The notes beneath the pieces were generated by a model. It was not told the DNA's origin. It saw only the letters and a program-made list of their open reading frames with translations, and did no database searches. From Rhizobium lentis (GTDB lineage Bacteria > Pseudomonadota > Alphaproteobacteria > Rhizobiales > Rhizobiaceae), in assembly GCF_017352135.1 (NCBI RefSeq), contig NZ_CP071457.1, forward strand, positions 186,001 to 250,000: a DNA stretch of 64,000 nt. Reading direction: 5' to 3'. Below, piece after piece: positions 1 to 64,000 of this stretch. Position 1 is the first letter of the stretch. Every line of letters starts with the position of its first letter. The position numbers and the translations under genes were made by a program.

Positions 1-596
1 TCGGCTGTCTCGAATGTTACCGGCTTTTCGTCGATCACGGAAAGCAGGCAGACCTTGGAAGCCTGCTCCAGGAAGACCGACGCATCATGGGCCGCCCGCG
101 CGGCAGCGCGGCTGCCATCCCAGGCGATGGCGACATGATCGATCCGGCCGCCGAACGGTGCCGGCGGATAGAGGATGAGCGGCCGGCCTGATCCGAACAG
201 CACCGCCTCGACGATCGGACGGGAGAGGCCTGCCAGTTCCAGAAGCACGAGATCATAGGCGCGCGAGGCTTCCGCCAGCGCAGCGACGACAAATGGCTCC
301 TCGACCTTGATCTCGCGGGTGTGGAGCTCGACCGAAGCCGCTCTTGCCTCGTCGACTGCTCTTTGGGTCAATGCCGATCCGCGCTTGTGGCTCAGCGCCC
401 TGGCGTCGCGTGCCATCTTCGCTGCATCGATGATCAGTGAGGACAGCGCATTGGAGACGTCGGGAATGGTAATCTCCACCGCACAGACGGTCAGCGTCGC
501 CTGCATGTGGCGCGCAAGGGCGACGGCATTGGCGATCATGAATTCCGAAGTCGCATCTGGATAAGTGAGAAGCGGAAGAAAGATATGCCGTTTCAT
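1..596 (-). CDS. universal stress protein, partial (C-terminus beyond left edge)
   Basis: The first 198 residues are visible from an ATG at 596, and the gene runs off the left edge. The start MKRHIFLPLLTYPD and the repeated alpha/beta pattern match the tandem-UspA fold. A segment VLLELAGLSRPIVEAVLFGSGRP is followed by a second half opening HVAIAWDGSRAAARA, typical of a second Usp domain. Usp proteins bind nucleotides and support survival under starvation or low oxygen. A FNR/FixK-type box at 663-676 lies upstream, with a TAGAGT -10-like hexamer (read on the minus strand) at 635-640 at the spacing expected of a class II site. The gene is divergent from the zinc-finger gene at 813. The family call is firm, but the specific role is unknown. 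Confidence 0.85.
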   Translation of the reverse strand, partial: MKRHIFLPLLTYPDATSEFMIANAVALARHMQATLTVCAVEITIPDVSNALSSLIIDAAKMARDARALSHKRGSALTQRAVDEARAASVELHTREIKVEEPFVVAALAEASRAYDLVLLELAGLSRPIVEAVLFGSGRPLILYPPAPFGGRIDHVAIAWDGSRAAARAAHDASVFLEQASKVCLLSVIDEKPVTFETA

Positions 597-662
597 GATT
601 TACCCCGAAGAGAGAATTGTGGCCTGATCTCGCCACTCTAGCACTTGTCCCGGAATTGCGCA

Positions 663-676
663 TTGACATGCCTCAA
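663..676. promoter_or_regulatory. FNR/FixK-type anaerobox for the leftward Usp gene
   Basis: TTGACATGCCTCAA fits the FNR/FixK core TTGA-N6-TCAA. Its centre (669.5) is about 41 bp from the start point predicted by a minus-strand -10-like TAGAGT at 635-640, which is class II activator geometry. The motif and spacing are seen. Use by FnrN or FixK is inferred. Confidence 0.6.
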
Positions 677-699
677 ACCCCGATATCTCCCAACCCTCA

Positions 700-713
700 T
701 TGATGCCGATCAA
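700..713. promoter_or_regulatory. exact FixK/FNR anaerobox TTGAT-N4-ATCAA
   Basis: TTGATGCCGATCAA matches the rhizobial anaerobox consensus at all ten defined positions. It lies about 100 bp upstream of the zinc-finger gene at 813. A weak TACGGT at 735-740 sits at the -10 distance for a class II promoter. Confidence 0.75.
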
Positions 714-812
714 TGCGTCATTCTTCGGTGGCTGTACGGTGATGACCGTTGCTTGAAGCCCGGCCGCCAGCCGGTCGGATGCGCATACAGCGCTGCAGGA
801 GGGAAACCGTCG

Positions 813-1151
813 ATGAAGAACGAAGAGATTGAAAACAAACTGAAAACCATGAAAGCGGACCTGCAGCGCCGGCTGTCGGCGATCGAGGCCGATCTCGGTG
901 CCGTGCTGGATCCAGACAGCGAGGATCGCATCACCCAGATCGAGAACGATCAGGTGCTAGTGGAAATGCGAAGGGAAGCAGGTGAGCAAATTACGTCAAT
1001 CGATGCGGCCCTCGAACGCCTGAAGCGCGGAAGCTTCGGCCGCTGTGTCAGATGTCTCGCCCCGATCGACCCCAGCCGGTTGGATGCTGTTCCCTACACG
1101 CCCTATTGCGTGACCTGCGCCCGCTTGGTGGACGAGAGGCTTTCCTCGTAA
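813..1151 (+). CDS. TraR/DksA-type zinc-finger protein
   Basis: A 112-residue protein starting MKNEEIENKLKTMKADLQ, chosen because AGGAGGG at 797-803 stands about ten bases ahead of this ATG. Residues 1-65 look like a charged alpha-helical hairpin (coiled coil). The C-terminus has a four-cysteine zinc ribbon, GRCVRCLAPI then YCVTCARL, the layout of TraR/DksA/YbiI proteins that insert into the RNA polymerase secondary channel. Longer in-frame readings upstream lack a ribosome site. An exact anaerobox lies 100 bp upstream, so the gene is probably induced at low oxygen. Whether it acts on RNA polymerase like DksA or is a shorter relative without that activity cannot be told from sequence. Confidence 0.85.
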   Translation: MKNEEIENKLKTMKADLQRRLSAIEADLGAVLDPDSEDRITQIENDQVLVEMRREAGEQITSIDAALERLKRGSFGRCVRCLAPIDPSRLDAVPYTPYCVTCARLVDERLSS

Positions 1152-1179
1152 GATTCAAGAACTCCGTCCTAATCCGACA

Positions 1180-1193
1180 TTGCTCTTCACCAA
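1180..1193. promoter_or_regulatory. degenerate FNR/FixK box ahead of flavoprotein gene
   Basis: TTGCTCTTCACCAA matches TTGAT-N4-ATCAA at 8 of 10 positions. It is centred about 40.5 bp before the start point predicted from a perfect TATAAT at 1215-1220. The canonical -35 is absent, as expected of a class II activated promoter. Confidence 0.5.
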
Positions 1194-1214
1194 TGCACGA
1201 AACGAAGGCCGGCC

Positions 1215-1220
1215 TATAAT
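1215..1220 (+). promoter_or_regulatory. -10 element TATAAT
   Basis: A perfect TATAAT lies 31 bp upstream of the ATG at 1251. No good -35 is present, but a FNR-like box occupies that position (1180-1193). Confidence 0.5.
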
Positions 1221-1250
1221 GACTCCTCGAACACCCGAAAGGAGCGTCTC

Positions 1251-1706
1251 ATGTCATTGGCTTTACGGGAATTCACGCCGGCCGAATGCTACGCCGTCTT
1301 GGAAGAGAAAAGATTTGGGCACTTGGCCTGCTGCAAGGACGGCCAGCCATACGTCGTGCCGATCTATTTCTCCTATCAAAATGGCGTCGCCTACTGTTTT
1401 TCGATGCCCGGCCGCAAACTGGAATGGATGCGGGAAAACGATAAGATCTGCCTGCAGGTGGATCGGAGGGTGGGCAAAGGCTGGACGAGCGTTATCGTTG
1501 AAGGGAGGTTCGAGGAGTTTCCCGACACCGCACCCTGGCGGAGCGAACGCCTGCACGCCTGGGAAATGCTGCAGAAGCACCCGGACTGGTGGGAGGTCGG
1601 TTCGCTGAAGCCGCATGAGGTTCCGGTCCTTGCCGAATCTCCGCACATCTTCTTTGGAATCCTTGTCCGGACAGTATCGGGCCGTGCGGCTTTTGCCATC
1701 GACTAG
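1251..1706 (+). CDS. pyridoxamine 5'-phosphate oxidase family flavin-binding protein
   Basis: A 151-residue protein starting MSLALREFTPAECYAVL, with AAGGAG eight bases upstream. The order 'ERRFGHLACCKDGQPYVVPI-like' strand, then 'YFSYQNGVAYCFS', then 'GRKLEWMRENDKICLQVD' is typical of the FMN-binding split-barrel PNPOx/NimA-like family. Members bind FMN, F420 or haem, and some reduce nitro compounds or act in oxidative and nitrosative stress. It sits among universal stress protein genes and has its own FNR-like box and TATAAT promoter, so a role in microaerobic stress is likely. Cofactor and substrate are not predictable. It converges on the Usp gene at 1859. Confidence 0.85.
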   Translation: MSLALREFTPAECYAVLEEKRFGHLACCKDGQPYVVPIYFSYQNGVAYCFSMPGRKLEWMRENDKICLQVDRRVGKGWTSVIVEGRFEEFPDTAPWRSERLHAWEMLQKHPDWWEVGSLKPHEVPVLAESPHIFFGILVRTVSGRAAFAID

Positions 1707-1777
1707 CACCGCAACGGGAGCAGCGCTTGAGCTGAAATGCGGGCGATGTCGCCGCGGCGAGAGCGAACTGACGGTGA

Positions 1778-1822
1778 TGCATGTCGCCAGCCGTGCATGA
1801 TCCGGGCGACATGCACAAACAA
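1778..1822. repeat. palindromic intergenic repeat, copy 1
   Basis: TGCATGTCGCC (1778-1788) and GGCGACATGCA (1805-1815) form a perfect 11-bp inverted repeat, followed by CAAACAA. It lies between the convergent genes ending at 1706 and 1859. The left 13 bases from 1780 and the right 10 bases recur at 10304-10347. It resembles the palindromic RIME-like repeats of rhizobia and may also act as a bidirectional terminator. Confidence 0.5.
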
Positions 1823-1858
1823 GTTGTCGAGGCGCCGGGCCGGCCAAGCGCCTGCGGT

Positions 1859-2692
1859 TCAATGAGCCATGAAGACCGGCATCCTGCTTTCTTCGATCAT
1901 GTTGCGCGTCACCCCGCCAAAGATCGTCTGCCGCCAGCGCGGATGTTTATAGGCGCCCATGACGATCAGGTCGGCGGATACGTCAACGGCATGCTGTCGC
2001 AGGACTTCGTCTGCCTGTCGTCCGCCGCCGGCTATGCGGTCCACCTGCACCTTGACGCCGTGACGGGCGAGATAGGCGGCGATGTCCGCGCCCGGCTCCT
2101 CGCCGTTCGCGCGCATGCGTGCTACCGGATCCACCATGGTGACGTAAACGGTGTCGGCCTGCCTCAGCAGATCAAGCGACTGGCGAGCGGCGCGCGCCGC
2201 TTCGTCACTGGAATCCCAGGCCAGTAAAACCGATCTCGGCGCCGCATTCATCGCCCGTGTTCCGCGGTTGATGAGGATCGGGGTCGGCGTCTGGAAGAGA
2301 GCTCCATCGATGATGCGTCTGCGGAGCTGTTCGTCTCGGGCCGCCTGCCGTCCAATCAGGACGACGTCGGCGTAAAGCGCTCTTTCGGCAATGTCTTCGT
2401 CAGCCCAGGCAAATTCCGTATAGACATCCTGGACCTCATAGGAGATTTCGCTTCGGCCGAGGATCGCCTTGATCTCCTCTGTCTTCTCGGAGAGCGCGTC
2501 GATTTCACGCTGACGCTCGTCGATCCAGACAGAAGAGACGGTGCTGTAACCGCCGATCATCGGGGGCGTTCCCAGCGCGATTACCACCGCATTCTGATGC
2601 GCCCGGTGAGCGGCGCAAAAGTCGATTGCTGCCTTCAGGTCTTCCTCGAACTGATTGATGCTGAGGATGCTTAGTACCGTCCTGATGGTCAT
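1859..2692 (-). CDS. universal stress protein (tandem Usp domains)
   Basis: A 277-residue protein with two Usp domains, about residues 1-140 (MTIRTVLSILSINQFEE...) and 150-277 (RSVLLAWDSSDEAARAARQ...). The C-terminal nucleotide loop reads MGAYKHPRWRQTIFGGVT, keeping the GG(V)T end but with Lys where many Usps have the second Gly. ATP binding may therefore be weakened. The start ATG is preceded by AGAGAGGTG. A box TTGACCTTCATCAA at 2750-2763 with a TATCCT -10-like hexamer (minus strand) suggests FNR/FixK control. The paralogous gene at 1-596 has the same upstream arrangement. Confidence 0.9.
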   Translation of the reverse strand: MTIRTVLSILSINQFEEDLKAAIDFCAAHRAHQNAVVIALGTPPMIGGYSTVSSVWIDERQREIDALSEKTEEIKAILGRSEISYEVQDVYTEFAWADEDIAERALYADVVLIGRQAARDEQLRRRIIDGALFQTPTPILINRGTRAMNAAPRSVLLAWDSSDEAARAARQSLDLLRQADTVYVTMVDPVARMRANGEEPGADIAAYLARHGVKVQVDRIAGGGRQADEVLRQHAVDVSADLIVMGAYKHPRWRQTIFGGVTRNMIEESRMPVFMAH

Positions 2693-2749
2693 GTCGATAC
2701 ACCTCTCTGGTTGGACAGGAAAAGGATAGCCGCCAAGGCAGCGCCTTCC

Positions 2750-2763
2750 TTGACCTTCATCAA
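2750..2763. promoter_or_regulatory. FNR/FixK-type box serving two divergent genes
   Basis: TTGACCTTCATCAA fits TTGA-N6-TCAA. On the minus strand a -10-like TATCCT (2723-2728) and on the plus strand TGTAAT (2784-2789, 5 of 6 to consensus) both place the box about 40 bp from a start point. One site could therefore drive the Usp gene leftward and the gene at 2874 rightward. Confidence 0.6.
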
Positions 2764-2873
2764 AGCAAGGCCGATTTTTACCTTGTAATCTGCTTCTTCG
2801 CTGACAGGCGCGGCCGTTGGCTTGCGAGCAATTTCAGCGAGCATCGGCCCCATCACGGGTTTGGAGGCGATAA

Positions 2874-3173
2874 ATGCTATCGACAGATCGAGACTTGAAG
2901 CGGGGCGGCGAGCGGTTCCCCATTCCTTCGCAAGGCGAAGTCGAAGGCAGGCTTTTGATGTTCGAAGTGGTTGCCGTCACCTGCCTGCAGGAGCTTCTCG
3001 CCAAACCGGAGACGCGCCTGGTTTCCAGGCTTCGCCGGAGGCTGATCCGCAATCTGAAAAAGAGGTGTGCCCGGTTGAAGCTATGCGCCGATGACGAGAA
3101 GGCTTCGGAGCAGTTCGCGCTCCAGCTGTTGCGCGCGGCTCTGGAAGAAGCAGAAGACGAGCGGTCCCATTGA
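2874..3173 (+). CDS. small protein of unknown function
   Basis: I do not recognise this 99-residue protein. It is supported by a GGAGG at 2862-2866 ahead of the ATG and by a promoter with a 5-of-6 -10 (TGTAAT, 2784-2789) under the anaerobox at 2750-2763. The middle has a basic stretch (RLRRRLIRNLKKRCARLKL), and the last 30 residues form an acidic, probably helical tail (LLRAALEEAEDERSH). No signal peptide or membrane segment is visible. The charge layout and context suggest a cytoplasmic stress-associated protein, but that is guesswork. Confidence 0.5.
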   Translation: MLSTDRDLKRGGERFPIPSQGEVEGRLLMFEVVAVTCLQELLAKPETRLVSRLRRRLIRNLKKRCARLKLCADDEKASEQFALQLLRAALEEAEDERSH

Positions 3174-3420
3174 GCCCAGTTGCTGTCGCCTTGGCGCGGC
3201 ATGGCGTGGGCGCTCTCGGGCAATGGTGCGAGCGCCCAGCTCTTTGAAGGATCTCATCCGTCAGCTTGCGCACCCACCTGTGACGAGGATCACTCCATTT
3301 TTGAGGAAATCCCCGCGATATCGGCCATGTGGGGTCGTCCAGCAAGTGTGATAGAGTTGAGGCCGCGACACCTCGATCTTCAGTCTGCAGGTCGCGGGAA
3401 AATAACCGGATCCTCGGAGG

Positions 3421-4692
3421 ATGACTTCATTGGAGACGGCTGATGCATTCCAACGTCTCAGCCTTGCGCTTGCGATCGGCATACTCGTCGGCATCGAGCG
3501 TGGATGGCGAGAGCGCGAGGCAGCGCCGGGCAAGAGGGTGGCGGGCATCCGCACCTATGGCCTGTCGAGTTTCCTCGGCGGCTTCTGCGGCTTCCTGCAA
3601 CCGATCACAGGGCCGATCCTGCCGACAGCCATCTTCGTATTCTTTTGCGTCACGATCCTTGGTTTCAGCCGTATGCAGGCGCTTCGGGAGCGTGAGTACA
3701 GCGCAACCGCCGTCATTGCCGCGATCACGGTCTTTGCGCTCGGTTTCGGAGCCGTCGTTGCCGACATGACGGCGACGGCGGCGAGCGCGGTCGCAATGAC
3801 GGCGCTTCTGGCGGCGCGCGAGCCACTGCACGGATTTCTGCGAAAGCTGACCTGGCTCGAGTTGAGAGCCGCCCTGATCTTGTTGACGATGACCGTCGTC
3901 ATTCTTCCAATTCTTCCCAATGAAGCGGTCGATCCCTGGCAGATGATCAACCCGTTCGAGCTCTGGATGCTGACGATATTCGTGGGAGCGGTTTCATTTG
4001 CGGGTTATGTGATGATCCGGCTCACCGACACCAGAGCCGGACTGCTACTGACCGGCGCCTGCGGAGGTATTGTCTCCTCGACGGCCTTGACTCTTTCCTT
4101 TGCCCGTCAGTCCAAGCAGACAGCTGCCCTCTCGCCGCTGCTTTCAGCCGGAGCGATGATGGCGGGAGCCGTATCGCTGAGCCGCGTGCTTTTGATCTGC
4201 GGCGTAATCGCGCCGGCAGTGCTGATGGAGCTTGCGGCGCTGCTCGGCCCGGCTGCTGCGGTGTTTGCCATCGGCGGTGGCGTTGCCGGCTTTTCCCCGC
4301 GCTCCGGTGACAGTCCCGACTTTTCACCCAAAAACCCACTGGAGGTGATGGTCGTCCTGCGCTTTGCTCTTCTCCTCGCCGCAGTGACCATCGTGACGCG
4401 GGCGGCCTTGGAATTTTTTGGAATGCAGTCGCTTGTTGCGGTTGCCTTCATCACAGGGCTGGGCGACCTCGACGCGATAACGCTTTCGATTGCGAAGCTC
4501 CCGAGCGTGCCGCCGGATGCGGCCGCACGCGCCATAGCGGTCGCTGCACTCGCCAATCTTCTTGCGAAGGTAGGGCTTGCAGCAAGCGCGGGAAGCCTTG
4601 GCTATGTGGTACGGCTCGCCATCGTGACCGGCATCGCCGTGCTCGCCGGCGCTGCCGGTTCGTTCCTATCTCCGGGTCGGTTGATCTCGTAA
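3421..4692 (+). CDS. MgtC/SapB family membrane protein with DUF4010 domain
   Basis: A 423-residue integral membrane protein with about 11-12 hydrophobic segments. The N-terminal part (LALAIGILVGIERGWRERE...GIRTYGLSSFLGGFCG) is the MgtC/SapB module with its conserved ERG and RTxxL features. The remainder matches the DUF4010 module (GGIVSSTALTLSFARQS, then FITGLGDLDAITLSIAKL). Such proteins sit in the inner membrane with unknown transport function, sometimes tied to magnesium stress. The ATG at 3421 directly abuts GGAGG (3416-3420), which is too close. TTG at 3430, nine bases after it, may be the true start. Confidence 0.85.
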   Translation: MTSLETADAFQRLSLALAIGILVGIERGWREREAAPGKRVAGIRTYGLSSFLGGFCGFLQPITGPILPTAIFVFFCVTILGFSRMQALREREYSATAVIAAITVFALGFGAVVADMTATAASAVAMTALLAAREPLHGFLRKLTWLELRAALILLTMTVVILPILPNEAVDPWQMINPFELWMLTIFVGAVSFAGYVMIRLTDTRAGLLLTGACGGIVSSTALTLSFARQSKQTAALSPLLSAGAMMAGAVSLSRVLLICGVIAPAVLMELAALLGPAAAVFAIGGGVAGFSPRSGDSPDFSPKNPLEVMVVLRFALLLAAVTIVTRAALEFFGMQSLVAVAFITGLGDLDAITLSIAKLPSVPPDAAARAIAVAALANLLAKVGLAASAGSLGYVVRLAIVTGIAVLAGAAGSFLSPGRLIS

Positions 4693-4720
4693 ATCCGCCG
4701 CGGATCGCCGGAAAGGCTTC

Positions 4721-5305
4721 TCAGCCAAGGCCGCTCAAGAATTCCTCGGTCTCCATGAGTTCGAGCTGCACGGAGAAGCGATCGTGCAGAAGTTCGAGTG
4801 ACGCGTCATAGGTGTCGTCGGCGCTGCTGCATACGGCGTCCTTCAGCACGATGACACGATAGCCGAGATCGATGGCGCCGAGCGTCGTCGCAAGCACGCA
4901 GACATCCGTTTCTCCACCGGTGATCACGAGCGTGTCGACCCGCTCCGATTGAAGGATGGTGTGAAGCCGGCCGTCGATCCAGGGGGAATAGGTGCGTTTG
5001 TCGAAGTATCTTGCCGGCGGAACAAGCGAGGCCAGCGAGGAAGCCAGATCGACGAGACCATGCGGAAGATGTTCGCCGGTCATCATCCACCATTTGCGGT
5101 AATAATCGCGCCATTTTCCCGGCATCGCATCCGCATGCTGCGGTGGCATGAATCGGGTGAAGATCGTTCGGGACGGATGCCGGCCGGCGACTTCCTCGAT
5201 CTGGGGAGAGACCCGGGCCATCCAGGGAACGTGCCATGGGGTGTCTTCGGCGAACATCCGCTGCATGTCGACGCAAAGGTGCCGCCACTCTCCGATTTCG
5301 CCCAT
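4721..5305 (-). CDS. isochorismatase-family cysteine hydrolase
   Basis: A 194-residue protein of the isochorismatase/nicotinamidase fold. The catalytic triad is visible: Asp13 in CVDMQRMF, Lys103 in FDKRTYSPW and Cys136 in TDVCVLAT, with the usual VITGGETDVC run before it. These enzymes hydrolyse amide, enol-ether or similar bonds (nicotinamide, ureidoacrylate, biuret). The substrate here is not predictable. GGGAGG lies nine bases before the ATG. It is a single gene converging on the DUF4010 gene with only 28 bp between them. Confidence 0.9.
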   Translation of the reverse strand: MGEIGEWRHLCVDMQRMFAEDTPWHVPWMARVSPQIEEVAGRHPSRTIFTRFMPPQHADAMPGKWRDYYRKWWMMTGEHLPHGLVDLASSLASLVPPARYFDKRTYSPWIDGRLHTILQSERVDTLVITGGETDVCVLATTLGAIDLGYRVIVLKDAVCSSADDTYDASLELLHDRFSVQLELMETEEFLSGLG

Positions 5306-5382
5306 CGCATCCTCCCTTCGTTTTCGGGCGTCAACCGCCTTCCGGACCGAAAGTTCCCGACCGACGGGAGATCAGAAGGTGC

Positions 5383-7752
5383 TCAGGCAATGGCTCCTGG
5401 AGCGATTGTCCGTAACGCGACGGCGCTTTCGGGGTTGCCGAAGCATTCGAGTTCACGAAGAGGAGCCGGTTTGGAGAAGAAATAACCCTGGAGGTCGGTG
5501 CAGCCGAGGGCGGTGAGAAAATCCCTCTGATATTCGGTTTCGACCCCTTCGGCTGTCGTCGAGATGCCGAGGTTGCGGCTGAGAGTGACGATGGCGCCGA
5601 TGATGGCCGCCCCGTTGGCCTTTGCGCCAAGCTGGGAAACGAAGGAACGATCGATCTTGATACGATCTATGTCGAAGCGCACCAGATGACTGAGGCATGA
5701 AAAGCCGGTGCCGAAATCGTCCAGTGAAATCTGAACACCTCGGCTGCGCAGCGACTTCAGCACCGAATAAATCTCAGAGTTATCCTCGATGAGCGAAGAC
5801 TCGGTGAGCTCGAGTTCGAGCCGGAATGGCGCCAGCCCGCTTTCCTGAAGCACGGCGAACACCTCCTCGGCAAAATTTGGCCTTCTCAGCTGGGCGGGCG
5901 AGACGTTGACCGCGACAAAGGTGCCTTCAGGCCATTTGCAGGCGGCCCTGCAGGCTTCCCGCAAGACCCAGAAACCGAGGGCGTCGATCAGCCCGCCCTC
6001 CTCGGCCGCAGGGATGAAACTGGCGGGCGTCAAAAGGCCGCGCTGACTGTGACGCCAACGCACGAGCGCCTCGGCTCCCGAAGCCGGATAGCCCTGTCCG
6101 GCACGATGCACCGTCTGGTAATAGACCTCGAGCGATCCGAAGTCGGACCTGCCCGCTGTTGGGGCGGAGCGGGAAACCTCGGGGAATGCGGCCGTGCTTT
6201 TGGCCAGAACTTCCCGCAACTCGTTCTTGAGGATGTCGCGCGCATTTCTGCCGCCGTCCATGGACGGCGAATACAGGCGCCACTGGCCTCTGCCGCCCAT
6301 CTTCGCCTCGTAGAGCGCGACGTCGGCATAACGCATGATATCGTCTGCATTGCGCCCCGCGTCCGGCACGACGGTCGCGCCGATCGAGCCGCCGACCCGG
6401 GCGACCGCTTCGCCCCTCAAGAGCGGGAACGGTCTGCCGAGTTCGGCAACGATCGCTTCGCATATGGACGGCAAGATTTGATCGTCCTTGATGTTGCGGA
6501 GAAGCAGAGCAAACTCATCACCGCCGAGCCGGGCAAGCGTGTCATCCGGGCGAAGCACCGCGCGAATCCGTTCCGCAGCCATCCTGATGAGTTCGTCGCC
6601 TGCAGCATGGCCGAACGTGTCGTTCACCGCTTTGAAGCGGTCGAGGTCAAGCAGTGCGACCGCCGAACGCTCGGCGGAATTCCGCGTCTCGACCAGGCAA
6701 TCCTCGAACCGCATCGCGAACAGGGCTCGGTTTGGCAAGCCCGTCAGCACATCATGCAAGGCAAGCTGTCTGGCGTGCAGCTCGCTTTTCTTCAACTCGC
6801 CGAGACTGCTTCGCAGGCGCACCAGCAAGACCGAGAATAGGATCGCGATTACCAGGGCGGCGATCGAAAGCGCCGGCATCAGTCGGCCGATCACTCTCGA
6901 ACCAGGAAGATCCGGCCGCCAGACGATGAAGCCGATCGGTTCGCCATTTGCCGTGGCGTCGATCTGAAACGCCACCTCGTTTTCGTCTGCATCGGCCGTG
7001 CGCGCGAAGCGTGCGCCGTTGAGCCCCTGCTGTCGGCTCAGTTCATCCAGCGCCGCACCATCGATAAACCGCACGACGATCAGGAATTGCCGCATGGGCT
7101 GCGGTTGCCCTTGAGAGGTTTCGTTGACGGCGACGACGCCCACGATCGTCGGCCGGCCTTCCAGCCGCATCAGATTTGCCAATGCGCGGTTGGGGCGGGC
7201 AGCACTCGCAAGACGACTTTCGATCGAGGACGGCGTTCGTTCGTTGAAGACCATTGCTGGGCTCGCTTTAAGACGGGCATCCTGAAGGAGAGGCAAAAAC
7301 AGAGGCTTCATCCAGCGATAGCGCTTTTCCGTCGGCGCGTCCGCCAGCATCAGGAGCTGAGCCTTTTCGTCGACGACGAAGGCCTGATCATAGCCAAAGG
7401 CGGACATCGCGGTCTGGCTGATCGCGCTTCCGGCCGCCGCCGTCAGCACCGCATCGAGGCTCGAGGAGCTTCCGGTCGTCTGAGCGGCGGGATAGACACG
7501 CGTGAGGTAGCCGTTGCCGAATTGGCCGATGACATGCGCGACCTGGTCGACCTGTTCGCGAAGGCGCCCATTGACCAGCTGACGCTGACGGTCGAGAGCC
7601 GCGGCGTCGCTCTCGGTTCCGGCCCAGAGCGCCGACAGCACGACAAGTCCGATCGCTCCGAGGCCGCTGACAGCGATCAGAAAAAGAATCCTTCCAGAGG
7701 CGATCCAGGATTGCTGAAACGTATTGGAGCTGGAAGGAACAACGATGTGCAA
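5383..7752 (-). CDS. CHASE4-GGDEF-EAL cyclic-di-GMP turnover protein
   Basis: A 789-residue membrane signalling protein. Hydrophobic segments at about residues 20-44 and 285-312 flank a periplasmic CHASE4-like sensor. A GGDEF domain follows (LGGDEFAL near residue 410, preceded five residues earlier by the inhibitory RxxD motif RPDD), then an EAL domain (AEALVRW near 561) with VNVSPAQL, ELTESSLIED, DDFGTGFS and IKIDRSFV all present. Both diguanylate cyclase and phosphodiesterase activities therefore look intact. The start is TTG at 7752, with AAGGGG about ten bases upstream and no better ATG. It is divergent from the binding-protein gene at 7878. Confidence 0.93.
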   Translation of the reverse strand: MHIVVPSSSNTFQQSWIASGRILFLIAVSGLGAIGLVVLSALWAGTESDAAALDRQRQLVNGRLREQVDQVAHVIGQFGNGYLTRVYPAAQTTGSSSSLDAVLTAAAGSAISQTAMSAFGYDQAFVVDEKAQLLMLADAPTEKRYRWMKPLFLPLLQDARLKASPAMVFNERTPSSIESRLASAARPNRALANLMRLEGRPTIVGVVAVNETSQGQPQPMRQFLIVVRFIDGAALDELSRQQGLNGARFARTADADENEVAFQIDATANGEPIGFIVWRPDLPGSRVIGRLMPALSIAALVIAILFSVLLVRLRSSLGELKKSELHARQLALHDVLTGLPNRALFAMRFEDCLVETRNSAERSAVALLDLDRFKAVNDTFGHAAGDELIRMAAERIRAVLRPDDTLARLGGDEFALLLRNIKDDQILPSICEAIVAELGRPFPLLRGEAVARVGGSIGATVVPDAGRNADDIMRYADVALYEAKMGGRGQWRLYSPSMDGGRNARDILKNELREVLAKSTAAFPEVSRSAPTAGRSDFGSLEVYYQTVHRAGQGYPASGAEALVRWRHSQRGLLTPASFIPAAEEGGLIDALGFWVLREACRAACKWPEGTFVAVNVSPAQLRRPNFAEEVFAVLQESGLAPFRLELELTESSLIEDNSEIYSVLKSLRSRGVQISLDDFGTGFSCLSHLVRFDIDRIKIDRSFVSQLGAKANGAAIIGAIVTLSRNLGISTTAEGVETEYQRDFLTALGCTDLQGYFFSKPAPLRELECFGNPESAVALRTIAPGAIA

Positions 7753-7877
7753 GCGTAGACCCCTTGGACACCACTACACGGGCGCATTCGCTGACGCTAA
7801 CAAATAAGCGTTCACGTAGAATTAAAGGCTACGGCGCACTATGGGCTGAGATCGACCACGCCCAGGAGTTCCCGACG

Positions 7878-8684
7878 ATGTTTCACATATCCCTTCAGGC
7901 TGTAGTGCGAAGTGCGCTGCTGGCATGCGGGTTGGGTCTCGTTTTGGCGGCGGCCTCGCCGCTCCAGGCGGTTGCGCAGGACCGCACACCGCTGAGAGTT
8001 GCCGTCGAAGGGGCGTTTCCACCCTTCAATTATCTCGATGCAAACAACAAGCTTCAGGGCTTCGACATTGATATCGCCAATGCGCTGTGCGAGGTCGGCA
8101 AGTTCGAGTGCCAGTTCATCATCGAGAAGTGGGACGACATGATCCCGGATCTTATTGGCAATAAATACGACGCGATCATCTCATCCATGTCGATGAGCCT
8201 GGAGCGGCGTCAGAAGGTCGCTTTCACCGAAAAATACTACAACAGCCCCTCGGTGTTCATCGTCCGGAAGGATTCGGCGATCAGCGATGTCAGCCCTGCT
8301 GCCTTGAGCGACAAGAAACTCGGGGTGACATCCTCGACCGCGCAGGAATCCTATGCCAAGCATTTTTATCCGGAGATGAAGAAGACGGTCTTCCGGTCAT
8401 CGCCTGAACTGTACAAGGGGCTGGCGGACGGAAGCGTCGACATCATCCTCGAGGACAAGCTTGCCATCTACGACTGGATCGCGAACACGAAGGCGGGAAC
8501 TTGCTGCGAGTTCAAGGGACCCGATCTGCTCGACGTCACCTATTTCGGCGAGGGTGCCGGCATCGCGGTGCGTATGGATGACGACGAACGTCTCGCGCGC
8601 CTAAACGCAGCCCTGAAGACGATCAAGGAAGACGGGACCTATGATATGATCAACGCGAAGTATTTCCCGTTCAGCATTCAATGA
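7878..8684 (+). CDS. polar amino-acid ABC transporter substrate-binding protein (orphan)
   Basis: A 268-residue periplasmic binding protein starting MFHISLQAVVRSALLACG, with a signal peptide ending near AVAQD. The SBP_bac_3 hallmarks are present: LRVAVEGAFPPFNYLD, GFDIDIANALCEV, then WDDMIPDLIGNKYDAIISSMS. CAGGAG precedes the ATG by about ten bases. No permease or ATPase gene is adjacent, so it either feeds a transporter encoded elsewhere or acts as a sensory ligand protein for the divergent CHASE4 cyclic-di-GMP protein. A basic amino acid or opine ligand is likely from family resemblance, but this is not resolvable. Confidence 0.9.
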   Translation: MFHISLQAVVRSALLACGLGLVLAAASPLQAVAQDRTPLRVAVEGAFPPFNYLDANNKLQGFDIDIANALCEVGKFECQFIIEKWDDMIPDLIGNKYDAIISSMSMSLERRQKVAFTEKYYNSPSVFIVRKDSAISDVSPAALSDKKLGVTSSTAQESYAKHFYPEMKKTVFRSSPELYKGLADGSVDIILEDKLAIYDWIANTKAGTCCEFKGPDLLDVTYFGEGAGIAVRMDDDERLARLNAALKTIKEDGTYDMINAKYFPFSIQ

Positions 8685-8713
8685 CGTCGAACCGAAATTT
8701 CGTTCGAACGCTC

Positions 8714-8743
8714 GGGGATGGCCAGTTTTCACCGGCCATCCCC
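8714..8743. terminator. bidirectional terminator hairpin
   Basis: A perfect 10-bp stem, GGGGATGGCC (8714-8723) and GGCCATCCCC (8734-8743) with a 10-nt loop. It is followed by GTTTCTC on one side and lies between the convergent genes ending at 8684 and 8758. Confidence 0.75.
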
Positions 8744-8757
8744 GTTTCTCTCAAATG

Positions 8758-9948
8758 TCAGGCGGCCTTGGCGACCTCTCCATGCGGGTCGAGAACAAAT
8801 TTCGTCGCCGCTCCATGGTCGAAGCTCTCATATCCCTGGACGGCATCTTCGAGCGGGATGACCTTGGCGTTGACGATATCGGCGATCGGCAGCCGGTCGT
8901 GGAGAATCGCCTGCATGAGCTGGCGATTGTATTTGAGCACCGGCGTCTGACCGGTGTGGAAGGACTGCGCCTTGGCCCATCCGAGACCGAAGCGTAGTGA
9001 GAGATTACCGTGTTTGGCGGCGTTGTCGACGGCGCCCGGATCCTCGGTGACATAAAGGCCGGGAATGCCGATCGAACCGGCGGCGCGCGTGATCTCCATC
9101 ATCTGATTGAGCACGATCGCCGGCTGTTCGCCGCCCGAATGGCCCCTCGCCTCGAAGCCGACGGCATCGATGGCGCTGTCGACTTCGTTGGTGCCGACGA
9201 CCTCAGCGATCATGTCGCCAAGACGGTCGCTCTTTGAAAGGTCGATGGGTTCGAAGCCGACCTTCGCCGCATGCGCCAGGCGGTCCTTGTTGAAATCACC
9301 GATCATGACGACGGCAGCGCCGAGTATGCGGGCCGAAGCCGCAGCGGCAAGACCGACAGGGCCGGCACCGGCGACGTAGACGGTGGAGCCGACGCCAACG
9401 CCAGCGCGCACTGCGCCGTGGAAGCCGGTGGGCAGGATATCGGAGAGCATGGTGAGATCGCGGATCTTCGCCATGGCCTTGTCTCGATCCGGGATCTTCA
9501 GCAGGTTGAAATCGGCATAGGGAATGGTGACGTAGCGTGCCTGCCCGCCGATCCAGCCGCCCATGTCGACATAGCCATAGGCGCCGCCGGCGCGGGCCGG
9601 GTTCACCGTCAGGCAGACGCCAGTATCCTGGGATTTGCAGCAGCGGCAACGGCCGCAGGCGACATTGAAGGGCACCGAGACGATATCGCCGACTTCGAGC
9701 ATCTCGACGTCGATGCCTTTCTCGATGATTTCGCCGGTGATTTCATGGCCGAGGATCAGGCCCGGCATGGCCGTCGTGCGGCCACGGACCATGTGCTGGT
9801 CGGAACCGCAGATGTTGGTCGATATCACCTTCAGGATGACGCCGTGCTCGATGCGGCGGCCGTCCGGCGCTTCCAGTTTCGGATCGTCGATATCGCGAAC
9901 TTCGACCTTGCCCGGCCGGAGATAGACGACGCCTCTATTCTTGCTCAT
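8758..9948 (-). CDS. fdhA: formaldehyde dehydrogenase, glutathione-independent
   Basis: A 396-residue zinc-dependent medium-chain dehydrogenase starting MSKNRGVVYLRPGKVEV, with GGGAGGAAACC just upstream. Catalytic-zinc residues are Cys47 (NICGSDQH) and His68 (GHE). Structural-zinc cysteines are 98, 101, 104 and 112 (CGRCRCC...VC). The nucleotide loop is GAGPVGLAAA. These positions are each one off those I recall for Pseudomonas putida Fdh, which oxidises formaldehyde to formate with tightly held NAD without glutathione. Demethylation of glycine betaine, the end product of the carnitine locus downstream, releases formaldehyde, so a functional link is possible. An in-frame longer start at 9984 is less likely. 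Confidence 0.93.
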   Translation of the reverse strand: MSKNRGVVYLRPGKVEVRDIDDPKLEAPDGRRIEHGVILKVISTNICGSDQHMVRGRTTAMPGLILGHEITGEIIEKGIDVEMLEVGDIVSVPFNVACGRCRCCKSQDTGVCLTVNPARAGGAYGYVDMGGWIGGQARYVTIPYADFNLLKIPDRDKAMAKIRDLTMLSDILPTGFHGAVRAGVGVGSTVYVAGAGPVGLAAAASARILGAAVVMIGDFNKDRLAHAAKVGFEPIDLSKSDRLGDMIAEVVGTNEVDSAIDAVGFEARGHSGGEQPAIVLNQMMEITRAAGSIGIPGLYVTEDPGAVDNAAKHGNLSLRFGLGWAKAQSFHTGQTPVLKYNRQLMQAILHDRLPIADIVNAKVIPLEDAVQGYESFDHGAATKFVLDPHGEVAKAA

Positions 9949-10599
9949 GGTTTCCTCCCATGTGTTGAATGCCTCGATCTGCAACCGATGCAGTCGATAG
10001 CAACCTCGCTCCGGCCTGCCTCCTCTGCAGTCCGGTCTTCACAACGCCGCATCGGGCGTTATTCGAATTTCGCAGATAGGCGGGGCACACGTGATGGAGG
10101 GAAGAGGAGACACGAAGGGTTGCCTGCCGTTCCGCTCGTCATCGCCCGCCGCAATCCGTCGATCTGCTGCGCAAAGAGCTGGTTTCGGGCTCCAGAACCT
10201 CCTTTCGATCCGTCTCGATATCGTTCCGGATCTCTTTTCCGGCGATCTCCTTGAGGAGTTCAGTTCTTCTGCCGCTGCGGGGCAGCGTCGGCCGTCCTAT
10301 GTTCATGTCGCCAGCCTGTGAGGTAGCGCCGGGAACAGCACAAACAAACCATGCCTGGCGAAAGACAGCGCCCAAGAAAACGACATGGGGGCTACTCAAA
10401 GACGACAGTCAATGAACCTGGAAGGCACGAGTTGATCCCTGGAATGGGGCGGTTTTCCGGATCGCTCTGATGATTTGAGAACACATCTGTTCGCCCAGCG
10501 GCAGATGCCGTTTTCAATCGTGATTGGACATCGGCCGCGACCTGAGCGAGGCTGTTTGTGGGAGCGGACCATCTATTTTTCCGGGGATAGGAGGCCGAA
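9949..10599. other. 651-bp intergenic region
   Basis: Open frames here overlap each other on both strands, and none has a convincing ribosome site or family signature. The region holds the fdhA upstream sequence on the left, the repeat copy at 10304-10347, and the upstream sequence of the gene at 10600. I see no operator or RNA gene. Confidence 0.5.
10304..10347. repeat. palindromic intergenic repeat, copy 2 (diverged)
   Basis: The first 13 bases (CATGTCGCCAGCC) and last 10 (GCACAAACAA) are identical to the copy at 1780-1822, with GTG, CCGGG and ACA conserved between them. The inverted-repeat arms are eroded here, so this looks like a degraded member of the same family. Confidence 0.5.
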
Positions 10600-11034
10600 A
10601 TGGAACAGTACGCATTGGAGCAGTTGAAAACGATTGCGAAGGTCAGCACGACCTATAATCGCCTTGAAATGACGAGGCGCGAACGGCTTGAACGGTGGGC
10701 CGAAAGTCTGGAACGCAGCCCCAGACCGTTTCTGAAGACACTTCACGAAACCGAATATCAGCCGATTGCAGACCGGCTTGCCTTGCGGGATGACGACACC
10801 CCGATCTCTGTTGCGTTTGCTGATCCCATTCTGCGCGCGGCGGGGATGGAAAATGACAGCTATGGAGAGGCCAGGCGGTTCTTCGAACTCAGCGACGAAC
10901 AGTTACACGACCTTGTCTGCTTCTGCCATTTTGGGGAACGCGTCAGCGCGGCAACAGTCGCTCGCCGAATACGAAAAATGGCGGCTTACAACCAAGGTGG
11001 GCTTTTCGCTCGACTTCGGGCGTTTTTTGGCTAG
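10600..11034 (+). CDS. hypothetical protein
   Basis: I do not recognise this 144-residue soluble protein (MEQYALEQLKTIAKVSTTYNR...). GGAGG seven bases before the ATG supports it. It is rich in Arg and Glu and probably helical. A segment MTRRERLERWAESLERSP is followed by a Cys-His pair, LVCFCHFGERVSAATVARRIRKMAAY. The C-terminus GGLFARLRAFFG is amphipathic and could touch a membrane. It stands alone, with 650 bp upstream and a convergent EamA gene downstream. Confidence 0.6.
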   Translation: MEQYALEQLKTIAKVSTTYNRLEMTRRERLERWAESLERSPRPFLKTLHETEYQPIADRLALRDDDTPISVAFADPILRAAGMENDSYGEARRFFELSDEQLHDLVCFCHFGERVSAATVARRIRKMAAYNQGGLFARLRAFFG

Positions 11035-11159
11035 TCGAGGCTGAAGGCCAACCGGCGTCCTTTAAGCTGGTCCTCGCTGCCGGCTAAATCCACCGCGACG
11101 GCAATCGGTCGGTCGCTCATCTGCGCATGCGCGAAGAAGGCCGGCCCATGACGGTCGCG

Positions 11160-12083
11160 TCAGTGGGCCGGAGGCAAGGCGGCAGAAAGCCGCCGGCGGC
11201 CCCGGTTGAAGTCGACCGCGGTATGCCACAACACGGCACCGAGGATGATGGCGCCGCCGAAATAGGTGGCGACGGGCGGCTCTTCGGAAAACAGCAGCCA
11301 GACCCAGAAGGGCGTCAACACGATTTCCATCGTGCCGATCAGCGCGGCTTCGGCCGGCGGCATCCGCTTCGCCCCGGCGAGGAAGAGCACCAGCGCCAGC
11401 GAGAAATTCGTCGCCCCGAAGGCGGCAAGGACGATCCAGTTGTGCAGATCGAGGGAGCCGGCCGAACCGAAAGGCGCGAAGATGACGAGCGTCAGGAAAG
11501 CGCTAACGACGGTCGGCGGCAGGCTCGGCACGCCGGGACTGATGCGCGGGATGATGATAACCAGCGCGAAGGACGCCGTCATGCCGAGCGCCAAGAGATC
11601 GCCCCAGCCGGTGCCGCCGCCGATTGACGAGGCGACGATGACCGCGACGCCGATGAGCGAGATGGCGCCGGCAATCAGCGTCCGTCCGGCGACTCTTTCC
11701 CTGAGGATGAGCCAGCCGAACAAGGCCGCAATGAAGGGCGTGGTCGCATAAATCATCGTCACATTGGCAACGGTGGTCACGTAGAGCGCCCCGATGAAGC
11801 ATCCCTGACTGAAGGTCTGGCATGCGATCATCGCAAGTCCGGACGGGTGGAGGACGGAGCGCCATTGCCGCCGCGAGATGCCCCCTTCGAGGAAAAGGCA
11901 GGGGATCAGCAGAAACAGGCCTCCGAACAACGACCGCCAGGCGATCGCCGTCCATACGTCGGTGGTGAGCAGCCGCGAATAAACGCCGCTCGCACTCCAG
12001 GCAAGCGTCGCGGCAACGATGAGAAGCACACCCTTCTCGTGCTCGCTGCCTGCGAGGCGTGTAGTCGGATTTTCAATGGTCAC
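11160..12083 (-). CDS. EamA/DMT-family transporter
   Basis: A 307-residue protein with ten hydrophobic segments in two homologous halves of five, the EamA (drug/metabolite exporter) layout: VLLIVAATLAWSASGVYSRL...WRSLFGGLFLLIP in the first half and SLIGVAVIVASS...AAFGATNFSLALVLFLAG...EIVLTPFWVWLLF in the second. The GTG at 12083 (GTG-ACC-ATT) gives a normal length for the family. Upstream in-frame codons would add an unsupported hydrophilic leader. It is divergent from the LysR gene at 12196, which probably controls it. The substrate is unknown. Confidence 0.88.
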   Translation of the reverse strand: MTIENPTTRLAGSEHEKGVLLIVAATLAWSASGVYSRLLTTDVWTAIAWRSLFGGLFLLIPCLFLEGGISRRQWRSVLHPSGLAMIACQTFSQGCFIGALYVTTVANVTMIYATTPFIAALFGWLILRERVAGRTLIAGAISLIGVAVIVASSIGGGTGWGDLLALGMTASFALVIIIPRISPGVPSLPPTVVSAFLTLVIFAPFGSAGSLDLHNWIVLAAFGATNFSLALVLFLAGAKRMPPAEAALIGTMEIVLTPFWVWLLFSEEPPVATYFGGAIILGAVLWHTAVDFNRGRRRLSAALPPAH

Positions 12084-12135
12084 ACAGGTGGTCTCAAAGA
12101 AGGAAGTCGAACGCGGGTCTTTTGTGCGCCAGGAA

Positions 12136-12141
12136 TTGACA
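12136..12141 (+). promoter_or_regulatory. -35 element TTGACA for the LysR gene
   Basis: A perfect TTGACA lies 55 bp upstream of the LysR ATG, in the 112-bp divergent region. Only weak -10 candidates (AGAGAT or TAGAGA) follow at usable spacing. Confidence 0.3.
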
Positions 12142-12195
12142 TTAGACAAACGAATAGTAGAGATAGCTACCATCGATTTTTTCTATGGCTATTCC

Positions 12196-13059
12196 ATGCA
12201 TGAGCCGATTGAAAGCGATCTTTTGAGGACCTTCCTTGTCATCGCCGAGACCTCGAATTTCTCGGCGGCTGCCCAGCGCATCGGGCGGACGCAGTCGGCC
12301 GTCAGCAGCCAGATCAAGAAACTTGAGCAGACGATCGGCGAAACCCTGTTCGAGCGCGGCGCTCGCGGCGTGCTGCTGACGCGCCAGGGCATACAGCTTG
12401 TCCCTTATGCCCGCAGGGTCATCGATCTGCTGAGCGAAGCCGCCGCGACGATTCGCAGCAAACCGCTGGATGGGCCGGTGCGCATCGGAATTCCCGAGGA
12501 ATACAGTCAGACGGTGCTGCCGGCAGCCCTTGCGGCTTTCGCCGTACGCCATCCGGCCGTCGAGGTCACCGTGTCCTGCGACTATACCGTCCGTAACCTC
12601 GCCGCCCTCGAGCGGGACGAACTCGATCTGGCCGTCGTTTTTGACTGGAGCGACCAGACGAAAGGCGAGGTCCTCTGTGTTGACCCGACCGTCTGGGTTA
12701 CATCGATGGTTCATCGGCTGCACGACATCGATCCCCTGCCGATTGCGACCTATCGCAATTCCACATGGTCGCGCGATTATGCGCTGCGGTCGCTCGAGCA
12801 GATCGGCCGCAACTACCGGATTGCCTTCATCGCCGATACCGGCTCGGGGCTGAAGAATGCCGTCACCGCGGGTCTTGCGGTCACCACGCTGAGCCGCAGT
12901 AACATTCCGTCCAGCTGCCGGGAATTGACTGCCGAGGACGGTTTTCCGCCGGTGGATTCCTCGAAAGTCGTGCTCCGGCGCAATCCCTACCGATCCAGTG
13001 AGGCAGTTCGCGAACTTGCGGATATGTTGCGAGACGCCTTCCAGCCTACGTCGGCGTGA
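12196..13059 (+). CDS. LysR-family transcriptional regulator
   Basis: A 287-residue protein starting MHEPIESDLLRTFLVIAETS, with an N-terminal winged helix-turn-helix (FSAAAQRIGRTQSAVSSQIKKLEQ, about residues 22-45) and a LysR effector domain from about residue 90 (PVRIGIPEEYSQTVLPAALAAF). The upstream in-frame methionines belong to the divergent promoter region and lack family similarity, so ATG at 12196 is chosen. It probably regulates the divergent EamA exporter and itself. Its 3' end overlaps by 14 bp the convergent GlxA-type regulator gene. Confidence 0.9.
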   Translation: MHEPIESDLLRTFLVIAETSNFSAAAQRIGRTQSAVSSQIKKLEQTIGETLFERGARGVLLTRQGIQLVPYARRVIDLLSEAAATIRSKPLDGPVRIGIPEEYSQTVLPAALAAFAVRHPAVEVTVSCDYTVRNLAALERDELDLAVVFDWSDQTKGEVLCVDPTVWVTSMVHRLHDIDPLPIATYRNSTWSRDYALRSLEQIGRNYRIAFIADTGSGLKNAVTAGLAVTTLSRSNIPSSCRELTAEDGFPPVDSSKVVLRRNPYRSSEAVRELADMLRDAFQPTSA

Positions 13060-14026
13060 TGCGGCGGCGCAGGCGGCGCCGGGTCTCGGACGGGCTCTCG
13101 GAAAAACTCGCCCGGTAGCTTCTCGCAAAGGCCGAGGCCGAATTGAAGCCGCTCGCCGCCGCGATATCGGCGAAGGGAGCTGTCGTCTCGATCACCTTGC
13201 GGCGAGCGGCATTCAGGCGCAGCGCGAGATAGTGCACATGTGGCGGTGCGCCGATGCTCTGCTGGAAGAGATCCTGCAGATGCCGGGCGCTGACGCCCAC
13301 CCTGCGGGCGAGCCGCGCCAGGACCAGCGGCTGCTCTATGTGCTCCTCCATCAGCCGCATGGCCTGGTTGACGCGGGGATCATGCATGCGCAGCCCGGCC
13401 GAAGCTGCCGAAAGCGGCTCATCAGCATGGAACGAAGGCTGCTCGTAACGAAACAGTCGGCTGACCTCGAGCGCCAGCGAATAACCCTGCCGCTGCCTGA
13501 TGAGCTCCAGCATCAAATCCACCGTCGGAAGCGAACCTGATGTCGTCAGCCGCTTGCCGTCGATGACGAAGCGATCCTTGACCGCCCGCACCTCAGGATA
13601 TGCAAGCGCAAAATCCTCGTAATCCTCCCAGTGGACCGTGGCCGGCAAGCCGTCGAGCAAGCTTGCTTCGGCGAGCAACCATGTCCCGGACTCGATGCCG
13701 GCAATGACCGGGCGGTGGCGGGCGGCCCGGGAGAGCTGCATCTTGAGTGCCGGTGTAGCGCTGCGGCGCCAATTGTAGCTGGCAAGCACGAACAGCGGCC
13801 TATCCTCGGTCGTCGCCCGGAAGGGTCCCTCGGCCGGGATGGCGATATGGCTGGTGGTCGGGACCGGCGCCCCATCGGGTGTCAGCAGCCGCCAGCGGTA
13901 GAGCTCGCTGCCGGAGATGCGATTGGCGCCGCGCAGCGGCTCGATGACCGACGCGATCAGGATCAGGTTCGTATCCGGCAGAACGAGAAGATCGATGTCG
14001 AGCCGTTCGGTCGATCGCTGCAGCAA
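13046..14026 (-). CDS. GlxA-type AraC regulator of carnitine catabolism (CdhR-like)
   Basis: A 326-residue regulator with an N-terminal DJ-1/PfpI-like domain (IDLLVLPDTNLILIASVIEPLRGANRISG, then AGIESGTWLLAEASLLDG in the nucleophile-elbow position) and a C-terminal AraC double helix-turn-helix (LARLARRVGVSARHLQDLF; FADIAAASGFNSASAFARSYRASF). CdhR, GbdR and ArgR of pseudomonads share this architecture and sense amino acids or quaternary amines. Divergence from the carnitine genes argues for a CdhR role. TTG at 14026 is chosen because GGGAGG precedes it by five bases and it gives the usual short N-terminus. GTG at 14032 or TTG at 14077 are alternatives. Confidence 0.85.
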   Translation of the reverse strand: MLQRSTERLDIDLLVLPDTNLILIASVIEPLRGANRISGSELYRWRLLTPDGAPVPTTSHIAIPAEGPFRATTEDRPLFVLASYNWRRSATPALKMQLSRAARHRPVIAGIESGTWLLAEASLLDGLPATVHWEDYEDFALAYPEVRAVKDRFVIDGKRLTTSGSLPTVDLMLELIRQRQGYSLALEVSRLFRYEQPSFHADEPLSAASAGLRMHDPRVNQAMRLMEEHIEQPLVLARLARRVGVSARHLQDLFQQSIGAPPHVHYLALRLNAARRKVIETTAPFADIAAASGFNSASAFARSYRASFSESPSETRRRLRRRITPT

Positions 14027-14070
14027 AGCCACCTCCCACGAGTTCCGATACTGTATCAAGGGCTTCCGGA

Positions 14071-14114
14071 AATGCAAAGCATTCCTGCCCGCGCTGTCGC
14101 GTAATGGCGATAAG
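14071..14114. promoter_or_regulatory. candidate regulator sites in the divergent carnitine promoter
   Basis: Two signals lie in the 105-bp divergent region. One is a 5-bp inverted repeat AATGC-AAA-GCATT at 14071-14083. The other is a 10-bp-period direct repeat, TGTCGCGTAA then TGGCGATAAG, at 14095-14114. TGTCGC is the half-site core I recall for ArgR, a GlxA-type AraC protein of Pseudomonas. The direct repeat ends only a few bases before the ribosome site, which is close for an activator site. Confidence 0.35.
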
Positions 14115-14131
14115 ACGGGGAGAACAAAAAC

Positions 14132-15034
14132 ATGCCTCTAGCAATGAACCGCGATGTCTTCATTACCTGCGCCGTGACCGGCGCCGGCGACACGGTTTCC
14201 AGATCCAGTCACGTTCCCATTACGCCCAAGCAGATCGCGGAGTCCGCGATCGATGCCGCCAAGGCTGGGGCGGCTGTTGTTCACTGCCATGTCCGTGATC
14301 CGGAAACGGGGGCCGCCAGCCGCCGCAACGATCTCTACAGGGAAGTCACCGACCGCATCCGCTCGGCCGATATCGATGTCGTCCTCAATCTCACCGCCGG
14401 CATGGGCGGCGACCTGATCTTCGGCGATGTCGAAAGCCCCCTTCCCCTCAATGCGAAAGGGACCGACATGGTGGGCGCCAGCGAGCGCGTCAGCCATATC
14501 GCCGAGTGCCTGCCGGAGATCTGCACGCTCGACTGCGGCACGATGAACTTCAACCTCGGCGACTATGTCATGACCAACACGCCGGCCATGCTGCGAGCGA
14601 TGGCAAGCAAGATGACGGCTCTCGGAGTGCGGCCGGAAATCGAGGCCTTCGACACCGGCCATCTCTGGTTCGCCAAGCAACTCGCCGAAGAAGGCCTGAT
14701 CGAGGACCCGGTGCTGATTCAGCTCTGCATGGGCATTCCATGGGGCGCGCCCGACGATCTCAACACTTTCATGGCGATGGTCAACAACGTGCCTGCGAGC
14801 TGGACCTTTTCGGCCTTTTCGATCGGCCGCAACGCCATGGCCTATCCGGCCGCGGCGGTTCTGGCGGGCGGAAATGTGCGGGTCGGCCTGGAGGACAACC
14901 TGTTCGTCGGCAAGGGCCAGTTCGCCACCAATGCGCAGCTCGTCAAAAAGGCGGTGCAGGTGGTGGAAGGCATGGGCGCGCGAATCATCGGTCCGGAAGA
15001 CGTCCGCAAGAAACTCAAACTGACGAAGCGCTGA
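14132..15034 (+). CDS. 3-dehydrocarnitine cleavage enzyme (BKACE, DUF849)
   Basis: A 300-residue beta-keto acid cleavage enzyme. Zinc ligands are visible as His51 and His53 in VVHCHVRDPETG and Glu254 in GLEDN. NLTAGMGG and EIEAFDTGHLWF are further family motifs. BKACE enzymes condense a beta-keto acid with acetyl-CoA to release acetoacetate and a new acyl-CoA. Next to carnitine dehydrogenase the expected reaction is 3-dehydrocarnitine plus acetyl-CoA to betainyl-CoA plus acetoacetate. The start ATG has GGGGAG about ten bases upstream; Met5 lacks one. It is first of a tightly packed operon, 7 bp before the next gene. Confidence 0.92.
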   Translation: MPLAMNRDVFITCAVTGAGDTVSRSSHVPITPKQIAESAIDAAKAGAAVVHCHVRDPETGAASRRNDLYREVTDRIRSADIDVVLNLTAGMGGDLIFGDVESPLPLNAKGTDMVGASERVSHIAECLPEICTLDCGTMNFNLGDYVMTNTPAMLRAMASKMTALGVRPEIEAFDTGHLWFAKQLAEEGLIEDPVLIQLCMGIPWGAPDDLNTFMAMVNNVPASWTFSAFSIGRNAMAYPAAAVLAGGNVRVGLEDNLFVGKGQFATNAQLVKKAVQVVEGMGARIIGPEDVRKKLKLTKR

Positions 15035-15041
15035 GGGCGAC

Positions 15042-16532
15042 ATGACAGGGATCAGCAAGGCGGCTTGCATCGGCGGCGGCGTTATCGGCGGCGGATGGAT
15101 CGCCCGTTTCCTGCTCGCCGGCATCGACGTTGACGTGTTCGACCCGCATCCGGAGGCGGGCCGCATCGTCGGCGAAGTGATCGCCAATGCCGAAAAAGCC
15201 TATGCCATGCTGACCGGCGCGCCGCTGCCGCCGCGCGGCAGGCTACGTTTCTGCGCGACGCTGGAGGAAGCGGTCACCGATGCCGATTGGATCCAGGAGA
15301 GCGTGCCGGAACGGCTCGACCTCAAGCGCGCCGTGTTGACGCAAATTGATGCCGCGGCGCGTCCGGACGCTTTGATCGGTTCTTCCACCTCGGGCCTGCT
15401 GCCGACCGATCTGCAGCAGGACATGAAACATCCTGAGCGCCTCTTCGTCGCCCACCCCTATAATCCCGTCTATCTGCTGCCGCTGGTCGAAATCGTCGGC
15501 GGCGAAAAGACATCGGCGGCGACCATCCAGGCGGCGATGGACAGGCTGTCGCCGATCGGCATGAAGGGTGTCCACATTGCCAGGGAGATCGAAGCCTTTG
15601 TCGGTGACCGGCTGCTTGAGGCGCTGTGGCGCGAGGCGCTGTGGCTGATCCATGATGATATCTGCACCGTCGAGACGCTCGATGACGTCATCCGCTATTC
15701 CTTCGGCCTGCGCTGGGCGCAGATGGGCCTGTTCCAGACCTACCGCATCGCCGGCGGCGAGGCCGGCATGCGCCACTTCCTCGCCCAGTTCGGTCCATGC
15801 CTCGCCTGGCCCTGGACCAAGCTCACCGATGTCGTCGATCTCGACGAGGCGCTGATCGAAAAGATCGGCCGGCAATCCGACGAACAGGCGGCGGGTCTTT
15901 CGATCCGCGAGCTCGAACGCATCCGCGACGAAAATCTCGTCGGCATTCTCCAATCTCTCAAGGGCGGCGATAGCGGCAAAGGTTGGGGCGCCGGCAAGCT
16001 CTTGAAGGATTTCGAGCAATCGCTCTGGGCGAAGGGCGGCAGTGCGGCCGCGTCCTTCGATCCGTCGAAGCCGCTAAGGCTCATCGAAACCAAGGTGAGC
16101 CCTGCCTGGGTCGACTATAACGGCCATATGACCGAACACCGCTATCTCCAGGTCTTCGGCGATACGTCCGATGCGCTGCTGCGTCTTGTCGGCGTCGACC
16201 TCGCCTATGTCGAGGCGGGCCACAGTTATTATACGGTCGAAAGCCACATCCGCCATCTCGGCGAGGCAAAGCTCGGCCAGGCGATCCATTCGACCTGCCA
16301 GGTCTTGTCCACCGACGACAAACGGCTGCATGTCTTCCACACGCTGTACGATACGGCAACCGGTGATGCCCTCGCCACCGCCGAGCACCTGCTGCTGCAT
16401 GTCGACAGCAAGATGGGCAAGGCGACACCTGCGCCGGCCGCCGTGCTCGACAAGGTCAAGGCGATTGTCGCGGCTCATTCGGAATTGGCGCTGCCTGAAG
16501 GCGCCGGGCGTCACGTCGGCCAGAGGCGATAG
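15042..16532 (+). CDS. L-carnitine dehydrogenase / betainyl-CoA thioesterase fusion
   Basis: A 496-residue two-domain protein. Residues 1 to about 330 are a 3-hydroxyacyl-CoA-dehydrogenase-like NAD enzyme (GGGVIGGGW at 11-19; GSSTSGLLPTDLQ; HPYNPVYLLPLVEIVGG), which oxidises L-carnitine to 3-dehydrocarnitine. From about 345 a hot-dog thioesterase domain follows (WVDYNGHMTEHRYLQVF, with the DxxGHM motif near 357-362), expected to hydrolyse betainyl-CoA to glycine betaine and CoA. Rhizobial carnitine dehydrogenases are known in this fused form, and other bacteria use separate genes. It bridges the first and last steps around the BKACE enzyme encoded just upstream. Confidence 0.92.
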   Translation: MTGISKAACIGGGVIGGGWIARFLLAGIDVDVFDPHPEAGRIVGEVIANAEKAYAMLTGAPLPPRGRLRFCATLEEAVTDADWIQESVPERLDLKRAVLTQIDAAARPDALIGSSTSGLLPTDLQQDMKHPERLFVAHPYNPVYLLPLVEIVGGEKTSAATIQAAMDRLSPIGMKGVHIAREIEAFVGDRLLEALWREALWLIHDDICTVETLDDVIRYSFGLRWAQMGLFQTYRIAGGEAGMRHFLAQFGPCLAWPWTKLTDVVDLDEALIEKIGRQSDEQAAGLSIRELERIRDENLVGILQSLKGGDSGKGWGAGKLLKDFEQSLWAKGGSAAASFDPSKPLRLIETKVSPAWVDYNGHMTEHRYLQVFGDTSDALLRLVGVDLAYVEAGHSYYTVESHIRHLGEAKLGQAIHSTCQVLSTDDKRLHVFHTLYDTATGDALATAEHLLLHVDSKMGKATPAPAAVLDKVKAIVAAHSELALPEGAGRHVGQRR

Positions 16533-16542
16533 GAGGAGCGGC

Positions 16543-17703
16543 ATGGATTTCGGTCTCAGCGAAGAACAGGAAATGATCGTCGAGACGGTGCGTGCCTTTG
16601 TCGAAACCGAAATCTACCCGCATGAGAACGAGGTCGAGCGCACCGGCATCGTCCCGCCGGAGCTCGGGCGCGAGATCCAGCGCAAATGCATCGATCTCGG
16701 TTTTTATGCCTGCAACTTTCCGGAAGAGGTCGGCGGCGCCGGCCTCGATCATGTCACCTTCACGCTGGTCGAGCGGGAGCTCGGACGCGGTTCGCTGGGG
16801 CTGACGGTTTTCTTCGGCCGACCCTCCGGCATCCTGATGGCCTGCGAGGGCGAGCAGCGGGAACGTTATCTGCTGCCGGCGGTACGCGGCGAGAAGATCG
16901 ATGCGCTCGCCATCACCGAACCGGATGCCGGTTCCGATATGCGCGGCATGAAATGTGCCGCCCGCCGCGACGGCGGTGACTTCGTCCTCAACGGCACGAA
17001 ACATTTCATCTCGCATGCCGACGTCGCCGATTTCGTCATCATCTTTGCCGCCACAGGTGAGGAGGAAACGCCGAAGGGCATCAAGAAGAAGATCACCGCC
17101 TTCCTCGTCGATCGCGGCACGCCCGGCTTCCAAATCCTCAAAGGCTACGATTCCGTTTCGCATCGCGGCTACCACAACTCAACGCTCAGCTTTGAGGACT
17201 GCCGCATTCCGGCGAGACAGGTGCTGGGCGAAGTGCATCGCGGCTTCGATATCGCCAATCAGTGGCTCTACGGCACCCGGCTGACGGTTGCCGCCACCTG
17301 CGTCGGCAGGGCACGGCGCGTCTTCGACCTGGCGCTCCCCTATGCCGCCGAGCGCAAGCAGTTCGGCAAGCCGATCGGCGCCAATCAGGGCGTGTCGTTC
17401 AAGCTCGCAGATATGATCACCGAGATCGATGCGGCCGACTGGCTGACGCTTGCCGCTGCCTGGCAGGTCGATGCCGGCCGCCCCGCAGACCGGCAGATCG
17501 CCTCTGCCAAGCTCTATGCCTCGGAAATGCTCGCCCGCGTGACGGATGAGGCGATCCAGATTTTCGGCGGCATGGGCCTGATGGACGACCTGCCGCTCGC
17601 CCGCTTCTGGCGTGATGCGCGTGTCGAGCGCATCTGGGACGGCACCTCCGAAATCCAGCGGCACATCATCAGCCGCGATCTGCTTCGGCCCTTGGGAGCG
17701 TGA
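16543..17703 (+). CDS. acyl-CoA dehydrogenase, probable gamma-butyrobetainyl-CoA dehydrogenase
   Basis: A 386-residue flavoprotein starting MDFGLSEEQEMIVETVRAF, with AGGAGGAG six bases upstream, 10 bp after the preceding stop. The standard acyl-CoA dehydrogenase signature ITEPDAGSDMRGM and the C-terminal FGGMGLMDDLPLARFWRDARV are present. At the usual catalytic position (YEGT in medium-chain enzymes) it has WDGT, so the base would be Asp366 rather than Glu. With the ligase and CaiD it most likely oxidises gamma-butyrobetainyl-CoA to crotonobetainyl-CoA, passing electrons to ETF. The substrate is inferred from context only. Confidence 0.87.
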   Translation: MDFGLSEEQEMIVETVRAFVETEIYPHENEVERTGIVPPELGREIQRKCIDLGFYACNFPEEVGGAGLDHVTFTLVERELGRGSLGLTVFFGRPSGILMACEGEQRERYLLPAVRGEKIDALAITEPDAGSDMRGMKCAARRDGGDFVLNGTKHFISHADVADFVIIFAATGEEETPKGIKKKITAFLVDRGTPGFQILKGYDSVSHRGYHNSTLSFEDCRIPARQVLGEVHRGFDIANQWLYGTRLTVAATCVGRARRVFDLALPYAAERKQFGKPIGANQGVSFKLADMITEIDAADWLTLAAAWQVDAGRPADRQIASAKLYASEMLARVTDEAIQIFGGMGLMDDLPLARFWRDARVERIWDGTSEIQRHIISRDLLRPLGA

Positions 17704-17707
17704 GCCG

Positions 17708-19762
17708 ATGACCTCCAGCCCGCTCGACCGCCTGCTCAGACCGCAAACGATCGCCGTCTTCGGCGGCCGCGAGGCGCGTAGAGTGGTCGAGCAATGCGAC
17801 CGCATGGGCTTTTCAGGCGAGATCTGGCCTGTCCACCCGAAGCTCGACGAGGTACTGGGGCGACGCTGCTATCGCTCCCTCGCCGATCTGCCCGCAGCGC
17901 CGGATGCCGCTTTCATTGGCGTCAACCGGACGCTCACCATTGAAATCGTCCGCAGCCTTTCGCGAGCCGGTGCCGGCGGGGCGGTCTGTTATGCATCGGG
18001 CTTCAGCGAGGCGGCGGCGGAACTTGCCGATGGCGCCGAACTGCAGCAGGCCCTCGTGGAAGCGGCCGGCGACATGCCGATCCTCGGGCCGAACTGCTAC
18101 GGCCTGATCAACGGCCTCGACGGCGCGCTGTTATGGCCAGACCAGCACGGCATGCAGCGCGTCGAACGCGGCGTCGCGATCCTCACGCAGTCCTCCAATA
18201 TCGCCCTCAACCTGACCATGCAGACGCGCGGGCTGCCGATCGCCTATGTGGTCACATCAGGCAACCAGGCGCAGACATCGCTTGCCGATGTCGCCTGTGC
18301 GCTGATCGAGGATCAGCGCGTCACGGCCGTTGGCCTTCATGTCGAAGGGTTCGGCGACCTTGCCGGCCTCGAACGCCTCGCCGCCCTCGCCCGCCGGTCG
18401 AAGAAGCCCGTCGTCGTGCTGAAGGTCGGCAGGTCCGAGCAGGCAAAACACGCAGCCGTGTCGCACACCGCCTCGCTTGCCGGCAGCGATGCGGTGGCGG
18501 ATGCCGTGCTCGCCCGCCTTGGTCTCGGCCGTGTCCAGAGCCTGCCGGCGCTGCTCGAAACCCTGAAGCTGCTGCATATTGCCGGCCCCCTGCCAGGCCA
18601 TTCGATCTCGTCCATGAGCTGCTCCGGCGGCGAGGCTTCGCTGATGGCGGATGCCGCCGTCGGCCGCAGGGTCGAATTCGCCTCTCTGGGGCCACAGCAA
18701 TTGCCGCGCCTGCGCCGAGCCCTCGGCGAGATGGTGGCGCTTGCCAATCCGCTCGATTACCACACCTTCGTCTGGGGTGATCTCGTCCGTCAGACGGAAG
18801 CCTTCAGCGCCATGTTCGAGGGCGGCTGCGCGCTCAATCTTGTGGTTCTCGATTTTCCCCGCAGCGACCGGTGTGATGCATCCGAGTGGACGACGACGAC
18901 AGACGCGGTCATCGCAGCAGCGTCCGCAACCGGTGCATTGGCCGGCGTGCTCGCGACCCTTCCCGAGAACATGCCGGAGCCTGTTGCCGAGCGGCTGATG
19001 GCTAATGGCATTGTCGCCTTCTCGGGTATCGACGAAGCCATCACCGCGGCGGAAGTCGCCGCTGGGATCGGCGAGGCCTGGAATGATCCGGCACCCCTGC
19101 CGCTGCTCAACGTCGTCCCCGTTGATGGCGAGCTCGATACGCTGTCGGAAGCCGACGCGAAGCTCGAGCTTGCCGCCTGCGGCCTCCCTGTTCCCCGGGG
19201 GCTGCAGGCTTTTTCTCCTCATGAAGCCGCCGAGCAGGCCGAGCGGCTCGGTTTTCCTGTCGTGCTGAAGGGGCTCGGCATCGCCCATAAGACCGAGGCC
19301 GGGGCTGTCGTGCTCGACCTCAGGGACCCGGAGGCGGTGTCGACTGCGGCGGCGGCTATGGTCGCGAATGGCGGTTATCTCATCGAGAAGATGATCGATC
19401 CGCCGGTCGCGGAGCTCATCGTAGGCGCCAGTCGCGATCCCGTCTTCGGATTGTCGCTGACGTTGGGAGCGGGCGGAATCTTCGTGGAATTGCTCGAAGA
19501 TTCCGTCATACTGCCGCTTCCGGCGACGAAAGCCGATATTCGCGCGGCGATTTCCCGCCTGAAAATCGCAAAGCTCATTCATGGCTATCGTGGCCGGCCG
19601 CGCGGCGATCTTGGAGCTACCATCGACGCTGTCGCAGCTACGGCAGAATATGTCGTACAGAATGCGGTGCGCCTGGAGGAACTGGACCTTAATCCCTTGA
19701 TGGTTCTTCCCGAAGGGCGCGGTGTTGTTGCAGTCGATGCTCTGATACGGCGAAGGAGGTAG
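17708..19762 (+). CDS. NDP-forming acyl-CoA synthetase, probable butyrobetaine/carnitine-CoA ligase
   Basis: A 684-residue fused-subunit acyl-CoA synthetase of the acetate/succinyl-CoA-ligase superfamily. It has an N-terminal CoA-binding domain (QTIAVFGGREARRVVEQCDRMGF), two ligase-CoA domains with the phosphorylatable His253 (AVSHTASLAGSD), and a C-terminal ATP-grasp domain from about 480 (AKLELAACGLPVPRG, FPVVLKGLGIAHKTEAGAV, EELDLNPLMVLPEG). It makes a CoA thioester from a carboxylate, ATP (or GTP) and CoA. This differs from E. coli CaiC, an AMP-forming ligase. Position between the dehydrogenase and CaiD suggests gamma-butyrobetaine, crotonobetaine or carnitine as substrate. Confidence 0.88.
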   Translation: MTSSPLDRLLRPQTIAVFGGREARRVVEQCDRMGFSGEIWPVHPKLDEVLGRRCYRSLADLPAAPDAAFIGVNRTLTIEIVRSLSRAGAGGAVCYASGFSEAAAELADGAELQQALVEAAGDMPILGPNCYGLINGLDGALLWPDQHGMQRVERGVAILTQSSNIALNLTMQTRGLPIAYVVTSGNQAQTSLADVACALIEDQRVTAVGLHVEGFGDLAGLERLAALARRSKKPVVVLKVGRSEQAKHAAVSHTASLAGSDAVADAVLARLGLGRVQSLPALLETLKLLHIAGPLPGHSISSMSCSGGEASLMADAAVGRRVEFASLGPQQLPRLRRALGEMVALANPLDYHTFVWGDLVRQTEAFSAMFEGGCALNLVVLDFPRSDRCDASEWTTTTDAVIAAASATGALAGVLATLPENMPEPVAERLMANGIVAFSGIDEAITAAEVAAGIGEAWNDPAPLPLLNVVPVDGELDTLSEADAKLELAACGLPVPRGLQAFSPHEAAEQAERLGFPVVLKGLGIAHKTEAGAVVLDLRDPEAVSTAAAAMVANGGYLIEKMIDPPVAELIVGASRDPVFGLSLTLGAGGIFVELLEDSVILPLPATKADIRAAISRLKIAKLIHGYRGRPRGDLGATIDAVAATAEYVVQNAVRLEELDLNPLMVLPEGRGVVAVDALIRRRR

Positions 19763-19769
19763 CACAGGT

Positions 19770-20552
19770 TTGAGCGACCACATTCGTACACGACGTGACG
19801 GCGGTATATTGGAAGTCGTCATCGACCGGCCGAAGGCGAACGCCATCGACCTTGCGACCAGCCGCGCCATGGGATTGATCTTCCGGGATTTCCGCGACGA
19901 CCCTGACGTGCGCGTCGCCATCGTCACGGGTGCGGGCGAGAAGTTTTTCTGCGCCGGATGGGATCTGAAGGCGGCGGTATCAGGGGATGCGGTCGACGGC
20001 GATTACGGTGTGGGCGGCTTCGGCGGGCTGCAGGAATTGCGTGACCTCAACAAGCCTGTCATCTGTGCCGTCAACGGCATCTGTTGCGGCGGCGGACTGG
20101 AGATTGCACTCTCAACAGACCTGATCCTCGCCGCCGAACATGCGACCTTCGCCCTGCCGGAAATCCGCTCGGGCACGGTGGCCGATGCAGCCTCGATCAA
20201 GCTACCGAAGCGCATCCCCTACCATATTGCCATGGACATGCTTTTGACCGGTCGCTGGCTCGATGTCCATGAAGCTCATCGCTGGGGTTTCGTCAATGAG
20301 GTCCTGCCGGCCGAGCGAGTGATGGCGAGAGCCTGGGAGCTTGCCCGCCTGCTCGAAAGCGGGCCGCCGCTCGTCTATGCGGCGATCAAGGAAATCGTGC
20401 GCGAAGCGGAGGGGTCGACGTTCCAGACTGCTATGAACAAGATCACCAAACGGCAGTTCGCGACCGTCGACAGGCTCTATTCGAGCGAAGACCAATTGGA
20501 AGGCGCGCGGGCTTTCGCGGAGAAGCGAAGCCCCATTTGGAAAGGACAATAA
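19770..20552 (+). CDS. caiD: crotonobetainyl-CoA hydratase (carnitinyl-CoA dehydratase)
   Basis: A 260-residue crotonase-fold enzyme that lines up with E. coli CaiD along its length as I recall that sequence (ILEVVIDRPKANAID; FRDDPDVRVAIVTGAGEKFFCAGWDLKAA; AFAEKRSPIWKGQ at the end). The two active-site glutamates fall at identical numbers, Glu111 (GGGLEIAL) and Glu131 (FALPEIR). It hydrates crotonobetainyl-CoA to L-carnitinyl-CoA. The start is TTG at 19770, about ten bases after AAGGAGG. In E. coli CaiD serves anaerobic carnitine respiration, whereas here it sits with an oxidative route. It ends the enzyme operon before a 117-bp gap. Confidence 0.92.
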   Translation: MSDHIRTRRDGGILEVVIDRPKANAIDLATSRAMGLIFRDFRDDPDVRVAIVTGAGEKFFCAGWDLKAAVSGDAVDGDYGVGGFGGLQELRDLNKPVICAVNGICCGGGLEIALSTDLILAAEHATFALPEIRSGTVADAASIKLPKRIPYHIAMDMLLTGRWLDVHEAHRWGFVNEVLPAERVMARAWELARLLESGPPLVYAAIKEIVREAEGSTFQTAMNKITKRQFATVDRLYSSEDQLEGARAFAEKRSPIWKGQ

Positions 20553-20577
20553 CAGGCGGCAGCAACCGCAATGTTTT

Positions 20578-20592
20578 CCCGCATGATGCGGG
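20578..20592. promoter_or_regulatory. inverted repeat between caiD and transporter genes
   Basis: CCCGCAT-G-ATGCGGG is a perfect 7-bp inverted repeat around a single base, 25 bp after the caiD stop and 78 bp before the binding-protein gene. It could be a hairpin tuning read-through or an operator. There is no T-run. Confidence 0.35.
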
Positions 20593-20669
20593 CACCGGAG
20601 GTGGAGAGGAAACCGCCTTCGATCCTGCCCGGAAGTTCTGTCAACGCACCACAAAGAAGGAACTGGGGA

Positions 20670-22259
20670 ATGAACGACTACACGAAATATCTTGCAAGCC
20701 GCGTCACTGCCGGCGGGCTCAGCCGCCGTGAATTCATGGGACGCGCCATGGCGGCGGGCATCACACTTGCCGTCGCCGACAAGCTCTTCACCGAAAGTGC
20801 TGAAGCCGCTGAACCGAAGCGCGGCGGTCATCTGAAGCTCGGCCTCGAAGGCGGTGCTGCAACCGATTCCAAGGACCCGGCGAAATTCCTGTCGCAGTTC
20901 ATGTTCTGCGTCGGCCGCTGCTGGGGCGACATGCTGGTCGAATCCGACCCGCTGACGGGGGCGGCCGTGCCGGCGCTCGCCGAATCCTGGGAGCCGTCGA
21001 AGGACGCCGTCACCTGGACCTTCAAGATCCGCAAGGGTGTCAAGTTCCACGATGGCAAGGAACTGACGATCGACGACGTCGTCGCGACGCTGAAACGCCA
21101 CACCGACGCAAAGTCGGAATCCGGCGCGCTCGGCGTGCTCGGGTCGATCAAGGAGATCAAGGCTGACGGCGGCAACCTCGTCCTGACGCTGAGCGAAGGC
21201 AATGCCGACATGCCGCTGCTACTGTCGGACTACCATCTGGTCATCCAGCCGAATGGCGGCGTTGACGATCCGCTGGCCTCGATCGGCACTGGTCCTTACA
21301 AGCTCGTGAGCTTCGAGGCGGGCGTTCGCGCCACCTTCGAAAAGAACAAGGACGACTGGCGCACCGACCGGGGTTATGTCGATTCGATCGAGATCATCGG
21401 CATGAACGATGCAACCGCCCGCATCGCCGCGCTTTCGTCCGGCCAGGTGCACTATATCAACCGCGTCGATCCGAAGACGGTCAACCTCTTGAAACGCGCG
21501 CCGAATGTCGAAATCCTGTCGACCGCCGGCCGCGGCCACTATGTCTTCATCATGCATTGCGACAAGGCGCCGTTCGACAACAACGATCTGCGCCTGGCGC
21601 TCAAATACGCCATGGACCGCGAGACCATGGTGCAGAAGATCCTCGGCGGCTACGGCAAGGTCGGTAACGACTTCCCGATCAACGCCACCTATGCGCTCTT
21701 CCCCGAAGGCATCGAGCAGCGCACCTACGATCCCGACAAGGCTGCCTTCCACTACAAGAAGTCAGGCCATAGCGGCTCGGTCCTTCTGCGCACCTCGGAA
21801 GTCGCCTTTCCCGGCGCCGTCGATGCGGCCGTCCTCTATCAGGAAAGCTGCAAGAAGGCCGGCATCGAGATCGAGGTCAAGCGCGAGCCGGGCGACGGCT
21901 ACTGGACCAATGTCTGGAACGTTCAGCCCTTCTCGACCTCCTACTGGGGCGGCCGTCCGACGCAGGACCAGATGTATTCCACCGCCTACCTCTCCACGGC
22001 GGACTGGAATGACACCAAGTTCAAGCGTCCTGACTTCGACAAGCTCTTGCTGCAGGCCCGCTCCGAACTCGACGAAGCCAAGCGTAAGGAGCTGTACCGC
22101 ACCATGGCGATGATGGTGCGCGACGAGGGCGGCGTGATCCTTCCGATGTTCAACGACTTCGTGAACGCCTCCACCAAGCAGGTGAAGGGTTATGTCCACG
22201 ATATCGGCAACGACATGTCGAACGGCTATGTCGCAACGCGCGTCTGGTTGGACGCCTGA
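20670..22259 (+). CDS. peptide-type ABC transporter substrate-binding protein (probable quaternary-amine uptake)
   Basis: A 529-residue SBP_bac_5 protein. The ATG at 20670 follows GGGG closely and gives a Tat-type signal, SRREFMGRAMAAGITLAVADKLF, so it may be exported folded. Family features are KRGGHLKLGLEGG, LAESWEPSKDAVTWTFKIRKGVKFHDG and FDNNDLRLALKYAMDRETMV. Binding proteins of this class carry peptides, but also nickel, sugars and opines. Placement right after caiD suggests gamma-butyrobetaine, carnitine or an acylated derivative. A strong hairpin follows before the permease genes. Confidence 0.9.
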   Translation: MNDYTKYLASRVTAGGLSRREFMGRAMAAGITLAVADKLFTESAEAAEPKRGGHLKLGLEGGAATDSKDPAKFLSQFMFCVGRCWGDMLVESDPLTGAAVPALAESWEPSKDAVTWTFKIRKGVKFHDGKELTIDDVVATLKRHTDAKSESGALGVLGSIKEIKADGGNLVLTLSEGNADMPLLLSDYHLVIQPNGGVDDPLASIGTGPYKLVSFEAGVRATFEKNKDDWRTDRGYVDSIEIIGMNDATARIAALSSGQVHYINRVDPKTVNLLKRAPNVEILSTAGRGHYVFIMHCDKAPFDNNDLRLALKYAMDRETMVQKILGGYGKVGNDFPINATYALFPEGIEQRTYDPDKAAFHYKKSGHSGSVLLRTSEVAFPGAVDAAVLYQESCKKAGIEIEVKREPGDGYWTNVWNVQPFSTSYWGGRPTQDQMYSTAYLSTADWNDTKFKRPDFDKLLLQARSELDEAKRKELYRTMAMMVRDEGGVILPMFNDFVNASTKQVKGYVHDIGNDMSNGYVATRVWLDA

Positions 22260-22300
22260 TGGCAAAGGGGCACCTGCCCCTCCGATCTCCAACTTAGCCT

Positions 22301-22326
22301 GGACCGTGGGATGCAACCCGCGGTCC
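22301..22326. terminator. strong intercistronic hairpin after the binding-protein gene
   Basis: A 10-bp stem GGACCGTGGG / CCCGCGGTCC (one G-U pair) with a 6-nt loop, in the 96-bp gap between binding protein and permease. A smaller hairpin AGGGGC-acct-GCCCCT lies at 22266-22281. There is no long T-run, so partial termination or 3'-end protection of the binding-protein message is more likely than full termination. Confidence 0.5.
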
Positions 22327-22355
22327 TCCCGCCGTTTTAGCGCGAGGTCCTCGCC

Positions 22356-23360
22356 ATGACCAATCCTGCCCCCAGCATCTTGCCCGGGCTCGGGTTCCGG
22401 CAGCGTTTTCCGCTGCTGGCCCTCATCCTCGAGCGCTTCGTGCTCAGTCTCGTCCTGCTTATCGCGGTCTCTGTCCTGATCTTCGGCGGCCTGGAAGCCC
22501 TACCCGGCGATTTCGCCACAACCTATCTCGGCCAGTCGGCGACGCCGCAGGCGGTTGCCAATATCCGCCAGGACTTGGGGCTCGATCGCCCGGTCACGAC
22601 GCGGTATGTCGAGTGGCTCGGCAACGCCGTCCAGGGTGACTTCGGCACCTCCTGGGCCAGCAAGAATTCGGTCAGCGAACAGATCGGCAAGCGTCTCGGC
22701 AATTCGCTCTTCCTGGCCGGTTTTGCAGCGGTGATATCGGTTCCGCTCGCCATCGGGCTCGGCATGCTGTCGGTACATTTTCGCAACCGCATGCCGGATA
22801 AGATCATCAACGTGATCTCGCTGGCGGCGATCTCGCTGCCGGAATTCTTCATCGGCTACCTCTTGATCCTCTTCTTCGCCGTCAAGTTCGGCATGGCGAC
22901 CTTCCCGGCGACCGTCTATGACAGCATGGGTTTCGTCGAGCGATTGAAGGCGATCGCGCTGCCGACGGCGACCTTGGTGCTCGTCGTGCTCGCCCACATG
23001 ATGCGCATGACTCGGGCGGCGATCCTCTCCGTCATGTCGTCGGCCTATATGGAGACCGCGGAGCTGAAGGGCCTCAGCGCCTTCCGTTCGATCGTCAAGC
23101 ATGCCGCTCCCAATGCGCTGGCGCCGATCATCAATGTCGTCGCATTGAACCTCGCCTATCTCGTTGTCGGCGTCGTTGTCGTCGAGGTCGTCTTCGTCTA
23201 TCCCGGCATGGGGCAATATATGGTCGATGCGGTGACGGTTCGCGATATGCCTGTCGTGCAGGCGTGCGGCCTGATCTTCGCGGCCGTTTATATCTTCCTC
23301 AACATGACGGCCGATATCCTCGCGATCATCGCCAATCCCCGCCTGAGGCATCCGAGATGA
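22356..23360 (+). CDS. ABC transporter permease (DppB type)
   Basis: A 334-residue inner-membrane permease. It has the DppB/OppB layout: one N-terminal membrane helix (FVLSLVLLIAVSVLIFGGLEALPGD), a periplasmic loop, then five helices. The EAA loop is near MSSAYMETAELKGLSAFRSIVKHAAPNAL. Its stop overlaps the start of the next permease (ATGA). It pairs with the binding protein at 20670 and the fused ATPase at 24177. Confidence 0.92.
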   Translation: MTNPAPSILPGLGFRQRFPLLALILERFVLSLVLLIAVSVLIFGGLEALPGDFATTYLGQSATPQAVANIRQDLGLDRPVTTRYVEWLGNAVQGDFGTSWASKNSVSEQIGKRLGNSLFLAGFAAVISVPLAIGLGMLSVHFRNRMPDKIINVISLAAISLPEFFIGYLLILFFAVKFGMATFPATVYDSMGFVERLKAIALPTATLVLVVLAHMMRMTRAAILSVMSSAYMETAELKGLSAFRSIVKHAAPNALAPIINVVALNLAYLVVGVVVVEVVFVYPGMGQYMVDAVTVRDMPVVQACGLIFAAVYIFLNMTADILAIIANPRLRHPR

Positions 23361-24184
23361 GATTGAGAGACATCCCCATCACCGCCTGGATCGGCATGAT
23401 CGGCATCGCCATCGCCTTCATCTTCGCTCTCTTTGCGCCCTGGATCGCCCCCTATGGCGAAACCCAGGTCGTCGGCGACGTTTGGGCGCCTGCCGACGCT
23501 AATTACGTCTTCGGCCTCGACAATCTCGGCCGCGATATCCTCTCGCGCCTGATCTACGGCGCGCGCACGACGCTGATGGTTGCCTCCGCCGCCACCATCA
23601 TCTCCTTTTCGCTCGGCGTCATCCTGAGCTTCACCGCAGCGGTGTCGCGCGGCATTGTCGACACGGTGTTTTCGCGCTTCAACGATCTGATGATGTCGAT
23701 CCCGACGCTGATCTTCGCGCTCGTGGTGCTCGCTGTTCTGCCGCAAAACATGATCGTCCTCATCCTCGTGATGGCGATCCTGGATTCCACCCGCGTCTAT
23801 CGTCTCGGCCGTGCCGTGGCGCTCGATGTCGCGGTGATGGAATTCGTGGAGGCGGCGAAGCTGCGCGGAGAAGGCAAGCTCTGGATCATCTTCCGCGAAA
23901 TTCTGCCGAACACGCTGTCGCCGCTGCTTGCCGAATTCGGGCTGCGCTTCGCCTTCTCGATCCTGTTCCTCTCCACCCTGTCCTTCCTCGGCCTCGGCAT
24001 TCAGCCGCCGGCGGCCGATTGGGGTGGCATGGTCAAGGACAACAAGGACGGCATCATCTTCGGCATCTCGGCCGCGCTGGTGCCCGGCACGGCGATCGCC
24101 GTGCTCGCCGTCTGCGTCAATCTCGTCGTCGATTGGCTCCTGAAACGCACATCCAGCCTCAAGGGAGGGCGCGGCGATGCCTGA
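23357..24184 (+). CDS. ABC transporter permease (DppC type)
   Basis: A 275-residue permease starting MRLRDIPITAWIGMIGIAIAF at the ATG overlapping the previous stop. It has the DppC signature of an N-terminal helix, then FGLDNLGRDILSRLIYGARTTL. The EAA loop is VMEFVEAAKLRGEGKLWIIFREILPNTLSPL. Its stop overlaps the downstream ATPase start by 8 bp, so translational coupling is likely. Confidence 0.92.
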   Translation: MRLRDIPITAWIGMIGIAIAFIFALFAPWIAPYGETQVVGDVWAPADANYVFGLDNLGRDILSRLIYGARTTLMVASAATIISFSLGVILSFTAAVSRGIVDTVFSRFNDLMMSIPTLIFALVVLAVLPQNMIVLILVMAILDSTRVYRLGRAVALDVAVMEFVEAAKLRGEGKLWIIFREILPNTLSPLLAEFGLRFAFSILFLSTLSFLGLGIQPPAADWGGMVKDNKDGIIFGISAALVPGTAIAVLAVCVNLVVDWLLKRTSSLKGGRGDA

Positions 24185-25808
24185 GCTTCTTTCCGTCCGC
24201 AATCTGAAAATCGAAGCTACCAGCTATCCGCCGGGCGAACCGCCCAAGCGCGTGACGATCGTCGACGGAGTTTCGTTCGATCTCCAGAAAGGCAAGGTCC
24301 TCGGCCTGATCGGGGAATCGGGCGCCGGCAAGTCGACGATCGGCCTCTCCGCACTGGCCTATGGCCGGGGCGGAGCCGAAATCACCGGCGGCGAGGTGCG
24401 GCTCGACGGCGCCGATATCCTGGCGCTCGGCAAGAGCGGCATCCGGAAAATCCGCGGCGCGCGGGTCTGCTATGTCGCGCAATCGGCGGCCGCCGCCTTC
24501 AATCCGGCGCACAGGCTAGGCGACCAGGTGATCGAGGCGTCGGTCAAGCATGGTCTGATGAGCAAGGACCAGGCGCTCAAGCGAGCGTTTTATCTGTTCC
24601 GCGTGCTCGGCCTGCCCAATCCGGAAACCTTCGGCGAGCGCTTCGCCCATCAGGTCTCCGGCGGTCAGTTGCAGCGGGCGATGACGGCGATGGCGCTCTG
24701 CTCCAACCCCGAACTGATCGTCTTCGACGAGCCGACGACGGCGCTCGACGTCACCACGCAGATTGACGTGCTGGCGGCAATCAAGCATGCGATCGAGGAA
24801 ACGCACACCGCCGCCCTCTATATCACCCACGACCTCGCCGTCGTCGCCCAGATCTCGGACGACATCATGGTTCTGCGCCACGGCAAACAGGTCGAATATG
24901 GCAGCGTCCGGCAGATCATCGAGGCGCCGCGGGAAGACTATACGCGCGCCCTCGTCAATGTCAGGCAGGCCTACCGCGAGGAAGCTGCCGATCAGTCCAC
25001 GGCACTTCTCAAGGTCGAGAATGTCAGCGCCGAATATTCCAACGGCTTCAAGGTGCTGCACGATGTCTCGCTGCATGTGCCGCGGGGGCAGACGCTCGCC
25101 GTCGTCGGCGAATCCGGCTCGGGCAAGTCGACGCTGGCGCGCGTCATCACCGGCCTGCTGCCACCGAGCAGCGGCCGGATCGTCTTCGACGGCAGGCCGC
25201 TGATGCCCGGCCTCAAGAGCCGGCCGAACGACGACCTCAGACGCATCCAGCTGATCTATCAGATGGCAGATACGGCGATGAATCCGCGCCAGACTGTCCG
25301 CGATATCATCGGCCGCCCGCTGACCTTCTATTATGGCCTGAGAGGCCGCGAGAAGACCGCCCGGGTGAAGGAATTGCTCGACCAGATCGAAATGGGCAAC
25401 GGCTTTATCGATCGTTACCCGGCCGAACTCTCAGGTGGCCAGAAGCAGCGCGTGGCGATTGCAAGAGCCCTTGCCGCCAAGCCGGAACTCATCCTCTGCG
25501 ACGAACCGACCTCGGCCCTCGATCCGCTGGTGGCAGAGGGCATTCTCAAGCTCCTCCTGCGCCTGCAGGAGGAAGAGCAGCTTTCCTACGTCTTCATTAC
25601 CCACGACATCGCGATCGTCCGGGCGATTGCCGATAGCGTCGCGGTGATGCATCGCGGCAAGCTGGTGCGCTTCGGCCCGAAATCGACGGCGCTGTCGCCG
25701 CCCTTCGACGATTATACCGACCTGTTGTTGAAATCGGTGCCGGAGATGGAAATCGGCTGGCTGGAACGCGTGCTCGCCACGCGACGCATGGAAAGCGCCG
25801 GACACTGA
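24177..25808 (+). CDS. fused dipeptide-type ABC ATPase (DppD-DppF fusion)
   Basis: A 543-residue protein with two complete nucleotide-binding domains. Domain 1 has GESGAGKST, signature VSGGQLQRA and Walker B LIVFDEPTTALD. Domain 2 starts near residue 280 with GESGSGKST, signature LSGGQKQRV and [12 protein letters not shown]. Both sites look active. The fusion replaces the two separate ATPases common in this transporter class, and the gene completes the quaternary-amine-locus transporter. Confidence 0.93.
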   Translation: MPELLSVRNLKIEATSYPPGEPPKRVTIVDGVSFDLQKGKVLGLIGESGAGKSTIGLSALAYGRGGAEITGGEVRLDGADILALGKSGIRKIRGARVCYVAQSAAAAFNPAHRLGDQVIEASVKHGLMSKDQALKRAFYLFRVLGLPNPETFGERFAHQVSGGQLQRAMTAMALCSNPELIVFDEPTTALDVTTQIDVLAAIKHAIEETHTAALYITHDLAVVAQISDDIMVLRHGKQVEYGSVRQIIEAPREDYTRALVNVRQAYREEAADQSTALLKVENVSAEYSNGFKVLHDVSLHVPRGQTLAVVGESGSGKSTLARVITGLLPPSSGRIVFDGRPLMPGLKSRPNDDLRRIQLIYQMADTAMNPRQTVRDIIGRPLTFYYGLRGREKTARVKELLDQIEMGNGFIDRYPAELSGGQKQRVAIARALAAKPELILCDEPTSALDPLVAEGILKLLLRLQEEEQLSYVFITHDIAIVRAIADSVAVMHRGKLVRFGPKSTALSPPFDDYTDLLLKSVPEMEIGWLERVLATRRMESAGH

Positions 25809-25818
25809 GAGGAAGAGC

Positions 25819-27822
25819 ATGGTTTCGCGCGGTTTCACCACCATCGAGAACGAATGGATCACGCTGAAGGACGGGACACGGCTGGCCGCGCGCATCTGGA
25901 TGCCTGACGGTACGGAGCAGGATCCAGTTCCCGCCGTCTTCGAATTTCTGCCCTATCGCAAGCGGGATGGAACGAGTCCCAGGGATGAGTCCACCTATCC
26001 GGTCTTCGCAGCCGCGGGCATTGCCGGCGTGCGCGTTGATATCCGCGGGTCCGGCGAGTCCGACGGCGTCATCGATGGCGAATATACCGAGCGCGAGCTT
26101 GCCGATGCCTGCGAGCTGATCGCCTGGATCGCCGCACAGCCGTGGTCGAACGGCTCGGTTGGTATGATGGGCATTTCATGGGGCGGCTTCAACAGTCTCC
26201 AGGTCGCAGCATTGCGCCCGCCGGCGCTGAAGGCCGTCATCTCCATCGCCTCGACCGTCGACCGGTATAATGACGATATTCACTACAAGAATGGCTGCCA
26301 TCTCTCCGCCCAGCTCTCCTGGGCAGCGACGATGCTTGGATACCAGTCGCGCCCGCCCGATCCGGCCCTGGCCGGCGAGCGCTGGAAGGAGATGTGGCTG
26401 GAACGCCTGGCAGGCGAACCCTTTTTCATGGAGGCGTGGCTCGCCCATCAGCGGCGCGACGATTTCTGGCGCCACGGCTCGATCTCCGAGGATTTTTCGA
26501 ACGTGGAGATCCCGGCGCTCGTCATCGCCGGCTGGGCGGATGGTTATCGCAATACGCCTCTGATGGCGGTCGAAGGTCTCGGGGAAAAAGCAAAAGCGCT
26601 GATCGGCCCGTGGGTCCACAAATATCCGCATTTCGCCTGGCCGAAGCCGCGGGCGGATTTCCATGGCGAGGCGATCGCCTGGTGGAACAAATGGCTGCGC
26701 GGCGAGGACAATGGAAGCAACGACCTGCCACAGGTCCGCGCCTATATCCTCGATGCCATCCGCCCCGCCCCCCGCCGCGACAGCGATCCCGGTTTCTGGA
26801 TCGGCAAGGACGCCTGGTCGCCGCCGCGGATGCAATGCTTCTATGTCGAGCAATTCGGCAAGCTGACGGAAGGCATGCCGATCCCGCATGCGCCCGAGCA
26901 TGCCGTCTATCTCCATTCTCCCCTCGACACCGGCACGGCATCGGGAGAATATTTCACGCTGAAGCCCGACGCCGAAATGGCGGGCGATCAGCGTGGGGAC
27001 GATGCCGGCTCACTGGTCTTCGAGACGATGCCGCTTGCCGGGGACTGCGATTGCCTCGGCCGGCCGGTATTGACACTCGCGCTGCGCGCCCGCGCGACAG
27101 GCGGCAATCTCTGCGCCCGGCTGGTTGACGTTCACCCGGACGGAACGGCGATGCGCGTCGCCTTCGGCGTCGTCAATCTCACCCATCGCGACGGCAATGC
27201 CGACCCCAAGCCGCTCTCGCCGGGCGAGAAGGTATCGATCCGGCTCGTGCTCGATGGCTGCGGTTATCGCTTCCGCAAGGGCCATCGCATCCGCCTTTCG
27301 CTTTCGACCGCCTATTGGCCGGTGATCCTGCCGCCGCCTGATGACCAAGGGCTCGAGGTCGATATCGCCTCGCTTGGCCTGGGGCTGCCCTTGCTCGGTG
27401 AACACAGCAGGATCGACATCAAGGAACCGGCCAATCCCGATCCGCTGCCTCAATATATCGAGCACGTGGGCGCCGCGACGAAGCGGCAGGTCGTCCGTGA
27501 TCTTTCAGAAAACCGAACGGACTACCGCATCCACGAGGATACAGGACTTTACGAACATCCCGAGACCGGCCTGTCGACACGGCAATTGCGCGAAGAAGTC
27601 TGGTCGATTTCGCCGGATGATCCGCTGTCGATGACCGGCACGTCGACCTGGACCTGCGACATGCACAGACCCGGCTGGTTCGTGCGCACCGTAGCGACCG
27701 CGCGGATGGCGTGCACCGAAACCGATTGGGTCGTCAGCGCCGTCGTCACCGCATTCGAGGATGATGTGCAGATCTTCGAAAAGATCTTTGCCGAAAAGCG
27801 GATCGCGCGCGACCTGATGTGA
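25819..27822 (+). CDS. CocE/NonD-family serine hydrolase
   Basis: A 667-residue X-Pro dipeptidyl-peptidase/CocE-type hydrolase. The nucleophile Ser is in MGISWGGFNS, the acid in IAGWADGYRNT and the His in GPWVHKYPH. The C-terminal jelly-roll domain follows from about residue 380 (LVFETMPLAGDCDCLGRPVLTLALRA). Relatives cleave esters (cocaine), amides or acyl-peptides and lack a signal peptide, as here. It lies 10 bp after the ATPase stop, so it is probably in the same transcript and acts on what the transporter brings in. A quaternary-amine ester or amide such as an acylcarnitine is possible, as is a peptide. Confidence 0.88.
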   Translation: MVSRGFTTIENEWITLKDGTRLAARIWMPDGTEQDPVPAVFEFLPYRKRDGTSPRDESTYPVFAAAGIAGVRVDIRGSGESDGVIDGEYTERELADACELIAWIAAQPWSNGSVGMMGISWGGFNSLQVAALRPPALKAVISIASTVDRYNDDIHYKNGCHLSAQLSWAATMLGYQSRPPDPALAGERWKEMWLERLAGEPFFMEAWLAHQRRDDFWRHGSISEDFSNVEIPALVIAGWADGYRNTPLMAVEGLGEKAKALIGPWVHKYPHFAWPKPRADFHGEAIAWWNKWLRGEDNGSNDLPQVRAYILDAIRPAPRRDSDPGFWIGKDAWSPPRMQCFYVEQFGKLTEGMPIPHAPEHAVYLHSPLDTGTASGEYFTLKPDAEMAGDQRGDDAGSLVFETMPLAGDCDCLGRPVLTLALRARATGGNLCARLVDVHPDGTAMRVAFGVVNLTHRDGNADPKPLSPGEKVSIRLVLDGCGYRFRKGHRIRLSLSTAYWPVILPPPDDQGLEVDIASLGLGLPLLGEHSRIDIKEPANPDPLPQYIEHVGAATKRQVVRDLSENRTDYRIHEDTGLYEHPETGLSTRQLREEVWSISPDDPLSMTGTSTWTCDMHRPGWFVRTVATARMACTETDWVVSAVVTAFEDDVQIFEKIFAEKRIARDLM

Positions 27823-27825
27823 TCG

Positions 27826-28737
27826 TCAGGGTGCCGCGAAATGCCGAACCGCCTCGCAGACGGCGTGAAAGCCGTCGCGCGCGCCTTCACTCATGTGACG
27901 GGCGCGCAGCCAGGCATGCACCATCTGCGGCTCCTCCCGAAACGAGACCTCGACACCCTCCGCTGCGAGCCGGGCCGCATACTGGCGGCCGTCGTCTCTC
28001 AAAGGATCGAAGTGCGCGACGGTGATGTAGGTGGGCGGCAGTCCGGCTAGCGACGACGCATTCAGCGGCTCGGCGATCTCGGCGCCTGCCGGTGCCTGCA
28101 GCATCTCGCGGTAATAGGCGACATCGGCCGTCGTCAGGCCAGGGGCCGCGGCCATTTCGACATAGGAGCCTGCGGCCAGGTCTCCGCCGAGCGCCGGGTA
28201 GATCAGAACCTGGCCGACGACGCCGGGCAGGCCTTCGTCGCGTGCGCGCAATGCAAGGCCCGCCGCAAGATTGCCGCCGGCGCTGTCGCCGATCACTACG
28301 ACCTTGTTGTTGGCGGAAAGCAGATGCTTCAACACCGCGAAGCCGTCATCCGTCTGCGCCGGCCAGCGATATTCCGGGGCCAGCCGATAATCGACCGAAA
28401 CCAATTCCGCACCGGCAGAATCGGCGATCTCGGCGCAGATGGCATGATGGCTTTCGAGCGACCCGACAACGAAGCCACCGCCATGAAGATAAAGAAGAAC
28501 GGTGCGCGTGTTGATTTTCCGCGGACGGTAGCGCCGGATCGGGATGCGCTGGACCATGCCATCCGCAAAGATCATATCAGGAGGCATCGGGCGGTCGAAC
28601 CGCGCACAAAGCGCGTCGTACCAGTTCCGTTGCTGTTCGACCGAGGCTCCGACGGCGTCGGCGGGATAGAAACTATCGCAAATCTCGAGAAACTGCAGGA
28701 TGCCTTTTTCGGTAGGGGCAGGCGATGGAGCGGACAT
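27826..28737 (-). CDS. alpha/beta hydrolase of the hormone-sensitive lipase family
   Basis: A 303-residue esterase starting MSAPSPAPTEKGILQFLEI, with AAAGGA upstream. It carries the HSL oxyanion motif LYLHGGGFVVGS and the nucleophile motif VIGDSAGGNLA, then PPTYITVAHFDPLRDDG for the acid and EPQMVHAWLRAR for the His. It probably hydrolyses short acyl esters. It is transcribed against the CocE gene with only 3 bp between stops, so a shared substrate is possible but not implied. Longer in-frame readings upstream are unlikely. Confidence 0.9.
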   Translation of the reverse strand: MSAPSPAPTEKGILQFLEICDSFYPADAVGASVEQQRNWYDALCARFDRPMPPDMIFADGMVQRIPIRRYRPRKINTRTVLLYLHGGGFVVGSLESHHAICAEIADSAGAELVSVDYRLAPEYRWPAQTDDGFAVLKHLLSANNKVVVIGDSAGGNLAAGLALRARDEGLPGVVGQVLIYPALGGDLAAGSYVEMAAAPGLTTADVAYYREMLQAPAGAEIAEPLNASSLAGLPPTYITVAHFDPLRDDGRQYAARLAAEGVEVSFREEPQMVHAWLRARHMSEGARDGFHAVCEAVRHFAAP

Positions 28738-28997
28738 GGAAAGTCCTTTCGATTTGGGACATGCAGATCCATGCCCTTGGCCGACGCTATGCCTATCATG
28801 CGCTTCCCGAACGAAGGCAATCTGTCTGGCCGCGACTCGTGGATGTCGCGATACTTCATTATTTTTGAGCTGCGTCGGAGAAATTGGCGGTCTTGGAAAA
28901 GCGAAATATTTTTTCGCTTCCAACCCAAGGAATGTCATCGGAGAAACGTCTCAATCCCGAAATAGCATCTTGCTTAAAAGTTGGGGGTAGGTGCGCA

Positions 28998-29522
28998 TTG
29001 GATGCGGAGCTCATTGAACGGGCGCAGCGCGGCGATCGGGAGGCCTTCGGGCAACTGATCTCGCGCCACTATGATTTCGTCCATGCGACGGCATGGCGAT
29101 GGTCGGGCAGTTCCACCGACGCGGACGACATTGCCCAGGAGGTCTGCGTCAAGCTCGGCGCGGCGATCCGCAACTTTCGTGGCGCCAGCCGCTTCAGGAC
29201 GTGGCTCTACACGCTAACGCTCAACGCCGCCCGTGACCATCGGCGCAAGCTGGCGCGAGAGGAACAGACATTCCGCGATTACGCCGCCGAACCGCAGCCG
29301 GATGCGCCGGCCGGACAGGACGACGAGCTGTCCAGCGAATTGTGGGCGGCCGTGCGCGCCTTGCCGGAAAGGCAATGCGACGCCGTGCTGCTCGTCTATG
29401 GCGAAGGCCTCAGCCATTCCGCCGCCGCCGAAGTCATGGGCTGCGCGGAGACGACCGTGTCCTGGCAAGTCCATGAGGCGCGCAAGAGGCTGAAGGCCAT
29501 GCTCGGCAAGGAAGAGGTATGA
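28998..29522 (+). CDS. ECF-type RNA polymerase sigma factor
   Basis: About 174 residues with sigma region 2 (FGQLISRHYDFVHATAWRWSGSSTDADDIAQEVCVKLG, then FRTWLYTLTLNAARDHRRK) and region 4 (LPERQCDAVLLVYGEGLSHSAAAEVMGCAETTVSWQVHEARKRL). TTG at 28998 is preferred, with GGGGGTAGG upstream and the normal ECF N-terminus after it. In-frame ATGs at 28884 and 28932 would add a non-conserved leader. Its stop overlaps the vWA gene start (ATGA), which makes that protein the obvious anti-sigma candidate. Confidence 0.88.
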   Translation: MDAELIERAQRGDREAFGQLISRHYDFVHATAWRWSGSSTDADDIAQEVCVKLGAAIRNFRGASRFRTWLYTLTLNAARDHRRKLAREEQTFRDYAAEPQPDAPAGQDDELSSELWAAVRALPERQCDAVLLVYGEGLSHSAAAEVMGCAETTVSWQVHEARKRLKAMLGKEEV

Positions 29523-31657
29523 CCGTGGACAAGGAACTCGAAAAGCTCTCCCGCCTGACACCGCCGGCACCCGATCCGGAGGCACGTGCGCGCGCGCTTG
29601 CCGCGGCGATGCAGGCCTTCGACGCCGCAGGAAATAATACAACAGCGCCCCAAGGAAATGCGAAAGGCTGGCGTCCAAGCTCCATCATCAACTGGATATG
29701 GAGCCCTGCCATGAACAAGAAATTCCTCGCCGGTTCAGCCCTTGCGACGCTGCTTGTCGTCCCCGCCGCCAGTTATCTGACGTTCGAGCTGGCCCGCAAC
29801 GGAAAGCCGACCGTCGGTCAGGAGGAGATTGCGGCCAGCCGTTCGAAAAACGACGCGCCGAAACCAATCGCCGAACCGGTGCCCCAGGCGGGTGGACCGG
29901 TTACAGTCGCGCCTCCAGTTCCGCAGACAAGGCCAGAAATAAGCGAGCCTGTCGAGAAACCTGCTGCCGATAGCGCGCAGGTGTTGCAGGACAACGAGCA
30001 GCGTGCGCCGGCGCGGTCGGCTGAGTCGCTTTTATCGGATTTCAGCTCCGATGAGATATCCGCTCTCCTGAACAAATCGGACGGGTCCGACAGAGGGGCC
30101 AAACGCGCTGCACCGACCGCTCCCGGTATGGTGGCTCAAGGGCAGCTGTTGGTCGAACCGATGGCTGTCGCCCCCTCGCCTGTTCCGCCAGCAGATGGGC
30201 ATGCGCAGATTCAGCTCGATCCTGATCGCGAGCGCTTTGCCAATGCCGCGGCAAATCCGGTCAAGAGCGTGGCGACCGATCCGGTCTCGACCTTCTCCGC
30301 CGATGTCGACAGCGCCTCCTATTCTTTCGTCCGCCGGTCGCTGACCGGCGGCGCGATGCCCGACCCGCAATCGGTTCGCGTCGAGGAGATGATCAATTAT
30401 TTCCCCTATGACTGGCCGGGTCCTGACAATGCCGAGCAGCCGTTCAAGGCGACGGTGACTGTCATGCCGACCCCGTGGAATCACGACACGGAACTGATGC
30501 ATGTGGCGATCAAGGGCTATGACATCGCGCCGGCGACCGCGCCGCGTGCCAATCTGGTCTTCCTGATCGACGTCTCGGGTTCGATGGACGAGCCGGACAA
30601 GCTGCCGCTTCTGAAGAGCGCCTTCCGGCTGCTGGTCAACAGGCTGAAACCCGACGATACCGTCTCGATCGTCACCTATGCGGGCAATGCCGGCACGGTG
30701 CTGGAACCGACGCGGGTGGCGGAGAGATCGAAGATCCTCTCGGCAATCGACAGGTTGGAGCCGGGCGGCTCGACCGGCGGTGCCGAGGGTATCCAGGCGG
30801 CCTATGACCTTGCCAACCGGGCCTTCGTCAAGGACGGCGTCAACCGGGTGATGCTGGCGACGGATGGCGACTTCAATGTCGGTCCGTCCAGCGACGAGGA
30901 CTTGAAGCGGATCATCGAAGAGAAACGCAAGGACGGCATCTTTCTGACCGTTCTCGGCTTCGGACGGGGCAATCTCAATGATTCCCTGATGCAGACGCTG
31001 GCGCAGAACGGCAATGGCAGTGCTGCCTATATCGACACCCTGGCGGAGGCGCAGAAGACGCTGGTCGAAGAAGCGGGTTCGACGCTGTTTCCGATCGCCA
31101 AGGACGTCAAGTTCCAGGTCGAGTTCAACCCGGAACGGATCGCCGAATACCGGCTGATCGGCTACGAGACCCGCGCCCTTAAACGCGAGGATTTCAACAA
31201 TGACCGTGTCGACGCCGGCGATATTGGCTCCGGCCACAGCGTCACGGCAATCTACGAGATAACGCCCAAGGGAAGCCCAGCGGTGATGAACGACGATCTG
31301 CGTTACGGCGCGGCAGGGAGGGCGCCGACCACGACGTCTGGCAATTCGCACCAAGGTGAGATCGCCTTCGTCAAGATGCGCTACAAGCGGCCGGGCGAGG
31401 ATAAGAGCGCCCTCATCACCACGCCGGTCGGCGACGGCAATGCAGTCGCCAGCGTCGATGCCGCGCCGCAGGATGTCCGCTTCTCGGTGGCGGTTGCCGC
31501 CTTCGGGCAAAAACTGAGCCGCGTCCCCGCCCTCGACACCTATTCCTATCAGGCGGTCGCAGATCTCGCCACGGCATCGCGGGGAGCGGATCCCTTCGGC
31601 TACAGATCGGATTTCCTCGGCCTCATCAGGCTGGCCGACGGTCTCAGCCAACGATGA
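29519..31657 (+). CDS. membrane-anchored von Willebrand factor A protein (YfbK-like), possible anti-sigma factor
   Basis: A 712-residue protein. Residues 1-63 are cytoplasmic and charged, about 64-90 is a membrane helix (KKFLAGSALATLLVVPAASYL), about 95-230 is a Pro/Ala-rich linker, and from about 260 is the YfbK-type domain. A vWA domain carries a complete metal site: DVSGSMDEPD near 351, STGGAEGI and MLATDGDFNVG. A C-terminal DUF3520-like module follows (FNPERIAEYRLIGYETRALKREDFNNDRVDAG). The topology (short cytoplasmic part, single helix, large outer domain) and 4-bp overlap with the sigma gene resemble sigma/anti-sigma pairs. The function is inferred from architecture. Confidence 0.85.
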   Translation: MTVDKELEKLSRLTPPAPDPEARARALAAAMQAFDAAGNNTTAPQGNAKGWRPSSIINWIWSPAMNKKFLAGSALATLLVVPAASYLTFELARNGKPTVGQEEIAASRSKNDAPKPIAEPVPQAGGPVTVAPPVPQTRPEISEPVEKPAADSAQVLQDNEQRAPARSAESLLSDFSSDEISALLNKSDGSDRGAKRAAPTAPGMVAQGQLLVEPMAVAPSPVPPADGHAQIQLDPDRERFANAAANPVKSVATDPVSTFSADVDSASYSFVRRSLTGGAMPDPQSVRVEEMINYFPYDWPGPDNAEQPFKATVTVMPTPWNHDTELMHVAIKGYDIAPATAPRANLVFLIDVSGSMDEPDKLPLLKSAFRLLVNRLKPDDTVSIVTYAGNAGTVLEPTRVAERSKILSAIDRLEPGGSTGGAEGIQAAYDLANRAFVKDGVNRVMLATDGDFNVGPSSDEDLKRIIEEKRKDGIFLTVLGFGRGNLNDSLMQTLAQNGNGSAAYIDTLAEAQKTLVEEAGSTLFPIAKDVKFQVEFNPERIAEYRLIGYETRALKREDFNNDRVDAGDIGSGHSVTAIYEITPKGSPAVMNDDLRYGAAGRAPTTTSGNSHQGEIAFVKMRYKRPGEDKSALITTPVGDGNAVASVDAAPQDVRFSVAVAAFGQKLSRVPALDTYSYQAVADLATASRGADPFGYRSDFLGLIRLADGLSQR

Positions 31658-31712
31658 GCGGAGAAGCACCGAAAGCGAGGCCGCTTAGAAGCGCGGCCGC
31701 GCCTGCATGAGT

Positions 31713-32639
31713 TTACCCGGGCCTCGACCCATTGGCCGTGAGATAAACGGCGTAGAGCGACGTAGTCCCGGTGATAAAGAGACGGTTCAATTTCTCTCCG
31801 CCGAAAGTCACGTTGGAGACGATCTCGGGAATATGGATCTTGCCCAGCAGCGTGCCATCCGGATCATAGGCGTGCACGCCGTCGGCCGCACTTGTCCAGA
31901 TCCTGCCCTTCCGGTCCACGCGAAACCCATCGAACATGCCGGCGGTACATTCTGCGAAAACGCCAAGATCGCTCAACGTCCCGTCGCCTGATACCGCAAG
32001 CTTTCGGATATGACGTGGGCCATCCGGCAAGTGCGATGCACCGGTGTCGGCGACGTAGAGGACCGACTCGTCGGGCGAGAAAGCCAGACCGTTCGGCTTG
32101 ATGAAATCCGACGTCATCTGATCGGTCGACCCTGTTGCCGGATCATGGCGGTAGACATGGCATCCGCCGATTTCCTCTTCGCCATAGTCGCCCTCATAGT
32201 CGTGGAGGATGCCGTAGCTCGGATCGGTGAACCAGATGGTGCCGTCGGATTTGACGGTCACATCGTTCGGAGAATTGAGCCGGCTGCCCACGATCCGATC
32301 GGCCAGGACGTTGACCTTGCCGTTAAACTCCGTCCGGGTGACACGCCGTGTCAGGTGTTCGCAGGTGATCAGCCGGCCCTGATTATCGACGGTGTTGCCG
32401 TTCGAATTGTTGCTGGGCGAGCGGAAGACGGAGGTATGTCCGCTGGTATCGTCGTAGCGCATCATGCGGTTGTTCGGGATATCCGAGAAGAGCAGGTAGC
32501 GCCCGGCGGCAAACCACGCCGGTCCCTCCAGCCAGCGGCCGCCCGTCCAGAGACGTTCAACCCGAGCATGGCCGACGAAGCAGCTTTCAAAGCGCGGGTC
32601 GAGGACCTCGAACCAGGTACCTTCGATTTCCCCGAACAT
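31713..32639 (-). CDS. SMP-30/gluconolactonase-family lactonase
   Basis: A 308-residue six-bladed beta-propeller hydrolase with the metal-site features WLEGPAWFAAG (metal Glu), NSPNDVTV, KPNGLAFSPDE and MFDGFRVDRKG. The family hydrolyses sugar lactones (glucono-1,5-lactone and relatives). GAGGAGG precedes the ATG. A 14-of-16 match to the local LacI operator at 32658-32673 lies 18 bp upstream. This places the gene in the idonate/gluconate regulon, where it would open a sugar lactone to the acid used by the dehydrogenases. Confidence 0.9.
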   Translation of the reverse strand: MFGEIEGTWFEVLDPRFESCFVGHARVERLWTGGRWLEGPAWFAAGRYLLFSDIPNNRMMRYDDTSGHTSVFRSPSNNSNGNTVDNQGRLITCEHLTRRVTRTEFNGKVNVLADRIVGSRLNSPNDVTVKSDGTIWFTDPSYGILHDYEGDYGEEEIGGCHVYRHDPATGSTDQMTSDFIKPNGLAFSPDESVLYVADTGASHLPDGPRHIRKLAVSGDGTLSDLGVFAECTAGMFDGFRVDRKGRIWTSAADGVHAYDPDGTLLGKIHIPEIVSNVTFGGEKLNRLFITGTTSLYAVYLTANGSRPG

Positions 32640-32657
32640 GCGTTTTCCTCCTCAAGA

Positions 32658-32673
32658 TTGTTATCGATATCAT
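32658..32673. promoter_or_regulatory. LacI-type operator upstream of lactonase gene
   Basis: TTGTTATCGATATCAT matches 14 of 16 positions of the perfect palindrome ATGTTATCGATAACAT found at 35963 and 38337. It lies just upstream of the lactonase start. Confidence 0.65.
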
Positions 32674-32793
32674 CTTGCCTGGATTTCGGGGCATAGTATA
32701 GCCGCCCATGCGCCGGCAACTTGGGAAATCCGGTCAAAACCAAGCTTTTGCGCCTGTGGAGCCGCCTACTTCTTCGATAAAATTGATTGTGCG

Positions 32794-32809
32794 ATGATAG
32801 CGATAACTT
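32794..32809. promoter_or_regulatory. degenerate LacI-type operator upstream of the regulator gene
   Basis: ATGATAGCGATAACTT matches 13 of 16 positions of the operator and lies 51 bp before the regulator's GTG. It overlaps a second small inverted repeat GATAA-CT-TTATC (32802-32813). Autoregulation is likely. Confidence 0.5.
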
Positions 32810-32859
32810 TATCGTGTGCTGAACTATCCAATTCGGACGTTGTTTGAAAGCGGAGAGCA

Positions 32860-33933
32860 GTGAAAAACGACGATGAGCCAAAGGTCAAGCGTCTCAAGGG
32901 AGGAGACGCCCAAAAGCTGACGATGGCGGAAGTCGCCAAGTATGTCGGCGTGTCGGCTATGACCGTTTCACGCGCCTTTCGTCAGGATGCGAGCGTTTCT
33001 GAAGAAACCCGAAAGCGCATCATGGAAGCCGTCGACGCGCTGGGTTACGTGCTGGATCTATCGGCCGGCAGTCTTTCGTCGCGGCGGAGCGGCTTCATCG
33101 CGGCGCTGGTCCCTTCCATCAACAATTCGAATTTCTCCGACACGGCGCGCGGGATCACCGATGCGCTCGAGAATACCGGCCTTCAGCTTCTTCTCGGCTA
33201 TACCGACTATTCTGCTGAGAAGGAAGAAAAGCTGATCGAGGCGATGCTGCGCCGACGTCCCGAAGGCATTATCCTGACGGGTGGTTCGCATACCGACCGG
33301 GCCCGGCGGATGCTGGCAAAGGCCGATATTCCGGTGGTTGAAACCTGGGAGCTTCCCGAAGAACCGATCAATCATGTCGTCGGCTTTTCCAACAGCGAGG
33401 CGATGTCGCTGCTGGTGCGCACGCTTGCGAGCCAGGGCTATCGGAAGTTCGGCTATATCGGCGGAACGACGGCGCGCGATACGCGCGGCAGCCAGCGGCG
33501 CAGCGGGTTCCTGAAGACCGTCGACGAACTGGGTCTGGGTCCGGGCCGGGCGATTTCCTTCGGCGTACCCCCGATCACCATGGAACAGGGCGGCCAAGCG
33601 ATCGTCAGCCTGCTGGAGCGCTGGCCGGACACGGAAGTGGTGCTCTGCGTCTCCGACCTTTCGGCCTTCGGTGCGATCATGGAATGCAAGCGCAGGGGGA
33701 TGAATGTGCCGGGGGATATCGCCATTGCCGGCTTCGGCGACTACGAGATTTCGTCGGTCTGTCATCCGAGCATCACCACCATCAATGTCGACTGTTACGG
33801 CATCGGCCGCCAGGCCGCCGCCCGCCTGCTCGATGCCATGCAGAGCAGCGGCGAGACGACTGGCGACGAGATCACCTTGACGGGCTACAGGGTCGTCCTG
33901 CGCGAAAGCACGGATCGCGGCAGCGCCCCATAG
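32860..33933 (+). CDS. LacI-family transcriptional repressor of the idonate/gluconate regulon
   Basis: A 357-residue regulator. The N-terminal helix-turn-helix and hinge is TMAEVAKYVGVSAMTVSRAFRQDASVSEETRKRIMEAVDALGY, and the periplasmic-binding-like effector domain starts at SGFIAALVPSINNSNFSDTARG. It most resembles the GntR (gluconate) branch of LacI proteins. The GTG start has GGAGAG upstream. It is divergent from the lactonase and followed by sugar-acid genes, and four copies of one palindrome lie at promoters of this cluster. The inducer is probably a sugar acid such as idonate or 5-ketogluconate. Confidence 0.92.
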   Translation: MKNDDEPKVKRLKGGDAQKLTMAEVAKYVGVSAMTVSRAFRQDASVSEETRKRIMEAVDALGYVLDLSAGSLSSRRSGFIAALVPSINNSNFSDTARGITDALENTGLQLLLGYTDYSAEKEEKLIEAMLRRRPEGIILTGGSHTDRARRMLAKADIPVVETWELPEEPINHVVGFSNSEAMSLLVRTLASQGYRKFGYIGGTTARDTRGSQRRSGFLKTVDELGLGPGRAISFGVPPITMEQGGQAIVSLLERWPDTEVVLCVSDLSAFGAIMECKRRGMNVPGDIAIAGFGDYEISSVCHPSITTINVDCYGIGRQAAARLLDAMQSSGETTGDEITLTGYRVVLRESTDRGSAP

Positions 33934-33946
33934 CGGGGCGACGCCA

Positions 33947-34978
33947 TCAGAAGGCGATCTGCACCTTCATCGACTTGTTGCGGTCGCTGGCCAATTCGAA
34001 GGCGGCGACCGCCTCGTCGATGGCAAAAACCCGCGTCAACAGCGGCTTCAGATCGACGCGCCGCGCGTTGATCAGTTCGACGGCGAGCCCAAACTCCTCG
34101 TGGAAGCGGAAAGTGCCGCGCATCTCGATTTCTTTGGCAACGATCATGTTCTGCGGGATGGAGACATCACCGCCGAGGCCGAGCTGCACGAGAACGGCGC
34201 GGGGCCTCAGCACTTCCAGGCCGGCGCGCACCGCCCGTTCATTGCCCGACGCTTCGAACATGACGTCGAAATATCCCTTGTCGGCGCCATAGGCCGCAAG
34301 GTCGGCGGCATCAGTCGCTACATTGATCGTGCGATCGGCGCCGCTGGTGCGGGCGATCGCCAGAACGCTGTCGGTCACATCGGTGGCGACGATTTCACGG
34401 GCGCCGAGAACGCGCGCCGCCACGATCGCCAGCATACCAATTGGACCGCAACCGGTGACGAGCACCCGTTTTCCGAGCAGCGATCCGGCGCGGTTTGCTG
34501 CATGCAGGGTCACGGCAAAGGGTTCGGCGAAGGCGGCCTCGTGAATGGAAATGCCATCGGCGACCTTGTGGCACTGCCAACGCTCCGCCACCAGCCGCTG
34601 GCGAAAGCCACCCTGAACATGCGGCATCGGCATGGCGCTGCCGTAAAACCGCATGTTGAGGCAGTGGTTCTGCTGCCCCTTCAGGCAATATTGGCAATGG
34701 TTACAGGGCCGGCTCGGGGAAATCGCGACGCGATCCCCGACGGCCAAGTCGGCGACGCCGGCGCCCAGCGCCTTCACCGTGCCGGCGATCTCATGCCCGA
34801 GGATCATCGGTTCGCGCAGGCGAACGGTGCCGAAACCACCGTGATTGTAATAATGCAAGTCGGAACCGCAAATGCCGCCGGCTTCGATTGATATCTCCAC
34901 CTGCCCCTCTGCCGCAACCTCCGGCTCGCGCTCTTCGATCCTAAGATCCTTGGCGGCGTGGATGACGATGGCTTTCAT
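33947..34978 (-). CDS. idnD: L-idonate 5-dehydrogenase
   Basis: A 343-residue zinc medium-chain dehydrogenase starting MKAIVIHAAKDLRIEEREP. Catalytic-zinc residues are Cys37 (GGICGSDLHYY), His62 and Glu63 (LGHE). Structural-zinc cysteines are 92, 95, 98 and 106 (CNHCQYC...C). The nucleotide motif is GCGPIGMLAI. The 'GSDLHYYNHGGFGTVRLREPMILGHE' stretch is characteristic of IdnD. It oxidises L-idonate to 5-keto-D-gluconate with NAD(P). It lies 10 bp downstream of the hydroxyacid dehydrogenase gene in the same leftward transcript. Confidence 0.88.
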   Translation of the reverse strand: MKAIVIHAAKDLRIEEREPEVAAEGQVEISIEAGGICGSDLHYYNHGGFGTVRLREPMILGHEIAGTVKALGAGVADLAVGDRVAISPSRPCNHCQYCLKGQQNHCLNMRFYGSAMPMPHVQGGFRQRLVAERWQCHKVADGISIHEAAFAEPFAVTLHAANRAGSLLGKRVLVTGCGPIGMLAIVAARVLGAREIVATDVTDSVLAIARTSGADRTINVATDAADLAAYGADKGYFDVMFEASGNERAVRAGLEVLRPRAVLVQLGLGGDVSIPQNMIVAKEIEMRGTFRFHEEFGLAVELINARRVDLKPLLTRVFAIDEAVAAFELASDRNKSMKVQIAF

Positions 34979-34988
34979 ATCGGAACCC

Positions 34989-35930
34989 TCACACGACCGG
35001 GGTTGGAAGCGCGCGACCGGCAAAATGCGCGGCGAGATTGTCTCGGACCAGCTGGCCCATGGCCTTGCGGGTCTCGATGGTGCCGGAGCCATGGTGAGGC
35101 TGCAACACGGCGTTTGGGAGCGTCAGGAAGCGTGCATCGATCCTGGGTTCGTTCAGGAAGACATCGAGGCCCGCAGCCCGGATGGCGCGGTTCTGAAGGG
35201 CTGTGATCAGGGCCTCTTCGTCGACGGTCGTGCCGCGCGAGACATTGATCAGGATGCCGTTCGGGCCGAGCGCTTGAAGCACCGGCGCGTTGATGATTTT
35301 CATCGTCGCTCCCCCGCCAGGGACGATGACGATCAGAAAATCCGCCCAGTCGGCCAGCACGATAAGGTCCGGCTCGTAAGTGTACGCGGCATCCTTGTCC
35401 TCATGGCGGGCGAAATAGGAGATGTCGCAGCCGAAAGCGGCAATCCTTCTGGCGATTGCCTTGCCGATCCGCCCCATGCCGACGATCCCCACCTTCTTGC
35501 CCGAGACACGCGTCACCAGCGGCATGGGGATGTTACCCCACTGGCCGGATCGCACGAAAACGTCGGCCTGCGGGATCTGCCGCGCCGTGGCGAGCAGCAG
35601 TCCGATGGCAATATCGGCGACATCCTCGGTCAGCACATCGGGCGTATTGGTGACGCGAATGCCGTTGGCACGGGCATAGGCGAGATCGATCGCGTCGGTG
35701 CCCACGCCGTAACAGGAGATGATTTCCAGTTTCGGCAGTTGCTTCATCAGATCGGCGGAGGCGCCGAGTTCGCCGCGGGTTGCGATGGCGCGAATATCCT
35801 TGCCGACGCTTGCGATCAGCTCCTGCCGGTCTGCCGCTTCCCACAGGCGGTGAACGCGATACTTCGCCTCCAGGTCGACCATATCCCATTCCGGATAGGC
35901 TCCGGTCATCAAGATCTCTACCTCAGGCAT
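34989..35930 (-). CDS. D-isomer-specific 2-hydroxyacid dehydrogenase
   Basis: A 313-residue NAD(P)-dependent dehydrogenase of the GhrB/hydroxypyruvate-reductase type. It has the Rossmann motif GIVGMGRIGKAIARR, catalytic Arg in NVSRGTTVDEEAL, Glu in DVFLNEP and His in LQPHHGSGT. ATG at 35930 is preferred over the one six codons upstream because GGAGAC lies just before it. In this cluster it probably reduces a 2-keto sugar acid such as 2-ketogluconate or 2,5-diketogluconate. It starts 32 bp from the perfect operator at 35962-35979. Confidence 0.88.
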   Translation of the reverse strand: MPEVEILMTGAYPEWDMVDLEAKYRVHRLWEAADRQELIASVGKDIRAIATRGELGASADLMKQLPKLEIISCYGVGTDAIDLAYARANGIRVTNTPDVLTEDVADIAIGLLLATARQIPQADVFVRSGQWGNIPMPLVTRVSGKKVGIVGMGRIGKAIARRIAAFGCDISYFARHEDKDAAYTYEPDLIVLADWADFLIVIVPGGGATMKIINAPVLQALGPNGILINVSRGTTVDEEALITALQNRAIRAAGLDVFLNEPRIDARFLTLPNAVLQPHHGSGTIETRKAMGQLVRDNLAAHFAGRALPTPVV

Positions 35931-35949
35931 TCCGTCTCCGTCCCGCATT

Positions 35950-35983
35950 TTGACAGTTGATTATGTTATCGATAACATATAAT
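35950..35983 (+). promoter_or_regulatory. promoter of the rightward idonate operon
   Basis: A perfect -35 TTGACA (35950-35955) is followed after 17 bp by TAACAT (35973-35978), which is the right end of the operator palindrome. A perfect TATAAT at 35978-35983 with TTGATT at 35957-35962 (15 bp spacing) is an alternative. Either way the operator covers the promoter, which fits repression. Confidence 0.5.
35962..35979. promoter_or_regulatory. perfect LacI-type operator in divergent promoter
   Basis: TATGTTATCGATAACATA is an 18-bp perfect palindrome with the central CG step typical of LacI/GalR sites. It lies between the leftward hydroxyacid dehydrogenase and rightward gluconate dehydrogenase genes, and the 16-bp core recurs exactly at 38337. 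Confidence 0.85.
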
Positions 35984-36064
35984 CCGGACAAGCGATGTCA
36001 AGTGAGTTTCACCGCGAGTAGCGGTATAAGCCGTCATTCGCAGCGACACCGGAGGAGTTATTGC

Positions 36065-36829
36065 ATGAAGAACGTGTTCGATCTGACCGGACGGCTTGCC
36101 CTGATCACCGGCTCGAGCCAGGGGATCGGCTATGCGCTTGCCGAAGGCCTGGCCCAGCATGGCGCAGCGGTCGTCATCAACGGCCGGACGCCCGAAAGCG
36201 TCAAACGCGCGGTCGAGAGTCTCAAGGCTCAAGGCCTGTCCGCCCATGCGGCCATCTTCGACGTTACCAGCAAGGATGCTGCCGCGCAGGGTATTGCCGC
36301 GATCGAAGCCGATATCGGGCCGCTCGATATCCTGATCAACAATGCCGGCATGCAGTTTCGCACGCCCCTGGAAGACTTTCCGGCGGACAAATGGGAGCAG
36401 CTGCTGACCACCAATATTTCAAGCGTGTTTTACGTCGGTCAGGCGGCGGCCAAAGCCATGATCGCCCGCGGCCAGGGCAAGATCATCAACATCGCCTCGG
36501 TTCAAAGCGAGCTGGCCCGTCCCGGTATTGCCCCCTACACGGCGACCAAGGGTGCGGTACGCAACCTCACCCGCGGCATGTGCGCCGACTGGGCCAAGTA
36601 CGGCCTGCAGATCAACGCGATTGCGCCGGGCTATTTCAAGACGCCGCTCAACCAGGCGCTCGTCGACAATCCGGAATTCTCGTCCTGGCTCGAGAAGCGG
36701 ACGCCGGCCGGCCGCTGGGGCAATGTCGAGGAACTGGTGGGTGCCGCCGTTTTCCTGGCAGGTCGCGGCTCGTCCTTCATCAACGGGCACACGCTCTATG
36801 TCGATGGCGGCATCACGACCTGCCTCTGA
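36065..36829 (+). CDS. idnO: gluconate 5-dehydrogenase (5-ketogluconate reductase), SDR family
   Basis: A 254-residue short-chain dehydrogenase starting MKNVFDLTGRLALITGSSQGIGYALAE, with GGAGGAG upstream. It has the nucleotide motif TGSSQGIG, the NNAG motif and catalytic Ser-Tyr-Lys in IASVQSELARPGIAPYTATKGAV. It ends with the usual GSSFINGHTLYVDGG. The IdnO family reduces 5-keto-D-gluconate to D-gluconate. With IdnD and the kinase next door it forms the idonate route. The operator at 35962-35979 is 85 bp upstream. Confidence 0.9.
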   Translation: MKNVFDLTGRLALITGSSQGIGYALAEGLAQHGAAVVINGRTPESVKRAVESLKAQGLSAHAAIFDVTSKDAAAQGIAAIEADIGPLDILINNAGMQFRTPLEDFPADKWEQLLTTNISSVFYVGQAAAKAMIARGQGKIINIASVQSELARPGIAPYTATKGAVRNLTRGMCADWAKYGLQINAIAPGYFKTPLNQALVDNPEFSSWLEKRTPAGRWGNVEELVGAAVFLAGRGSSFINGHTLYVDGGITTCL

Positions 36830-36839
36830 AAGAGCCGGG

Positions 36840-37400
36840 ATGATGGATTTCGAGCAAAAGGCGCCGCCTTTGGCAATCGTCGTCATGGGCGTCAGCGGCT
36901 GCGGCAAATCCTCGGTCGGCGAAGGCATCGCCACTCGAAATGGCATGTCATTTGTCGAGGGCGACCAGCTTCATCCCGCGGCAAATGTCGAGAAGATGGC
37001 GCAGGGCATACCGCTCACTGATGACGATCGCGTGCCCTGGCTCAATCGGATCGGCGAGGAAATCAGGGCCGCACGGAAAGCATCGCGGGGATTGGTGATT
37101 TCCTGTTCGGCGCTGAAGAGAAACTACCGGGACAGATTGAGGCAGGCGGCGGCCGGGTACGTGGCCTTTGTATTCCTCCAGGGATCCCGCGACCTCTTAT
37201 TGGCGCGGATGCAGGCTCGCAAGGGCCATTTCATGCCGGCGTCCTTGCTCGACAGCCAGCTACAGACCCTGGAGCCGCCGACCGGTGAATCCAGCGTGGT
37301 AACGGTGGCGATCGACAATGCGTTGGATGATATCGTGGCGCTGGCGTGCAAGGGATTGAGCGGCATGGCCGTCGAGGGAGGAGATTATCATGCAGGATGA
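36840..37400 (+). CDS. gntK: gluconokinase
   Basis: A 186-residue kinase of the thermoresistant gluconokinase (GntK/IdnK) family. It has the P-loop VVMGVSGCGKSSVGE, then FVEGDQLHPAANVEKMAQGIPLTDDDRVPWL, SCSALKRNYRDRLR and ARKGHFMPASLLDSQLQTLE, all family blocks in order. It phosphorylates gluconate to 6-phosphogluconate. ATG at 36840 or 36843 both fit. The gene lies 10 bp after idnO and overlaps the next gene by 11 bp. Confidence 0.92.
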   Translation: MMDFEQKAPPLAIVVMGVSGCGKSSVGEGIATRNGMSFVEGDQLHPAANVEKMAQGIPLTDDDRVPWLNRIGEEIRAARKASRGLVISCSALKRNYRDRLRQAAAGYVAFVFLQGSRDLLLARMQARKGHFMPASLLDSQLQTLEPPTGESSVVTVAIDNALDDIVALACKGLSGMAVEGGDYHAG

Positions 37401-38283
37401 CCACAGGGCAGATGTCGCTGTCATCGGGGCGGGCATCATGGGAACGGCAATCGCCACGCGATTGATCGAGACCGGACATAGGGTATCGGTTTTCGACCTC
37501 GATTCCGAAAAGGTCGCGGCGTTGGTCGCCAAGGGCGCGCACGCGGCCGGTTCCGTCGAGGATGCGGTCTCTGTATCGGCGTTCTGCATACTCAGCCTCA
37601 ATCACGCCAATATCGTGCGCGCCGTCGTCTTCGGTGAAAAGGGTGTCGCGGGGGCCGCAAGTGCGGATAAGCTGCTGATCGACATGTCCTCGATCGATCC
37701 GGCAGAGACCGCCGACATGGCCGTGCGGCTTCGTCGGGAAACCGGGATGGCATGGGTGGATTGTCCATTGTCCGGCGGCGTGCCCGGCGCGCTCGGTGGA
37801 AAGCTGACGATCATGGCCGGCGGCAGCCCCGAAGATTTCGAACGGGCACGGGTGGTGATGCGGCATCTTGCCGCCAATTACACGCTTATGGGTGCATCCG
37901 GCGCCGGGCAGACGACGAAACTGATCAATCAGCTCTTTTGCGCGGTACTGTTTCAGGCGGTCGCGGAAGCGGTCAAGCTTGCCGAAGCGGGCGGCGTCGA
38001 TCCGGCCGCCATCCCGGCCGCTCTTGCCGGTGGGCGGGCCGACAGCCGGATCATGCAGGAATTCATGGCGAAGTTCGCCGCGCGCGATTTCTCGCCGACG
38101 GGCAGGATCGACAACATGCTGAAGGACCTGGATTCGCTTCAGGCCTTTGCGCTGAAGACAAAGACGCCGCTGCCGATGACGGGAGCCGTGGTCGAGATTC
38201 ATCGCCTGCTCTGTGCCGCCGGTCTCGGGCCGAAGGACTCAGCCGAGATGATGCGCCTTCTCGATGGACCTGAGGCCGGCTGA
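37390..38283 (+). CDS. beta-hydroxyacid dehydrogenase family oxidoreductase
   Basis: A 297-residue protein of the 6-phosphogluconate/3-hydroxyisobutyrate dehydrogenase family. It has the Rossmann motif VIGAGIMGTAIATRL, substrate loop DCPLSGGVPGALGGKLTIMAGG and catalytic Lys in GAGQTTKLINQ. Relatives oxidise or reduce tartronate semialdehyde, 3-hydroxyisobutyrate or related acids. It is too short for a canonical decarboxylating 6-phosphogluconate dehydrogenase. It overlaps the kinase gene, so it is co-expressed. Its step in sugar-acid use is unclear. Confidence 0.87.
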   Translation: MQDDHRADVAVIGAGIMGTAIATRLIETGHRVSVFDLDSEKVAALVAKGAHAAGSVEDAVSVSAFCILSLNHANIVRAVVFGEKGVAGAASADKLLIDMSSIDPAETADMAVRLRRETGMAWVDCPLSGGVPGALGGKLTIMAGGSPEDFERARVVMRHLAANYTLMGASGAGQTTKLINQLFCAVLFQAVAEAVKLAEAGGVDPAAIPAALAGGRADSRIMQEFMAKFAARDFSPTGRIDNMLKDLDSLQAFALKTKTPLPMTGAVVEIHRLLCAAGLGPKDSAEMMRLLDGPEAG

Positions 38284-38322
38284 ATATCTCTTGCGGTAAA
38301 ATCGCGACCGTCATCTTTCCTC

Positions 38323-38352
38323 TTGACCATTCGGCAATGTTATCGATAACAT
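38323..38352 (+). promoter_or_regulatory. promoter of the sugar-acid ABC operon
   Basis: -35 TTGACC (38323-38328), an 18-bp spacer and -10 TAACAT (38347-38352). The -10 coincides with the right end of the operator, the same layout as the promoter at 35950. Confidence 0.5.
38337..38352. promoter_or_regulatory. perfect LacI-type operator upstream of ABC operon
   Basis: ATGTTATCGATAACAT is identical over 16 bp to the core of the operator at 35962-35979. It lies 37 bp before the ATPase start. Confidence 0.85.
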
Positions 38353-38389
38353 ATCGGCGGGTAACAGCGCAGCTTTGGGAGGAGCCACG

Positions 38390-39886
38390 GTGGAAGCCAA
38401 GAGACTGCTGGAGTTCCAATCGATCACCAAGAGCTTCGGCGGCACGCAGGCACTGCGTGACGTATCGATCGATCTGCGCGAGGGTGAGATCCTTGCGCTG
38501 CTCGGCGAAAACGGAGCCGGCAAATCGACGCTGATCAAGACCCTCGCGGGTATCTATAAGCCCGATGGCGGCGACATTCTCTTCCGCGGCCAGAGCTATC
38601 ACCATCGCCCGCCGAAGCCGAACGAGCGGCAACCGGTCGCCTTCATCCATCAGGACCTCGGTCTGATCGAGTGGATGACGGTCGGCGAGAATATGGGTCT
38701 GTCTCAAGGTTTTTCGATGCGCGGCGGCGTGATCGACTGGAAGAAGACGCAAGCGCGGGCCAAAGATGCCCTGAAGCTCGTCGGCTGTGACTTCGACCCC
38801 ACGACCCGGGTTTCGGCGCTGTCGCGCACGGAGAAATCGCTCGTCGCCATTGCCCGTGCGCTTGCCGTCGAAACCGACGTTCTGGTGCTCGACGAGCCGA
38901 CGGCGAGTCTGCCCGCGGATGAAGTCGACCGGCTGTTCAACGCGATCCGCCCTCTGAAGGAACGCGGCGTCGGCATGATATACGTCTCCCACAGGCTCGA
39001 CGAGATTTTCCGCATCGCCGATCGGGTCGCCGTTTTACGTGACGGGCGCATGGTGGGACAGAAGCCAGTCAGCGAGACGACGCCCGACGAACTGGTGACG
39101 ATGATCATCGGCCGCAGCGGCGACAGCCTGTTTTCCAAGGCCGAGATCGAGCCCGGCAAGGCGATTGTCAAGGTGCGCGATCTCGTCTGCGCCGGCACGA
39201 GCCCGATATCCTTCGATATAAGACAGGGCGAGCTTCTGGGGCTTGCCGGCTTGCGCGGCGCCGGTCAGGAGCGGATCGGCCGGGCGCTGTTCGGCTGCGA
39301 GCCCTTTGGCGGTACGGTTCTGCTGCATGACGAGGCCCCGGACCTTTCGAGCCCGCTGAGGGCGATGGCGTCGGGCATCGGATTGATCGCCCGCGACCGG
39401 ACGGAGGAATCCGTCGCGCTGTCGCTGTCCATTCGGGAAAATACCTACATCAATCCCGGCGCCGTCGGGCGCGGGCTTTTTTCCTTCCTTTCGCCGCGCG
39501 GCGAAGCCGACCTTGCCCATGCGATCGGCCAGTCCGTCGGCCTCAGGCCGAACGATCCGGATCTGTCGGTGGAGGCGCTCTCCGGCGGCAACCAGCAGAA
39601 GGTCGTCGTCGGACGTTGGCTGGCGACCGGCCGGAAACTGCTAATCGCCGAAGACCCGACCGCCGGCGTCGACATCGGGGCCCGCGCCGAGATCTATCGC
39701 CTGATCAACCAGGCGTTGGCGGCCGGTCTTGCCGTCCTCGTGGTCTCGACGGATTTCGAGGAAATCGCCCATATCTGCCACCGTGCGCTGGTTTTCTCGC
39801 GCGGAAAAATCGTCAAAGAACTGACCGGAAGCGCGCTCACCACGGAGGCGGTCATCACGGCCGCATCCGCATCGGAAGCTGCTTGA
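38390..39886 (+). CDS. CUT2-type sugar ABC transporter ATPase (RbsA-like)
   Basis: A 498-residue double-domain ATPase. Domain 1 has GENGAGKST and LVLDEPTASLPADE, with a signature reading LSRTEKSLVAIARAL. Domain 2 has the degenerate P-loop LAGLRGAGQERIGRAL usual for this class and signature LSGGNQQKVVVGRWL. GTG at 38390 is chosen because GGGAGGAG precedes it by about six bases. Controlled by the operator at 38337, it would energise uptake of the sugar acid used by the idn genes. Confidence 0.92.
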   Translation: MEAKRLLEFQSITKSFGGTQALRDVSIDLREGEILALLGENGAGKSTLIKTLAGIYKPDGGDILFRGQSYHHRPPKPNERQPVAFIHQDLGLIEWMTVGENMGLSQGFSMRGGVIDWKKTQARAKDALKLVGCDFDPTTRVSALSRTEKSLVAIARALAVETDVLVLDEPTASLPADEVDRLFNAIRPLKERGVGMIYVSHRLDEIFRIADRVAVLRDGRMVGQKPVSETTPDELVTMIIGRSGDSLFSKAEIEPGKAIVKVRDLVCAGTSPISFDIRQGELLGLAGLRGAGQERIGRALFGCEPFGGTVLLHDEAPDLSSPLRAMASGIGLIARDRTEESVALSLSIRENTYINPGAVGRGLFSFLSPRGEADLAHAIGQSVGLRPNDPDLSVEALSGGNQQKVVVGRWLATGRKLLIAEDPTAGVDIGARAEIYRLINQALAAGLAVLVVSTDFEEIAHICHRALVFSRGKIVKELTGSALTTEAVITAASASEAA

Positions 39887-39904
39887 GCCATCGGGAGAAT
39901 AGCC

Positions 39905-40945
39905 ATGCAATCCATTGAATCCACCGCGCTGGAGCCGACCAAGAGCGAAATGGCCGGTCTGTCCACCGGACAGAAGATCGGACGCCTGATCCCGGTCTAT
40001 GGGCTTGTGATCCTGACCGTCGGCCTGATCGTGCTCTTTTCGATCCTTCTGCCCGATACCTTCCCGACGGTTTTGAACGTCCGCTCGATCGTCTCCGACA
40101 AGGCGATCATCGCGTTGCTGTCGCTCGCCGCAATGATCCCGATGGCGTCGGGCCGCATCGACCTGACGGTCGGCTACGGTATAGTGCTCTGGCATATTCT
40201 CGCCATCAGCCTGCAGACGGTCTCTGGCCTTCCCTGGCCCGTCGCCGTGCTCATCGTCCTTGCGCTCGGCGTTCTCACCGGCTTCATCAACGGTCTGCTC
40301 GTCGAGGTCGCCAAAATCGACAGCTTTATCGCAACGCTCGGCACGGGTACGGTTCTCTATGCGCTTGCCCTCTGGCACACCGGCGGGCGGCAGGTGGTCG
40401 GCGTCCTGCCTGACGGTTTCTACGCGCTGAACGGCACGATGCTGTTCGGCCTGCCCATTACCGGCTTCTATGTGCTGCTGATCGCCATCTGCATGTGGAT
40501 CGTGCTCGAATATCTGCCGATCGGCCGATATCTCTACGCCATCGGCGCCAATCCCAAGGCCGCGGCCCTCAATGGCATTCCGGTGCGAAAGTTCGTGATG
40601 GGGGCATTCGTCACCTCGGGCCTGCTTGCCGCTTTGACCGGGGTCCTGCTCGCCTCAAAGCTGCGCATCGGCCAGGCAAGCGTCGGCCTCGAATATCTGC
40701 TGCCGGCGCTGGTCGGCGCCTTCCTCGGCTCAACGACGATCAAGCCGGGGCGGGTGAACGTCTGGGGCACTCTGATCGGCGTCATCATTCTGGCGGTCGG
40801 CATATCAGGAATTCAGCAATTCGGCGGCTCGTTCTTCGTCGAACCGCTGTTCAACGGCGTGACCCTGCTGATCGCCATCGGCATAGCAGGCTACGCCCAG
40901 CGCAAGCGCGGTGCTGTGAGGAGGATCACACCCGCATCCAAATGA
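39905..40945 (+). CDS. CUT2-type sugar ABC transporter permease (RbsC-like)
   Basis: A 346-residue permease of the RbsC/BPD_transp_2 family with about ten membrane segments. Characteristic blocks are MIPMASGRIDLTVGYGIVLWHILA, GFINGLLVEVAKIDSFIATLGTGT and RYLYAIGANPKAAALNGIPVRKFV. It lies 18 bp after the ATPase stop and 51 bp before the binding-protein start. Confidence 0.92.
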   Translation: MQSIESTALEPTKSEMAGLSTGQKIGRLIPVYGLVILTVGLIVLFSILLPDTFPTVLNVRSIVSDKAIIALLSLAAMIPMASGRIDLTVGYGIVLWHILAISLQTVSGLPWPVAVLIVLALGVLTGFINGLLVEVAKIDSFIATLGTGTVLYALALWHTGGRQVVGVLPDGFYALNGTMLFGLPITGFYVLLIAICMWIVLEYLPIGRYLYAIGANPKAAALNGIPVRKFVMGAFVTSGLLAALTGVLLASKLRIGQASVGLEYLLPALVGAFLGSTTIKPGRVNVWGTLIGVIILAVGISGIQQFGGSFFVEPLFNGVTLLIAIGIAGYAQRKRGAVRRITPASK

Positions 40946-40996
40946 GGATGCCGACGCATGCCGGCACTTCATAACAAACAAAATGGAGGAGTGAAC

Positions 40997-42094
40997 ATGA
41001 AGCGCAGAACCTTATTGCAGGCAACGGTCGCAGCCGTCGCCGTTATGCTCAGCGTGCCGGCAATGGCCGATTCCATGGCCGACGCCAAAGCCGTGGTCGA
41101 GAAATATGCCTCCAAGGTGAGCGTATGGGATGGCCCGACAAGCGGCCCCAAGGGCGCCACCGGAAAGAACATCGTCATTCTCGCGGCCGATATGAAAAAC
41201 GGCGGCATCCTCGGCGTCGCCAATGGCGTGCAGGAAGCGGCCGGCGCACTCGGCTGGACGGTGAAGGTGCTCGACGGCGCCGGCTCAATCGGCGGGCGGA
41301 CAGCAGCCTTCGGCCAGGCCATGGCGCTGAAGCCCGACGGTATCATCATCAATGGCTTCGACGCCGTCGAGCAGAAGCCGGCGATGGAAGCGGCCAAGGC
41401 TGCCGGCATTCCGATGGTCTCCTGGCATGCCGCCTCGGCCGTCGGTCCGGTTGCCGAAGTCGGCGTCTTTGCCAACGTGACCACCGATGCGATGGAAGTA
41501 TCCAAGTCCGCGGCGGACTGGGCCTTCGCCGATGCCGGCGGCAAGCCCGGCGTCATCATCTTCACCGACTCCACCTATGCGATCGCGATTGCAAAGGCGG
41601 ACCGCATGAAGAAGGAGATCGAGGATCTCGGCGGCGCGGTGCTCGAATATGTCGATACGCCGATCGCCGAAACCTCCCAGCGCATGCCGCAGTTGACAAC
41701 ATCGCTGCTGCAGAAGTACGGCGCGAAGTGGACGCATTCGCTTGCGATCAACGACCTCTATTACGACTTCATGGGCCCCTCGCTCGCCTCGGCCGGCATT
41801 GCCGGCGACGGAAAGCCGGTCAACGTCGCAGCCGGCGACGGTTCGGAGAGCGCCTATCAGCGCATCCGCGCCAAGCAGTTCCAGGCCGTCACGGTCGCCG
41901 AACCGCTCAATCTCCAGGGCTGGCAACTCGTCGACGAACTGAACCGCGCCTTCGCGGGCGCTTCATGGTCGGGCTATGTATCGCCGCTCCATGTCGTGAC
42001 CAGCCAGAATGTCGAATTCGACGGAGGACCGAAGAACAGCTTCGATCCCGACAACGGCTATCGCGATCAGTACAAGAAAATCTGGGGCAAATAA
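40997..42094 (+). CDS. CUT2-type sugar ABC transporter substrate-binding protein
   Basis: A 365-residue Peripla_BP_4 protein starting MKRRTLLQATVAAVAVMLSVPAMA, with a Sec signal cleaved after AMA and GGAGG before the ATG. Domain features are KNIVILAADMKNGGILGVANGVQEAA, MALKPDGIIINGFDAVEQKPAMEAA and PVNVAAGDGSESAYQRIRAKQFQAVTVAEPL. It delivers the ligand to the permease and ATPase genes just upstream. The regulon suggests a hexonate such as idonate, gluconate or a 5-keto acid. A perfect hairpin follows at 42104-42127. Confidence 0.92.
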   Translation: MKRRTLLQATVAAVAVMLSVPAMADSMADAKAVVEKYASKVSVWDGPTSGPKGATGKNIVILAADMKNGGILGVANGVQEAAGALGWTVKVLDGAGSIGGRTAAFGQAMALKPDGIIINGFDAVEQKPAMEAAKAAGIPMVSWHAASAVGPVAEVGVFANVTTDAMEVSKSAADWAFADAGGKPGVIIFTDSTYAIAIAKADRMKKEIEDLGGAVLEYVDTPIAETSQRMPQLTTSLLQKYGAKWTHSLAINDLYYDFMGPSLASAGIAGDGKPVNVAAGDGSESAYQRIRAKQFQAVTVAEPLNLQGWQLVDELNRAFAGASWSGYVSPLHVVTSQNVEFDGGPKNSFDPDNGYRDQYKKIWGK

Positions 42095-42103
42095 GCATTT
42101 CCA

Positions 42104-42127
42104 AGGGCGTATCGTCCGATACGCCCT
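42104..42127. terminator. perfect hairpin after the binding-protein gene
   Basis: AGGGCGTATC-gtcc-GATACGCCCT, a 10-bp perfect stem 10 bp after the stop. A C/T-rich stretch rather than a T-run follows, so it may attenuate transcription into the small gene at 42181 or stabilise the binding-protein mRNA. Confidence 0.6.
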
Positions 42128-42180
42128 CCCTCCCCGCCTCACCATCGATCCAGCTCCGCGAGTTTTGGAAAAGAGAACCT

Positions 42181-42519
42181 ATGATCATTCGTTACGCTTT
42201 GTTTGAAGGCGAAATCCATCCCGGCCGGGAAGAGGAGTTCCGCGATTTCGTGAAGCAGCGGCTCGTCCCGTTATGGACTCAATTTCCGGGCGCCCAAGAA
42301 GTCCGGGTGCTTGATGGAATGGGACGCGACGAAGGCGCCCCGGTCTATGCGATGGCGCTCGCCATTCGTTATCCTGACATGGAGGCGGTGGACACGGCGC
42401 TGCGCTCAAATGTGCGCTCGGAGAGCCGCGAACTGACGGGAGAGCTGCTGAAGCTCTTCACCGGCAAAGTGCACCATCACGTGTTTTCGGCCAATGAGTA
42501 TCCACCGGCTGTCGCCTGA
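42181..42519 (+). CDS. small dimeric alpha/beta-barrel-like protein
   Basis: A 112-residue protein starting MIIRYALFEGEIHPGREEEF. The pattern beta-strand, helix (EEEFRDFVKQRLVPLWTQFPG), strand with V-R-V-L, then AMALAIRYPDMEAVDTALRS resembles the ferredoxin-like dimeric alpha/beta barrel (ABM/EthD/Dabb) proteins. The cluster of His residues KVHHHVF near residue 100 could bind metal. It is last in the sugar-acid operon, after the hairpin at 42104. Such proteins include mutarotases and small monooxygenases, so a sugar-isomer role is possible but unproven. Confidence 0.7.
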   Translation: MIIRYALFEGEIHPGREEEFRDFVKQRLVPLWTQFPGAQEVRVLDGMGRDEGAPVYAMALAIRYPDMEAVDTALRSNVRSESRELTGELLKLFTGKVHHHVFSANEYPPAVA

Positions 42520-42795
42520 CATCAACTGATTGCGTGCCCTCAAAGACACTCGGCATCGAGCCGGGTTCGAGACGCCTATGAACGAGGGTTCAGGGCGCTT
42601 TTTCCATGCCGGCGTCCTAACGGCCCAACAGGGCGTTTGCCCTTATCCGTGTCAGGACGAATTTTCCTCGGTGGCCGTTATTGTTAAATGAATTAGTCTA
42701 TAAAAATGGTAGATAAGATTCCATCTTGCCATGCATCGCTTTGGTTGGCCCTTCCTCGGCCTTCTTCCTCCAACCGCGAAGAACTGCAGGGTGGC

Positions 42796-43866
42796 ATGAG
42801 CAATCAATCCGAATTTCTCTGGTATATCCCGAACGATGTCAGACCCGGCCATCGAGGCGATTCCGCCGTCGAAAACCACAACAGCCTCGATACGTTGACC
42901 AGCCATGCGAGGGCGCTGGAGGAGCATGGCTGGAACGGTGCGCTCATCGGCACCGGCTGGGGTCGCCCCGATACCTTCACCGTCGCGGCTTCCCTTGCTG
43001 CGCGCACCACCACCTTCGAACCACTGATTGCGATCCGTCCAGGCTACTGGCGACCGGCGAATTTCGCTTCCGCCGCGGCGACGCTCGACCATCTCAGCGG
43101 CGGACGGGTGCGGGTCAACATCGTCTCGGGCAAGGACAATCTGGCCGCATACGGCGACAGTGAAGGCGACCAGGCGCATCGCTATAGCAGGACAAAGGAA
43201 TTCATGCGGCTGGTGCGCAGGCTATGGACCGAAGAAGACGTCACCTTCGCCGGCGATCATTTCCGGGTCGCCGACTCCACTGCGGTGCCACGCATCGAGG
43301 CCCGCGGCAATCGCCGTCATCCCAAATTCTACTTTGGCGGCGCTTCCGAGGCAGCCGAACGAGTGGCCGCCACCGAAGCCGATGTCCAGCTTTTCTGGGG
43401 AGAGCCGCTGGATGGCGTCCGGGAGCGGATCGAGCGGCTGAAGGCGCTCAGCCGGCAGCTCGACCGCGACCTCCCGCCGCTGGAGTTCGGGTTGCGGATC
43501 ACGACGCTGGTCCGGGACACCACGGATCAGGCCTGGGCCGATGCCGAAGCGAAGGTCGCCGAGATGGCCAAGAACAACGGTGCCGGCTGGCACGATCACC
43601 AGCGCGCACTCGCCGTCGGCCAGCAGCGCCTGCTCGCTCTTTATGAGCGCGGCGACGTCCTCGACGACAATCTTTACACCGCGCCGGGCAAGTTCGGCGG
43701 CGGCGGCGCCGGCACGACCTGGCTGGTCGGTTCGGCCGCGGACGTCGCTCGCTCACTGCGCAACTATCAGGATCTGGGGATCACGCATTTCGTGCTTTCG
43801 GATACGCCTTACCTCTCAGAGATCAAGCGTCAGGGCGATCAGCTTCTGCCGCTGCTGCGTGGCTGA
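42796..43866 (+). CDS. LLM-class flavin-dependent monooxygenase (SsuD-like)
   Basis: A 356-residue protein starting MSNQSEFLWYIPNDVRPGH, with AGGGTGG upstream. It lines up with alkanesulfonate monooxygenase SsuD: IAIRPGYWRPANFASAAATLDHLSGGRVRVNIVSG, HRYSRTKEFMRLVRRLW, FYFGGASEAAERVAA and LRNYQDLGITHFVLSDTPYL. SsuD enzymes use reduced FMN and oxygen to split sulfonates into aldehyde and sulfite. No transporter or flavin reductase is adjacent, so it is an orphan, perhaps working with the SsuABC-type genes at 56-59 kb. AT-rich DNA upstream (42660-42720) likely holds its promoter. Confidence 0.88.
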   Translation: MSNQSEFLWYIPNDVRPGHRGDSAVENHNSLDTLTSHARALEEHGWNGALIGTGWGRPDTFTVAASLAARTTTFEPLIAIRPGYWRPANFASAAATLDHLSGGRVRVNIVSGKDNLAAYGDSEGDQAHRYSRTKEFMRLVRRLWTEEDVTFAGDHFRVADSTAVPRIEARGNRRHPKFYFGGASEAAERVAATEADVQLFWGEPLDGVRERIERLKALSRQLDRDLPPLEFGLRITTLVRDTTDQAWADAEAKVAEMAKNNGAGWHDHQRALAVGQQRLLALYERGDVLDDNLYTAPGKFGGGGAGTTWLVGSAADVARSLRNYQDLGITHFVLSDTPYLSEIKRQGDQLLPLLRG

Positions 43867-44514
43867 CGCCGCTGGCGGGCAATTCCATGAGCACAGGATG
43901 TCGGATCGTTGCAGCACATTGGTTGCGGCCGCAATTGTTGGTGACGCAGAGTCGGCGCCAAGCATCGTTCGCGCTGCCGCAGTGCATCCGAAGTGATTCG
44001 CGATTTCCGTCGGGCGTTCCCCAGATCATTGTCGGAGTGCAAGGCGGCGAAAGAGTTGAGCGCCGATTTACAACAGCAGATGTCGGCCGTTGCTGCGAAA
44101 CAACTTAGCATACTCTTCCCGCATGGCGTCGGTGCAAAAAATACGCACAGGATATACGAAAAGCGCAGCATACTGGTTCTCTGCCGTCTCTGTTTACATT
44201 CTCTAAAATATATTCCCCTAAATTTTTAGGATATCGGGAAGGCGTTCTCAGGATCGTCACCTACGCCATGATGGCGGGCCAGGCTTCCGAAATCTTGCAC
44301 GCAATTGACGATGTTACTTTCACGCGCGCTTCCGCGTCTCTTTGGCATTGGCTCGGCCGCTGCCGGACACACGTGCAGTGTGCATGCGAAGTGGAATGTC
44401 CGGCGCGAACAGTGCCTTGGGACGCATTCGAGGCCGCACGCTTGAATGAGGCGTGGCGAGCGATCCTGGCGTCCCAGCGACTTTTGACAATCTCGCCAAC
44501 GATGGAGAGTGCCA
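43867..44514. other. 648-bp intergenic region
   Basis: Frames of 60-110 codons exist but none has a ribosome site or recognisable family. The stretch 44130-44240 is clearly more AT-rich than its surroundings and holds a perfect 14-bp palindrome (44217-44230). It probably contains the chemoreceptor promoter. I see no RNA gene. Confidence 0.4.
44217..44230. promoter_or_regulatory. palindrome upstream of chemoreceptor gene
   Basis: CCTAAA-TT-TTTAGG is a perfect palindrome in AT-rich DNA, 284 bp upstream of the chemoreceptor. It could be an operator; the distance is large. Confidence 0.3.
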
Positions 44515-46488
44515 ATGAACAGCATTAAGAGTTTCGGGATCGCGGTGCGTCTCACCCTCGGCTTCAGCTTCCTGGTTCTGCTGATGGCCGGCCTGGCCAT
44601 CTATTCGGCGGTAGAGGTTGCGAAGATCAATAGCGATCTTGAAACGATCAATGACGTCAACAGCGTCAAGCAACGCTTTGCCATCAACTATCGCGGCAGC
44701 GTGCATGATCGGGCGATCGCCATTCGTGACGTGACCCTGGTGACCTCGGCGGATGAACGCAAGGCGGCCGAGGCGCTGATCGATAAGCTCGCGGCCACTT
44801 ATGCCGAAAATGAAAAGCGCATGGCCGACATGGTTGCATCCCCGGCAGGTGCGACGGATCAGGAAAAAGCCGTTCTCGCCGAGATCGCCGGCATTCAGGC
44901 GAAAACCAATCCTCTGGTCGCCGAGATCATTGCGCTGCAGGAGAAGGGCGACGGCGAAGCGGCCCGCAAGGTCCTGCTCGAACAGGCCCGTCCGGCCTTC
45001 GTGGAGTGGCTCGGCGCCATCAATAAATTCATCGACTATCAGGAAGCGCTGAACAAAACGATCGGCGGTGAGGTTCGCAGTTCCGCAAGCGAGTTCAAGC
45101 CGATCGTACTGACGGCGCTCGGCATCGCGGCTCTGCTCTCTGTTGTCGCTGCGGTCATCACATCCCGCACGATTGTCGGCCCGCTGGCAAAACTCCAGCT
45201 TTCGCTGAAAGCGATGGCGGAAGGCAATCTCGATGGCGATCGCCGCCTCGAAGCGCGCGGCGACGAGATCGGCAAGCTCGCGCGCGCCGTGGCCGGCTTG
45301 CGTGACGCGATTTCGGCGAAGGCCGAACGGGAGGCCGATGCGGAAAGCAGGCGGGCTGTCGCGGAGCGGCAACGCCTCGAGCAGGATGCCGACGAACGTC
45401 GCACCCTTGCCGAGCAAACGGACCAGGCTGTCGGCCGGCTCGGCGAAGCCTTGCAGGCGCTGGCAGACGGCGACCTCACGCAGCAGATCGACACGCCCTT
45501 CATCCCGTCTCTGGAAAAGCTCCGTGCCGACTTCAATGCCGCGGTCGAAAAGCTGCGTGCCGCCATGCAGAAGGTTTCTCAGAACGCCAGCGCCATCGCG
45601 GCCGGCGCGCAGGAGATTCGATCGGCCTCGGACGATCTCGCCAAGCGGACCGAACAGCAGGCCGCTTCCGTCGAGGAAACCGCCGCTGCTCTGGAAGAGA
45701 TCACGACGACCGTCGCCGACTCCAGCCACAGGGCCCAGGAAGCCGGGCAGCTCGTCCGCAAGACCAAGGACAATGCGGAACGCTCGGGCAGCGTCGTCCG
45801 CGATGCGGTCGACGCCATGGGCAAGATCGAATCCTCCGCCACCGAGATCGGCAGCATCATCGGCGTGATCGACGAGATCGCCTTCCAGACCAACCTGCTG
45901 GCGCTGAATGCCGGCGTGGAAGCCGCCCGCGCCGGTGAAGCAGGCAAGGGCTTTGCCGTCGTTGCCCAGGAAGTGCGCGAATTGGCGCAGCGTTCCGCCA
46001 AGGCGGCAAAGGAAATCAAGGAACTGATCAACGCTTCGAACGGCCATGTGAAAAGCGGCGTCGCCCTGGTCGGCGAGACCGGAAAGGCCCTGCAGGAGAT
46101 TGCGACGCAGGTTCAGCAGGTCGACGGCAATGTCGGCGCGATCGTCGGCGCTTCGCAGGAACAGGCGACGGGGCTGAAAGAGATCAACGCCGCTGTCAAC
46201 AGGATGGATCAGGGCACGCAGCAGAACGCCGCCATGGTGGAAGAAGCCACAGCCGCCGCCCATAACCTCGCCAAGGAAGCCGATGCGCTGTTCCAGTTGC
46301 TGAGCCAGTTCAATATTGGCGGAGCGGTGGCATCGAGGCGCATGACGCAGCCCGCTGCAGCGGCGCAGCACGCTCAACCTGTCGCCTCCCCCGCTCGGCA
46401 GATGATTGCGAAGATCGGCAAGTCGATCCAGGGCGGCGCGGCGGTCCAGGGGAACACGGCATTGGCCGGCGATTGGGAAGAATTCTGA
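44515..46488 (+). CDS. methyl-accepting chemotaxis protein
   Basis: A 657-residue chemoreceptor with membrane helix 1 ([25 protein letters not shown], residues 10-34), a four-helix-bundle ligand domain and helix 2 near 195-215 ([21 protein letters not shown]). HAMP follows, then a cytoplasmic signalling domain with the hairpin tip ([44 protein letters not shown]). It ends in DWEEF, which fits the xZxxZ pentapeptide that tethers CheR/CheB. The ligand is unknown. A terminator follows at 46531-46554. Confidence 0.94.
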
Positions 46489-46530
46489 TCGCCGGAGCGC
46501 TCCTGCGCCCCTGCCATAATTTGAAATGAC

Positions 46531-46554
46531 GAAGGGCAGCGTATGCTGCCCTTC
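46531..46554. terminator. intrinsic terminator, probably bidirectional
   Basis: GAAGGGCAGC-gtat-GCTGCCCTTC is a perfect 10-bp stem followed by CGATTTTC. It lies between the convergent chemoreceptor and mctP genes. Confidence 0.8.
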
Positions 46555-46566
46555 CGATTTTCATCC

Positions 46567-48042
46567 CTACGCCCGAGCCGGGGCACTGGCCGGAAGCAGG
46601 GCGTTGACGACGACTGCGACGGTGATGTTTGCCGCCAGCGCCAGCAGGCCGGTATAGACGGTGAAAGGCTCGCCGCCGAGGCTGATCAGATGGAGTGGCT
46701 TCCAGCCAGCATCCCAAACGAGGAAGGTGCCGCCGCAGAAGCCGACGAACCAGCCAGCAAGCAGAGCAGGTGCACGGAACCAGTTGGTGTAGAGACCGAA
46801 GACGAGCGCCGGCAGCGTCTGCAGGATCCAGATGCCGCCGAGCAGCTGCAGGTCGAGTGCGAATTGCGTCGGCAGGAAGAGGATGACGAGAAGCGCGCCG
46901 ATCTTCACCACCAGCGACGTCACCTTCGCGACCTTGGCCTCGCCCGCATCGCTGACTTTCGGGTCGACATAGGCTTTCCAGAAATTGCGGGTGAAGAGAT
47001 TGGCAGCACCGATGCTCATCACCGCCGCAGGCACCAGTGCGCCGATCGCGATCGCCGCAAAGGCGAAGCCGGAGAACCACCCGGAAAACAGCGTCTTGAA
47101 CAGTGTCGGAACGACATCATTGGCACTGTCGAGCTTCAGGTTGGCCGCATGGCCCATATAGCCGAGCAGTGCGAGAAGGCCGAGCAGCAGCGTATAGGCG
47201 GGGAGCATGATCGCGTTCTTGCGGATCGTCTTGCCGCTGTTGGAGGCAAAGATGCCGGTCAGCGTATGCGGATACATGAAGGCTGCGAGCGCCGAACCGA
47301 GAGCAAGCGTGGCATAAGCGACGTACTGATTGCCGCCGAGCAGCAGGTTTCCTGAGCCCTTGGCCTGGAAGGCCGCATCAGCCGAAGCGAAGACATTCGC
47401 ATAACCACCTAGCTTCGAAGGGATGAGTGCGACGGCTGCGATCACGACGATATAGATCATGATGTCCTTGACGAAGGCGATCAGAGCCGGCGCGCGCAAT
47501 CCCGCCGAGTAGGTGTAGAGTGCCAGCACGATGAAGGCGATGGCGAGCGGCAATTCGCCGTGGAGCCCGAGTGCCTTCAGGACCGCCGTCATGCCGACGA
47601 GCTGGAGGGCGATATAAGGCATGGTGGCGATGACGCCGGTTGCAGCCACGGCAAGTTCCAGACCGCGAGATCCATACTGACCGTGGACGACGTCTGCCGC
47701 CGTGACATAACCGAAATCCTTGGCGCGTTTCCACAGGACTGGCATGACCATGAAGACGAAGGGGTAGACGACAATCGTGTAGGGCAGCGCAAAGAAGCCA
47801 TAGGCGCCGACGGTATAAACCAGCGCCGGGACGGCAATCACCGTATAGGCGGTATAGAAATCGCCGCCGACGAGGAACCAGGTGATCCAGGTGCCGAAGT
47901 TGCGGCCGCCGAGGCCCCATTCATCGATATGGGCGAGCGTCTCGGGCTTGCGCCAGCGGCTGGCGACGAAGCCCATGACGGTGACGAGGGCGAAAAAGAA
48001 AATGAAGACGGCCAGCGCCGTGCCGTTGATGTCAGTCGTCAT
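46567..48042 (-). CDS. mctP: monocarboxylate transport permease, sodium:solute symporter family
   Basis: A 491-residue SSS-family symporter with about 13 membrane helices: FFALVTVMGFVASRW, WGLGGRNFGTWITWFLVGGDFYTAYTVIAVPALVY, the TAAD-VH-QYGSRGLEL loop and FAAIAIGALVPAAVMSIGAANLFTRNFWK. Length and gene neighbourhood match MctP of Rhizobium leguminosarum, which imports lactate, pyruvate, alanine and related monocarboxylates and is controlled by the MctSR two-component system. Here a two-component pair of the same type lies immediately upstream in the same direction. Its start overlaps the DUF3311 gene by 11 bp. Confidence 0.9.
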   Translation of the reverse strand: MTTDINGTALAVFIFFFALVTVMGFVASRWRKPETLAHIDEWGLGGRNFGTWITWFLVGGDFYTAYTVIAVPALVYTVGAYGFFALPYTIVVYPFVFMVMPVLWKRAKDFGYVTAADVVHGQYGSRGLELAVAATGVIATMPYIALQLVGMTAVLKALGLHGELPLAIAFIVLALYTYSAGLRAPALIAFVKDIMIYIVVIAAVALIPSKLGGYANVFASADAAFQAKGSGNLLLGGNQYVAYATLALGSALAAFMYPHTLTGIFASNSGKTIRKNAIMLPAYTLLLGLLALLGYMGHAANLKLDSANDVVPTLFKTLFSGWFSGFAFAAIAIGALVPAAVMSIGAANLFTRNFWKAYVDPKVSDAGEAKVAKVTSLVVKIGALLVILFLPTQFALDLQLLGGIWILQTLPALVFGLYTNWFRAPALLAGWFVGFCGGTFLVWDAGWKPLHLISLGGEPFTVYTGLLALAANITVAVVVNALLPASAPARA

Positions 48043-48229
48043 GGCGAGTGCTCCGGTAGGCGATCCAGGTCAGCGTCGCGGTGATCGGCACCCACAGAAG
48101 CTGATACCAGTAGAAGAAGGGAAAGCCGAAAAGCGACGGCTCGCGAAGATTGTAGAATGGCGGCCAGAGTAGACCTATGAACGGAATGATCAGCAGCCAG
48201 AGTGCTGCATTGCTACGTGGTTTTTCCAT
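48032..48229 (-). CDS. DUF3311 small membrane protein
   Basis: A 65-residue protein with two membrane segments: ALWLLIIPFIGLLWPPFY, then FFYWYQLLWVPITATLTWIAY. The FxxxYQLxW pattern is the DUF3311 signature. Such genes regularly precede SSS symporters of the acetate/monocarboxylate type and probably encode an accessory subunit. The 11-bp overlap with mctP implies translational coupling. Confidence 0.85.
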   Translation of the reverse strand: MEKPRSNAALWLLIIPFIGLLWPPFYNLREPSLFGFPFFYWYQLLWVPITATLTWIAYRSTRHDD

Positions 48230-48301
48230 GTCGGATACCTTTCAGGCGCGCCGCGGGCGGCGGTCGCCATGTTCCAGTTGTCGGCGTGGAAGGCAGGTCT
48301 G

Positions 48302-48376
48302 TCAGCCGGCGGCCGCGGCAGGCCCGGTTCGGATCACCATAGGTTTTCCGACCAGTCGGAAGCTGATGTAACGCAT
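48302..48376 (-). CDS. candidate 24-residue small ORF in the mctP leader
   Basis: A 25-codon frame, MRYISFRLVGKPMVIRTG plus an Ala-rich tail. Its ATG (48376) is preceded at ideal distance by GGGAGGAATTCAC, a stronger ribosome site than those of most genes here. It lies in the mctP leader, 72 bp before the DUF3311 start. It could be a leader peptide controlling mctP translation or a real small protein. No homology claim is made. Confidence 0.45.
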   Translation of the reverse strand: MRYISFRLVGKPMVIRTGPAAAAG

Positions 48377-48478
48377 GTGAATTCCTCCCAACGGCTCACC
48401 CTCGGCCAGCCGTGAGTGGAGTCCTAGGCCGTGGGTTTTCCGCTCACAAGATGGCGTCGGGGCTGAAATGCCGGGGTC

Positions 48479-48494
48479 TACCCAGAAGTGGGTA
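48479..48494. promoter_or_regulatory. NarL-like 7-2-7 inverted heptamer, candidate MctR site
   Basis: TACCCAG-AA-GTGGGTA is an inverted pair of heptamers with a 2-bp gap, the NarL arrangement. Each arm matches TACYYMT at 6 of 7. It lies between mctR and the mctP leader. A weak -35/-10 pair (TTGTGA, 17 bp, TAGGAC on the minus strand) follows downstream of it. It could alternatively be a weak terminator hairpin for mctR. Confidence 0.5.
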
Positions 48495-48503
48495 GATGGG
48501 AAT

Positions 48504-49148
48504 TTAGCTGATTTTGGCGACGACGCCGTGATCGAGCGCATAACGGATGAGGCCTGCCGTGGTGGCGATGCTGAGCTTCTTCTTGAGGTTCTTGCGGTGT
48601 GTTTCCGCCGTGGCGGGGGTGATCCCGAGCGCCTCCGCGATCTCCCGATTGCTCCTGCCGGCAACGATCAGCCCGAGGATGTCGCGCTCGCGCGGCGTCA
48701 GGGGATCACTCCCCTCCTCCGTGCGTTCGCCCATCAGCGCATCGAAGACGCCCGAGGAGAAATAGGTGCCCCCATCGGCCACGGTCTCAATGGCCGCGAC
48801 GATCTCGTCCGTCGAGACATCTTTGAGGACATAGCCGGCGGCGCCACGCATGACCGAAGAGGAAATATACTCCCGGCTGTCGTGCATGGAGAGCATTACG
48901 ACACGGACTTGCGGAAGTTCGCTCCGGAACAGCTCGATCGCGTCGATGCCGCTGAGTTTCGGCATGTTGATGTCCATCAGTACCACCTGCGGCTGGATCT
49001 GCCGGGCGATATCGAGGCCTGTTTGCGCAAGCCCGGCGGTGCCGGCGACTTCGATGTGATCGAAGGTCTCGAGCACGGCCTTCAGGCCGTCCAGCACGAG
49101 GGGATGATTGTCGATCAGGAGAACCCTGATTTTCGGGCGCTCGGTCAT
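48504..49148 (-). CDS. mctR: NarL/FixJ-type response regulator
   Basis: A 214-residue regulator. The receiver domain has the phospho-acceptor Asp in VVLMDINMPKLSG (about residue 56), switch Ser in VVMLSMHDSREYI and Lys in GYVLKDV. The C-terminal LuxR-type helix-turn-helix is PLTPRERDILGLIVAGRSNREIAEALGITPATAETHRKNLKKKL. Its ATG overlaps the stop of the kinase gene (ATGA), so the pair is coupled. By position it is MctR, activating mctP. Confidence 0.9.
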   Translation of the reverse strand: MTERPKIRVLLIDNHPLVLDGLKAVLETFDHIEVAGTAGLAQTGLDIARQIQPQVVLMDINMPKLSGIDAIELFRSELPQVRVVMLSMHDSREYISSSVMRGAAGYVLKDVSTDEIVAAIETVADGGTYFSSGVFDALMGERTEEGSDPLTPRERDILGLIVAGRSNREIAEALGITPATAETHRKNLKKKLSIATTAGLIRYALDHGVVAKIS

Positions 49149-50521
49149 GCGGCTTCCGCCTGCTTGCCGGCGGGCAGATTGGCCGATCTCGGCATCATCG
49201 CCGTCAGCGTCGTGCCGGTTTCGTCGCTGTCGATGAGCAGCAGGCCCCGGAAGTGGGCCATCCGCTCCTGCATGTTGCGCAGGCCAAGGCCCGATCCACC
49301 GTTCTTGCTGCCATCGAAGCCAGTGCCGTTGTCTGAAATCGTCATGCGGGCTCGGCCGCCGTCGCTCCACAGCTTGACCGAAAGCTTTGAGGCGCTCGAG
49401 TGCCGCTCGACATTGTTGAAGGCTTCCTGGGCGACGCGATAGAGGGCGGTGCTTGCCTCGGCCTTCAATGTGCCGGTAAAGCGTGAAGCGTCGATCGTCG
49501 TCTCGATCCCAGTTCGCTCGGCAAAATGATAACAGAGAGCCTCCAGCGCCGCCGTCAGGCCGAGATCGTCGAGCACGCGGGGACGCAGATCGTGCGAAAG
49601 CCGCCGGATTTCCTTGATGGCGCCGTTCAGCGCCTCGATACCGCGATCGATGGTTAGCGCCGCGTCGTCGACATTGGTCCGGACCTTGCGGCCCGCGAGA
49701 TCCATCGCATAACGCACGCCGACCAGGTTCTGGGAAATGCCGTCATGCAGCTCGCGTGCCAGCCGCGCGCGCTCTTCTTCCTGGGTATCGATGACCCGCT
49801 GCGTCAGTTCCTTGAGGCGGCCGTCGGCCATGCGGCGCTCATGGAACGTCAGGAGCATGCAGGTCGTGAAAACGACGAGCACCGAGGGCACGGCGATCAG
49901 TGCGACGATGACGAAGGTCTTCGTAATATTGGCGCGCATCACCGCGTTGGCGGCCGCACTCTGGGCAAAGACATCGTCCAGGTAGACGCCGGTTCCCACC
50001 ACCCAGTGCCATTTGTCGAGGCTGACGACGAAGGAGAGCTTGTCGGCGATCTGGCCGGTGGACGGTTTCTGCCATTTGTACTGATGCAGACCGCCGCCTG
50101 CCTTTGCGGTGGCGATCAGCTCGGCAATAACCTTGTCGCCATCCGGATCAGTGAGATCCAGCCAATTCTGCCCATGCCGGAAGCTCTGGCGCGGATGGAC
50201 GATATTGTTGCCGTCATAGTCGTAGACGAAGAAATAGCCGTCCCTGCCGTAGTCGAGCGAGGTCAGGATCTCAGCCACCTGCCGTTTGGCGGCCGCGTCG
50301 TCGGGGCCGGCCTTGTCATAGATCGTATGAATGGCGGACAGGGCAAGGTTGGTCAGGTTGAGGATTTCGCCTTCCTTCGTCTTCAGCATGTTCTGCTCGA
50401 ACGTGCCGATGCTGTTCTTGGCGAGGTTTGCCGATTGCCAGGTGATGAAGGTGGTGATCGCAAGGATCGAAATCACGAGCGGAACGATCGCCAATGCGAT
50501 GATCTGGTGTCGTAACGTCAA
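49145..50521 (-). CDS. mctS: sensor histidine kinase, Cache domain and HisKA_3 type
   Basis: A 458-residue membrane kinase. Helix 1 is near residues 7-28 (IIALAIVPLVISILAITTFI). A periplasmic single-Cache domain follows (DYGRDGYFFVYDYDGNNIVHPR, then WHWVVGTGVYLDDVF), with helix 2 near 195-218. The HisKA_3 box is RLARELHDGISQNLVGVRYAMD and the ATPase motifs are TISDNGTGFDG and GSGLGLRNMQERM. TTG at 50521 is the start because GGGAGG lies eight bases upstream. The Cache domain probably binds a monocarboxylate directly. It pairs with MctR. Confidence 0.9.
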   Translation of the reverse strand: MTLRHQIIALAIVPLVISILAITTFITWQSANLAKNSIGTFEQNMLKTKEGEILNLTNLALSAIHTIYDKAGPDDAAAKRQVAEILTSLDYGRDGYFFVYDYDGNNIVHPRQSFRHGQNWLDLTDPDGDKVIAELIATAKAGGGLHQYKWQKPSTGQIADKLSFVVSLDKWHWVVGTGVYLDDVFAQSAAANAVMRANITKTFVIVALIAVPSVLVVFTTCMLLTFHERRMADGRLKELTQRVIDTQEEERARLARELHDGISQNLVGVRYAMDLAGRKVRTNVDDAALTIDRGIEALNGAIKEIRRLSHDLRPRVLDDLGLTAALEALCYHFAERTGIETTIDASRFTGTLKAEASTALYRVAQEAFNNVERHSSASKLSVKLWSDGGRARMTISDNGTGFDGSKNGGSGLGLRNMQERMAHFRGLLLIDSDETGTTLTAMMPRSANLPAGKQAEAA

Positions 50522-50621
50522 CGATCATTCCTCCCGAGAATTTGCGCCCGGGATTATGCCCTTTGCCGAATGCGAGTCCAGCGGCTTGTCCGCATGGTCG
50601 GGCCGTGCGGCCGCGCCGGCG

Positions 50622-51086
50622 TTATTCGAGCGGCACGAACAGGCCGAGCTTGACGTCCCGCAGCACGACATTCGTATGCATGCGGCGGATCTGCGGGTTT
50701 TCGGCCATGATCAGGGCGGCGATATCGTCATAATGCTCGACATCGCGGGCGGTGACGATCGCGATCAGATCGACCGCGCCTGTGACGTAATAGACCTGCT
50801 GGATGTGATCCTGCTTTTCGGCCCAAACGCGAAACTTCGCCAGCGCGTCGTAATTGTCCCGCTCGATCTCCATCCCAACGATGAACACCATCGAGGTTCC
50901 CGTCGCCTTGCGGTCGACGACGGCGACTTCCGCCTTGATGATCCCTTCCTCGCGCAGGCGTTTCAACCGCCGCTGCACGGCCGAGACCGACAGGCCGATC
51001 CGCTCGGCAATCGTTTCGGCCTTCAGCTGGCAGTCGCGCTGGACGATATCGAGAATGTCACGGTCAAAACGATCCAGTTGTTCCAT
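50622..51086 (-). CDS. Lrp/AsnC-family transcriptional regulator
   Basis: A 154-residue regulator with an N-terminal helix-turn-helix (ILDIVQRDCQLKAETIAERIGLSVSAVQRRLKRLREEGII) and a C-terminal RAM effector-binding domain (VFIVGMEIERDN, YYVTGAVDLIAIVTARDVEHYDDI). It is divergent from the amino-acid transporter operon and probably controls it in response to an amino acid. A 16-bp palindrome lies in the 163-bp shared promoter region. Confidence 0.92.
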   Translation of the reverse strand: MEQLDRFDRDILDIVQRDCQLKAETIAERIGLSVSAVQRRLKRLREEGIIKAEVAVVDRKATGTSMVFIVGMEIERDNYDALAKFRVWAEKQDHIQQVYYVTGAVDLIAIVTARDVEHYDDIAALIMAENPQIRRMHTNVVLRDVKLGLFVPLE

Positions 51087-51110
51087 TATCCAATCCTAAT
51101 TCTTGCTGTA

Positions 51111-51143
51111 GCATTTATCGCATTCTGCCGCATTCGCCGCATG
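51111..51143. repeat. phased GCATT repeats in the AsnC promoter region
   Basis: GCATT occurs at 51111, 51120 and 51130, and GCATG at 51139. Spacings of 9, 10 and 9 bp put them near one helical turn apart, as expected of sites for an oligomeric Lrp/AsnC protein wrapping DNA. Confidence 0.4.
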
Positions 51144-51151
51144 AGGAAGAT

Positions 51152-51167
51152 TATTTTGCACAAAATA
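51152..51167. promoter_or_regulatory. palindrome, candidate AsnC-type operator
   Basis: TATTTTG-CA-CAAAATA has perfect 7-bp arms. It resembles AT-rich Lrp/AsnC sites and lies 83 bp before the ATPase gene start and 66 bp from the regulator start. Confidence 0.55.
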
Positions 51168-51249
51168 TGCAGAAGAGACAAAAATTGCGCGAAAAAACCG
51201 CGTTCTTTTATCATTATCCTTTGCAAATTCAGTTCAGCCGGATCTATGC

Positions 51250-52029
51250 ATGTCAGATCAACTCTTTCCTGCTCTTCGCGTCGAAGATCTCCATAAAAGC
51301 TTCGGCTCGCAACAGGTTCTCAAGGGTATTTCGACTGAGGCCCACAAGTCGAATGTGATCTCCATTATCGGCTCATCGGGTTCTGGCAAGAGCACGTTCC
51401 TCAGATGCATCAATTTTCTGGAAACGCCGGATCGCGGCCGCATTGCCGTCAACGGCGAGGAAGTCGCGCTGAAAGCCGGCCGCGGCGGGCGGCTGCAGCC
51501 GCGCAACTGGCGGCAGATCGAACGGCTGCGCACCGGGCTTGGCATGGTCTTTCAGAGCTTCAATCTCTGGGCTCATCGCACGGTACTGGAAAACGTCATC
51601 GAAGCGCCGGTGCATGTGATGGGCATTCCCAGGCGCGAGGCGATCGAAAAGGCCGAGATCTTGCTCAACAAGGTCGGCCTCTTCGACAAGCGCGATGCTT
51701 ACCCCGCTTTCCTCTCCGGCGGCCAGCAGCAGCGTGCGGCCATTGCGAGGGCGCTCTGCATCGATCCCGCCGTCATGCTGTTCGACGAGCCGACATCGGC
51801 GCTCGATCCGGAGCTGGTCGGCGAAGTCCTCAAGGTCATCCGCGATCTCGCGGAAGAAGGCCGCACCATGCTGATCGTCACGCATGAAATGCGCTTTGCA
51901 CGGGATGTCTCGAGCCGCGTTCTCTTCCTGCATCAGGGACGGATCGAGGAGGAAGGTCCGCCGGAGCAGATATTCGGCGCGCCAGTCAGCGCCCGCTGCC
52001 GGGAGTTCACCGGTCTCAGCACCCATTGA
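51250..52029 (+). CDS. polar amino-acid ABC transporter ATPase
   Basis: A 259-residue ATPase of the HisP/GlnQ class, with Walker [14 protein letters not shown], signature [15 protein letters not shown], Walker [21 protein letters not shown] and the family insert [20 protein letters not shown]. It is first gene of a rightward operon with binding protein, two permeases and a methyltransferase, and is divergent from the AsnC regulator. Confidence 0.94.
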
Positions 52030-52073
52030 TGCGCATCTCATCATCGATAACACCAACCAGGAGAATCCTGCGA

Positions 52074-52847
52074 ATGAAACTGCTCCCCATGCTCTTTGCC
52101 GGCGCGGCACTTGCTCTTTCCGCGGTCACGGCACAGGCCGAAGTCCGCTTCGGCGTCATGAACGAATCCTATCCGCCGTTCTTTGCCAAGGATGCCTCGG
52201 GGCAGTGGCACGGATGGGAGATCGACCTGATGAACGCCGTCTGCGAAGAGATGAAGGAGAAATGCTCGATCGTCGACATTTCCTGGGATGGTCTCATTCC
52301 GGCTCTTCAGAGCAAGAAGTTCGACGTAATCTGGTCGTCGATGTCGAACACCGAGGAACGCTCGAAAGTGATCGACTTCACTGACAAATATTACAACACG
52401 CCGAGCACACTGATCGGCCCCAAGGACCAGAACCCGGGGGCCACCGCCGAGGATGTGAAGGGCAAGACCATCGGCATCCAGGTCTCGACGATCCAGTCGG
52501 AATATTACAAGAAGTATTTTGCCAGTGTCGCCGAGGAAAAGACCTACCAGACGCTCGACGAGGCTTTCCAGGATCTCGCCTCCGGCCGCATCGACTATGT
52601 CTTTGGCGATTCGCTCGCGCTTGACGCTTTCCTGAAAAGCGATGCCGGCAAGGATTGCTGCGCCAATATGGGCGATGTCGCCGACGACAAGGAGATCCTC
52701 GGGGCTGGCGTTTCGGGCGGCCTGCGCAAGGAAGATACCGAGCTGAAAGCCAAGCTGAACAAGGCGATCGCTGCGGTTCGCGCTGATGGCCAGTATGACG
52801 CGATCACCAAGAAATACTTCGATTTCGATATTTACGGCGCGAAGTAA
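52074..52847 (+). CDS. polar amino-acid ABC transporter substrate-binding protein
   Basis: A 257-residue SBP_bac_3 protein starting MKLLPMLFAGAALALSAVTAQAEV, with a Sec signal cleaved near AQA and CAGGAG before the ATG. Core motifs are VRFGVMNESYPPFFAKD, GWEIDLMNAVCEEMKEKCSIVDISWDGLIPALQSKKFDVIWSSMS and TEERSKVIDFTDKYY. It delivers the ligand to the two permeases downstream. Association with homocysteine methyltransferase suggests S-methylmethionine or another methylated compound. Confidence 0.92.
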   Translation: MKLLPMLFAGAALALSAVTAQAEVRFGVMNESYPPFFAKDASGQWHGWEIDLMNAVCEEMKEKCSIVDISWDGLIPALQSKKFDVIWSSMSNTEERSKVIDFTDKYYNTPSTLIGPKDQNPGATAEDVKGKTIGIQVSTIQSEYYKKYFASVAEEKTYQTLDEAFQDLASGRIDYVFGDSLALDAFLKSDAGKDCCANMGDVADDKEILGAGVSGGLRKEDTELKAKLNKAIAAVRADGQYDAITKKYFDFDIYGAK

Positions 52848-52859
52848 ACAGTCCTGACA

Positions 52860-53585
52860 ATGGCGACCGCGCAACAAGGCATTCTGGGCTTGCTCTCCCC
52901 CTATCCTCCGGGATGGGGTGGTGTCCTGCTGACGGGCGCGGTCTCCACGGTCGCCATCTCGGCCTGCGCTCTTGCGATCGGCCTCCTACTCGGCACGGGC
53001 GGTGCGCTTGGGAAGCTCTCGGGCAATCGCGTGCTGCGCCTGCTGCTGGATGTCTATACCACGGTGATCCGCGCCGTTCCCGAGCTGATCCTGATCGTCG
53101 GGCTCTACTATGCGGGCACCGATGGCCTGAACCGGCTCCTGGCCGCGCTGGACCTGCCGCCGGTCGAGGTGAACGGCTTCGTCGCGGCCGTCGCCGTTTT
53201 GGGCTTCGTGCAGGGCGCCTATATGACGGAGGTGCTGCGCGGCGCGATCCTCGCCATTCCGATCGGCCAGATCGAGGCCGCCAAGGCCTTCGGCATGGGA
53301 CCGGTGCTGCGGTTCCGCCGCATCCTGCTGCCGGCGCTGTTGCCGAACGCGCTGCCGGGTCTTGCCAATCTGTGGATGTCGGTCACCAAGGACAGCGCAC
53401 TGGTCGCGGTCGTCGGCTATCAGGAACTGGCGCTCGCCACCCGTCTCGCCGGGGCGAGCACCAAACACTACTTCGTCTTCTTCCTCGCTTCGGCTCTTCT
53501 TTATCTCGCCATCACGCTCGCTTCCAACGTCGTCTTCAAACTGATCGAAGGGCGAGTGCGGCGGGGACAGCCGCGTCTTGCCTGA
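52860..53585 (+). CDS. polar amino-acid ABC transporter permease 1
   Basis: A 241-residue HisQ/HisM-type permease with about five membrane helices, TVIRAVPELILIVGLYYAG and the EAA loop GAILAIPIGQIEAAKAFGMGPVLRFRRILLPALLPNALPGL. It begins 12 bp after the binding-protein stop and ends 12 bp before the partner permease. Confidence 0.92.
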   Translation: MATAQQGILGLLSPYPPGWGGVLLTGAVSTVAISACALAIGLLLGTGGALGKLSGNRVLRLLLDVYTTVIRAVPELILIVGLYYAGTDGLNRLLAALDLPPVEVNGFVAAVAVLGFVQGAYMTEVLRGAILAIPIGQIEAAKAFGMGPVLRFRRILLPALLPNALPGLANLWMSVTKDSALVAVVGYQELALATRLAGASTKHYFVFFLASALLYLAITLASNVVFKLIEGRVRRGQPRLA

Positions 53586-53597
53586 AGAAAGCGCCCT

Positions 53598-54287
53598 ATG
53601 AGTTTCACCTGGATCTCCTCCTATTGGCCGCTGCTTCTGACCGGTGCCTGGCAGACCGTCTCGCTGCTTGTCATTTCCGTGGTGTTCGGTTTCGTCCTCG
53701 CCATCGGTCTCGCTTTCGCGCAGGTGAGCGGCGGCAGGCTGACGAGGCTCGCCGCCCGCGGCTACTGCACTTTCTTCCGCGGCACGCCGCTGCTGATCCA
53801 GCTTTGGCTCCTTTACTACGGGGTCGGCTCGCTGTTGCCGATGATCCCCGGCATCCGCCAGAGCCTGTTCTGGCCGATCCTGCGTGAGGGCTTTTTCTTC
53901 GCTTCCGTCAGCTTCACGCTTAACTACGCGGCCTATGAGGCGGAGGTATTGCGCGGTGCGCTGCTTGCCGTTCCCAAGGGCGAGCTGGAGGCCGGCCAAG
54001 CCTTCGGCCTGTCGCCCTGGAAGCTGACCCGCCGCATCTGGCTGCCGCGCGCCATCCGCATCGCCCTGCCGACCATCGCGGGAGAGATCGTCATGCAGCT
54101 CAAGGCAACGCCGCTCGCCTTCACGGTGACGGTGATGGATCTCTACGCCGTCGCCAACAAGGTTCGCCAGGACACGCTGCTCGTCTACGAACCGCTGCTT
54201 GTCGTCACCCTCTTCTATCTCGCCCTGACCGCAGTCATCGCCCGCGTCTTTCGAGGTCTCGAAGCGCAGGTGCCGGTTCGCCGCTAG
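53598..54287 (+). CDS. polar amino-acid ABC transporter permease 2
   Basis: A 229-residue HisM-type permease with FFRGTPLLIQLWLLYYGVGSL, NYAAYEAEVLRGALLAVPKGELEAGQAFGLSPWKLTRRIWLPRAIRIALPTI as its EAA region, and about five helices. It forms the heterodimer with the preceding permease. Confidence 0.92.
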   Translation: MSFTWISSYWPLLLTGAWQTVSLLVISVVFGFVLAIGLAFAQVSGGRLTRLAARGYCTFFRGTPLLIQLWLLYYGVGSLLPMIPGIRQSLFWPILREGFFFASVSFTLNYAAYEAEVLRGALLAVPKGELEAGQAFGLSPWKLTRRIWLPRAIRIALPTIAGEIVMQLKATPLAFTVTVMDLYAVANKVRQDTLLVYEPLLVVTLFYLALTAVIARVFRGLEAQVPVRR

Positions 54288-54363
54288 GCCGGCGGAAGCT
54301 CACACATTGTTTTGACAAGTCCGCCGCCGGTGACGGCACGAAAGCACGAATGGAGACGACCTC

Positions 54364-55272
54364 ATGAGCATAACGCGAATTCTCGATGGCGGCATGAGCC
54401 GCGAGCTTCTACGGCTGGGCGCCGAACTGAAGCAGCCGGAATGGTCGGCGTTGGCGCTGATGAATTCACCTGAGATCGTGCGAGAGGTGCACCAGGAATT
54501 TATCGCCGCCGGCTCTGAGGTCATCACGACGAACAGCTATGCGCTCGTGCCCTTCCATATCGGCGAAGACCGCTTTCAGCAGGAGGGACCGGCGCTGATC
54601 CGCCTCGCAGGCCGTCTGGCGCGCGAGGCCGCCGATGCCGCCCCCGACAGGAAGGTGCTGGTCGCCGGCTCGCTGCCGCCGATCTTCGGCTCCTACGAGC
54701 CTGAGAACTTTGAGCCTTCCCGGGTGCAGGATTATCTCAAGGTGCTGGTCGAAAACCTCGCTCCCTTCGTCGACATATGGCTCGGCGAGACATTGAGCCT
54801 GATCGCCGAGGGCGAGGCCGTCCGCGAGGCGGTGGCGGCATCGGGCAAGCCGTTCTGGATTTCGTTCACCATTGCGGATGACGAGGCTGCGATCAAGGGC
54901 GGCGCGCCGAAACTCCGCTCCGGCGAAAGCGTCGAGGACGCGGCGTCCTGGGCGGTCTCGTCGGGTGCGGCGGCTTTCCTGTTCAATTGCAGCAAACCAG
55001 AGGTCATGCGGGGAGCGGTTGACGCGGCGGCACGGGTGTTCCGGGAGAGGAATGCCCAGATCGAAATCGGCGTCTACGCCAATGCCTTCGAAGGGGAAAC
55101 GGGCGAGCAAGCCGCCAATGAAGGCCTGCACGATACCCGTGACGACTTGAACGACGACGCCTATTCACGCTTTGCCTGTTCGTGGGCCGAAGCCGGCGCA
55201 ACCATCATCGGCGGCTGCTGCGGCATCGGCGCTGCCCATATTCATCGCCTCAGCAGGACGCTTTCCCGCTGA
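54364..55272 (+). CDS. homocysteine S-methyltransferase family protein
   Basis: A 302-residue zinc methyltransferase barrel starting MSITRILDGGMSRELLRLGAEL. The zinc cysteines are one in FLFNCSKPEVM and two in TIIGGCCGIGAAHI. The family (MmuM/BHMT-like) moves a methyl group from S-methylmethionine or betaine to homocysteine, forming methionine. No cobalamin or folate module is attached. It sits 76 bp after the transporter permease and is probably in the same transcript. It could use a compound imported by that transporter. Confidence 0.88.
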   Translation: MSITRILDGGMSRELLRLGAELKQPEWSALALMNSPEIVREVHQEFIAAGSEVITTNSYALVPFHIGEDRFQQEGPALIRLAGRLAREAADAAPDRKVLVAGSLPPIFGSYEPENFEPSRVQDYLKVLVENLAPFVDIWLGETLSLIAEGEAVREAVAASGKPFWISFTIADDEAAIKGGAPKLRSGESVEDAASWAVSSGAAAFLFNCSKPEVMRGAVDAAARVFRERNAQIEIGVYANAFEGETGEQAANEGLHDTRDDLNDDAYSRFACSWAEAGATIIGGCCGIGAAHIHRLSRTLSR

Positions 55273-55435
55273 GGCGATATCTTGGCCGCGGATAATGGTC
55301 GCCGTGCCGCCGCTCAGCCCTCGATTGATTCGAGCATATTCATGTGATCATGGCGCAAGGCGCCCATTTCGCCTTCGGCGAGGGCCGTCTGTCATTCTTT
55401 CGCGCTGCTTGCCGTTCAGGCATTCACGGCTTATA

Positions 55436-55450
55436 TAGTCATAGTAGTCA
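55436..55450. promoter_or_regulatory. direct repeats in toxin-antitoxin promoter
   Basis: TAGTCA occurs at 55436-55441 and 55445-55450, next to the TATA-like stretch 55431-55437. It lies 20 bp before the antitoxin ATG and is a likely autoregulation site for the antitoxin. Confidence 0.4.
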
Positions 55451-55470
55451 TTCTGGTCGGAGGGTGAGCA

Positions 55471-55737
55471 ATGCAGACATCACGGCAAGGCGATGAAAGC
55501 TGGACCGTTGCCAGTGCAAAGGCGAAGCTTTCCGAGGTGATCGAACGCGCGCAATCCGCGCCACAGACAATCACACGCAACGGCAAGCCCAGCGTCGTCG
55601 TCGTCTCCGCTGAGGAATGGCAGCGGAAGACGGCGCGGAAGGGGACGCTCGCCGAATTTCTGATGGAATCGCCGCTCCGCGGCGCCGATCTGGATCTTGA
55701 GCGTCAACGCGACGAACCGTCTGATCCGACGCTGTGA
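55471..55737 (+). CDS. Phd/YefM-family antitoxin
   Basis: An 88-residue antitoxin. The DNA-binding N-terminus is WTVASAKAKLSEVIERAQSAPQTITRNGKPSVVVVSAEEWQR, the Phd/YefM pattern. The C-terminal ~35 residues (TLAEFLMESPLRGADLDLERQRDE) would wrap the toxin. GGAGGG precedes the ATG. It overlaps the toxin start by 4 bp. Confidence 0.9.
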   Translation: MQTSRQGDESWTVASAKAKLSEVIERAQSAPQTITRNGKPSVVVVSAEEWQRKTARKGTLAEFLMESPLRGADLDLERQRDEPSDPTL

Positions 55738-56156
55738 AGCTGCTGCTGGACACCAATGTTCTGTCTGAGGTGACGAAGCCGAACCCTGATGCGCGCGTCC
55801 TAGAATGGCTGGATGGGCTCGACGAGGATCGCACCTTCATCAGCATCGTGTCGGTCGCGGAGATCCGTCGCGGCGTTGCCCTGATGGACAAGGGACGCAA
55901 ACGCGATGCACTGGCCGAATGGCTTGTCCAAGACCTGACGCAACGCTTCGAGCGCCGCATCATTGCGGTGGACGAACCGGTTGCCTTGGCCTGGGGAGAC
56001 CTCATGGGCCATGCAAAGCGGAGCGGCCGCGGGCTGTCCTCGATGGATGGCCTGATCGCGGCCACCGCGATTGCTCATGATCTCAGCCTCGCGACGCGTA
56101 ACACGAGGGATTTCGAGGGCTTTGGGATCGAGCTGATCGATCCCTGGATTGGATGA
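55734..56156 (+). CDS. vapC: VapC-type PIN-domain toxin
   Basis: A 140-residue PIN-domain ribonuclease. The acidic metal-binding residues are in LLLDTNVLSEV, SVAEIRRG, MDGLIAATA and ATRNTRDFEGFG. The GTG start at 55734 is inside the antitoxin stop region (GTGA), so translation is coupled. VapC enzymes cut tRNA or rRNA, and the antitoxin upstream neutralises it. All key residues appear intact, so the pair is probably active. Confidence 0.92.
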   Translation: MKLLLDTNVLSEVTKPNPDARVLEWLDGLDEDRTFISIVSVAEIRRGVALMDKGRKRDALAEWLVQDLTQRFERRIIAVDEPVALAWGDLMGHAKRSGRGLSSMDGLIAATAIAHDLSLATRNTRDFEGFGIELIDPWIG

Positions 56157-56186
56157 AATGCTTCCGTCAGGCTGCAGCCGGCAGCT

Positions 56187-56957
56187 TCAATGCAGCCCGA
56201 ACAGATTCAGCAGTTCCTCGCGGTGCCGGACGAATTCCGGCGCGCTGCGGTCGCGAGGACGCGGCAGATCGATATCGATCAGGCGCGGCTCGCCGCCCTT
56301 CTCCCGCGGCAGGATGAGGATCCGGTCGGCGAGATAGATCGCCTCCTCGAGATCGTGGGTGACGAGAATGGTCGTCACATCCTCATCGCGCCAGATCCGG
56401 GCGAGCTCCTGCTGCATGCCGATCTTGGTCATCGCGTCGAGTGCGCCGAGCGGTTCGTCGAGCAGCAATATCTCCGGCTGGACGGCAAGCGCCCGGGCGA
56501 TGCCGACGCGCTGCGCCATGCCGCCGGAGAGCTGTCTGGGATAGGCGGCCTCGAACTGCTGCAGGCCGACGAGCTTGACATAGTGGCGCGCCCGGTTCCT
56601 CGCCTGCTCGTGTGAGAGGCCTCTCGTTTTCAGTCCGAAGGCGACGTTGTCGAGCACATCAAGCCAGGGAAGTAGGCGCGGCTCCTGGAAGATGACGGCG
56701 CGTTCCGCGCCGACGCCACGTACCGCCTTGCCGTCGACGAGGACCTCTCCGGTATCGGACTCCTCAAGACCTGCCAGGACCCGCAGCAGTGTTGTCTTGC
56801 CCGAACCGCTCGCGCCGACGATCGCAAGGCTTTCGCCGGAACGGACATTGAGATTGATATCCTTCAGAACCTGCAGGGGTTTGCCGTTCAGCTTGTAGGA
56901 TTTGGAGAGGTGACGGATCGTCACCTCTCCGCGGCGAATATCCTCGGCGACGCTCAT
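56187..56957 (-). CDS. SsuB/TauB-type ABC transporter ATPase
   Basis: A 256-residue ATPase of the nitrate/sulfonate/taurine class, with Walker A VGASGSGKTTLLRVLAG, signature LSGGMAQRVGIARAL, Walker B ILLLDEPLGALDAMTK and the H-loop TILVTHDLEEAIYLADRI. A GTG one codon upstream of the ATG is an equally possible start. It is last of a leftward four-gene operon, 9 bp after the binding-protein gene. Confidence 0.92.
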   Translation of the reverse strand: MSVAEDIRRGEVTIRHLSKSYKLNGKPLQVLKDINLNVRSGESLAIVGASGSGKTTLLRVLAGLEESDTGEVLVDGKAVRGVGAERAVIFQEPRLLPWLDVLDNVAFGLKTRGLSHEQARNRARHYVKLVGLQQFEAAYPRQLSGGMAQRVGIARALAVQPEILLLDEPLGALDAMTKIGMQQELARIWRDEDVTTILVTHDLEEAIYLADRILILPREKGGEPRLIDIDLPRPRDRSAPEFVRHREELLNLFGLH

Positions 56958-56966
56958 CACCGTTCC

Positions 56967-57950
56967 TCAATTGCTCGCCGGTTTGGCGTCGGCGGTAAAG
57001 CGGATGTCCTTGGCCGCCAGCTGGCCTTGTTTCAGCTTGCCTTCGCGGACGAGGACGTCGATCCAGAACTGGATGTCGCGCTCGACCGGGAGACCGCCGG
57101 CGCGTACGCCGTAGCCGCGGAAATACTGCGCGATATCAGCGTTCTCGCCACGTTCGGTCAGCGCCTTGGCCAGGATCTTCTTGGTTTCCTCGGGATGCTC
57201 GCGAGCATAATCGAGGGCGCGGGCCGACTGCTCGACGAAAATCTTGGCGGCTTCCGGGTGTTGCTTGATGAAATCGCGGCGCAGGACCACGAAGCCGCCG
57301 GCGATGTCGCCGAGTACGTCAGTATCGTCGAAAACCGGGCGCAGGCCGCCGTTCTTCAGCGCCGCACCCTCGAAGGTCGTCTGCCAATAACCGAAGGCGG
57401 CGATATCGACCTGCTTGGAGCGCAGGACCTGTTCGAGCTGCGGCCCGGGAACGACGACCTGGTTGGCGGAGTCGCTCGGCAGGCCGACGGAATGCAAGGC
57501 CTCGCGGATCGTGTAGTCGAGATGCGCGCCGAGCGTGTTGACTGCGATGCTCTTGCCGACAATGTCCTTGATCGTTTTGATCGGGCTGTCTTCCAGCACG
57601 TAGAAGGTCGACTGTACCTCGTCGTTGATGCCGTTCGACGGATAGGCGGCGACGAAGTCGTTGCCGCCGATGATCGAATTGAGGACGGCGGAGGTGGCGG
57701 CGCTGCCGATCTCGACATCGCCGGACGCCAGGGCGATGAGAGAGGCCGGTCCGCCCTGGGCATAGCCGACATTCTCCAGCGTGATGCCCGTGCCGTCGAA
57801 ATAACCGAGTTCGGCGGCAAGTTCATGGGCGGCAAGTCCGCCCTGGCTTGCGAGATAGCGCAGCTTCACCGTGTCGGTGGCTGCGGCCGGCGTGGCAAGA
57901 CCGAGAGCGATCATCGCCGGCAGGAGGAGATTGCGGGGATGGAACGTCAT
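56967..57950 (-). CDS. SsuA/NrtA-type ABC transporter substrate-binding protein
   Basis: A 327-residue binding protein starting MTFHPRNLLLPAMIALGLATPAAA, with a Sec signal and AAAGGA before the ATG. Family features are TVKLRYLASQGGLAAHELAAELGYFDG, NVGYAQGGPASLIALASGDVEIG and VVLRRDFIKQHPEAAKIFVEQSARALDYA. Relatives bind alkanesulfonates, taurine, nitrate or aromatic sulfur compounds. The operon's monooxygenase favours an organosulfur or amine ligand. Confidence 0.9.
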   Translation of the reverse strand: MTFHPRNLLLPAMIALGLATPAAATDTVKLRYLASQGGLAAHELAAELGYFDGTGITLENVGYAQGGPASLIALASGDVEIGSAATSAVLNSIIGGNDFVAAYPSNGINDEVQSTFYVLEDSPIKTIKDIVGKSIAVNTLGAHLDYTIREALHSVGLPSDSANQVVVPGPQLEQVLRSKQVDIAAFGYWQTTFEGAALKNGGLRPVFDDTDVLGDIAGGFVVLRRDFIKQHPEAAKIFVEQSARALDYAREHPEETKKILAKALTERGENADIAQYFRGYGVRAGGLPVERDIQFWIDVLVREGKLKQGQLAAKDIRFTADAKPASN

Positions 57951-57990
57951 GGGGATGTCCTTTCGGAAGAGGAAAAGCGATGGAAACGGG

Positions 57991-58842
57991 TCAGACGTTC
58001 GGCTGGGACCAGCGGCAGAGACGACGCTGCAGGAGAACGAGCAGGCCATTCGCGGCAAGCCCGAGAAAGGCGAGCAGAAGGATCGCCGCAAACATCAGCG
58101 GGATCTGGAAATTGTACTGGGCATTCATCACCTGAAAGCCGATGCCCTTGTTGGCGCCGATCATCTCGGCGGCGATCAGCAAGAGAAGCGCGGTGGTCGC
58201 TGAAAGACGCAGGCCGACGAATATCGCTGGGACGGAGGCCGGCAGGATGACGCGGCGAAAGACGGTCAGCGGTCCGGCGCCATAGGTGCGCGCCATCTCG
58301 ATGAGCTTCTTGTCCACTTCCTTGACGCCGCCGATCGTGGAGAGCAGCACCGGAAACAGCGTCGCCCAGAAGATCACGAAGATCTTCGACGTTTCACCGA
58401 GGCCGAGCAGCAGGATGAAGACCGGATAGAGCGCCAGCGCCGAGGTCTGTCGGAAGAGCTGCAGGATCGGATCGAGCGCCTGTTCGACTGCACGAAACTG
58501 ACCCATGAACAGACCGAGCGGAATACCGACAACGACCGCGAAGGCGAAAGCGGTTCCGGATCGCTGCAGGCTGATGGCGATGTCATCGAGCAGCGCGCCA
58601 CTGGCGAGGTTGGTCCACAGGGCCGAGAGGATCACGTTCAACGGCGGGAAGACGGCGGGATTGACCCAGCCCCTGGCGCTCGACACCTGCCAGAGCACGA
58701 GAAAGCCGATGAGCAGGCCGTAGCGCGGCAGAAGCGATGCGAGCGTGCCGCGCACATGGGGCGCCAGATTGGAACCGGTGCTTTTGCTGGTTTTCAGGCG
58801 GCCGAAACTTCTCGGAAGGGTCTGATTGATCTCATAGGTCAT
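57991..58842 (-). CDS. SsuC/TauC-type ABC transporter permease
   Basis: A 283-residue permease starting MTYEINQTLPRSFGRL, with GAGCAG upstream. It has six helices and the EAA loop KLIEMARTYGAGPLTVFRRVILPASVPAIFVGLRLS. The start precedes the monooxygenase stop by only about 10 bp, so the four genes are one transcript. Confidence 0.92.
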   Translation of the reverse strand: MTYEINQTLPRSFGRLKTSKSTGSNLAPHVRGTLASLLPRYGLLIGFLVLWQVSSARGWVNPAVFPPLNVILSALWTNLASGALLDDIAISLQRSGTAFAFAVVVGIPLGLFMGQFRAVEQALDPILQLFRQTSALALYPVFILLLGLGETSKIFVIFWATLFPVLLSTIGGVKEVDKKLIEMARTYGAGPLTVFRRVILPASVPAIFVGLRLSATTALLLLIAAEMIGANKGIGFQVMNAQYNFQIPLMFAAILLLAFLGLAANGLLVLLQRRLCRWSQPNV

Positions 58843-58852
58843 GGCCTGCTCC

Positions 58853-60205
58853 TCACTCGGCTGCCTGGAGAGCGGCACGTCCGGCAGCCCAGCGGTTGGT
58901 GGGGAAAGGCAGGCCGAGGTTTTCCCGCAGCGTCTTGCCTTCGTAAGCGGTGCGGAACAGACCGCGGCGCTGAAGTTCCGGGATCACCAGATCGACGAAG
59001 TCATCGAGCGCCGTCGGCAGCCACGGCGGCAGAATGTTGAAACCGTCGGCCGCTTCGTTCTCGAACCATGTCTGCAGCGTATCGGCGATCTGCTCGGCCG
59101 TGCCGACGATGGTGTAGTGACCGCGGGCGGACGCGATCCATTGATAGAGCTGGCGGATGGTGAAGTTGTTTTCGTCGGCGATCTGCCGGATGAGGGCCTG
59201 GCGGCTCTTCATACCTTCCGTCGGCGGCGCGGGCGGAAGAGGCCCGTCGAGATCATAACCGTGCAGGTCGAGCGTGCCGCCGGTCAGGCCGTTGAGGAGG
59301 CCGATCCCGTCCTCTTCGACGATGAGCGAGGTCAGACGGTCGTATTTCTCGCGCGCTTCCGCTTCCGTCCGGCCGACGAAGGCCGATACGCCGGGCATGA
59401 CTAGGATGTGGTCGGGATTTCGGCCGAGGCCACGGGCGCGCGCCTTGATATCCCGGTAGAACTCCTGCGCGGTTTCAATATGCTGGTGGGCTGTGAAGAT
59501 GACTTCTGCCGTGGCTGCGGCGAGTCCGCGGCCGTCTTCCGACTGCCCGGCCTGGACGATGACGGGATGCCCCTGCGGCGAGCGCGAGACGTTGAGCGGG
59601 CCGCGCACGCTGAAATGCTCGCCGCGGTGGTCGGTGTCGTGCAGCTTCGCCGGGTCGAAGAAGACGCCGGATTCCTTGTCGCGGATGAAGGCGTCGTCCT
59701 CGAAGCTCTCCCAGAGTTTTCGGACGACATCGACATGCTCGGCGGCACGGCGGTATCGTTCGGCATGCGGCAACTGCGTATCGCGGTTGAAGTTCTGCGC
59801 CGTCAGGTCCCCTGTGGTGGTCACGACATTCCAGCCGGCGCGCCCCCCGGAGATCAGGTCCAGCGAGGCGAATTTGCGGGCGGTGGTGTAGGGCTCCTCA
59901 TAGGTGGTCGAAGACGTCGCGATGAAGCCAAGATGGGTGGTAAGAGGCGCCAGCGCGGAGAACAGGGTGACGGGCTCGAAGCCGGCCACGCGGGCATTGC
60001 CGCCTTCGCGCGCTCCGCCGAAACCGACGGCCAGTCCATCGGCCAGGAAATAGGCATCGAAGAGGCCGCGCTCGGCTGTCAGTGCAAGTTGTTTGTGAAA
60101 ATCGAAACTGGTCGCGCCGTCGACCGGCTGGTCGGGATGCCGCCATGCGGCAACATGCTGTCCGCCGCCAGGAAGAAATGCGCCGAGCCTGATTTTGCGT
60201 GTCAT
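58853..60205 (-). CDS. FMN-dependent monooxygenase of the NtaA/SnaA/DszA family
   Basis: A 450-residue LLM-class monooxygenase. MTRKIRLGAFLPGGGQHVAAWRHP, FFLADGLAVG-like, TTYEEPYTTARKFASLDLISGGRAGWNVVTT and HPVIVQAGQSEDGRGLAAATAEVIFTAHQ are family blocks. Members use FMNH2 from a separate reductase to open sulfones, aminopolycarboxylates or antibiotics. It is first gene of the operon with the SsuABC-type transporter, which fits sulfur scavenging. No flavin reductase is adjacent. GGAGAGG lies upstream of the ATG. Confidence 0.9.
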   Translation of the reverse strand: MTRKIRLGAFLPGGGQHVAAWRHPDQPVDGATSFDFHKQLALTAERGLFDAYFLADGLAVGFGGAREGGNARVAGFEPVTLFSALAPLTTHLGFIATSSTTYEEPYTTARKFASLDLISGGRAGWNVVTTTGDLTAQNFNRDTQLPHAERYRRAAEHVDVVRKLWESFEDDAFIRDKESGVFFDPAKLHDTDHRGEHFSVRGPLNVSRSPQGHPVIVQAGQSEDGRGLAAATAEVIFTAHQHIETAQEFYRDIKARARGLGRNPDHILVMPGVSAFVGRTEAEAREKYDRLTSLIVEEDGIGLLNGLTGGTLDLHGYDLDGPLPPAPPTEGMKSRQALIRQIADENNFTIRQLYQWIASARGHYTIVGTAEQIADTLQTWFENEAADGFNILPPWLPTALDDFVDLVIPELQRRGLFRTAYEGKTLRENLGLPFPTNRWAAGRAALQAAE

Positions 60206-60540
60206 TTCGCGTCCTCTCCGTTCGCCGTCGACAGCCCGGCTTCCCCAGGGTCAGTATTAAACTGGCTGCTGGACTGCTAAGATACATTCCACATAAATTT
60301 TATAGAGAAACTTAATTTCATAATTACGGGGGAAGCGTGAATAGATTTGCGGGATCGACTTGAAACTCGAAATTCCACGATCGAGGCAACCGCCCCTCGA
60401 ATTATAGGGGTCGGCGGCCAGGCGCATTTTTTTCACTGTGGTGATAAGAGCCAAAGGCGGCTACGAGAAGGTCATCCGCCGACGTTCCCTCGCACGAATG
60501 TCCGCAGCGAAGGATGTTAGTACACTGATGGGCTCAGGCG
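60206..60540. other. 335-bp intergenic region upstream of the sulfur operon
   Basis: The section 60270-60360 is strongly AT-rich for this genome and must hold the promoter of the leftward monooxygenase operon. A TATAAA occurs on the minus strand near 60300, but without a good -35. I see no gene, operator or terminator I can defend. Confidence 0.4.
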
Positions 60541-61326
60541 TCAGCCTCGTTTCGGTCGGGCCGGGGCATGATCGAGTCCGGTTGCCGCCTTCTTCAAGCA
60601 GTCGAGGTAGCGGTCCCGGTTGGCGATGCCGTCATCGCGCGGCGTGACGAGGCAGAGTGTTGCGGCTGCATAACCCTCCTCGCCCCGCACCGGGACGGCA
60701 AAACAATGGGTAAAGCTGTCGACGATGCTGTTGAAGGTGAAGAGACCTTCGCGCTCGGCCTGGCGCACCTCGGCGATAAAGGTTTGCGGGTCGAGCCATT
60801 CGCCGTTCGGCAGGCGAAAATCCTGCGATGGAATGAAGCTCAGAATTTCCTGATCCGACAGATGCGCGACGAGCAAACGCCCGGAGGCCGTCCACGGGAT
60901 CGGCACCGACTGGCCGATATCCGTCGAAATTCGGAATGGCCGCGCGCCTTCGCGCATGCGCACGACCGTATATTTGTTTCCATCCAGCATGCAGAACTGC
61001 GCCGTCTCGCGCGTTTCATCGGCAAGCTGTTCCAGCGCTGCCTCGCATTCTCGGGTGAAGTCGAAATGGTTTTCATAGGCGGCGCCGAGGAAATAGAGCT
61101 TGCGGCCGAGATAGACGCGGCCCTCGCCCCCCGTAAATTCCAGAATGCCGTTGCTCAAAAGCAGGTTGACGAGCTCGTAGACCGATGAGCGCGGCGCGCC
61201 GATCTGCGCGGCGATCTCATTCGGCTTCAAAGCCTGTCGCTTCTGGCGCAGGAAATCGAGGATTTCGAAGGCGCGGTCGAGCCCTCGGGCGCGCTTGCCG
61301 ACTGCTTCGTCCTGAATTGCGTCCAT
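60541..61326 (-). CDS. IclR-family transcriptional regulator
   Basis: A 261-residue regulator. The winged helix-turn-helix is ARGLDRAFEILDFLRQKRQALKPNEIAAQIGAPRSSVYELVNLLLSNGILEF and the C-terminal effector domain has ETAQFCMLDGNKYTVVRMREG, TASGRLLVAHLSDQEIL and GLFTFNSIVDSFTHCFAVPVRGEEGYAAATLCLVTPR. ATG at 61326 is preferred; a TTG at 61386 would add 20 residues. It is divergent from the sugar transporter genes and probably controls them. Confidence 0.9.
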   Translation of the reverse strand: MDAIQDEAVGKRARGLDRAFEILDFLRQKRQALKPNEIAAQIGAPRSSVYELVNLLLSNGILEFTGGEGRVYLGRKLYFLGAAYENHFDFTRECEAALEQLADETRETAQFCMLDGNKYTVVRMREGARPFRISTDIGQSVPIPWTASGRLLVAHLSDQEILSFIPSQDFRLPNGEWLDPQTFIAEVRQAEREGLFTFNSIVDSFTHCFAVPVRGEEGYAAATLCLVTPRDDGIANRDRYLDCLKKAATGLDHAPARPKRG

Positions 61327-61457
61327 TGCTGTCGATCCCAATTTCTGTTCGGCCAAGCTTTTCAAACCCTCCGCCACATCTGTCAACCGATCCTGTTGTT
61401 ACCGGCCTACGAAAACTTTTTTCGCCCCTCTTGCGAGGCGGAAAAATCGGCATAAGA

Positions 61458-61487
61458 TTGACGCGTCCGGTATTTAGATCATATGTA
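61458..61487 (+). promoter_or_regulatory. promoter of the IclR-linked sugar ABC operon
   Basis: TTGACG (61458-61463), an 18-bp spacer and TATGTA (61482-61487), within AT-rich DNA, 62 bp before the binding-protein gene. Confidence 0.35.
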
Positions 61488-61492
61488 CATTA

Positions 61493-61504
61493 TATTGGAC
61501 AATA
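61493..61504. promoter_or_regulatory. palindrome at predicted start point, candidate IclR operator
   Basis: TATTG-GA-CAATA lies where transcription from the promoter at 61458-61487 should begin. A second small palindrome ATGTACAT (61483-61490) overlaps the -10. Confidence 0.4.
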
Positions 61505-61548
61505 ACAGATGGCAAGCGCTAACGCCGCCACACAAAAAGGGGATCGAC

Positions 61549-62619
61549 ATGAAGAATTCTGAAAACAGCATTTCCGCATTGCTGCGTCGCCGTCTTCTCG
61601 CCGGCGCTGCCGTTGCCGCCACCCTCCTCGTTTTTTCAACCGGTGCGGCCTCGGCCGCCGCCAACTGCGTCAAGGGAGACAGGAAGGCGCCGTACACAAT
61701 CGGCTGGGCGAATATCTATTCGGTGCCGACCTGGATGAAGCAGACCGAAGGCACGATCACGGCCGAAGTGGACGAGTTGAAGAAGGCGGGCCTGGTCAAA
61801 AACCTGATGATCACCGACGCGCAGGGCAACGCCCAGACGCAGATCCAGCATATCCAGTCGATGATCGACGCCAATGTTGACGCCATCGTCGTGATCGCCG
61901 GTTCCTCCACGGCACTCGACCGCGTCATCTCAGACGCCTGCGACAAGGGCATCGCGGTGGTGAATTTCGACAGCATTGTCAACACCGACAAGGTGACCGC
62001 GAAGATCAACACCGATTCCAACGAATGGGGCGCAACCGCTGCCAAGTGGATCGTCAGCCAGCTCGGCGGCAAGGGCAAGATCATCGTCATGAACGGCCCG
62101 GCCGGCATTTCCGTGAGCGACGACCGCCGCAAGGGCGCCCAGCCGGTCCTCGATGCCAACCCCGGCATTCAGGTAATCACCGAGACCAACACCGAATATA
62201 ACGTCGCGCCGGCGCAGGAAGCCATGACCAGCCTGCTTTTTGCCAATCCGGAAATCGACGGCGTGCTGTCGCTCGGCGGCGCGCTGTCGGCCGGCTCCGT
62301 CCTTGCCTTCGAGCGGCAGGGCCGCGATCAAGTGCCGACGACGGGCGAAAATGCCCGCCAGTTCCTCGAACTCTGGAAGGAGAAGGGACTGAAGGGCTGG
62401 GCGACGATGCAGCCCAACTGGCTCGGTGCGCTCTCCGTCTATACCGCGGTCCAGGCGCTGCAAGGCAAGGACGTTCCGGCCTTCGTCAAGGTGCCGCTGC
62501 CTGTCATCGACGACAGCACGATCGGCGGCTATCTGGCGCGCGCAGACAAATTCCCGGCCGATGGCTATATCTACTCCGACTACGACAAGGCGCTTTTCGA
62601 CAAGCTGCTCGCCAAGTAA
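61549..62619 (+). CDS. CUT2-type sugar ABC transporter substrate-binding protein
   Basis: A 356-residue Peripla_BP_4 protein starting MKNSENSISALLRRRLLAG, with a Sec signal ending near AASAA and AAGGGG upstream. Family motifs are YTIGWANIYSVPTWMKQTEGTI, QIQHIQSMIDANVDAIVVIAGSSTALDRVI and GAQPVLDANPGIQVITETNTEYNVAPAQEAM. It is about 15% longer than RbsB, as in rhizobial pentose/polyol binding proteins. The ligand is undetermined. Confidence 0.92.
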   Translation: MKNSENSISALLRRRLLAGAAVAATLLVFSTGAASAAANCVKGDRKAPYTIGWANIYSVPTWMKQTEGTITAEVDELKKAGLVKNLMITDAQGNAQTQIQHIQSMIDANVDAIVVIAGSSTALDRVISDACDKGIAVVNFDSIVNTDKVTAKINTDSNEWGATAAKWIVSQLGGKGKIIVMNGPAGISVSDDRRKGAQPVLDANPGIQVITETNTEYNVAPAQEAMTSLLFANPEIDGVLSLGGALSAGSVLAFERQGRDQVPTTGENARQFLELWKEKGLKGWATMQPNWLGALSVYTAVQALQGKDVPAFVKVPLPVIDDSTIGGYLARADKFPADGYIYSDYDKALFDKLLAK

Positions 62620-62641
62620 TCCGCGGTTGGGGGTCGTCGAC

Positions 62642-64000
62642 ATGGCGGAAGAAAGGCCCCTGCTGGAAGCCCGGCAGGTGTTCAAGGGATTTTTCGGCAA
62701 TCCCGTTTTGAAGGGCGTCAACATCGCCCTTCTGCCGGGCAGGGTTCACGCCCTGCTCGGCGAAAACGGCGCCGGCAAATCCACTCTGATCAACCTGCTG
62801 TCCGGCGCCCTCCAGCCCGATAGCGGGTCCATCCTGATCGACGCCAAACCCGTCGGGCGCTTCAGCCCGGCGGCGGCGCGTGCGGCCGGCATCGCGGTTG
62901 TGCAGCAGGAGCTGAGCCTGACGGCCAGCCTGTCGATCGCCGAAAACATCGGGATCGGCGCCTTTCCGCGCCGGCTCGGCTTCATCGACTACGGAGCGCT
63001 TCACCGCGGCGTGCGGGATGTCTGCGAGATGGTGGGGCTCACCGAGCCGCTCGATCTGCCGGTCGCCGATCTCGCGCTTGGCCGCCGTCAGATGGTGGAG
63101 ATCGCCAAGGCGCTGTTCCGCAAGCCGCGCGTGCTGATCCTCGACGAGCCGACCTCGTCGCTCTCCGCACACGAAGCCGGCATCCTTGCCCGGCTGATCG
63201 AGACGCTGAGCGCGCGCGGCACCGCCCTGCTCTATATATCCCACCGCCTCAACGAGGTGCAGTCTCTGTGCTCGCATGTCACGGTGCTGAAGGACGGGCT
63301 GGTCACGGCGGACCAATCGCTCTCCGGCATCGACGGCGAAGGGCTGGTCCGCCTAATGGTCGGCCGCGAGACCGGCGACCTGTTTCCGCCGCGCCCGGCT
63401 GCCGCGCCCGGCGACACGCGCATCCAAGTCGAAGGTTTTTCCGCCGGCATGGTGCGCGACATCGATCTGTCTGCCCGCGCCGGCGAGATCGTCGGCATCG
63501 GCGGACTTGTGGGGCAAGGGCAGGAAGACCTGCTGCTCGGCCTCTATGGCGCCATTCCGGCCGCAGCAGCGCGAGCGCAAATATCCGGCAAACGCCTGCC
63601 CGCCCATGTCCGCGAGGCGAATGCGGCGGGCATCGTTTATGTCCCGGCCGACCGCAAGCACGAGGGGCTGGTGCTGCCCCATTCGATCGCCTCCAATCTC
63701 ATCCTGCCCTCGCTCGGAAGGCTTGCCGGCAAAGGCTTGCGCGACCGGCGGGCGGAAAATGGCCTTGTCGCCGATCTCGCGCGCCGGCTGACGATCAAGG
63801 GCGACACGGCCCGCCCGGTGCAGGCGCTCTCCGGCGGCAACCAGCAGAAGGTGGCGCTTGCCAAATGGTTGCCGCTCGATCCCGCCGTTCTGCTGCTCAA
63901 CGATCCGACGCGCGGCGTTGATATCGAGACCAAGCGGGAAATCTACCTGATGCTCCGCGCTTTCGCCGCCGAGGGCCGGCTCGTCATCCTCGCCAGTTCC
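62642..64000 (+). CDS. CUT2-type sugar ABC transporter ATPase, partial (cut by right edge)
   Basis: The first 453 residues are visible from ATG at 62642. Domain 1 has GENGAGKST, LALGRRQMVEIAKAL and VLILDEPTSSLSAHE. Domain 2 begins near residue 260 (GEIVGIGGLVGQGQEDLLLGLYG, a degenerate P-loop) with signature LSGGNQQKVALAKWL and LLLNDPTRGVD, where Asn replaces the usual Asp before the Walker B Asp. It follows the binding protein by 22 bp, and permease genes should lie beyond the window. Confidence 0.9.
   Translation, partial: MAEERPLLEARQVFKGFFGNPVLKGVNIALLPGRVHALLGENGAGKSTLINLLSGALQPDSGSILIDAKPVGRFSPAAARAAGIAVVQQELSLTASLSIAENIGIGAFPRRLGFIDYGALHRGVRDVCEMVGLTEPLDLPVADLALGRRQMVEIAKALFRKPRVLILDEPTSSLSAHEAGILARLIETLSARGTALLYISHRLNEVQSLCSHVTVLKDGLVTADQSLSGIDGEGLVRLMVGRETGDLFPPRPAAAPGDTRIQVEGFSAGMVRDIDLSARAGEIVGIGGLVGQGQEDLLLGLYGAIPAAAARAQISGKRLPAHVREANAAGIVYVPADRKHEGLVLPHSIASNLILPSLGRLAGKGLRDRRAENGLVADLARRLTIKGDTARPVQALSGGNQQKVALAKWLPLDPAVLLLNDPTRGVDIETKREIYLMLRAFAAEGRLVILASS

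Follow-up and report, generated by a model that had tools for sequence, protein, structure and literature searches.

In E. coli, a CaiD-like hydratase and an acyl-CoA dehydrogenase encoded by the caiTABCDE genes act on betainyl-type CoA esters, and in P. aeruginosa carnitine dehydrogenase and thioesterase are encoded by separate genes. A seven-step conversion of gamma-butyrobetaine to glycine betaine by five enzymes encoded in one gene cluster was reportedly described by Bazire et al. (2019, J Bacteriol 201:e00772-18). For S. meliloti, a passage of PMC12482172 (citing Bazire 2019) assigns carnitine oxidation and betainyl-CoA hydrolysis to SM2011_c01638, SMc01639 is named as a putative acyl-CoA dehydrogenase in PMC12542648, SMc01642 is entered as PrbA in a table of PMC4941405, and SMc01642/3/4 are mentioned in connection with proline-betaine transport in PMC3596328. 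A parallel operon, caiX-cdhCAB-hocS, with a divergent cdhR is described for P. aeruginosa in a section of PMC5806209.

A gene set of this kind is found in Rhizobium lentis at positions 13046–27822 of the window, i.e., the whole stretch of 64,000 nucleotides analyzed, where a divergent AraC-type regulator is accompanied by ten genes on one strand (Table 1). The genes, their order, strand, and coordinates, including the divergent regulator, agree with the preliminary description. As in the S. meliloti-type cluster, BKACE, a carnitine dehydrogenase fused to a thioesterase (CDH-TE), an acyl-CoA dehydrogenase, an ADP-forming ligase, and a CaiD-like hydratase lie in one run; an Opp-like solute-binding protein (SBP), two permeases, and a fused ATPase stand directly after the CaiD-like gene, and the cocE gene follows 10 bp behind these Prb genes. 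What is observed directly comprises the genes and their order, the residues, the conservation across loci, and the distribution of the CocE module. We consider it probable, at roughly 80%, that the locus as a whole would import betaines and convert gamma-butyrobetaine to glycine betaine, that it is orthologous to the S. meliloti region, and that CocE stems from a neighboring module.

Table 1. Genes of the locus in window coordinates; the starts of the dehydrogenase, ligase, SBP, and second permease genes are refined ones
Feature	Position	Strand	Characteristics
AraC-type regulator, weak DJ-1/PfpI N-terminal match, CdhR/GbdR-like	13046..14077	-	GbdR 194.4 bits; HTH_18 79.7 bits
BKACE, predicted 3-dehydrocarnitine cleavage to betainyl-CoA + acetoacetate	14132..15034	+	PF05853 318.4 bits; best solved chain 3c6c
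Carnitine 3-dehydrogenase fused to 4HBT-type thioesterase, predicted betainyl-CoA hydrolysis	15042..16532	+	NF005716 934.7 bits; 3HCDH_N, 3HCDH, 4HBT_2
Acyl-CoA dehydrogenase, predicted gamma-butyrobetainyl-CoA dehydrogenase	16543..17703	+	Asp366 where catalytic Glu is usual
NDP(ADP)-forming acyl-CoA ligase, predicted gamma-butyrobetaine ligase	17708..19762	+	Histidine conserved in 80/80 loci; match to 7cm9
CaiD-like enoyl-CoA hydratase, Glu111 + Glu131	19770..20552	+	NF002936 308.9 bits; both Glu in 80/80 loci
PrbA-type family 5 solute-binding protein	20670..22259	+	Twin-arginine-like signal SRREFMGR (by eye)
PrbB-type permease	22356..23360	+	
PrbC-type permease	23357..24184	+	
PrbD-type fused ATPase, two ABC domains	24177..25808	+	
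CocE/NonD (S15) hydrolase	25819..27822	+	Motifs GISWGG, GWADG, GPWVH

The arrangement exceeds chance: of 80 related loci, 75 carry every gene from the regulator to the ATPase in this order, and four of the five exceptions are cut contigs. Across the order, 297 genomes contain 73 places with CDH, at no fewer than 43 of which the ligase lies within 10 kb, a count into which 53 of 70 ligase rows entered. Among 40 wider regions, chosen for CDH or ligase hits, 22 combine BKACE, CDH, dehydrogenase, and ligase, 19 of them together with a CaiD-like gene, and 11 carry the carnitine part alone (BKACE, CDH, TE). The same order recurs at 64–87% per gene in 12 Sinorhizobium/Ensifer loci. These relatives, taken from an 80-locus set without the S. 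meliloti sequence itself, and the locus numbers make it most likely that the locus is orthologous to S. meliloti SMc01637–SMc01645, where the Bazire 2019 enzymes precede the prbABCD genes of Alloing 2006. The functions given for SMc01638, SMc01639, and SMc01642–44 bring the S. meliloti numbering into line with the gene order found here, the remaining locus numbers being deduced from order.

The strongest identification is that of CDH-TE, whose score with the NCBIfam carnitine 3-dehydrogenase model is far above the cut-off of 592 bits. For the AraC-type regulator, the best NCBIfam model is GbdR, with a score under the cut-off of 480. Set against the E. coli cai operon, the hydratase stays below the 500 bits required by the CaiD model, the dehydrogenase reaches 184.4 of the 540 bits required by the crotonobetainyl-CoA dehydrogenase (CaiA) model, and the ligase is ADP-forming. 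Both glutamates announced for the hydratase are present and conserved (Table 1). The dehydrogenase has Asp instead of the catalytic Glu in all 77 readable Rhizobium/Sinorhizobium-type loci, and across the 40 wider regions the position is occupied by Asp in 13 and by Glu in 13 of 26 readable loci (of the remaining 14 regions, 13 are without a dehydrogenase match and one is cut off). As the residue varies within the family, its interpretation as a defect or a signature of the enzyme was rejected.

Family membership, conserved residues, conserved gene order, and the published S. meliloti work support the enzyme path of the preliminary description, which is most likely correct as judged from sequence but already known from S. 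meliloti. Every reaction and its substrates, as well as cotranscription and the history of the modules, are what we infer. First, the ADP-forming ligase would convert gamma-butyrobetaine to gamma-butyrobetainyl-CoA, which the acyl-CoA dehydrogenase would oxidize to crotonobetainyl-CoA. The CaiD-like hydratase would then yield carnitinyl-CoA, from which either the thioesterase domain or the ligase working backwards may free the CoA. Next, carnitine dehydrogenase would generate 3-dehydrocarnitine, BKACE would cleave the latter, using acetyl-CoA, into acetoacetate and betainyl-CoA, and glycine betaine would be released from betainyl-CoA by the fused thioesterase. The 2-oxoglutarate hydroxylase model TIGR02409 found no match in this genome and likewise none in 14 control genomes, which makes this search uninformative. 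With regard to CoA release, eight of the 40 regions (L162–L168 and L174) contain BKACE, CDH, and ligase and are devoid of the thioesterase domain, whereas all 13 regions that have BKACE and CDH and lack the ligase contain this domain; a cut contig bearing a CDH piece (L194) contains neither ligase nor thioesterase domain. The thioesterase-less clusters were dropped as proof of ligase reversal and say nothing firm on CoA release, since an unlinked thioesterase (31–41% identity) is present in all 13 searched genomes of this kind, i.e., the eight and five more judged alike from short CDH matches.

The terminal gene encodes a member of the CocE/NonD family, matching TIGR00976 with 228.9 bits (cut-off 66.3) as well as PF02129 and PF08530, and solved cocaine esterases are its best structural matches by sequence. 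Its three motifs presumably provide the Ser, Asp, and His of the catalytic triad. Between PrbD and CocE, 32 of the 80 loci contain an XRE-type regulator in divergent orientation and a further binding protein (SBP2), and 39, this genome's included, lack them there; on one gene tree, presence and absence have switched at least 10 times. Six genomes harbor complete SBP-permease-ATPase-CocE units with neither CDH at 1e-60 nor ligase at 1e-100, two of the six having BKACE matches of only 36–40%. Because CocE has its own XRE regulator and SBP2 in many relatives and occurs in complete units without CDH and ligase, a role as a step of the pathway was judged unlikely. The gene would rather be part of a neighboring XRE-type regulator/SBP2/CocE module, of which regulator and SBP2 are absent here. 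As an unproven best guess, SBP2 would make use of the Prb permease, and CocE would split a betaine conjugate after its import, hydrolysis of such a compound being the most likely function of CocE. In the R. leguminosarum group, CocE N-termini are MTSRG-like when the gene follows directly and MSDRS when SBP2 lies between; these differing starts hint at exchange of the whole block and argue against simple loss of XRE-SBP2. Tentatively, an undescribed two-branch betaine uptake in Rhizobiaceae can be envisaged: the Prb permease and ATPase would serve two paralogous binding proteins, PrbA, tied to AraC and the carnitine genes, and SBP2 with its own XRE-type regulator; SBP2 would import a betaine ester or amide for cleavage by a cytoplasmic CocE, and repeated loss or exchange of XRE-SBP2 would, in this genome as elsewhere, have brought CocE beside the Prb and carnitine genes. 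Pfam analysis of the neighbors of CocE units (19 proteins and the gap ORF of L162) revealed no recurrent pathway, the names among the best 120 of 7993 hits of a CocE protein search are CocE/NonD hydrolase, peptidase or alike, or hypothetical, and in a literature search on CocE with betaines in rhizobia CocE is absent among the matches listed.

Alternatively, CocE might be a functional stand-in for Pseudomonas HocS, cleaving O-acylcarnitines imported by the Prb-type transporter and thus belonging to carnitine catabolism. The P. aeruginosa carnitine operon ends in hocS and encodes short-chain acylcarnitine hydrolysis (as stated in a section of PMC5806209), and ABC-CocE genes of 43–56% identity reside beside BKACE and CDH-TE in two remote lineages, G085 (L149/L192) and G210 (L150/L175). 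Counted with kinship ignored, 41 genomes have both CocE and CDH, 27 CDH only, 14 CocE only, and 215 neither. However, CocE is found within 20 kb of CDH at only four of the 73 places, a lower bound owing to contig ends, and the six genomes with complete CocE units but without CDH or ligase also speak against this function, which we regard as doubtful compared with a separate module.

Its position and the published annotation identify the importer as one of the PrbABCD type, which in S. meliloti is an Opp-like transporter of proline betaine. Since this type is known for proline betaine, the importer is viewed as a betaine importer adjoining the pathway and not as the gamma-butyrobetaine route's own transporter, as had been proposed. 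Prb orthologs reported for PRF 81, the source strain of locus L066, are probably the same genes as those of L066. That another betaine, e.g., proline betaine or a sulfonium acid, is the real substrate instead of gamma-butyrobetaine appears improbable, as the S. meliloti counterpart is active on carnitine and betainyl-CoA (a passage of PMC12482172). The carnitine dehydrogenase match far above its curated cut-off likewise outweighs the proline-betaine type of the transporter and the alignment of the ligase, over nearly its whole length, with the DMSP lyase 7cm9. Slightly less probable still is a mainly reductive or racemizing function of the three CoA enzymes as in the E. coli cai operon: CaiD homologs work in both directions and the best NCBIfam model of the dehydrogenase is acryloyl-CoA reductase AcrC (309.1 bits, under the cut-off of 640), but the cluster also holds an NAD-type carnitine dehydrogenase together with BKACE and thioesterase, a set that is meaningful only if glycine betaine is formed oxidatively, and the scan of the genes at the locus revealed none of the CaiT, CaiB, or CaiC type.

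The oxidative CoA route constitutes an alternative to the 2-oxoglutarate hydroxylase for making carnitine, a point already covered by the S. meliloti work; added here are its wide occurrence across the order (linkage at no fewer than 43 of 73 places) and a transporter of known type. With the gamma-butyrobetaine/carnitine cluster already known in S. meliloti, what seems new is the terminal CocE from a separate uptake module. It points to an unexamined module for conjugate uptake and could reveal plant-derived betaine esters or amides used by rhizobia.

Compared with known systems, the CDH-TE resembles SM2011_c01638, likewise a dehydrogenase and betainyl-CoA hydrolase according to the passage cited above, although it belongs to a different genus and its reactions are predicted. 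PrbABCD of S. meliloti likewise comprises an Opp-like SBP, two permeases, and a fused ATPase at the place implied by the locus numbers, a likeness of position and annotation, whereas CocE is attached in the Rhizobium locus. As in P. aeruginosa, where caiX-cdhCAB-hocS includes an acylcarnitine hydrolase gene, an AraC regulator stands divergent from genes for the conversion of carnitine to glycine betaine, but a gamma-butyrobetaine part is not described in the relevant section of PMC5806209. In contrast to the E. coli cai operon, the Rhizobium ligase is ADP-forming and not of the CaiC type, CaiT and CaiB are missing from the locus, and the proposed direction is oxidative. Finally, the Rhizobium CocE shares family and motifs with cocaine esterase and CocE/NonD (S15) enzymes, yet exceeds them in length (667 aa) and is linked to the genes of a family 5 transporter.

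The divergent regulator and the ten genes named in the preliminary description were all found, in the order stated (Table). The window (G000:C4:186001-250000) belongs to a genome of 6.42 Mb, and the nearest matches of its CaiD-like hydratase, among those listed, are from Rhizobium (95%). The hormone-sensitive-lipase-like gene downstream is retained in many related loci; its product reaches 232.5 bits against the LipP1 model, under the cut-off of 350. The small RNAs AbcR1/2 act on the prbA mRNA in S. meliloti, according to a passage in PMC8844928.

Table. Features of the locus and of compared loci (L-numbers); window coordinates unless a locus is named
Feature	Position	Strand	Remark
AraC-type regulator	13046-14077	minus	divergent from ten plus-strand genes, listed in order
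BKACE (predicted 3-dehydrocarnitine cleavage enzyme)		plus
Fused carnitine dehydrogenase-thioesterase (CDH-TE)		plus
Acyl-CoA dehydrogenase (ACAD)	16543-17703	plus
NDP-forming CoA ligase		plus
CaiD-like hydratase		plus
Leader region of binding-protein gene	20571-20700		putative counterpart of S. meliloti prbA leader
Family 5 binding protein (SBP)		plus
Two permeases		plus
Fused ATPase		plus
CocE/NonD hydrolase		plus
Hormone-sensitive-lipase-like hydrolase (minus strand) and ECF-type sigma factor	27826-29522		3′ of locus
XRE-type regulator and second binding protein (SBP2)	L004:16102-18584		between ATPase and CocE
369-residue gene	L031:16215-17321		between ATPase and XRE-type regulator
209-residue ORF	L162:4652-5278		between BKACE and CDH
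Half-length ATPase match	L002, about 14.4-15.9 kb

The dehydrogenase-thioesterase scores 934.7 bits against the curated carnitine 3-dehydrogenase cut-off of 592, and the family assignments of BKACE and CocE are clear. Neither the CaiD-like hydratase nor the acyl-CoA dehydrogenase reaches the cut-off of its E. coli-type model (CaiD and CaiA, respectively), which makes them relatives rather than proven equals. Both glutamates of the hydratase occur in all 80 related loci. The histidine of the ligase is likewise kept in 80/80 (as SHT in 79), and a near full-length solved relative is a DMSP lyase, the substrate of which is a betaine-like sulfonium acid. The ligase type is reversible; candidate enzymes for the release of carnitinyl-CoA are the ligase and the fused thioesterase. 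BKACE, CDH and ligase clusters without a thioesterase domain occur in L162-L168 and L174, with thioesterases unlinked in the same genomes; the ORF in L162 has no Pfam match at 1e-6.

The glutamate of the IYEGTSE motif is the catalytic base of acyl-CoA dehydrogenases. Where aligned short-chain enzymes have this motif, the dehydrogenase of the window reads IWDGTSE, with aspartate at residue 366 in place of the usual catalytic glutamate. All 77 related loci that are readable at this site have aspartate. Of the 40 wider regions, which were chosen for CDH or ligase matches, 26 are readable here, 13 with aspartate and 13 with glutamate. The replacement is one tolerated within the family, not a defect.

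The complete order regulator-BKACE-CDH-ACAD-ligase-CaiD-SBP-permeases-ATPase, on the expected strands, is present in 75 of the 80 related loci, the exceptions being four cut contigs (L076-L079) and L075, which has the regulator and five enzymes and no transporter. Solely in L002 is the best ATPase match half-length, possibly through a frameshift or sequencing error. Compared locus L066 comes from PRF 81. Across 297 genomes of the order, matches were obtained for CDH in 68 and CocE in 55 (both 1e-60), for the ATPase in 76 (1e-140) and for the ligase in 57 (1e-100). Of 73 CDH places, at least 43 have the ligase within 10 kb (53 of 70 ligase matches taken in), at least 10 the ATPase within 15 kb (72 of 103 taken in) and at least 4 CocE within 20 kb. 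Given these counts, the enzymes make up a common, modular pathway, which the importer accompanies more loosely. BKACE, CDH, ACAD and ligase occur together in 22 of the 40 wider regions, 19 of which also have a CaiD-like gene, and 11/40 carry BKACE, CDH and TE only. In two genomes (G295 and G129) the transporter-CocE block is on other contigs than the enzymes.

In the window CocE comes 10 bp after the ATPase, with no SBP2 between them; 39 of the 80 related loci show this arrangement (gaps of about 12-168 bp in 21 others read). In 32 loci, including L004, a divergent helix-turn-helix (XRE-type) regulator (261 residues in L004) and SBP2 intervene; SBP2 is a PrbA paralog, 66% identical to the first binding protein and without permeases of its own there. 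CocE was not seen in seven of the 80 loci and the ATPase in two. The source genome seems to lack SBP2, because its best match there is the first binding protein (66%) and the next reaches 36%. The L031 gene has a weak Thioesterase-domain match (PF00975), and ORFs of the same length occupy this place in several other loci. XRE-SBP-permeases-ATPase-CocE units apart from the enzymes occur in other families (L124-L128, L130), in one case (G237, L126) with the enzymes elsewhere in the genome; L121, L129 and L131 have XRE-SBP2-CocE without permeases alongside. Of the 21 genomes in which CocE stands directly behind the ATPase, 14 have CDH; of the seven without it, the six searched for BKACE (all but G203) gave no close match, two reaching 36-40%.

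A tree of 41 binding proteins places those linked to XRE in a single clade of 14 rows (support 95/94), or 15 with L123 (100/100), which leaves out the CaiD-downstream proteins; the latter group weakly (84/60), with L077 and L163 outside. A quick tree of 67 Prb (proline-betaine transport) systems has the two CocE states switching at least 10 times, this being a gene tree in which recombination could add state changes. In the R. leguminosarum group, CocE starts MTSRG-like when directly behind the ATPase (L003, L005, L007, L017, L018) and MSDRS when SBP2 lies between (L004, L008, L014, L016), hinting at whole-block exchange. As junctions also vary in length and sequence, block exchange is as possible as loss of XRE-SBP2.

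A precedent for several binding proteins sharing one permease is the Cbc transporter, going by the title of Chen 2010 (cited in PMC12143400). CocE carries GISWGG at 118, GWADG at 238 and GPWVH at 263, and no signal peptide was seen by eye, so the predicted enzyme should act on an imported substrate. Given how closely the binding protein resembles PrbA, the simplest guess for this substrate is a betaine conjugate. By analogy with P. aeruginosa hocS, as presented in PMC5806209, acylcarnitine is one candidate. Genomes without carnitine genes argue for a broader substrate than acylcarnitine.

Bazire et al. 2019 reportedly described five enzymes that turn gamma-butyrobetaine into glycine betaine in seven steps, from a cluster found via gene context. 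Carnitine oxidation and betainyl-CoA hydrolysis are both assigned to S. meliloti SM2011_c01638 in PMC12482172, which credits Bazire et al. 2019; SMc01639 is named a putative acyl-CoA dehydrogenase (PMC12542648), PrbA is given as SMc01642 (PMC4941405) and proline-betaine transport as SMc01642/3/4 (PMC3596328), Prb being an Opp-like ABC transporter by the title of Alloing 2006 (cited in PMC11337228). These locus numbers match the gene order here, ligase and CaiD being the two genes between ACAD and SBP; therefore, as far as could be checked, the pathway cluster is already known. The CoA-dependent route proposed in the preliminary description is sound and, having been described in this close relative, not new; the new part is small, namely the CocE/SBP2 module.
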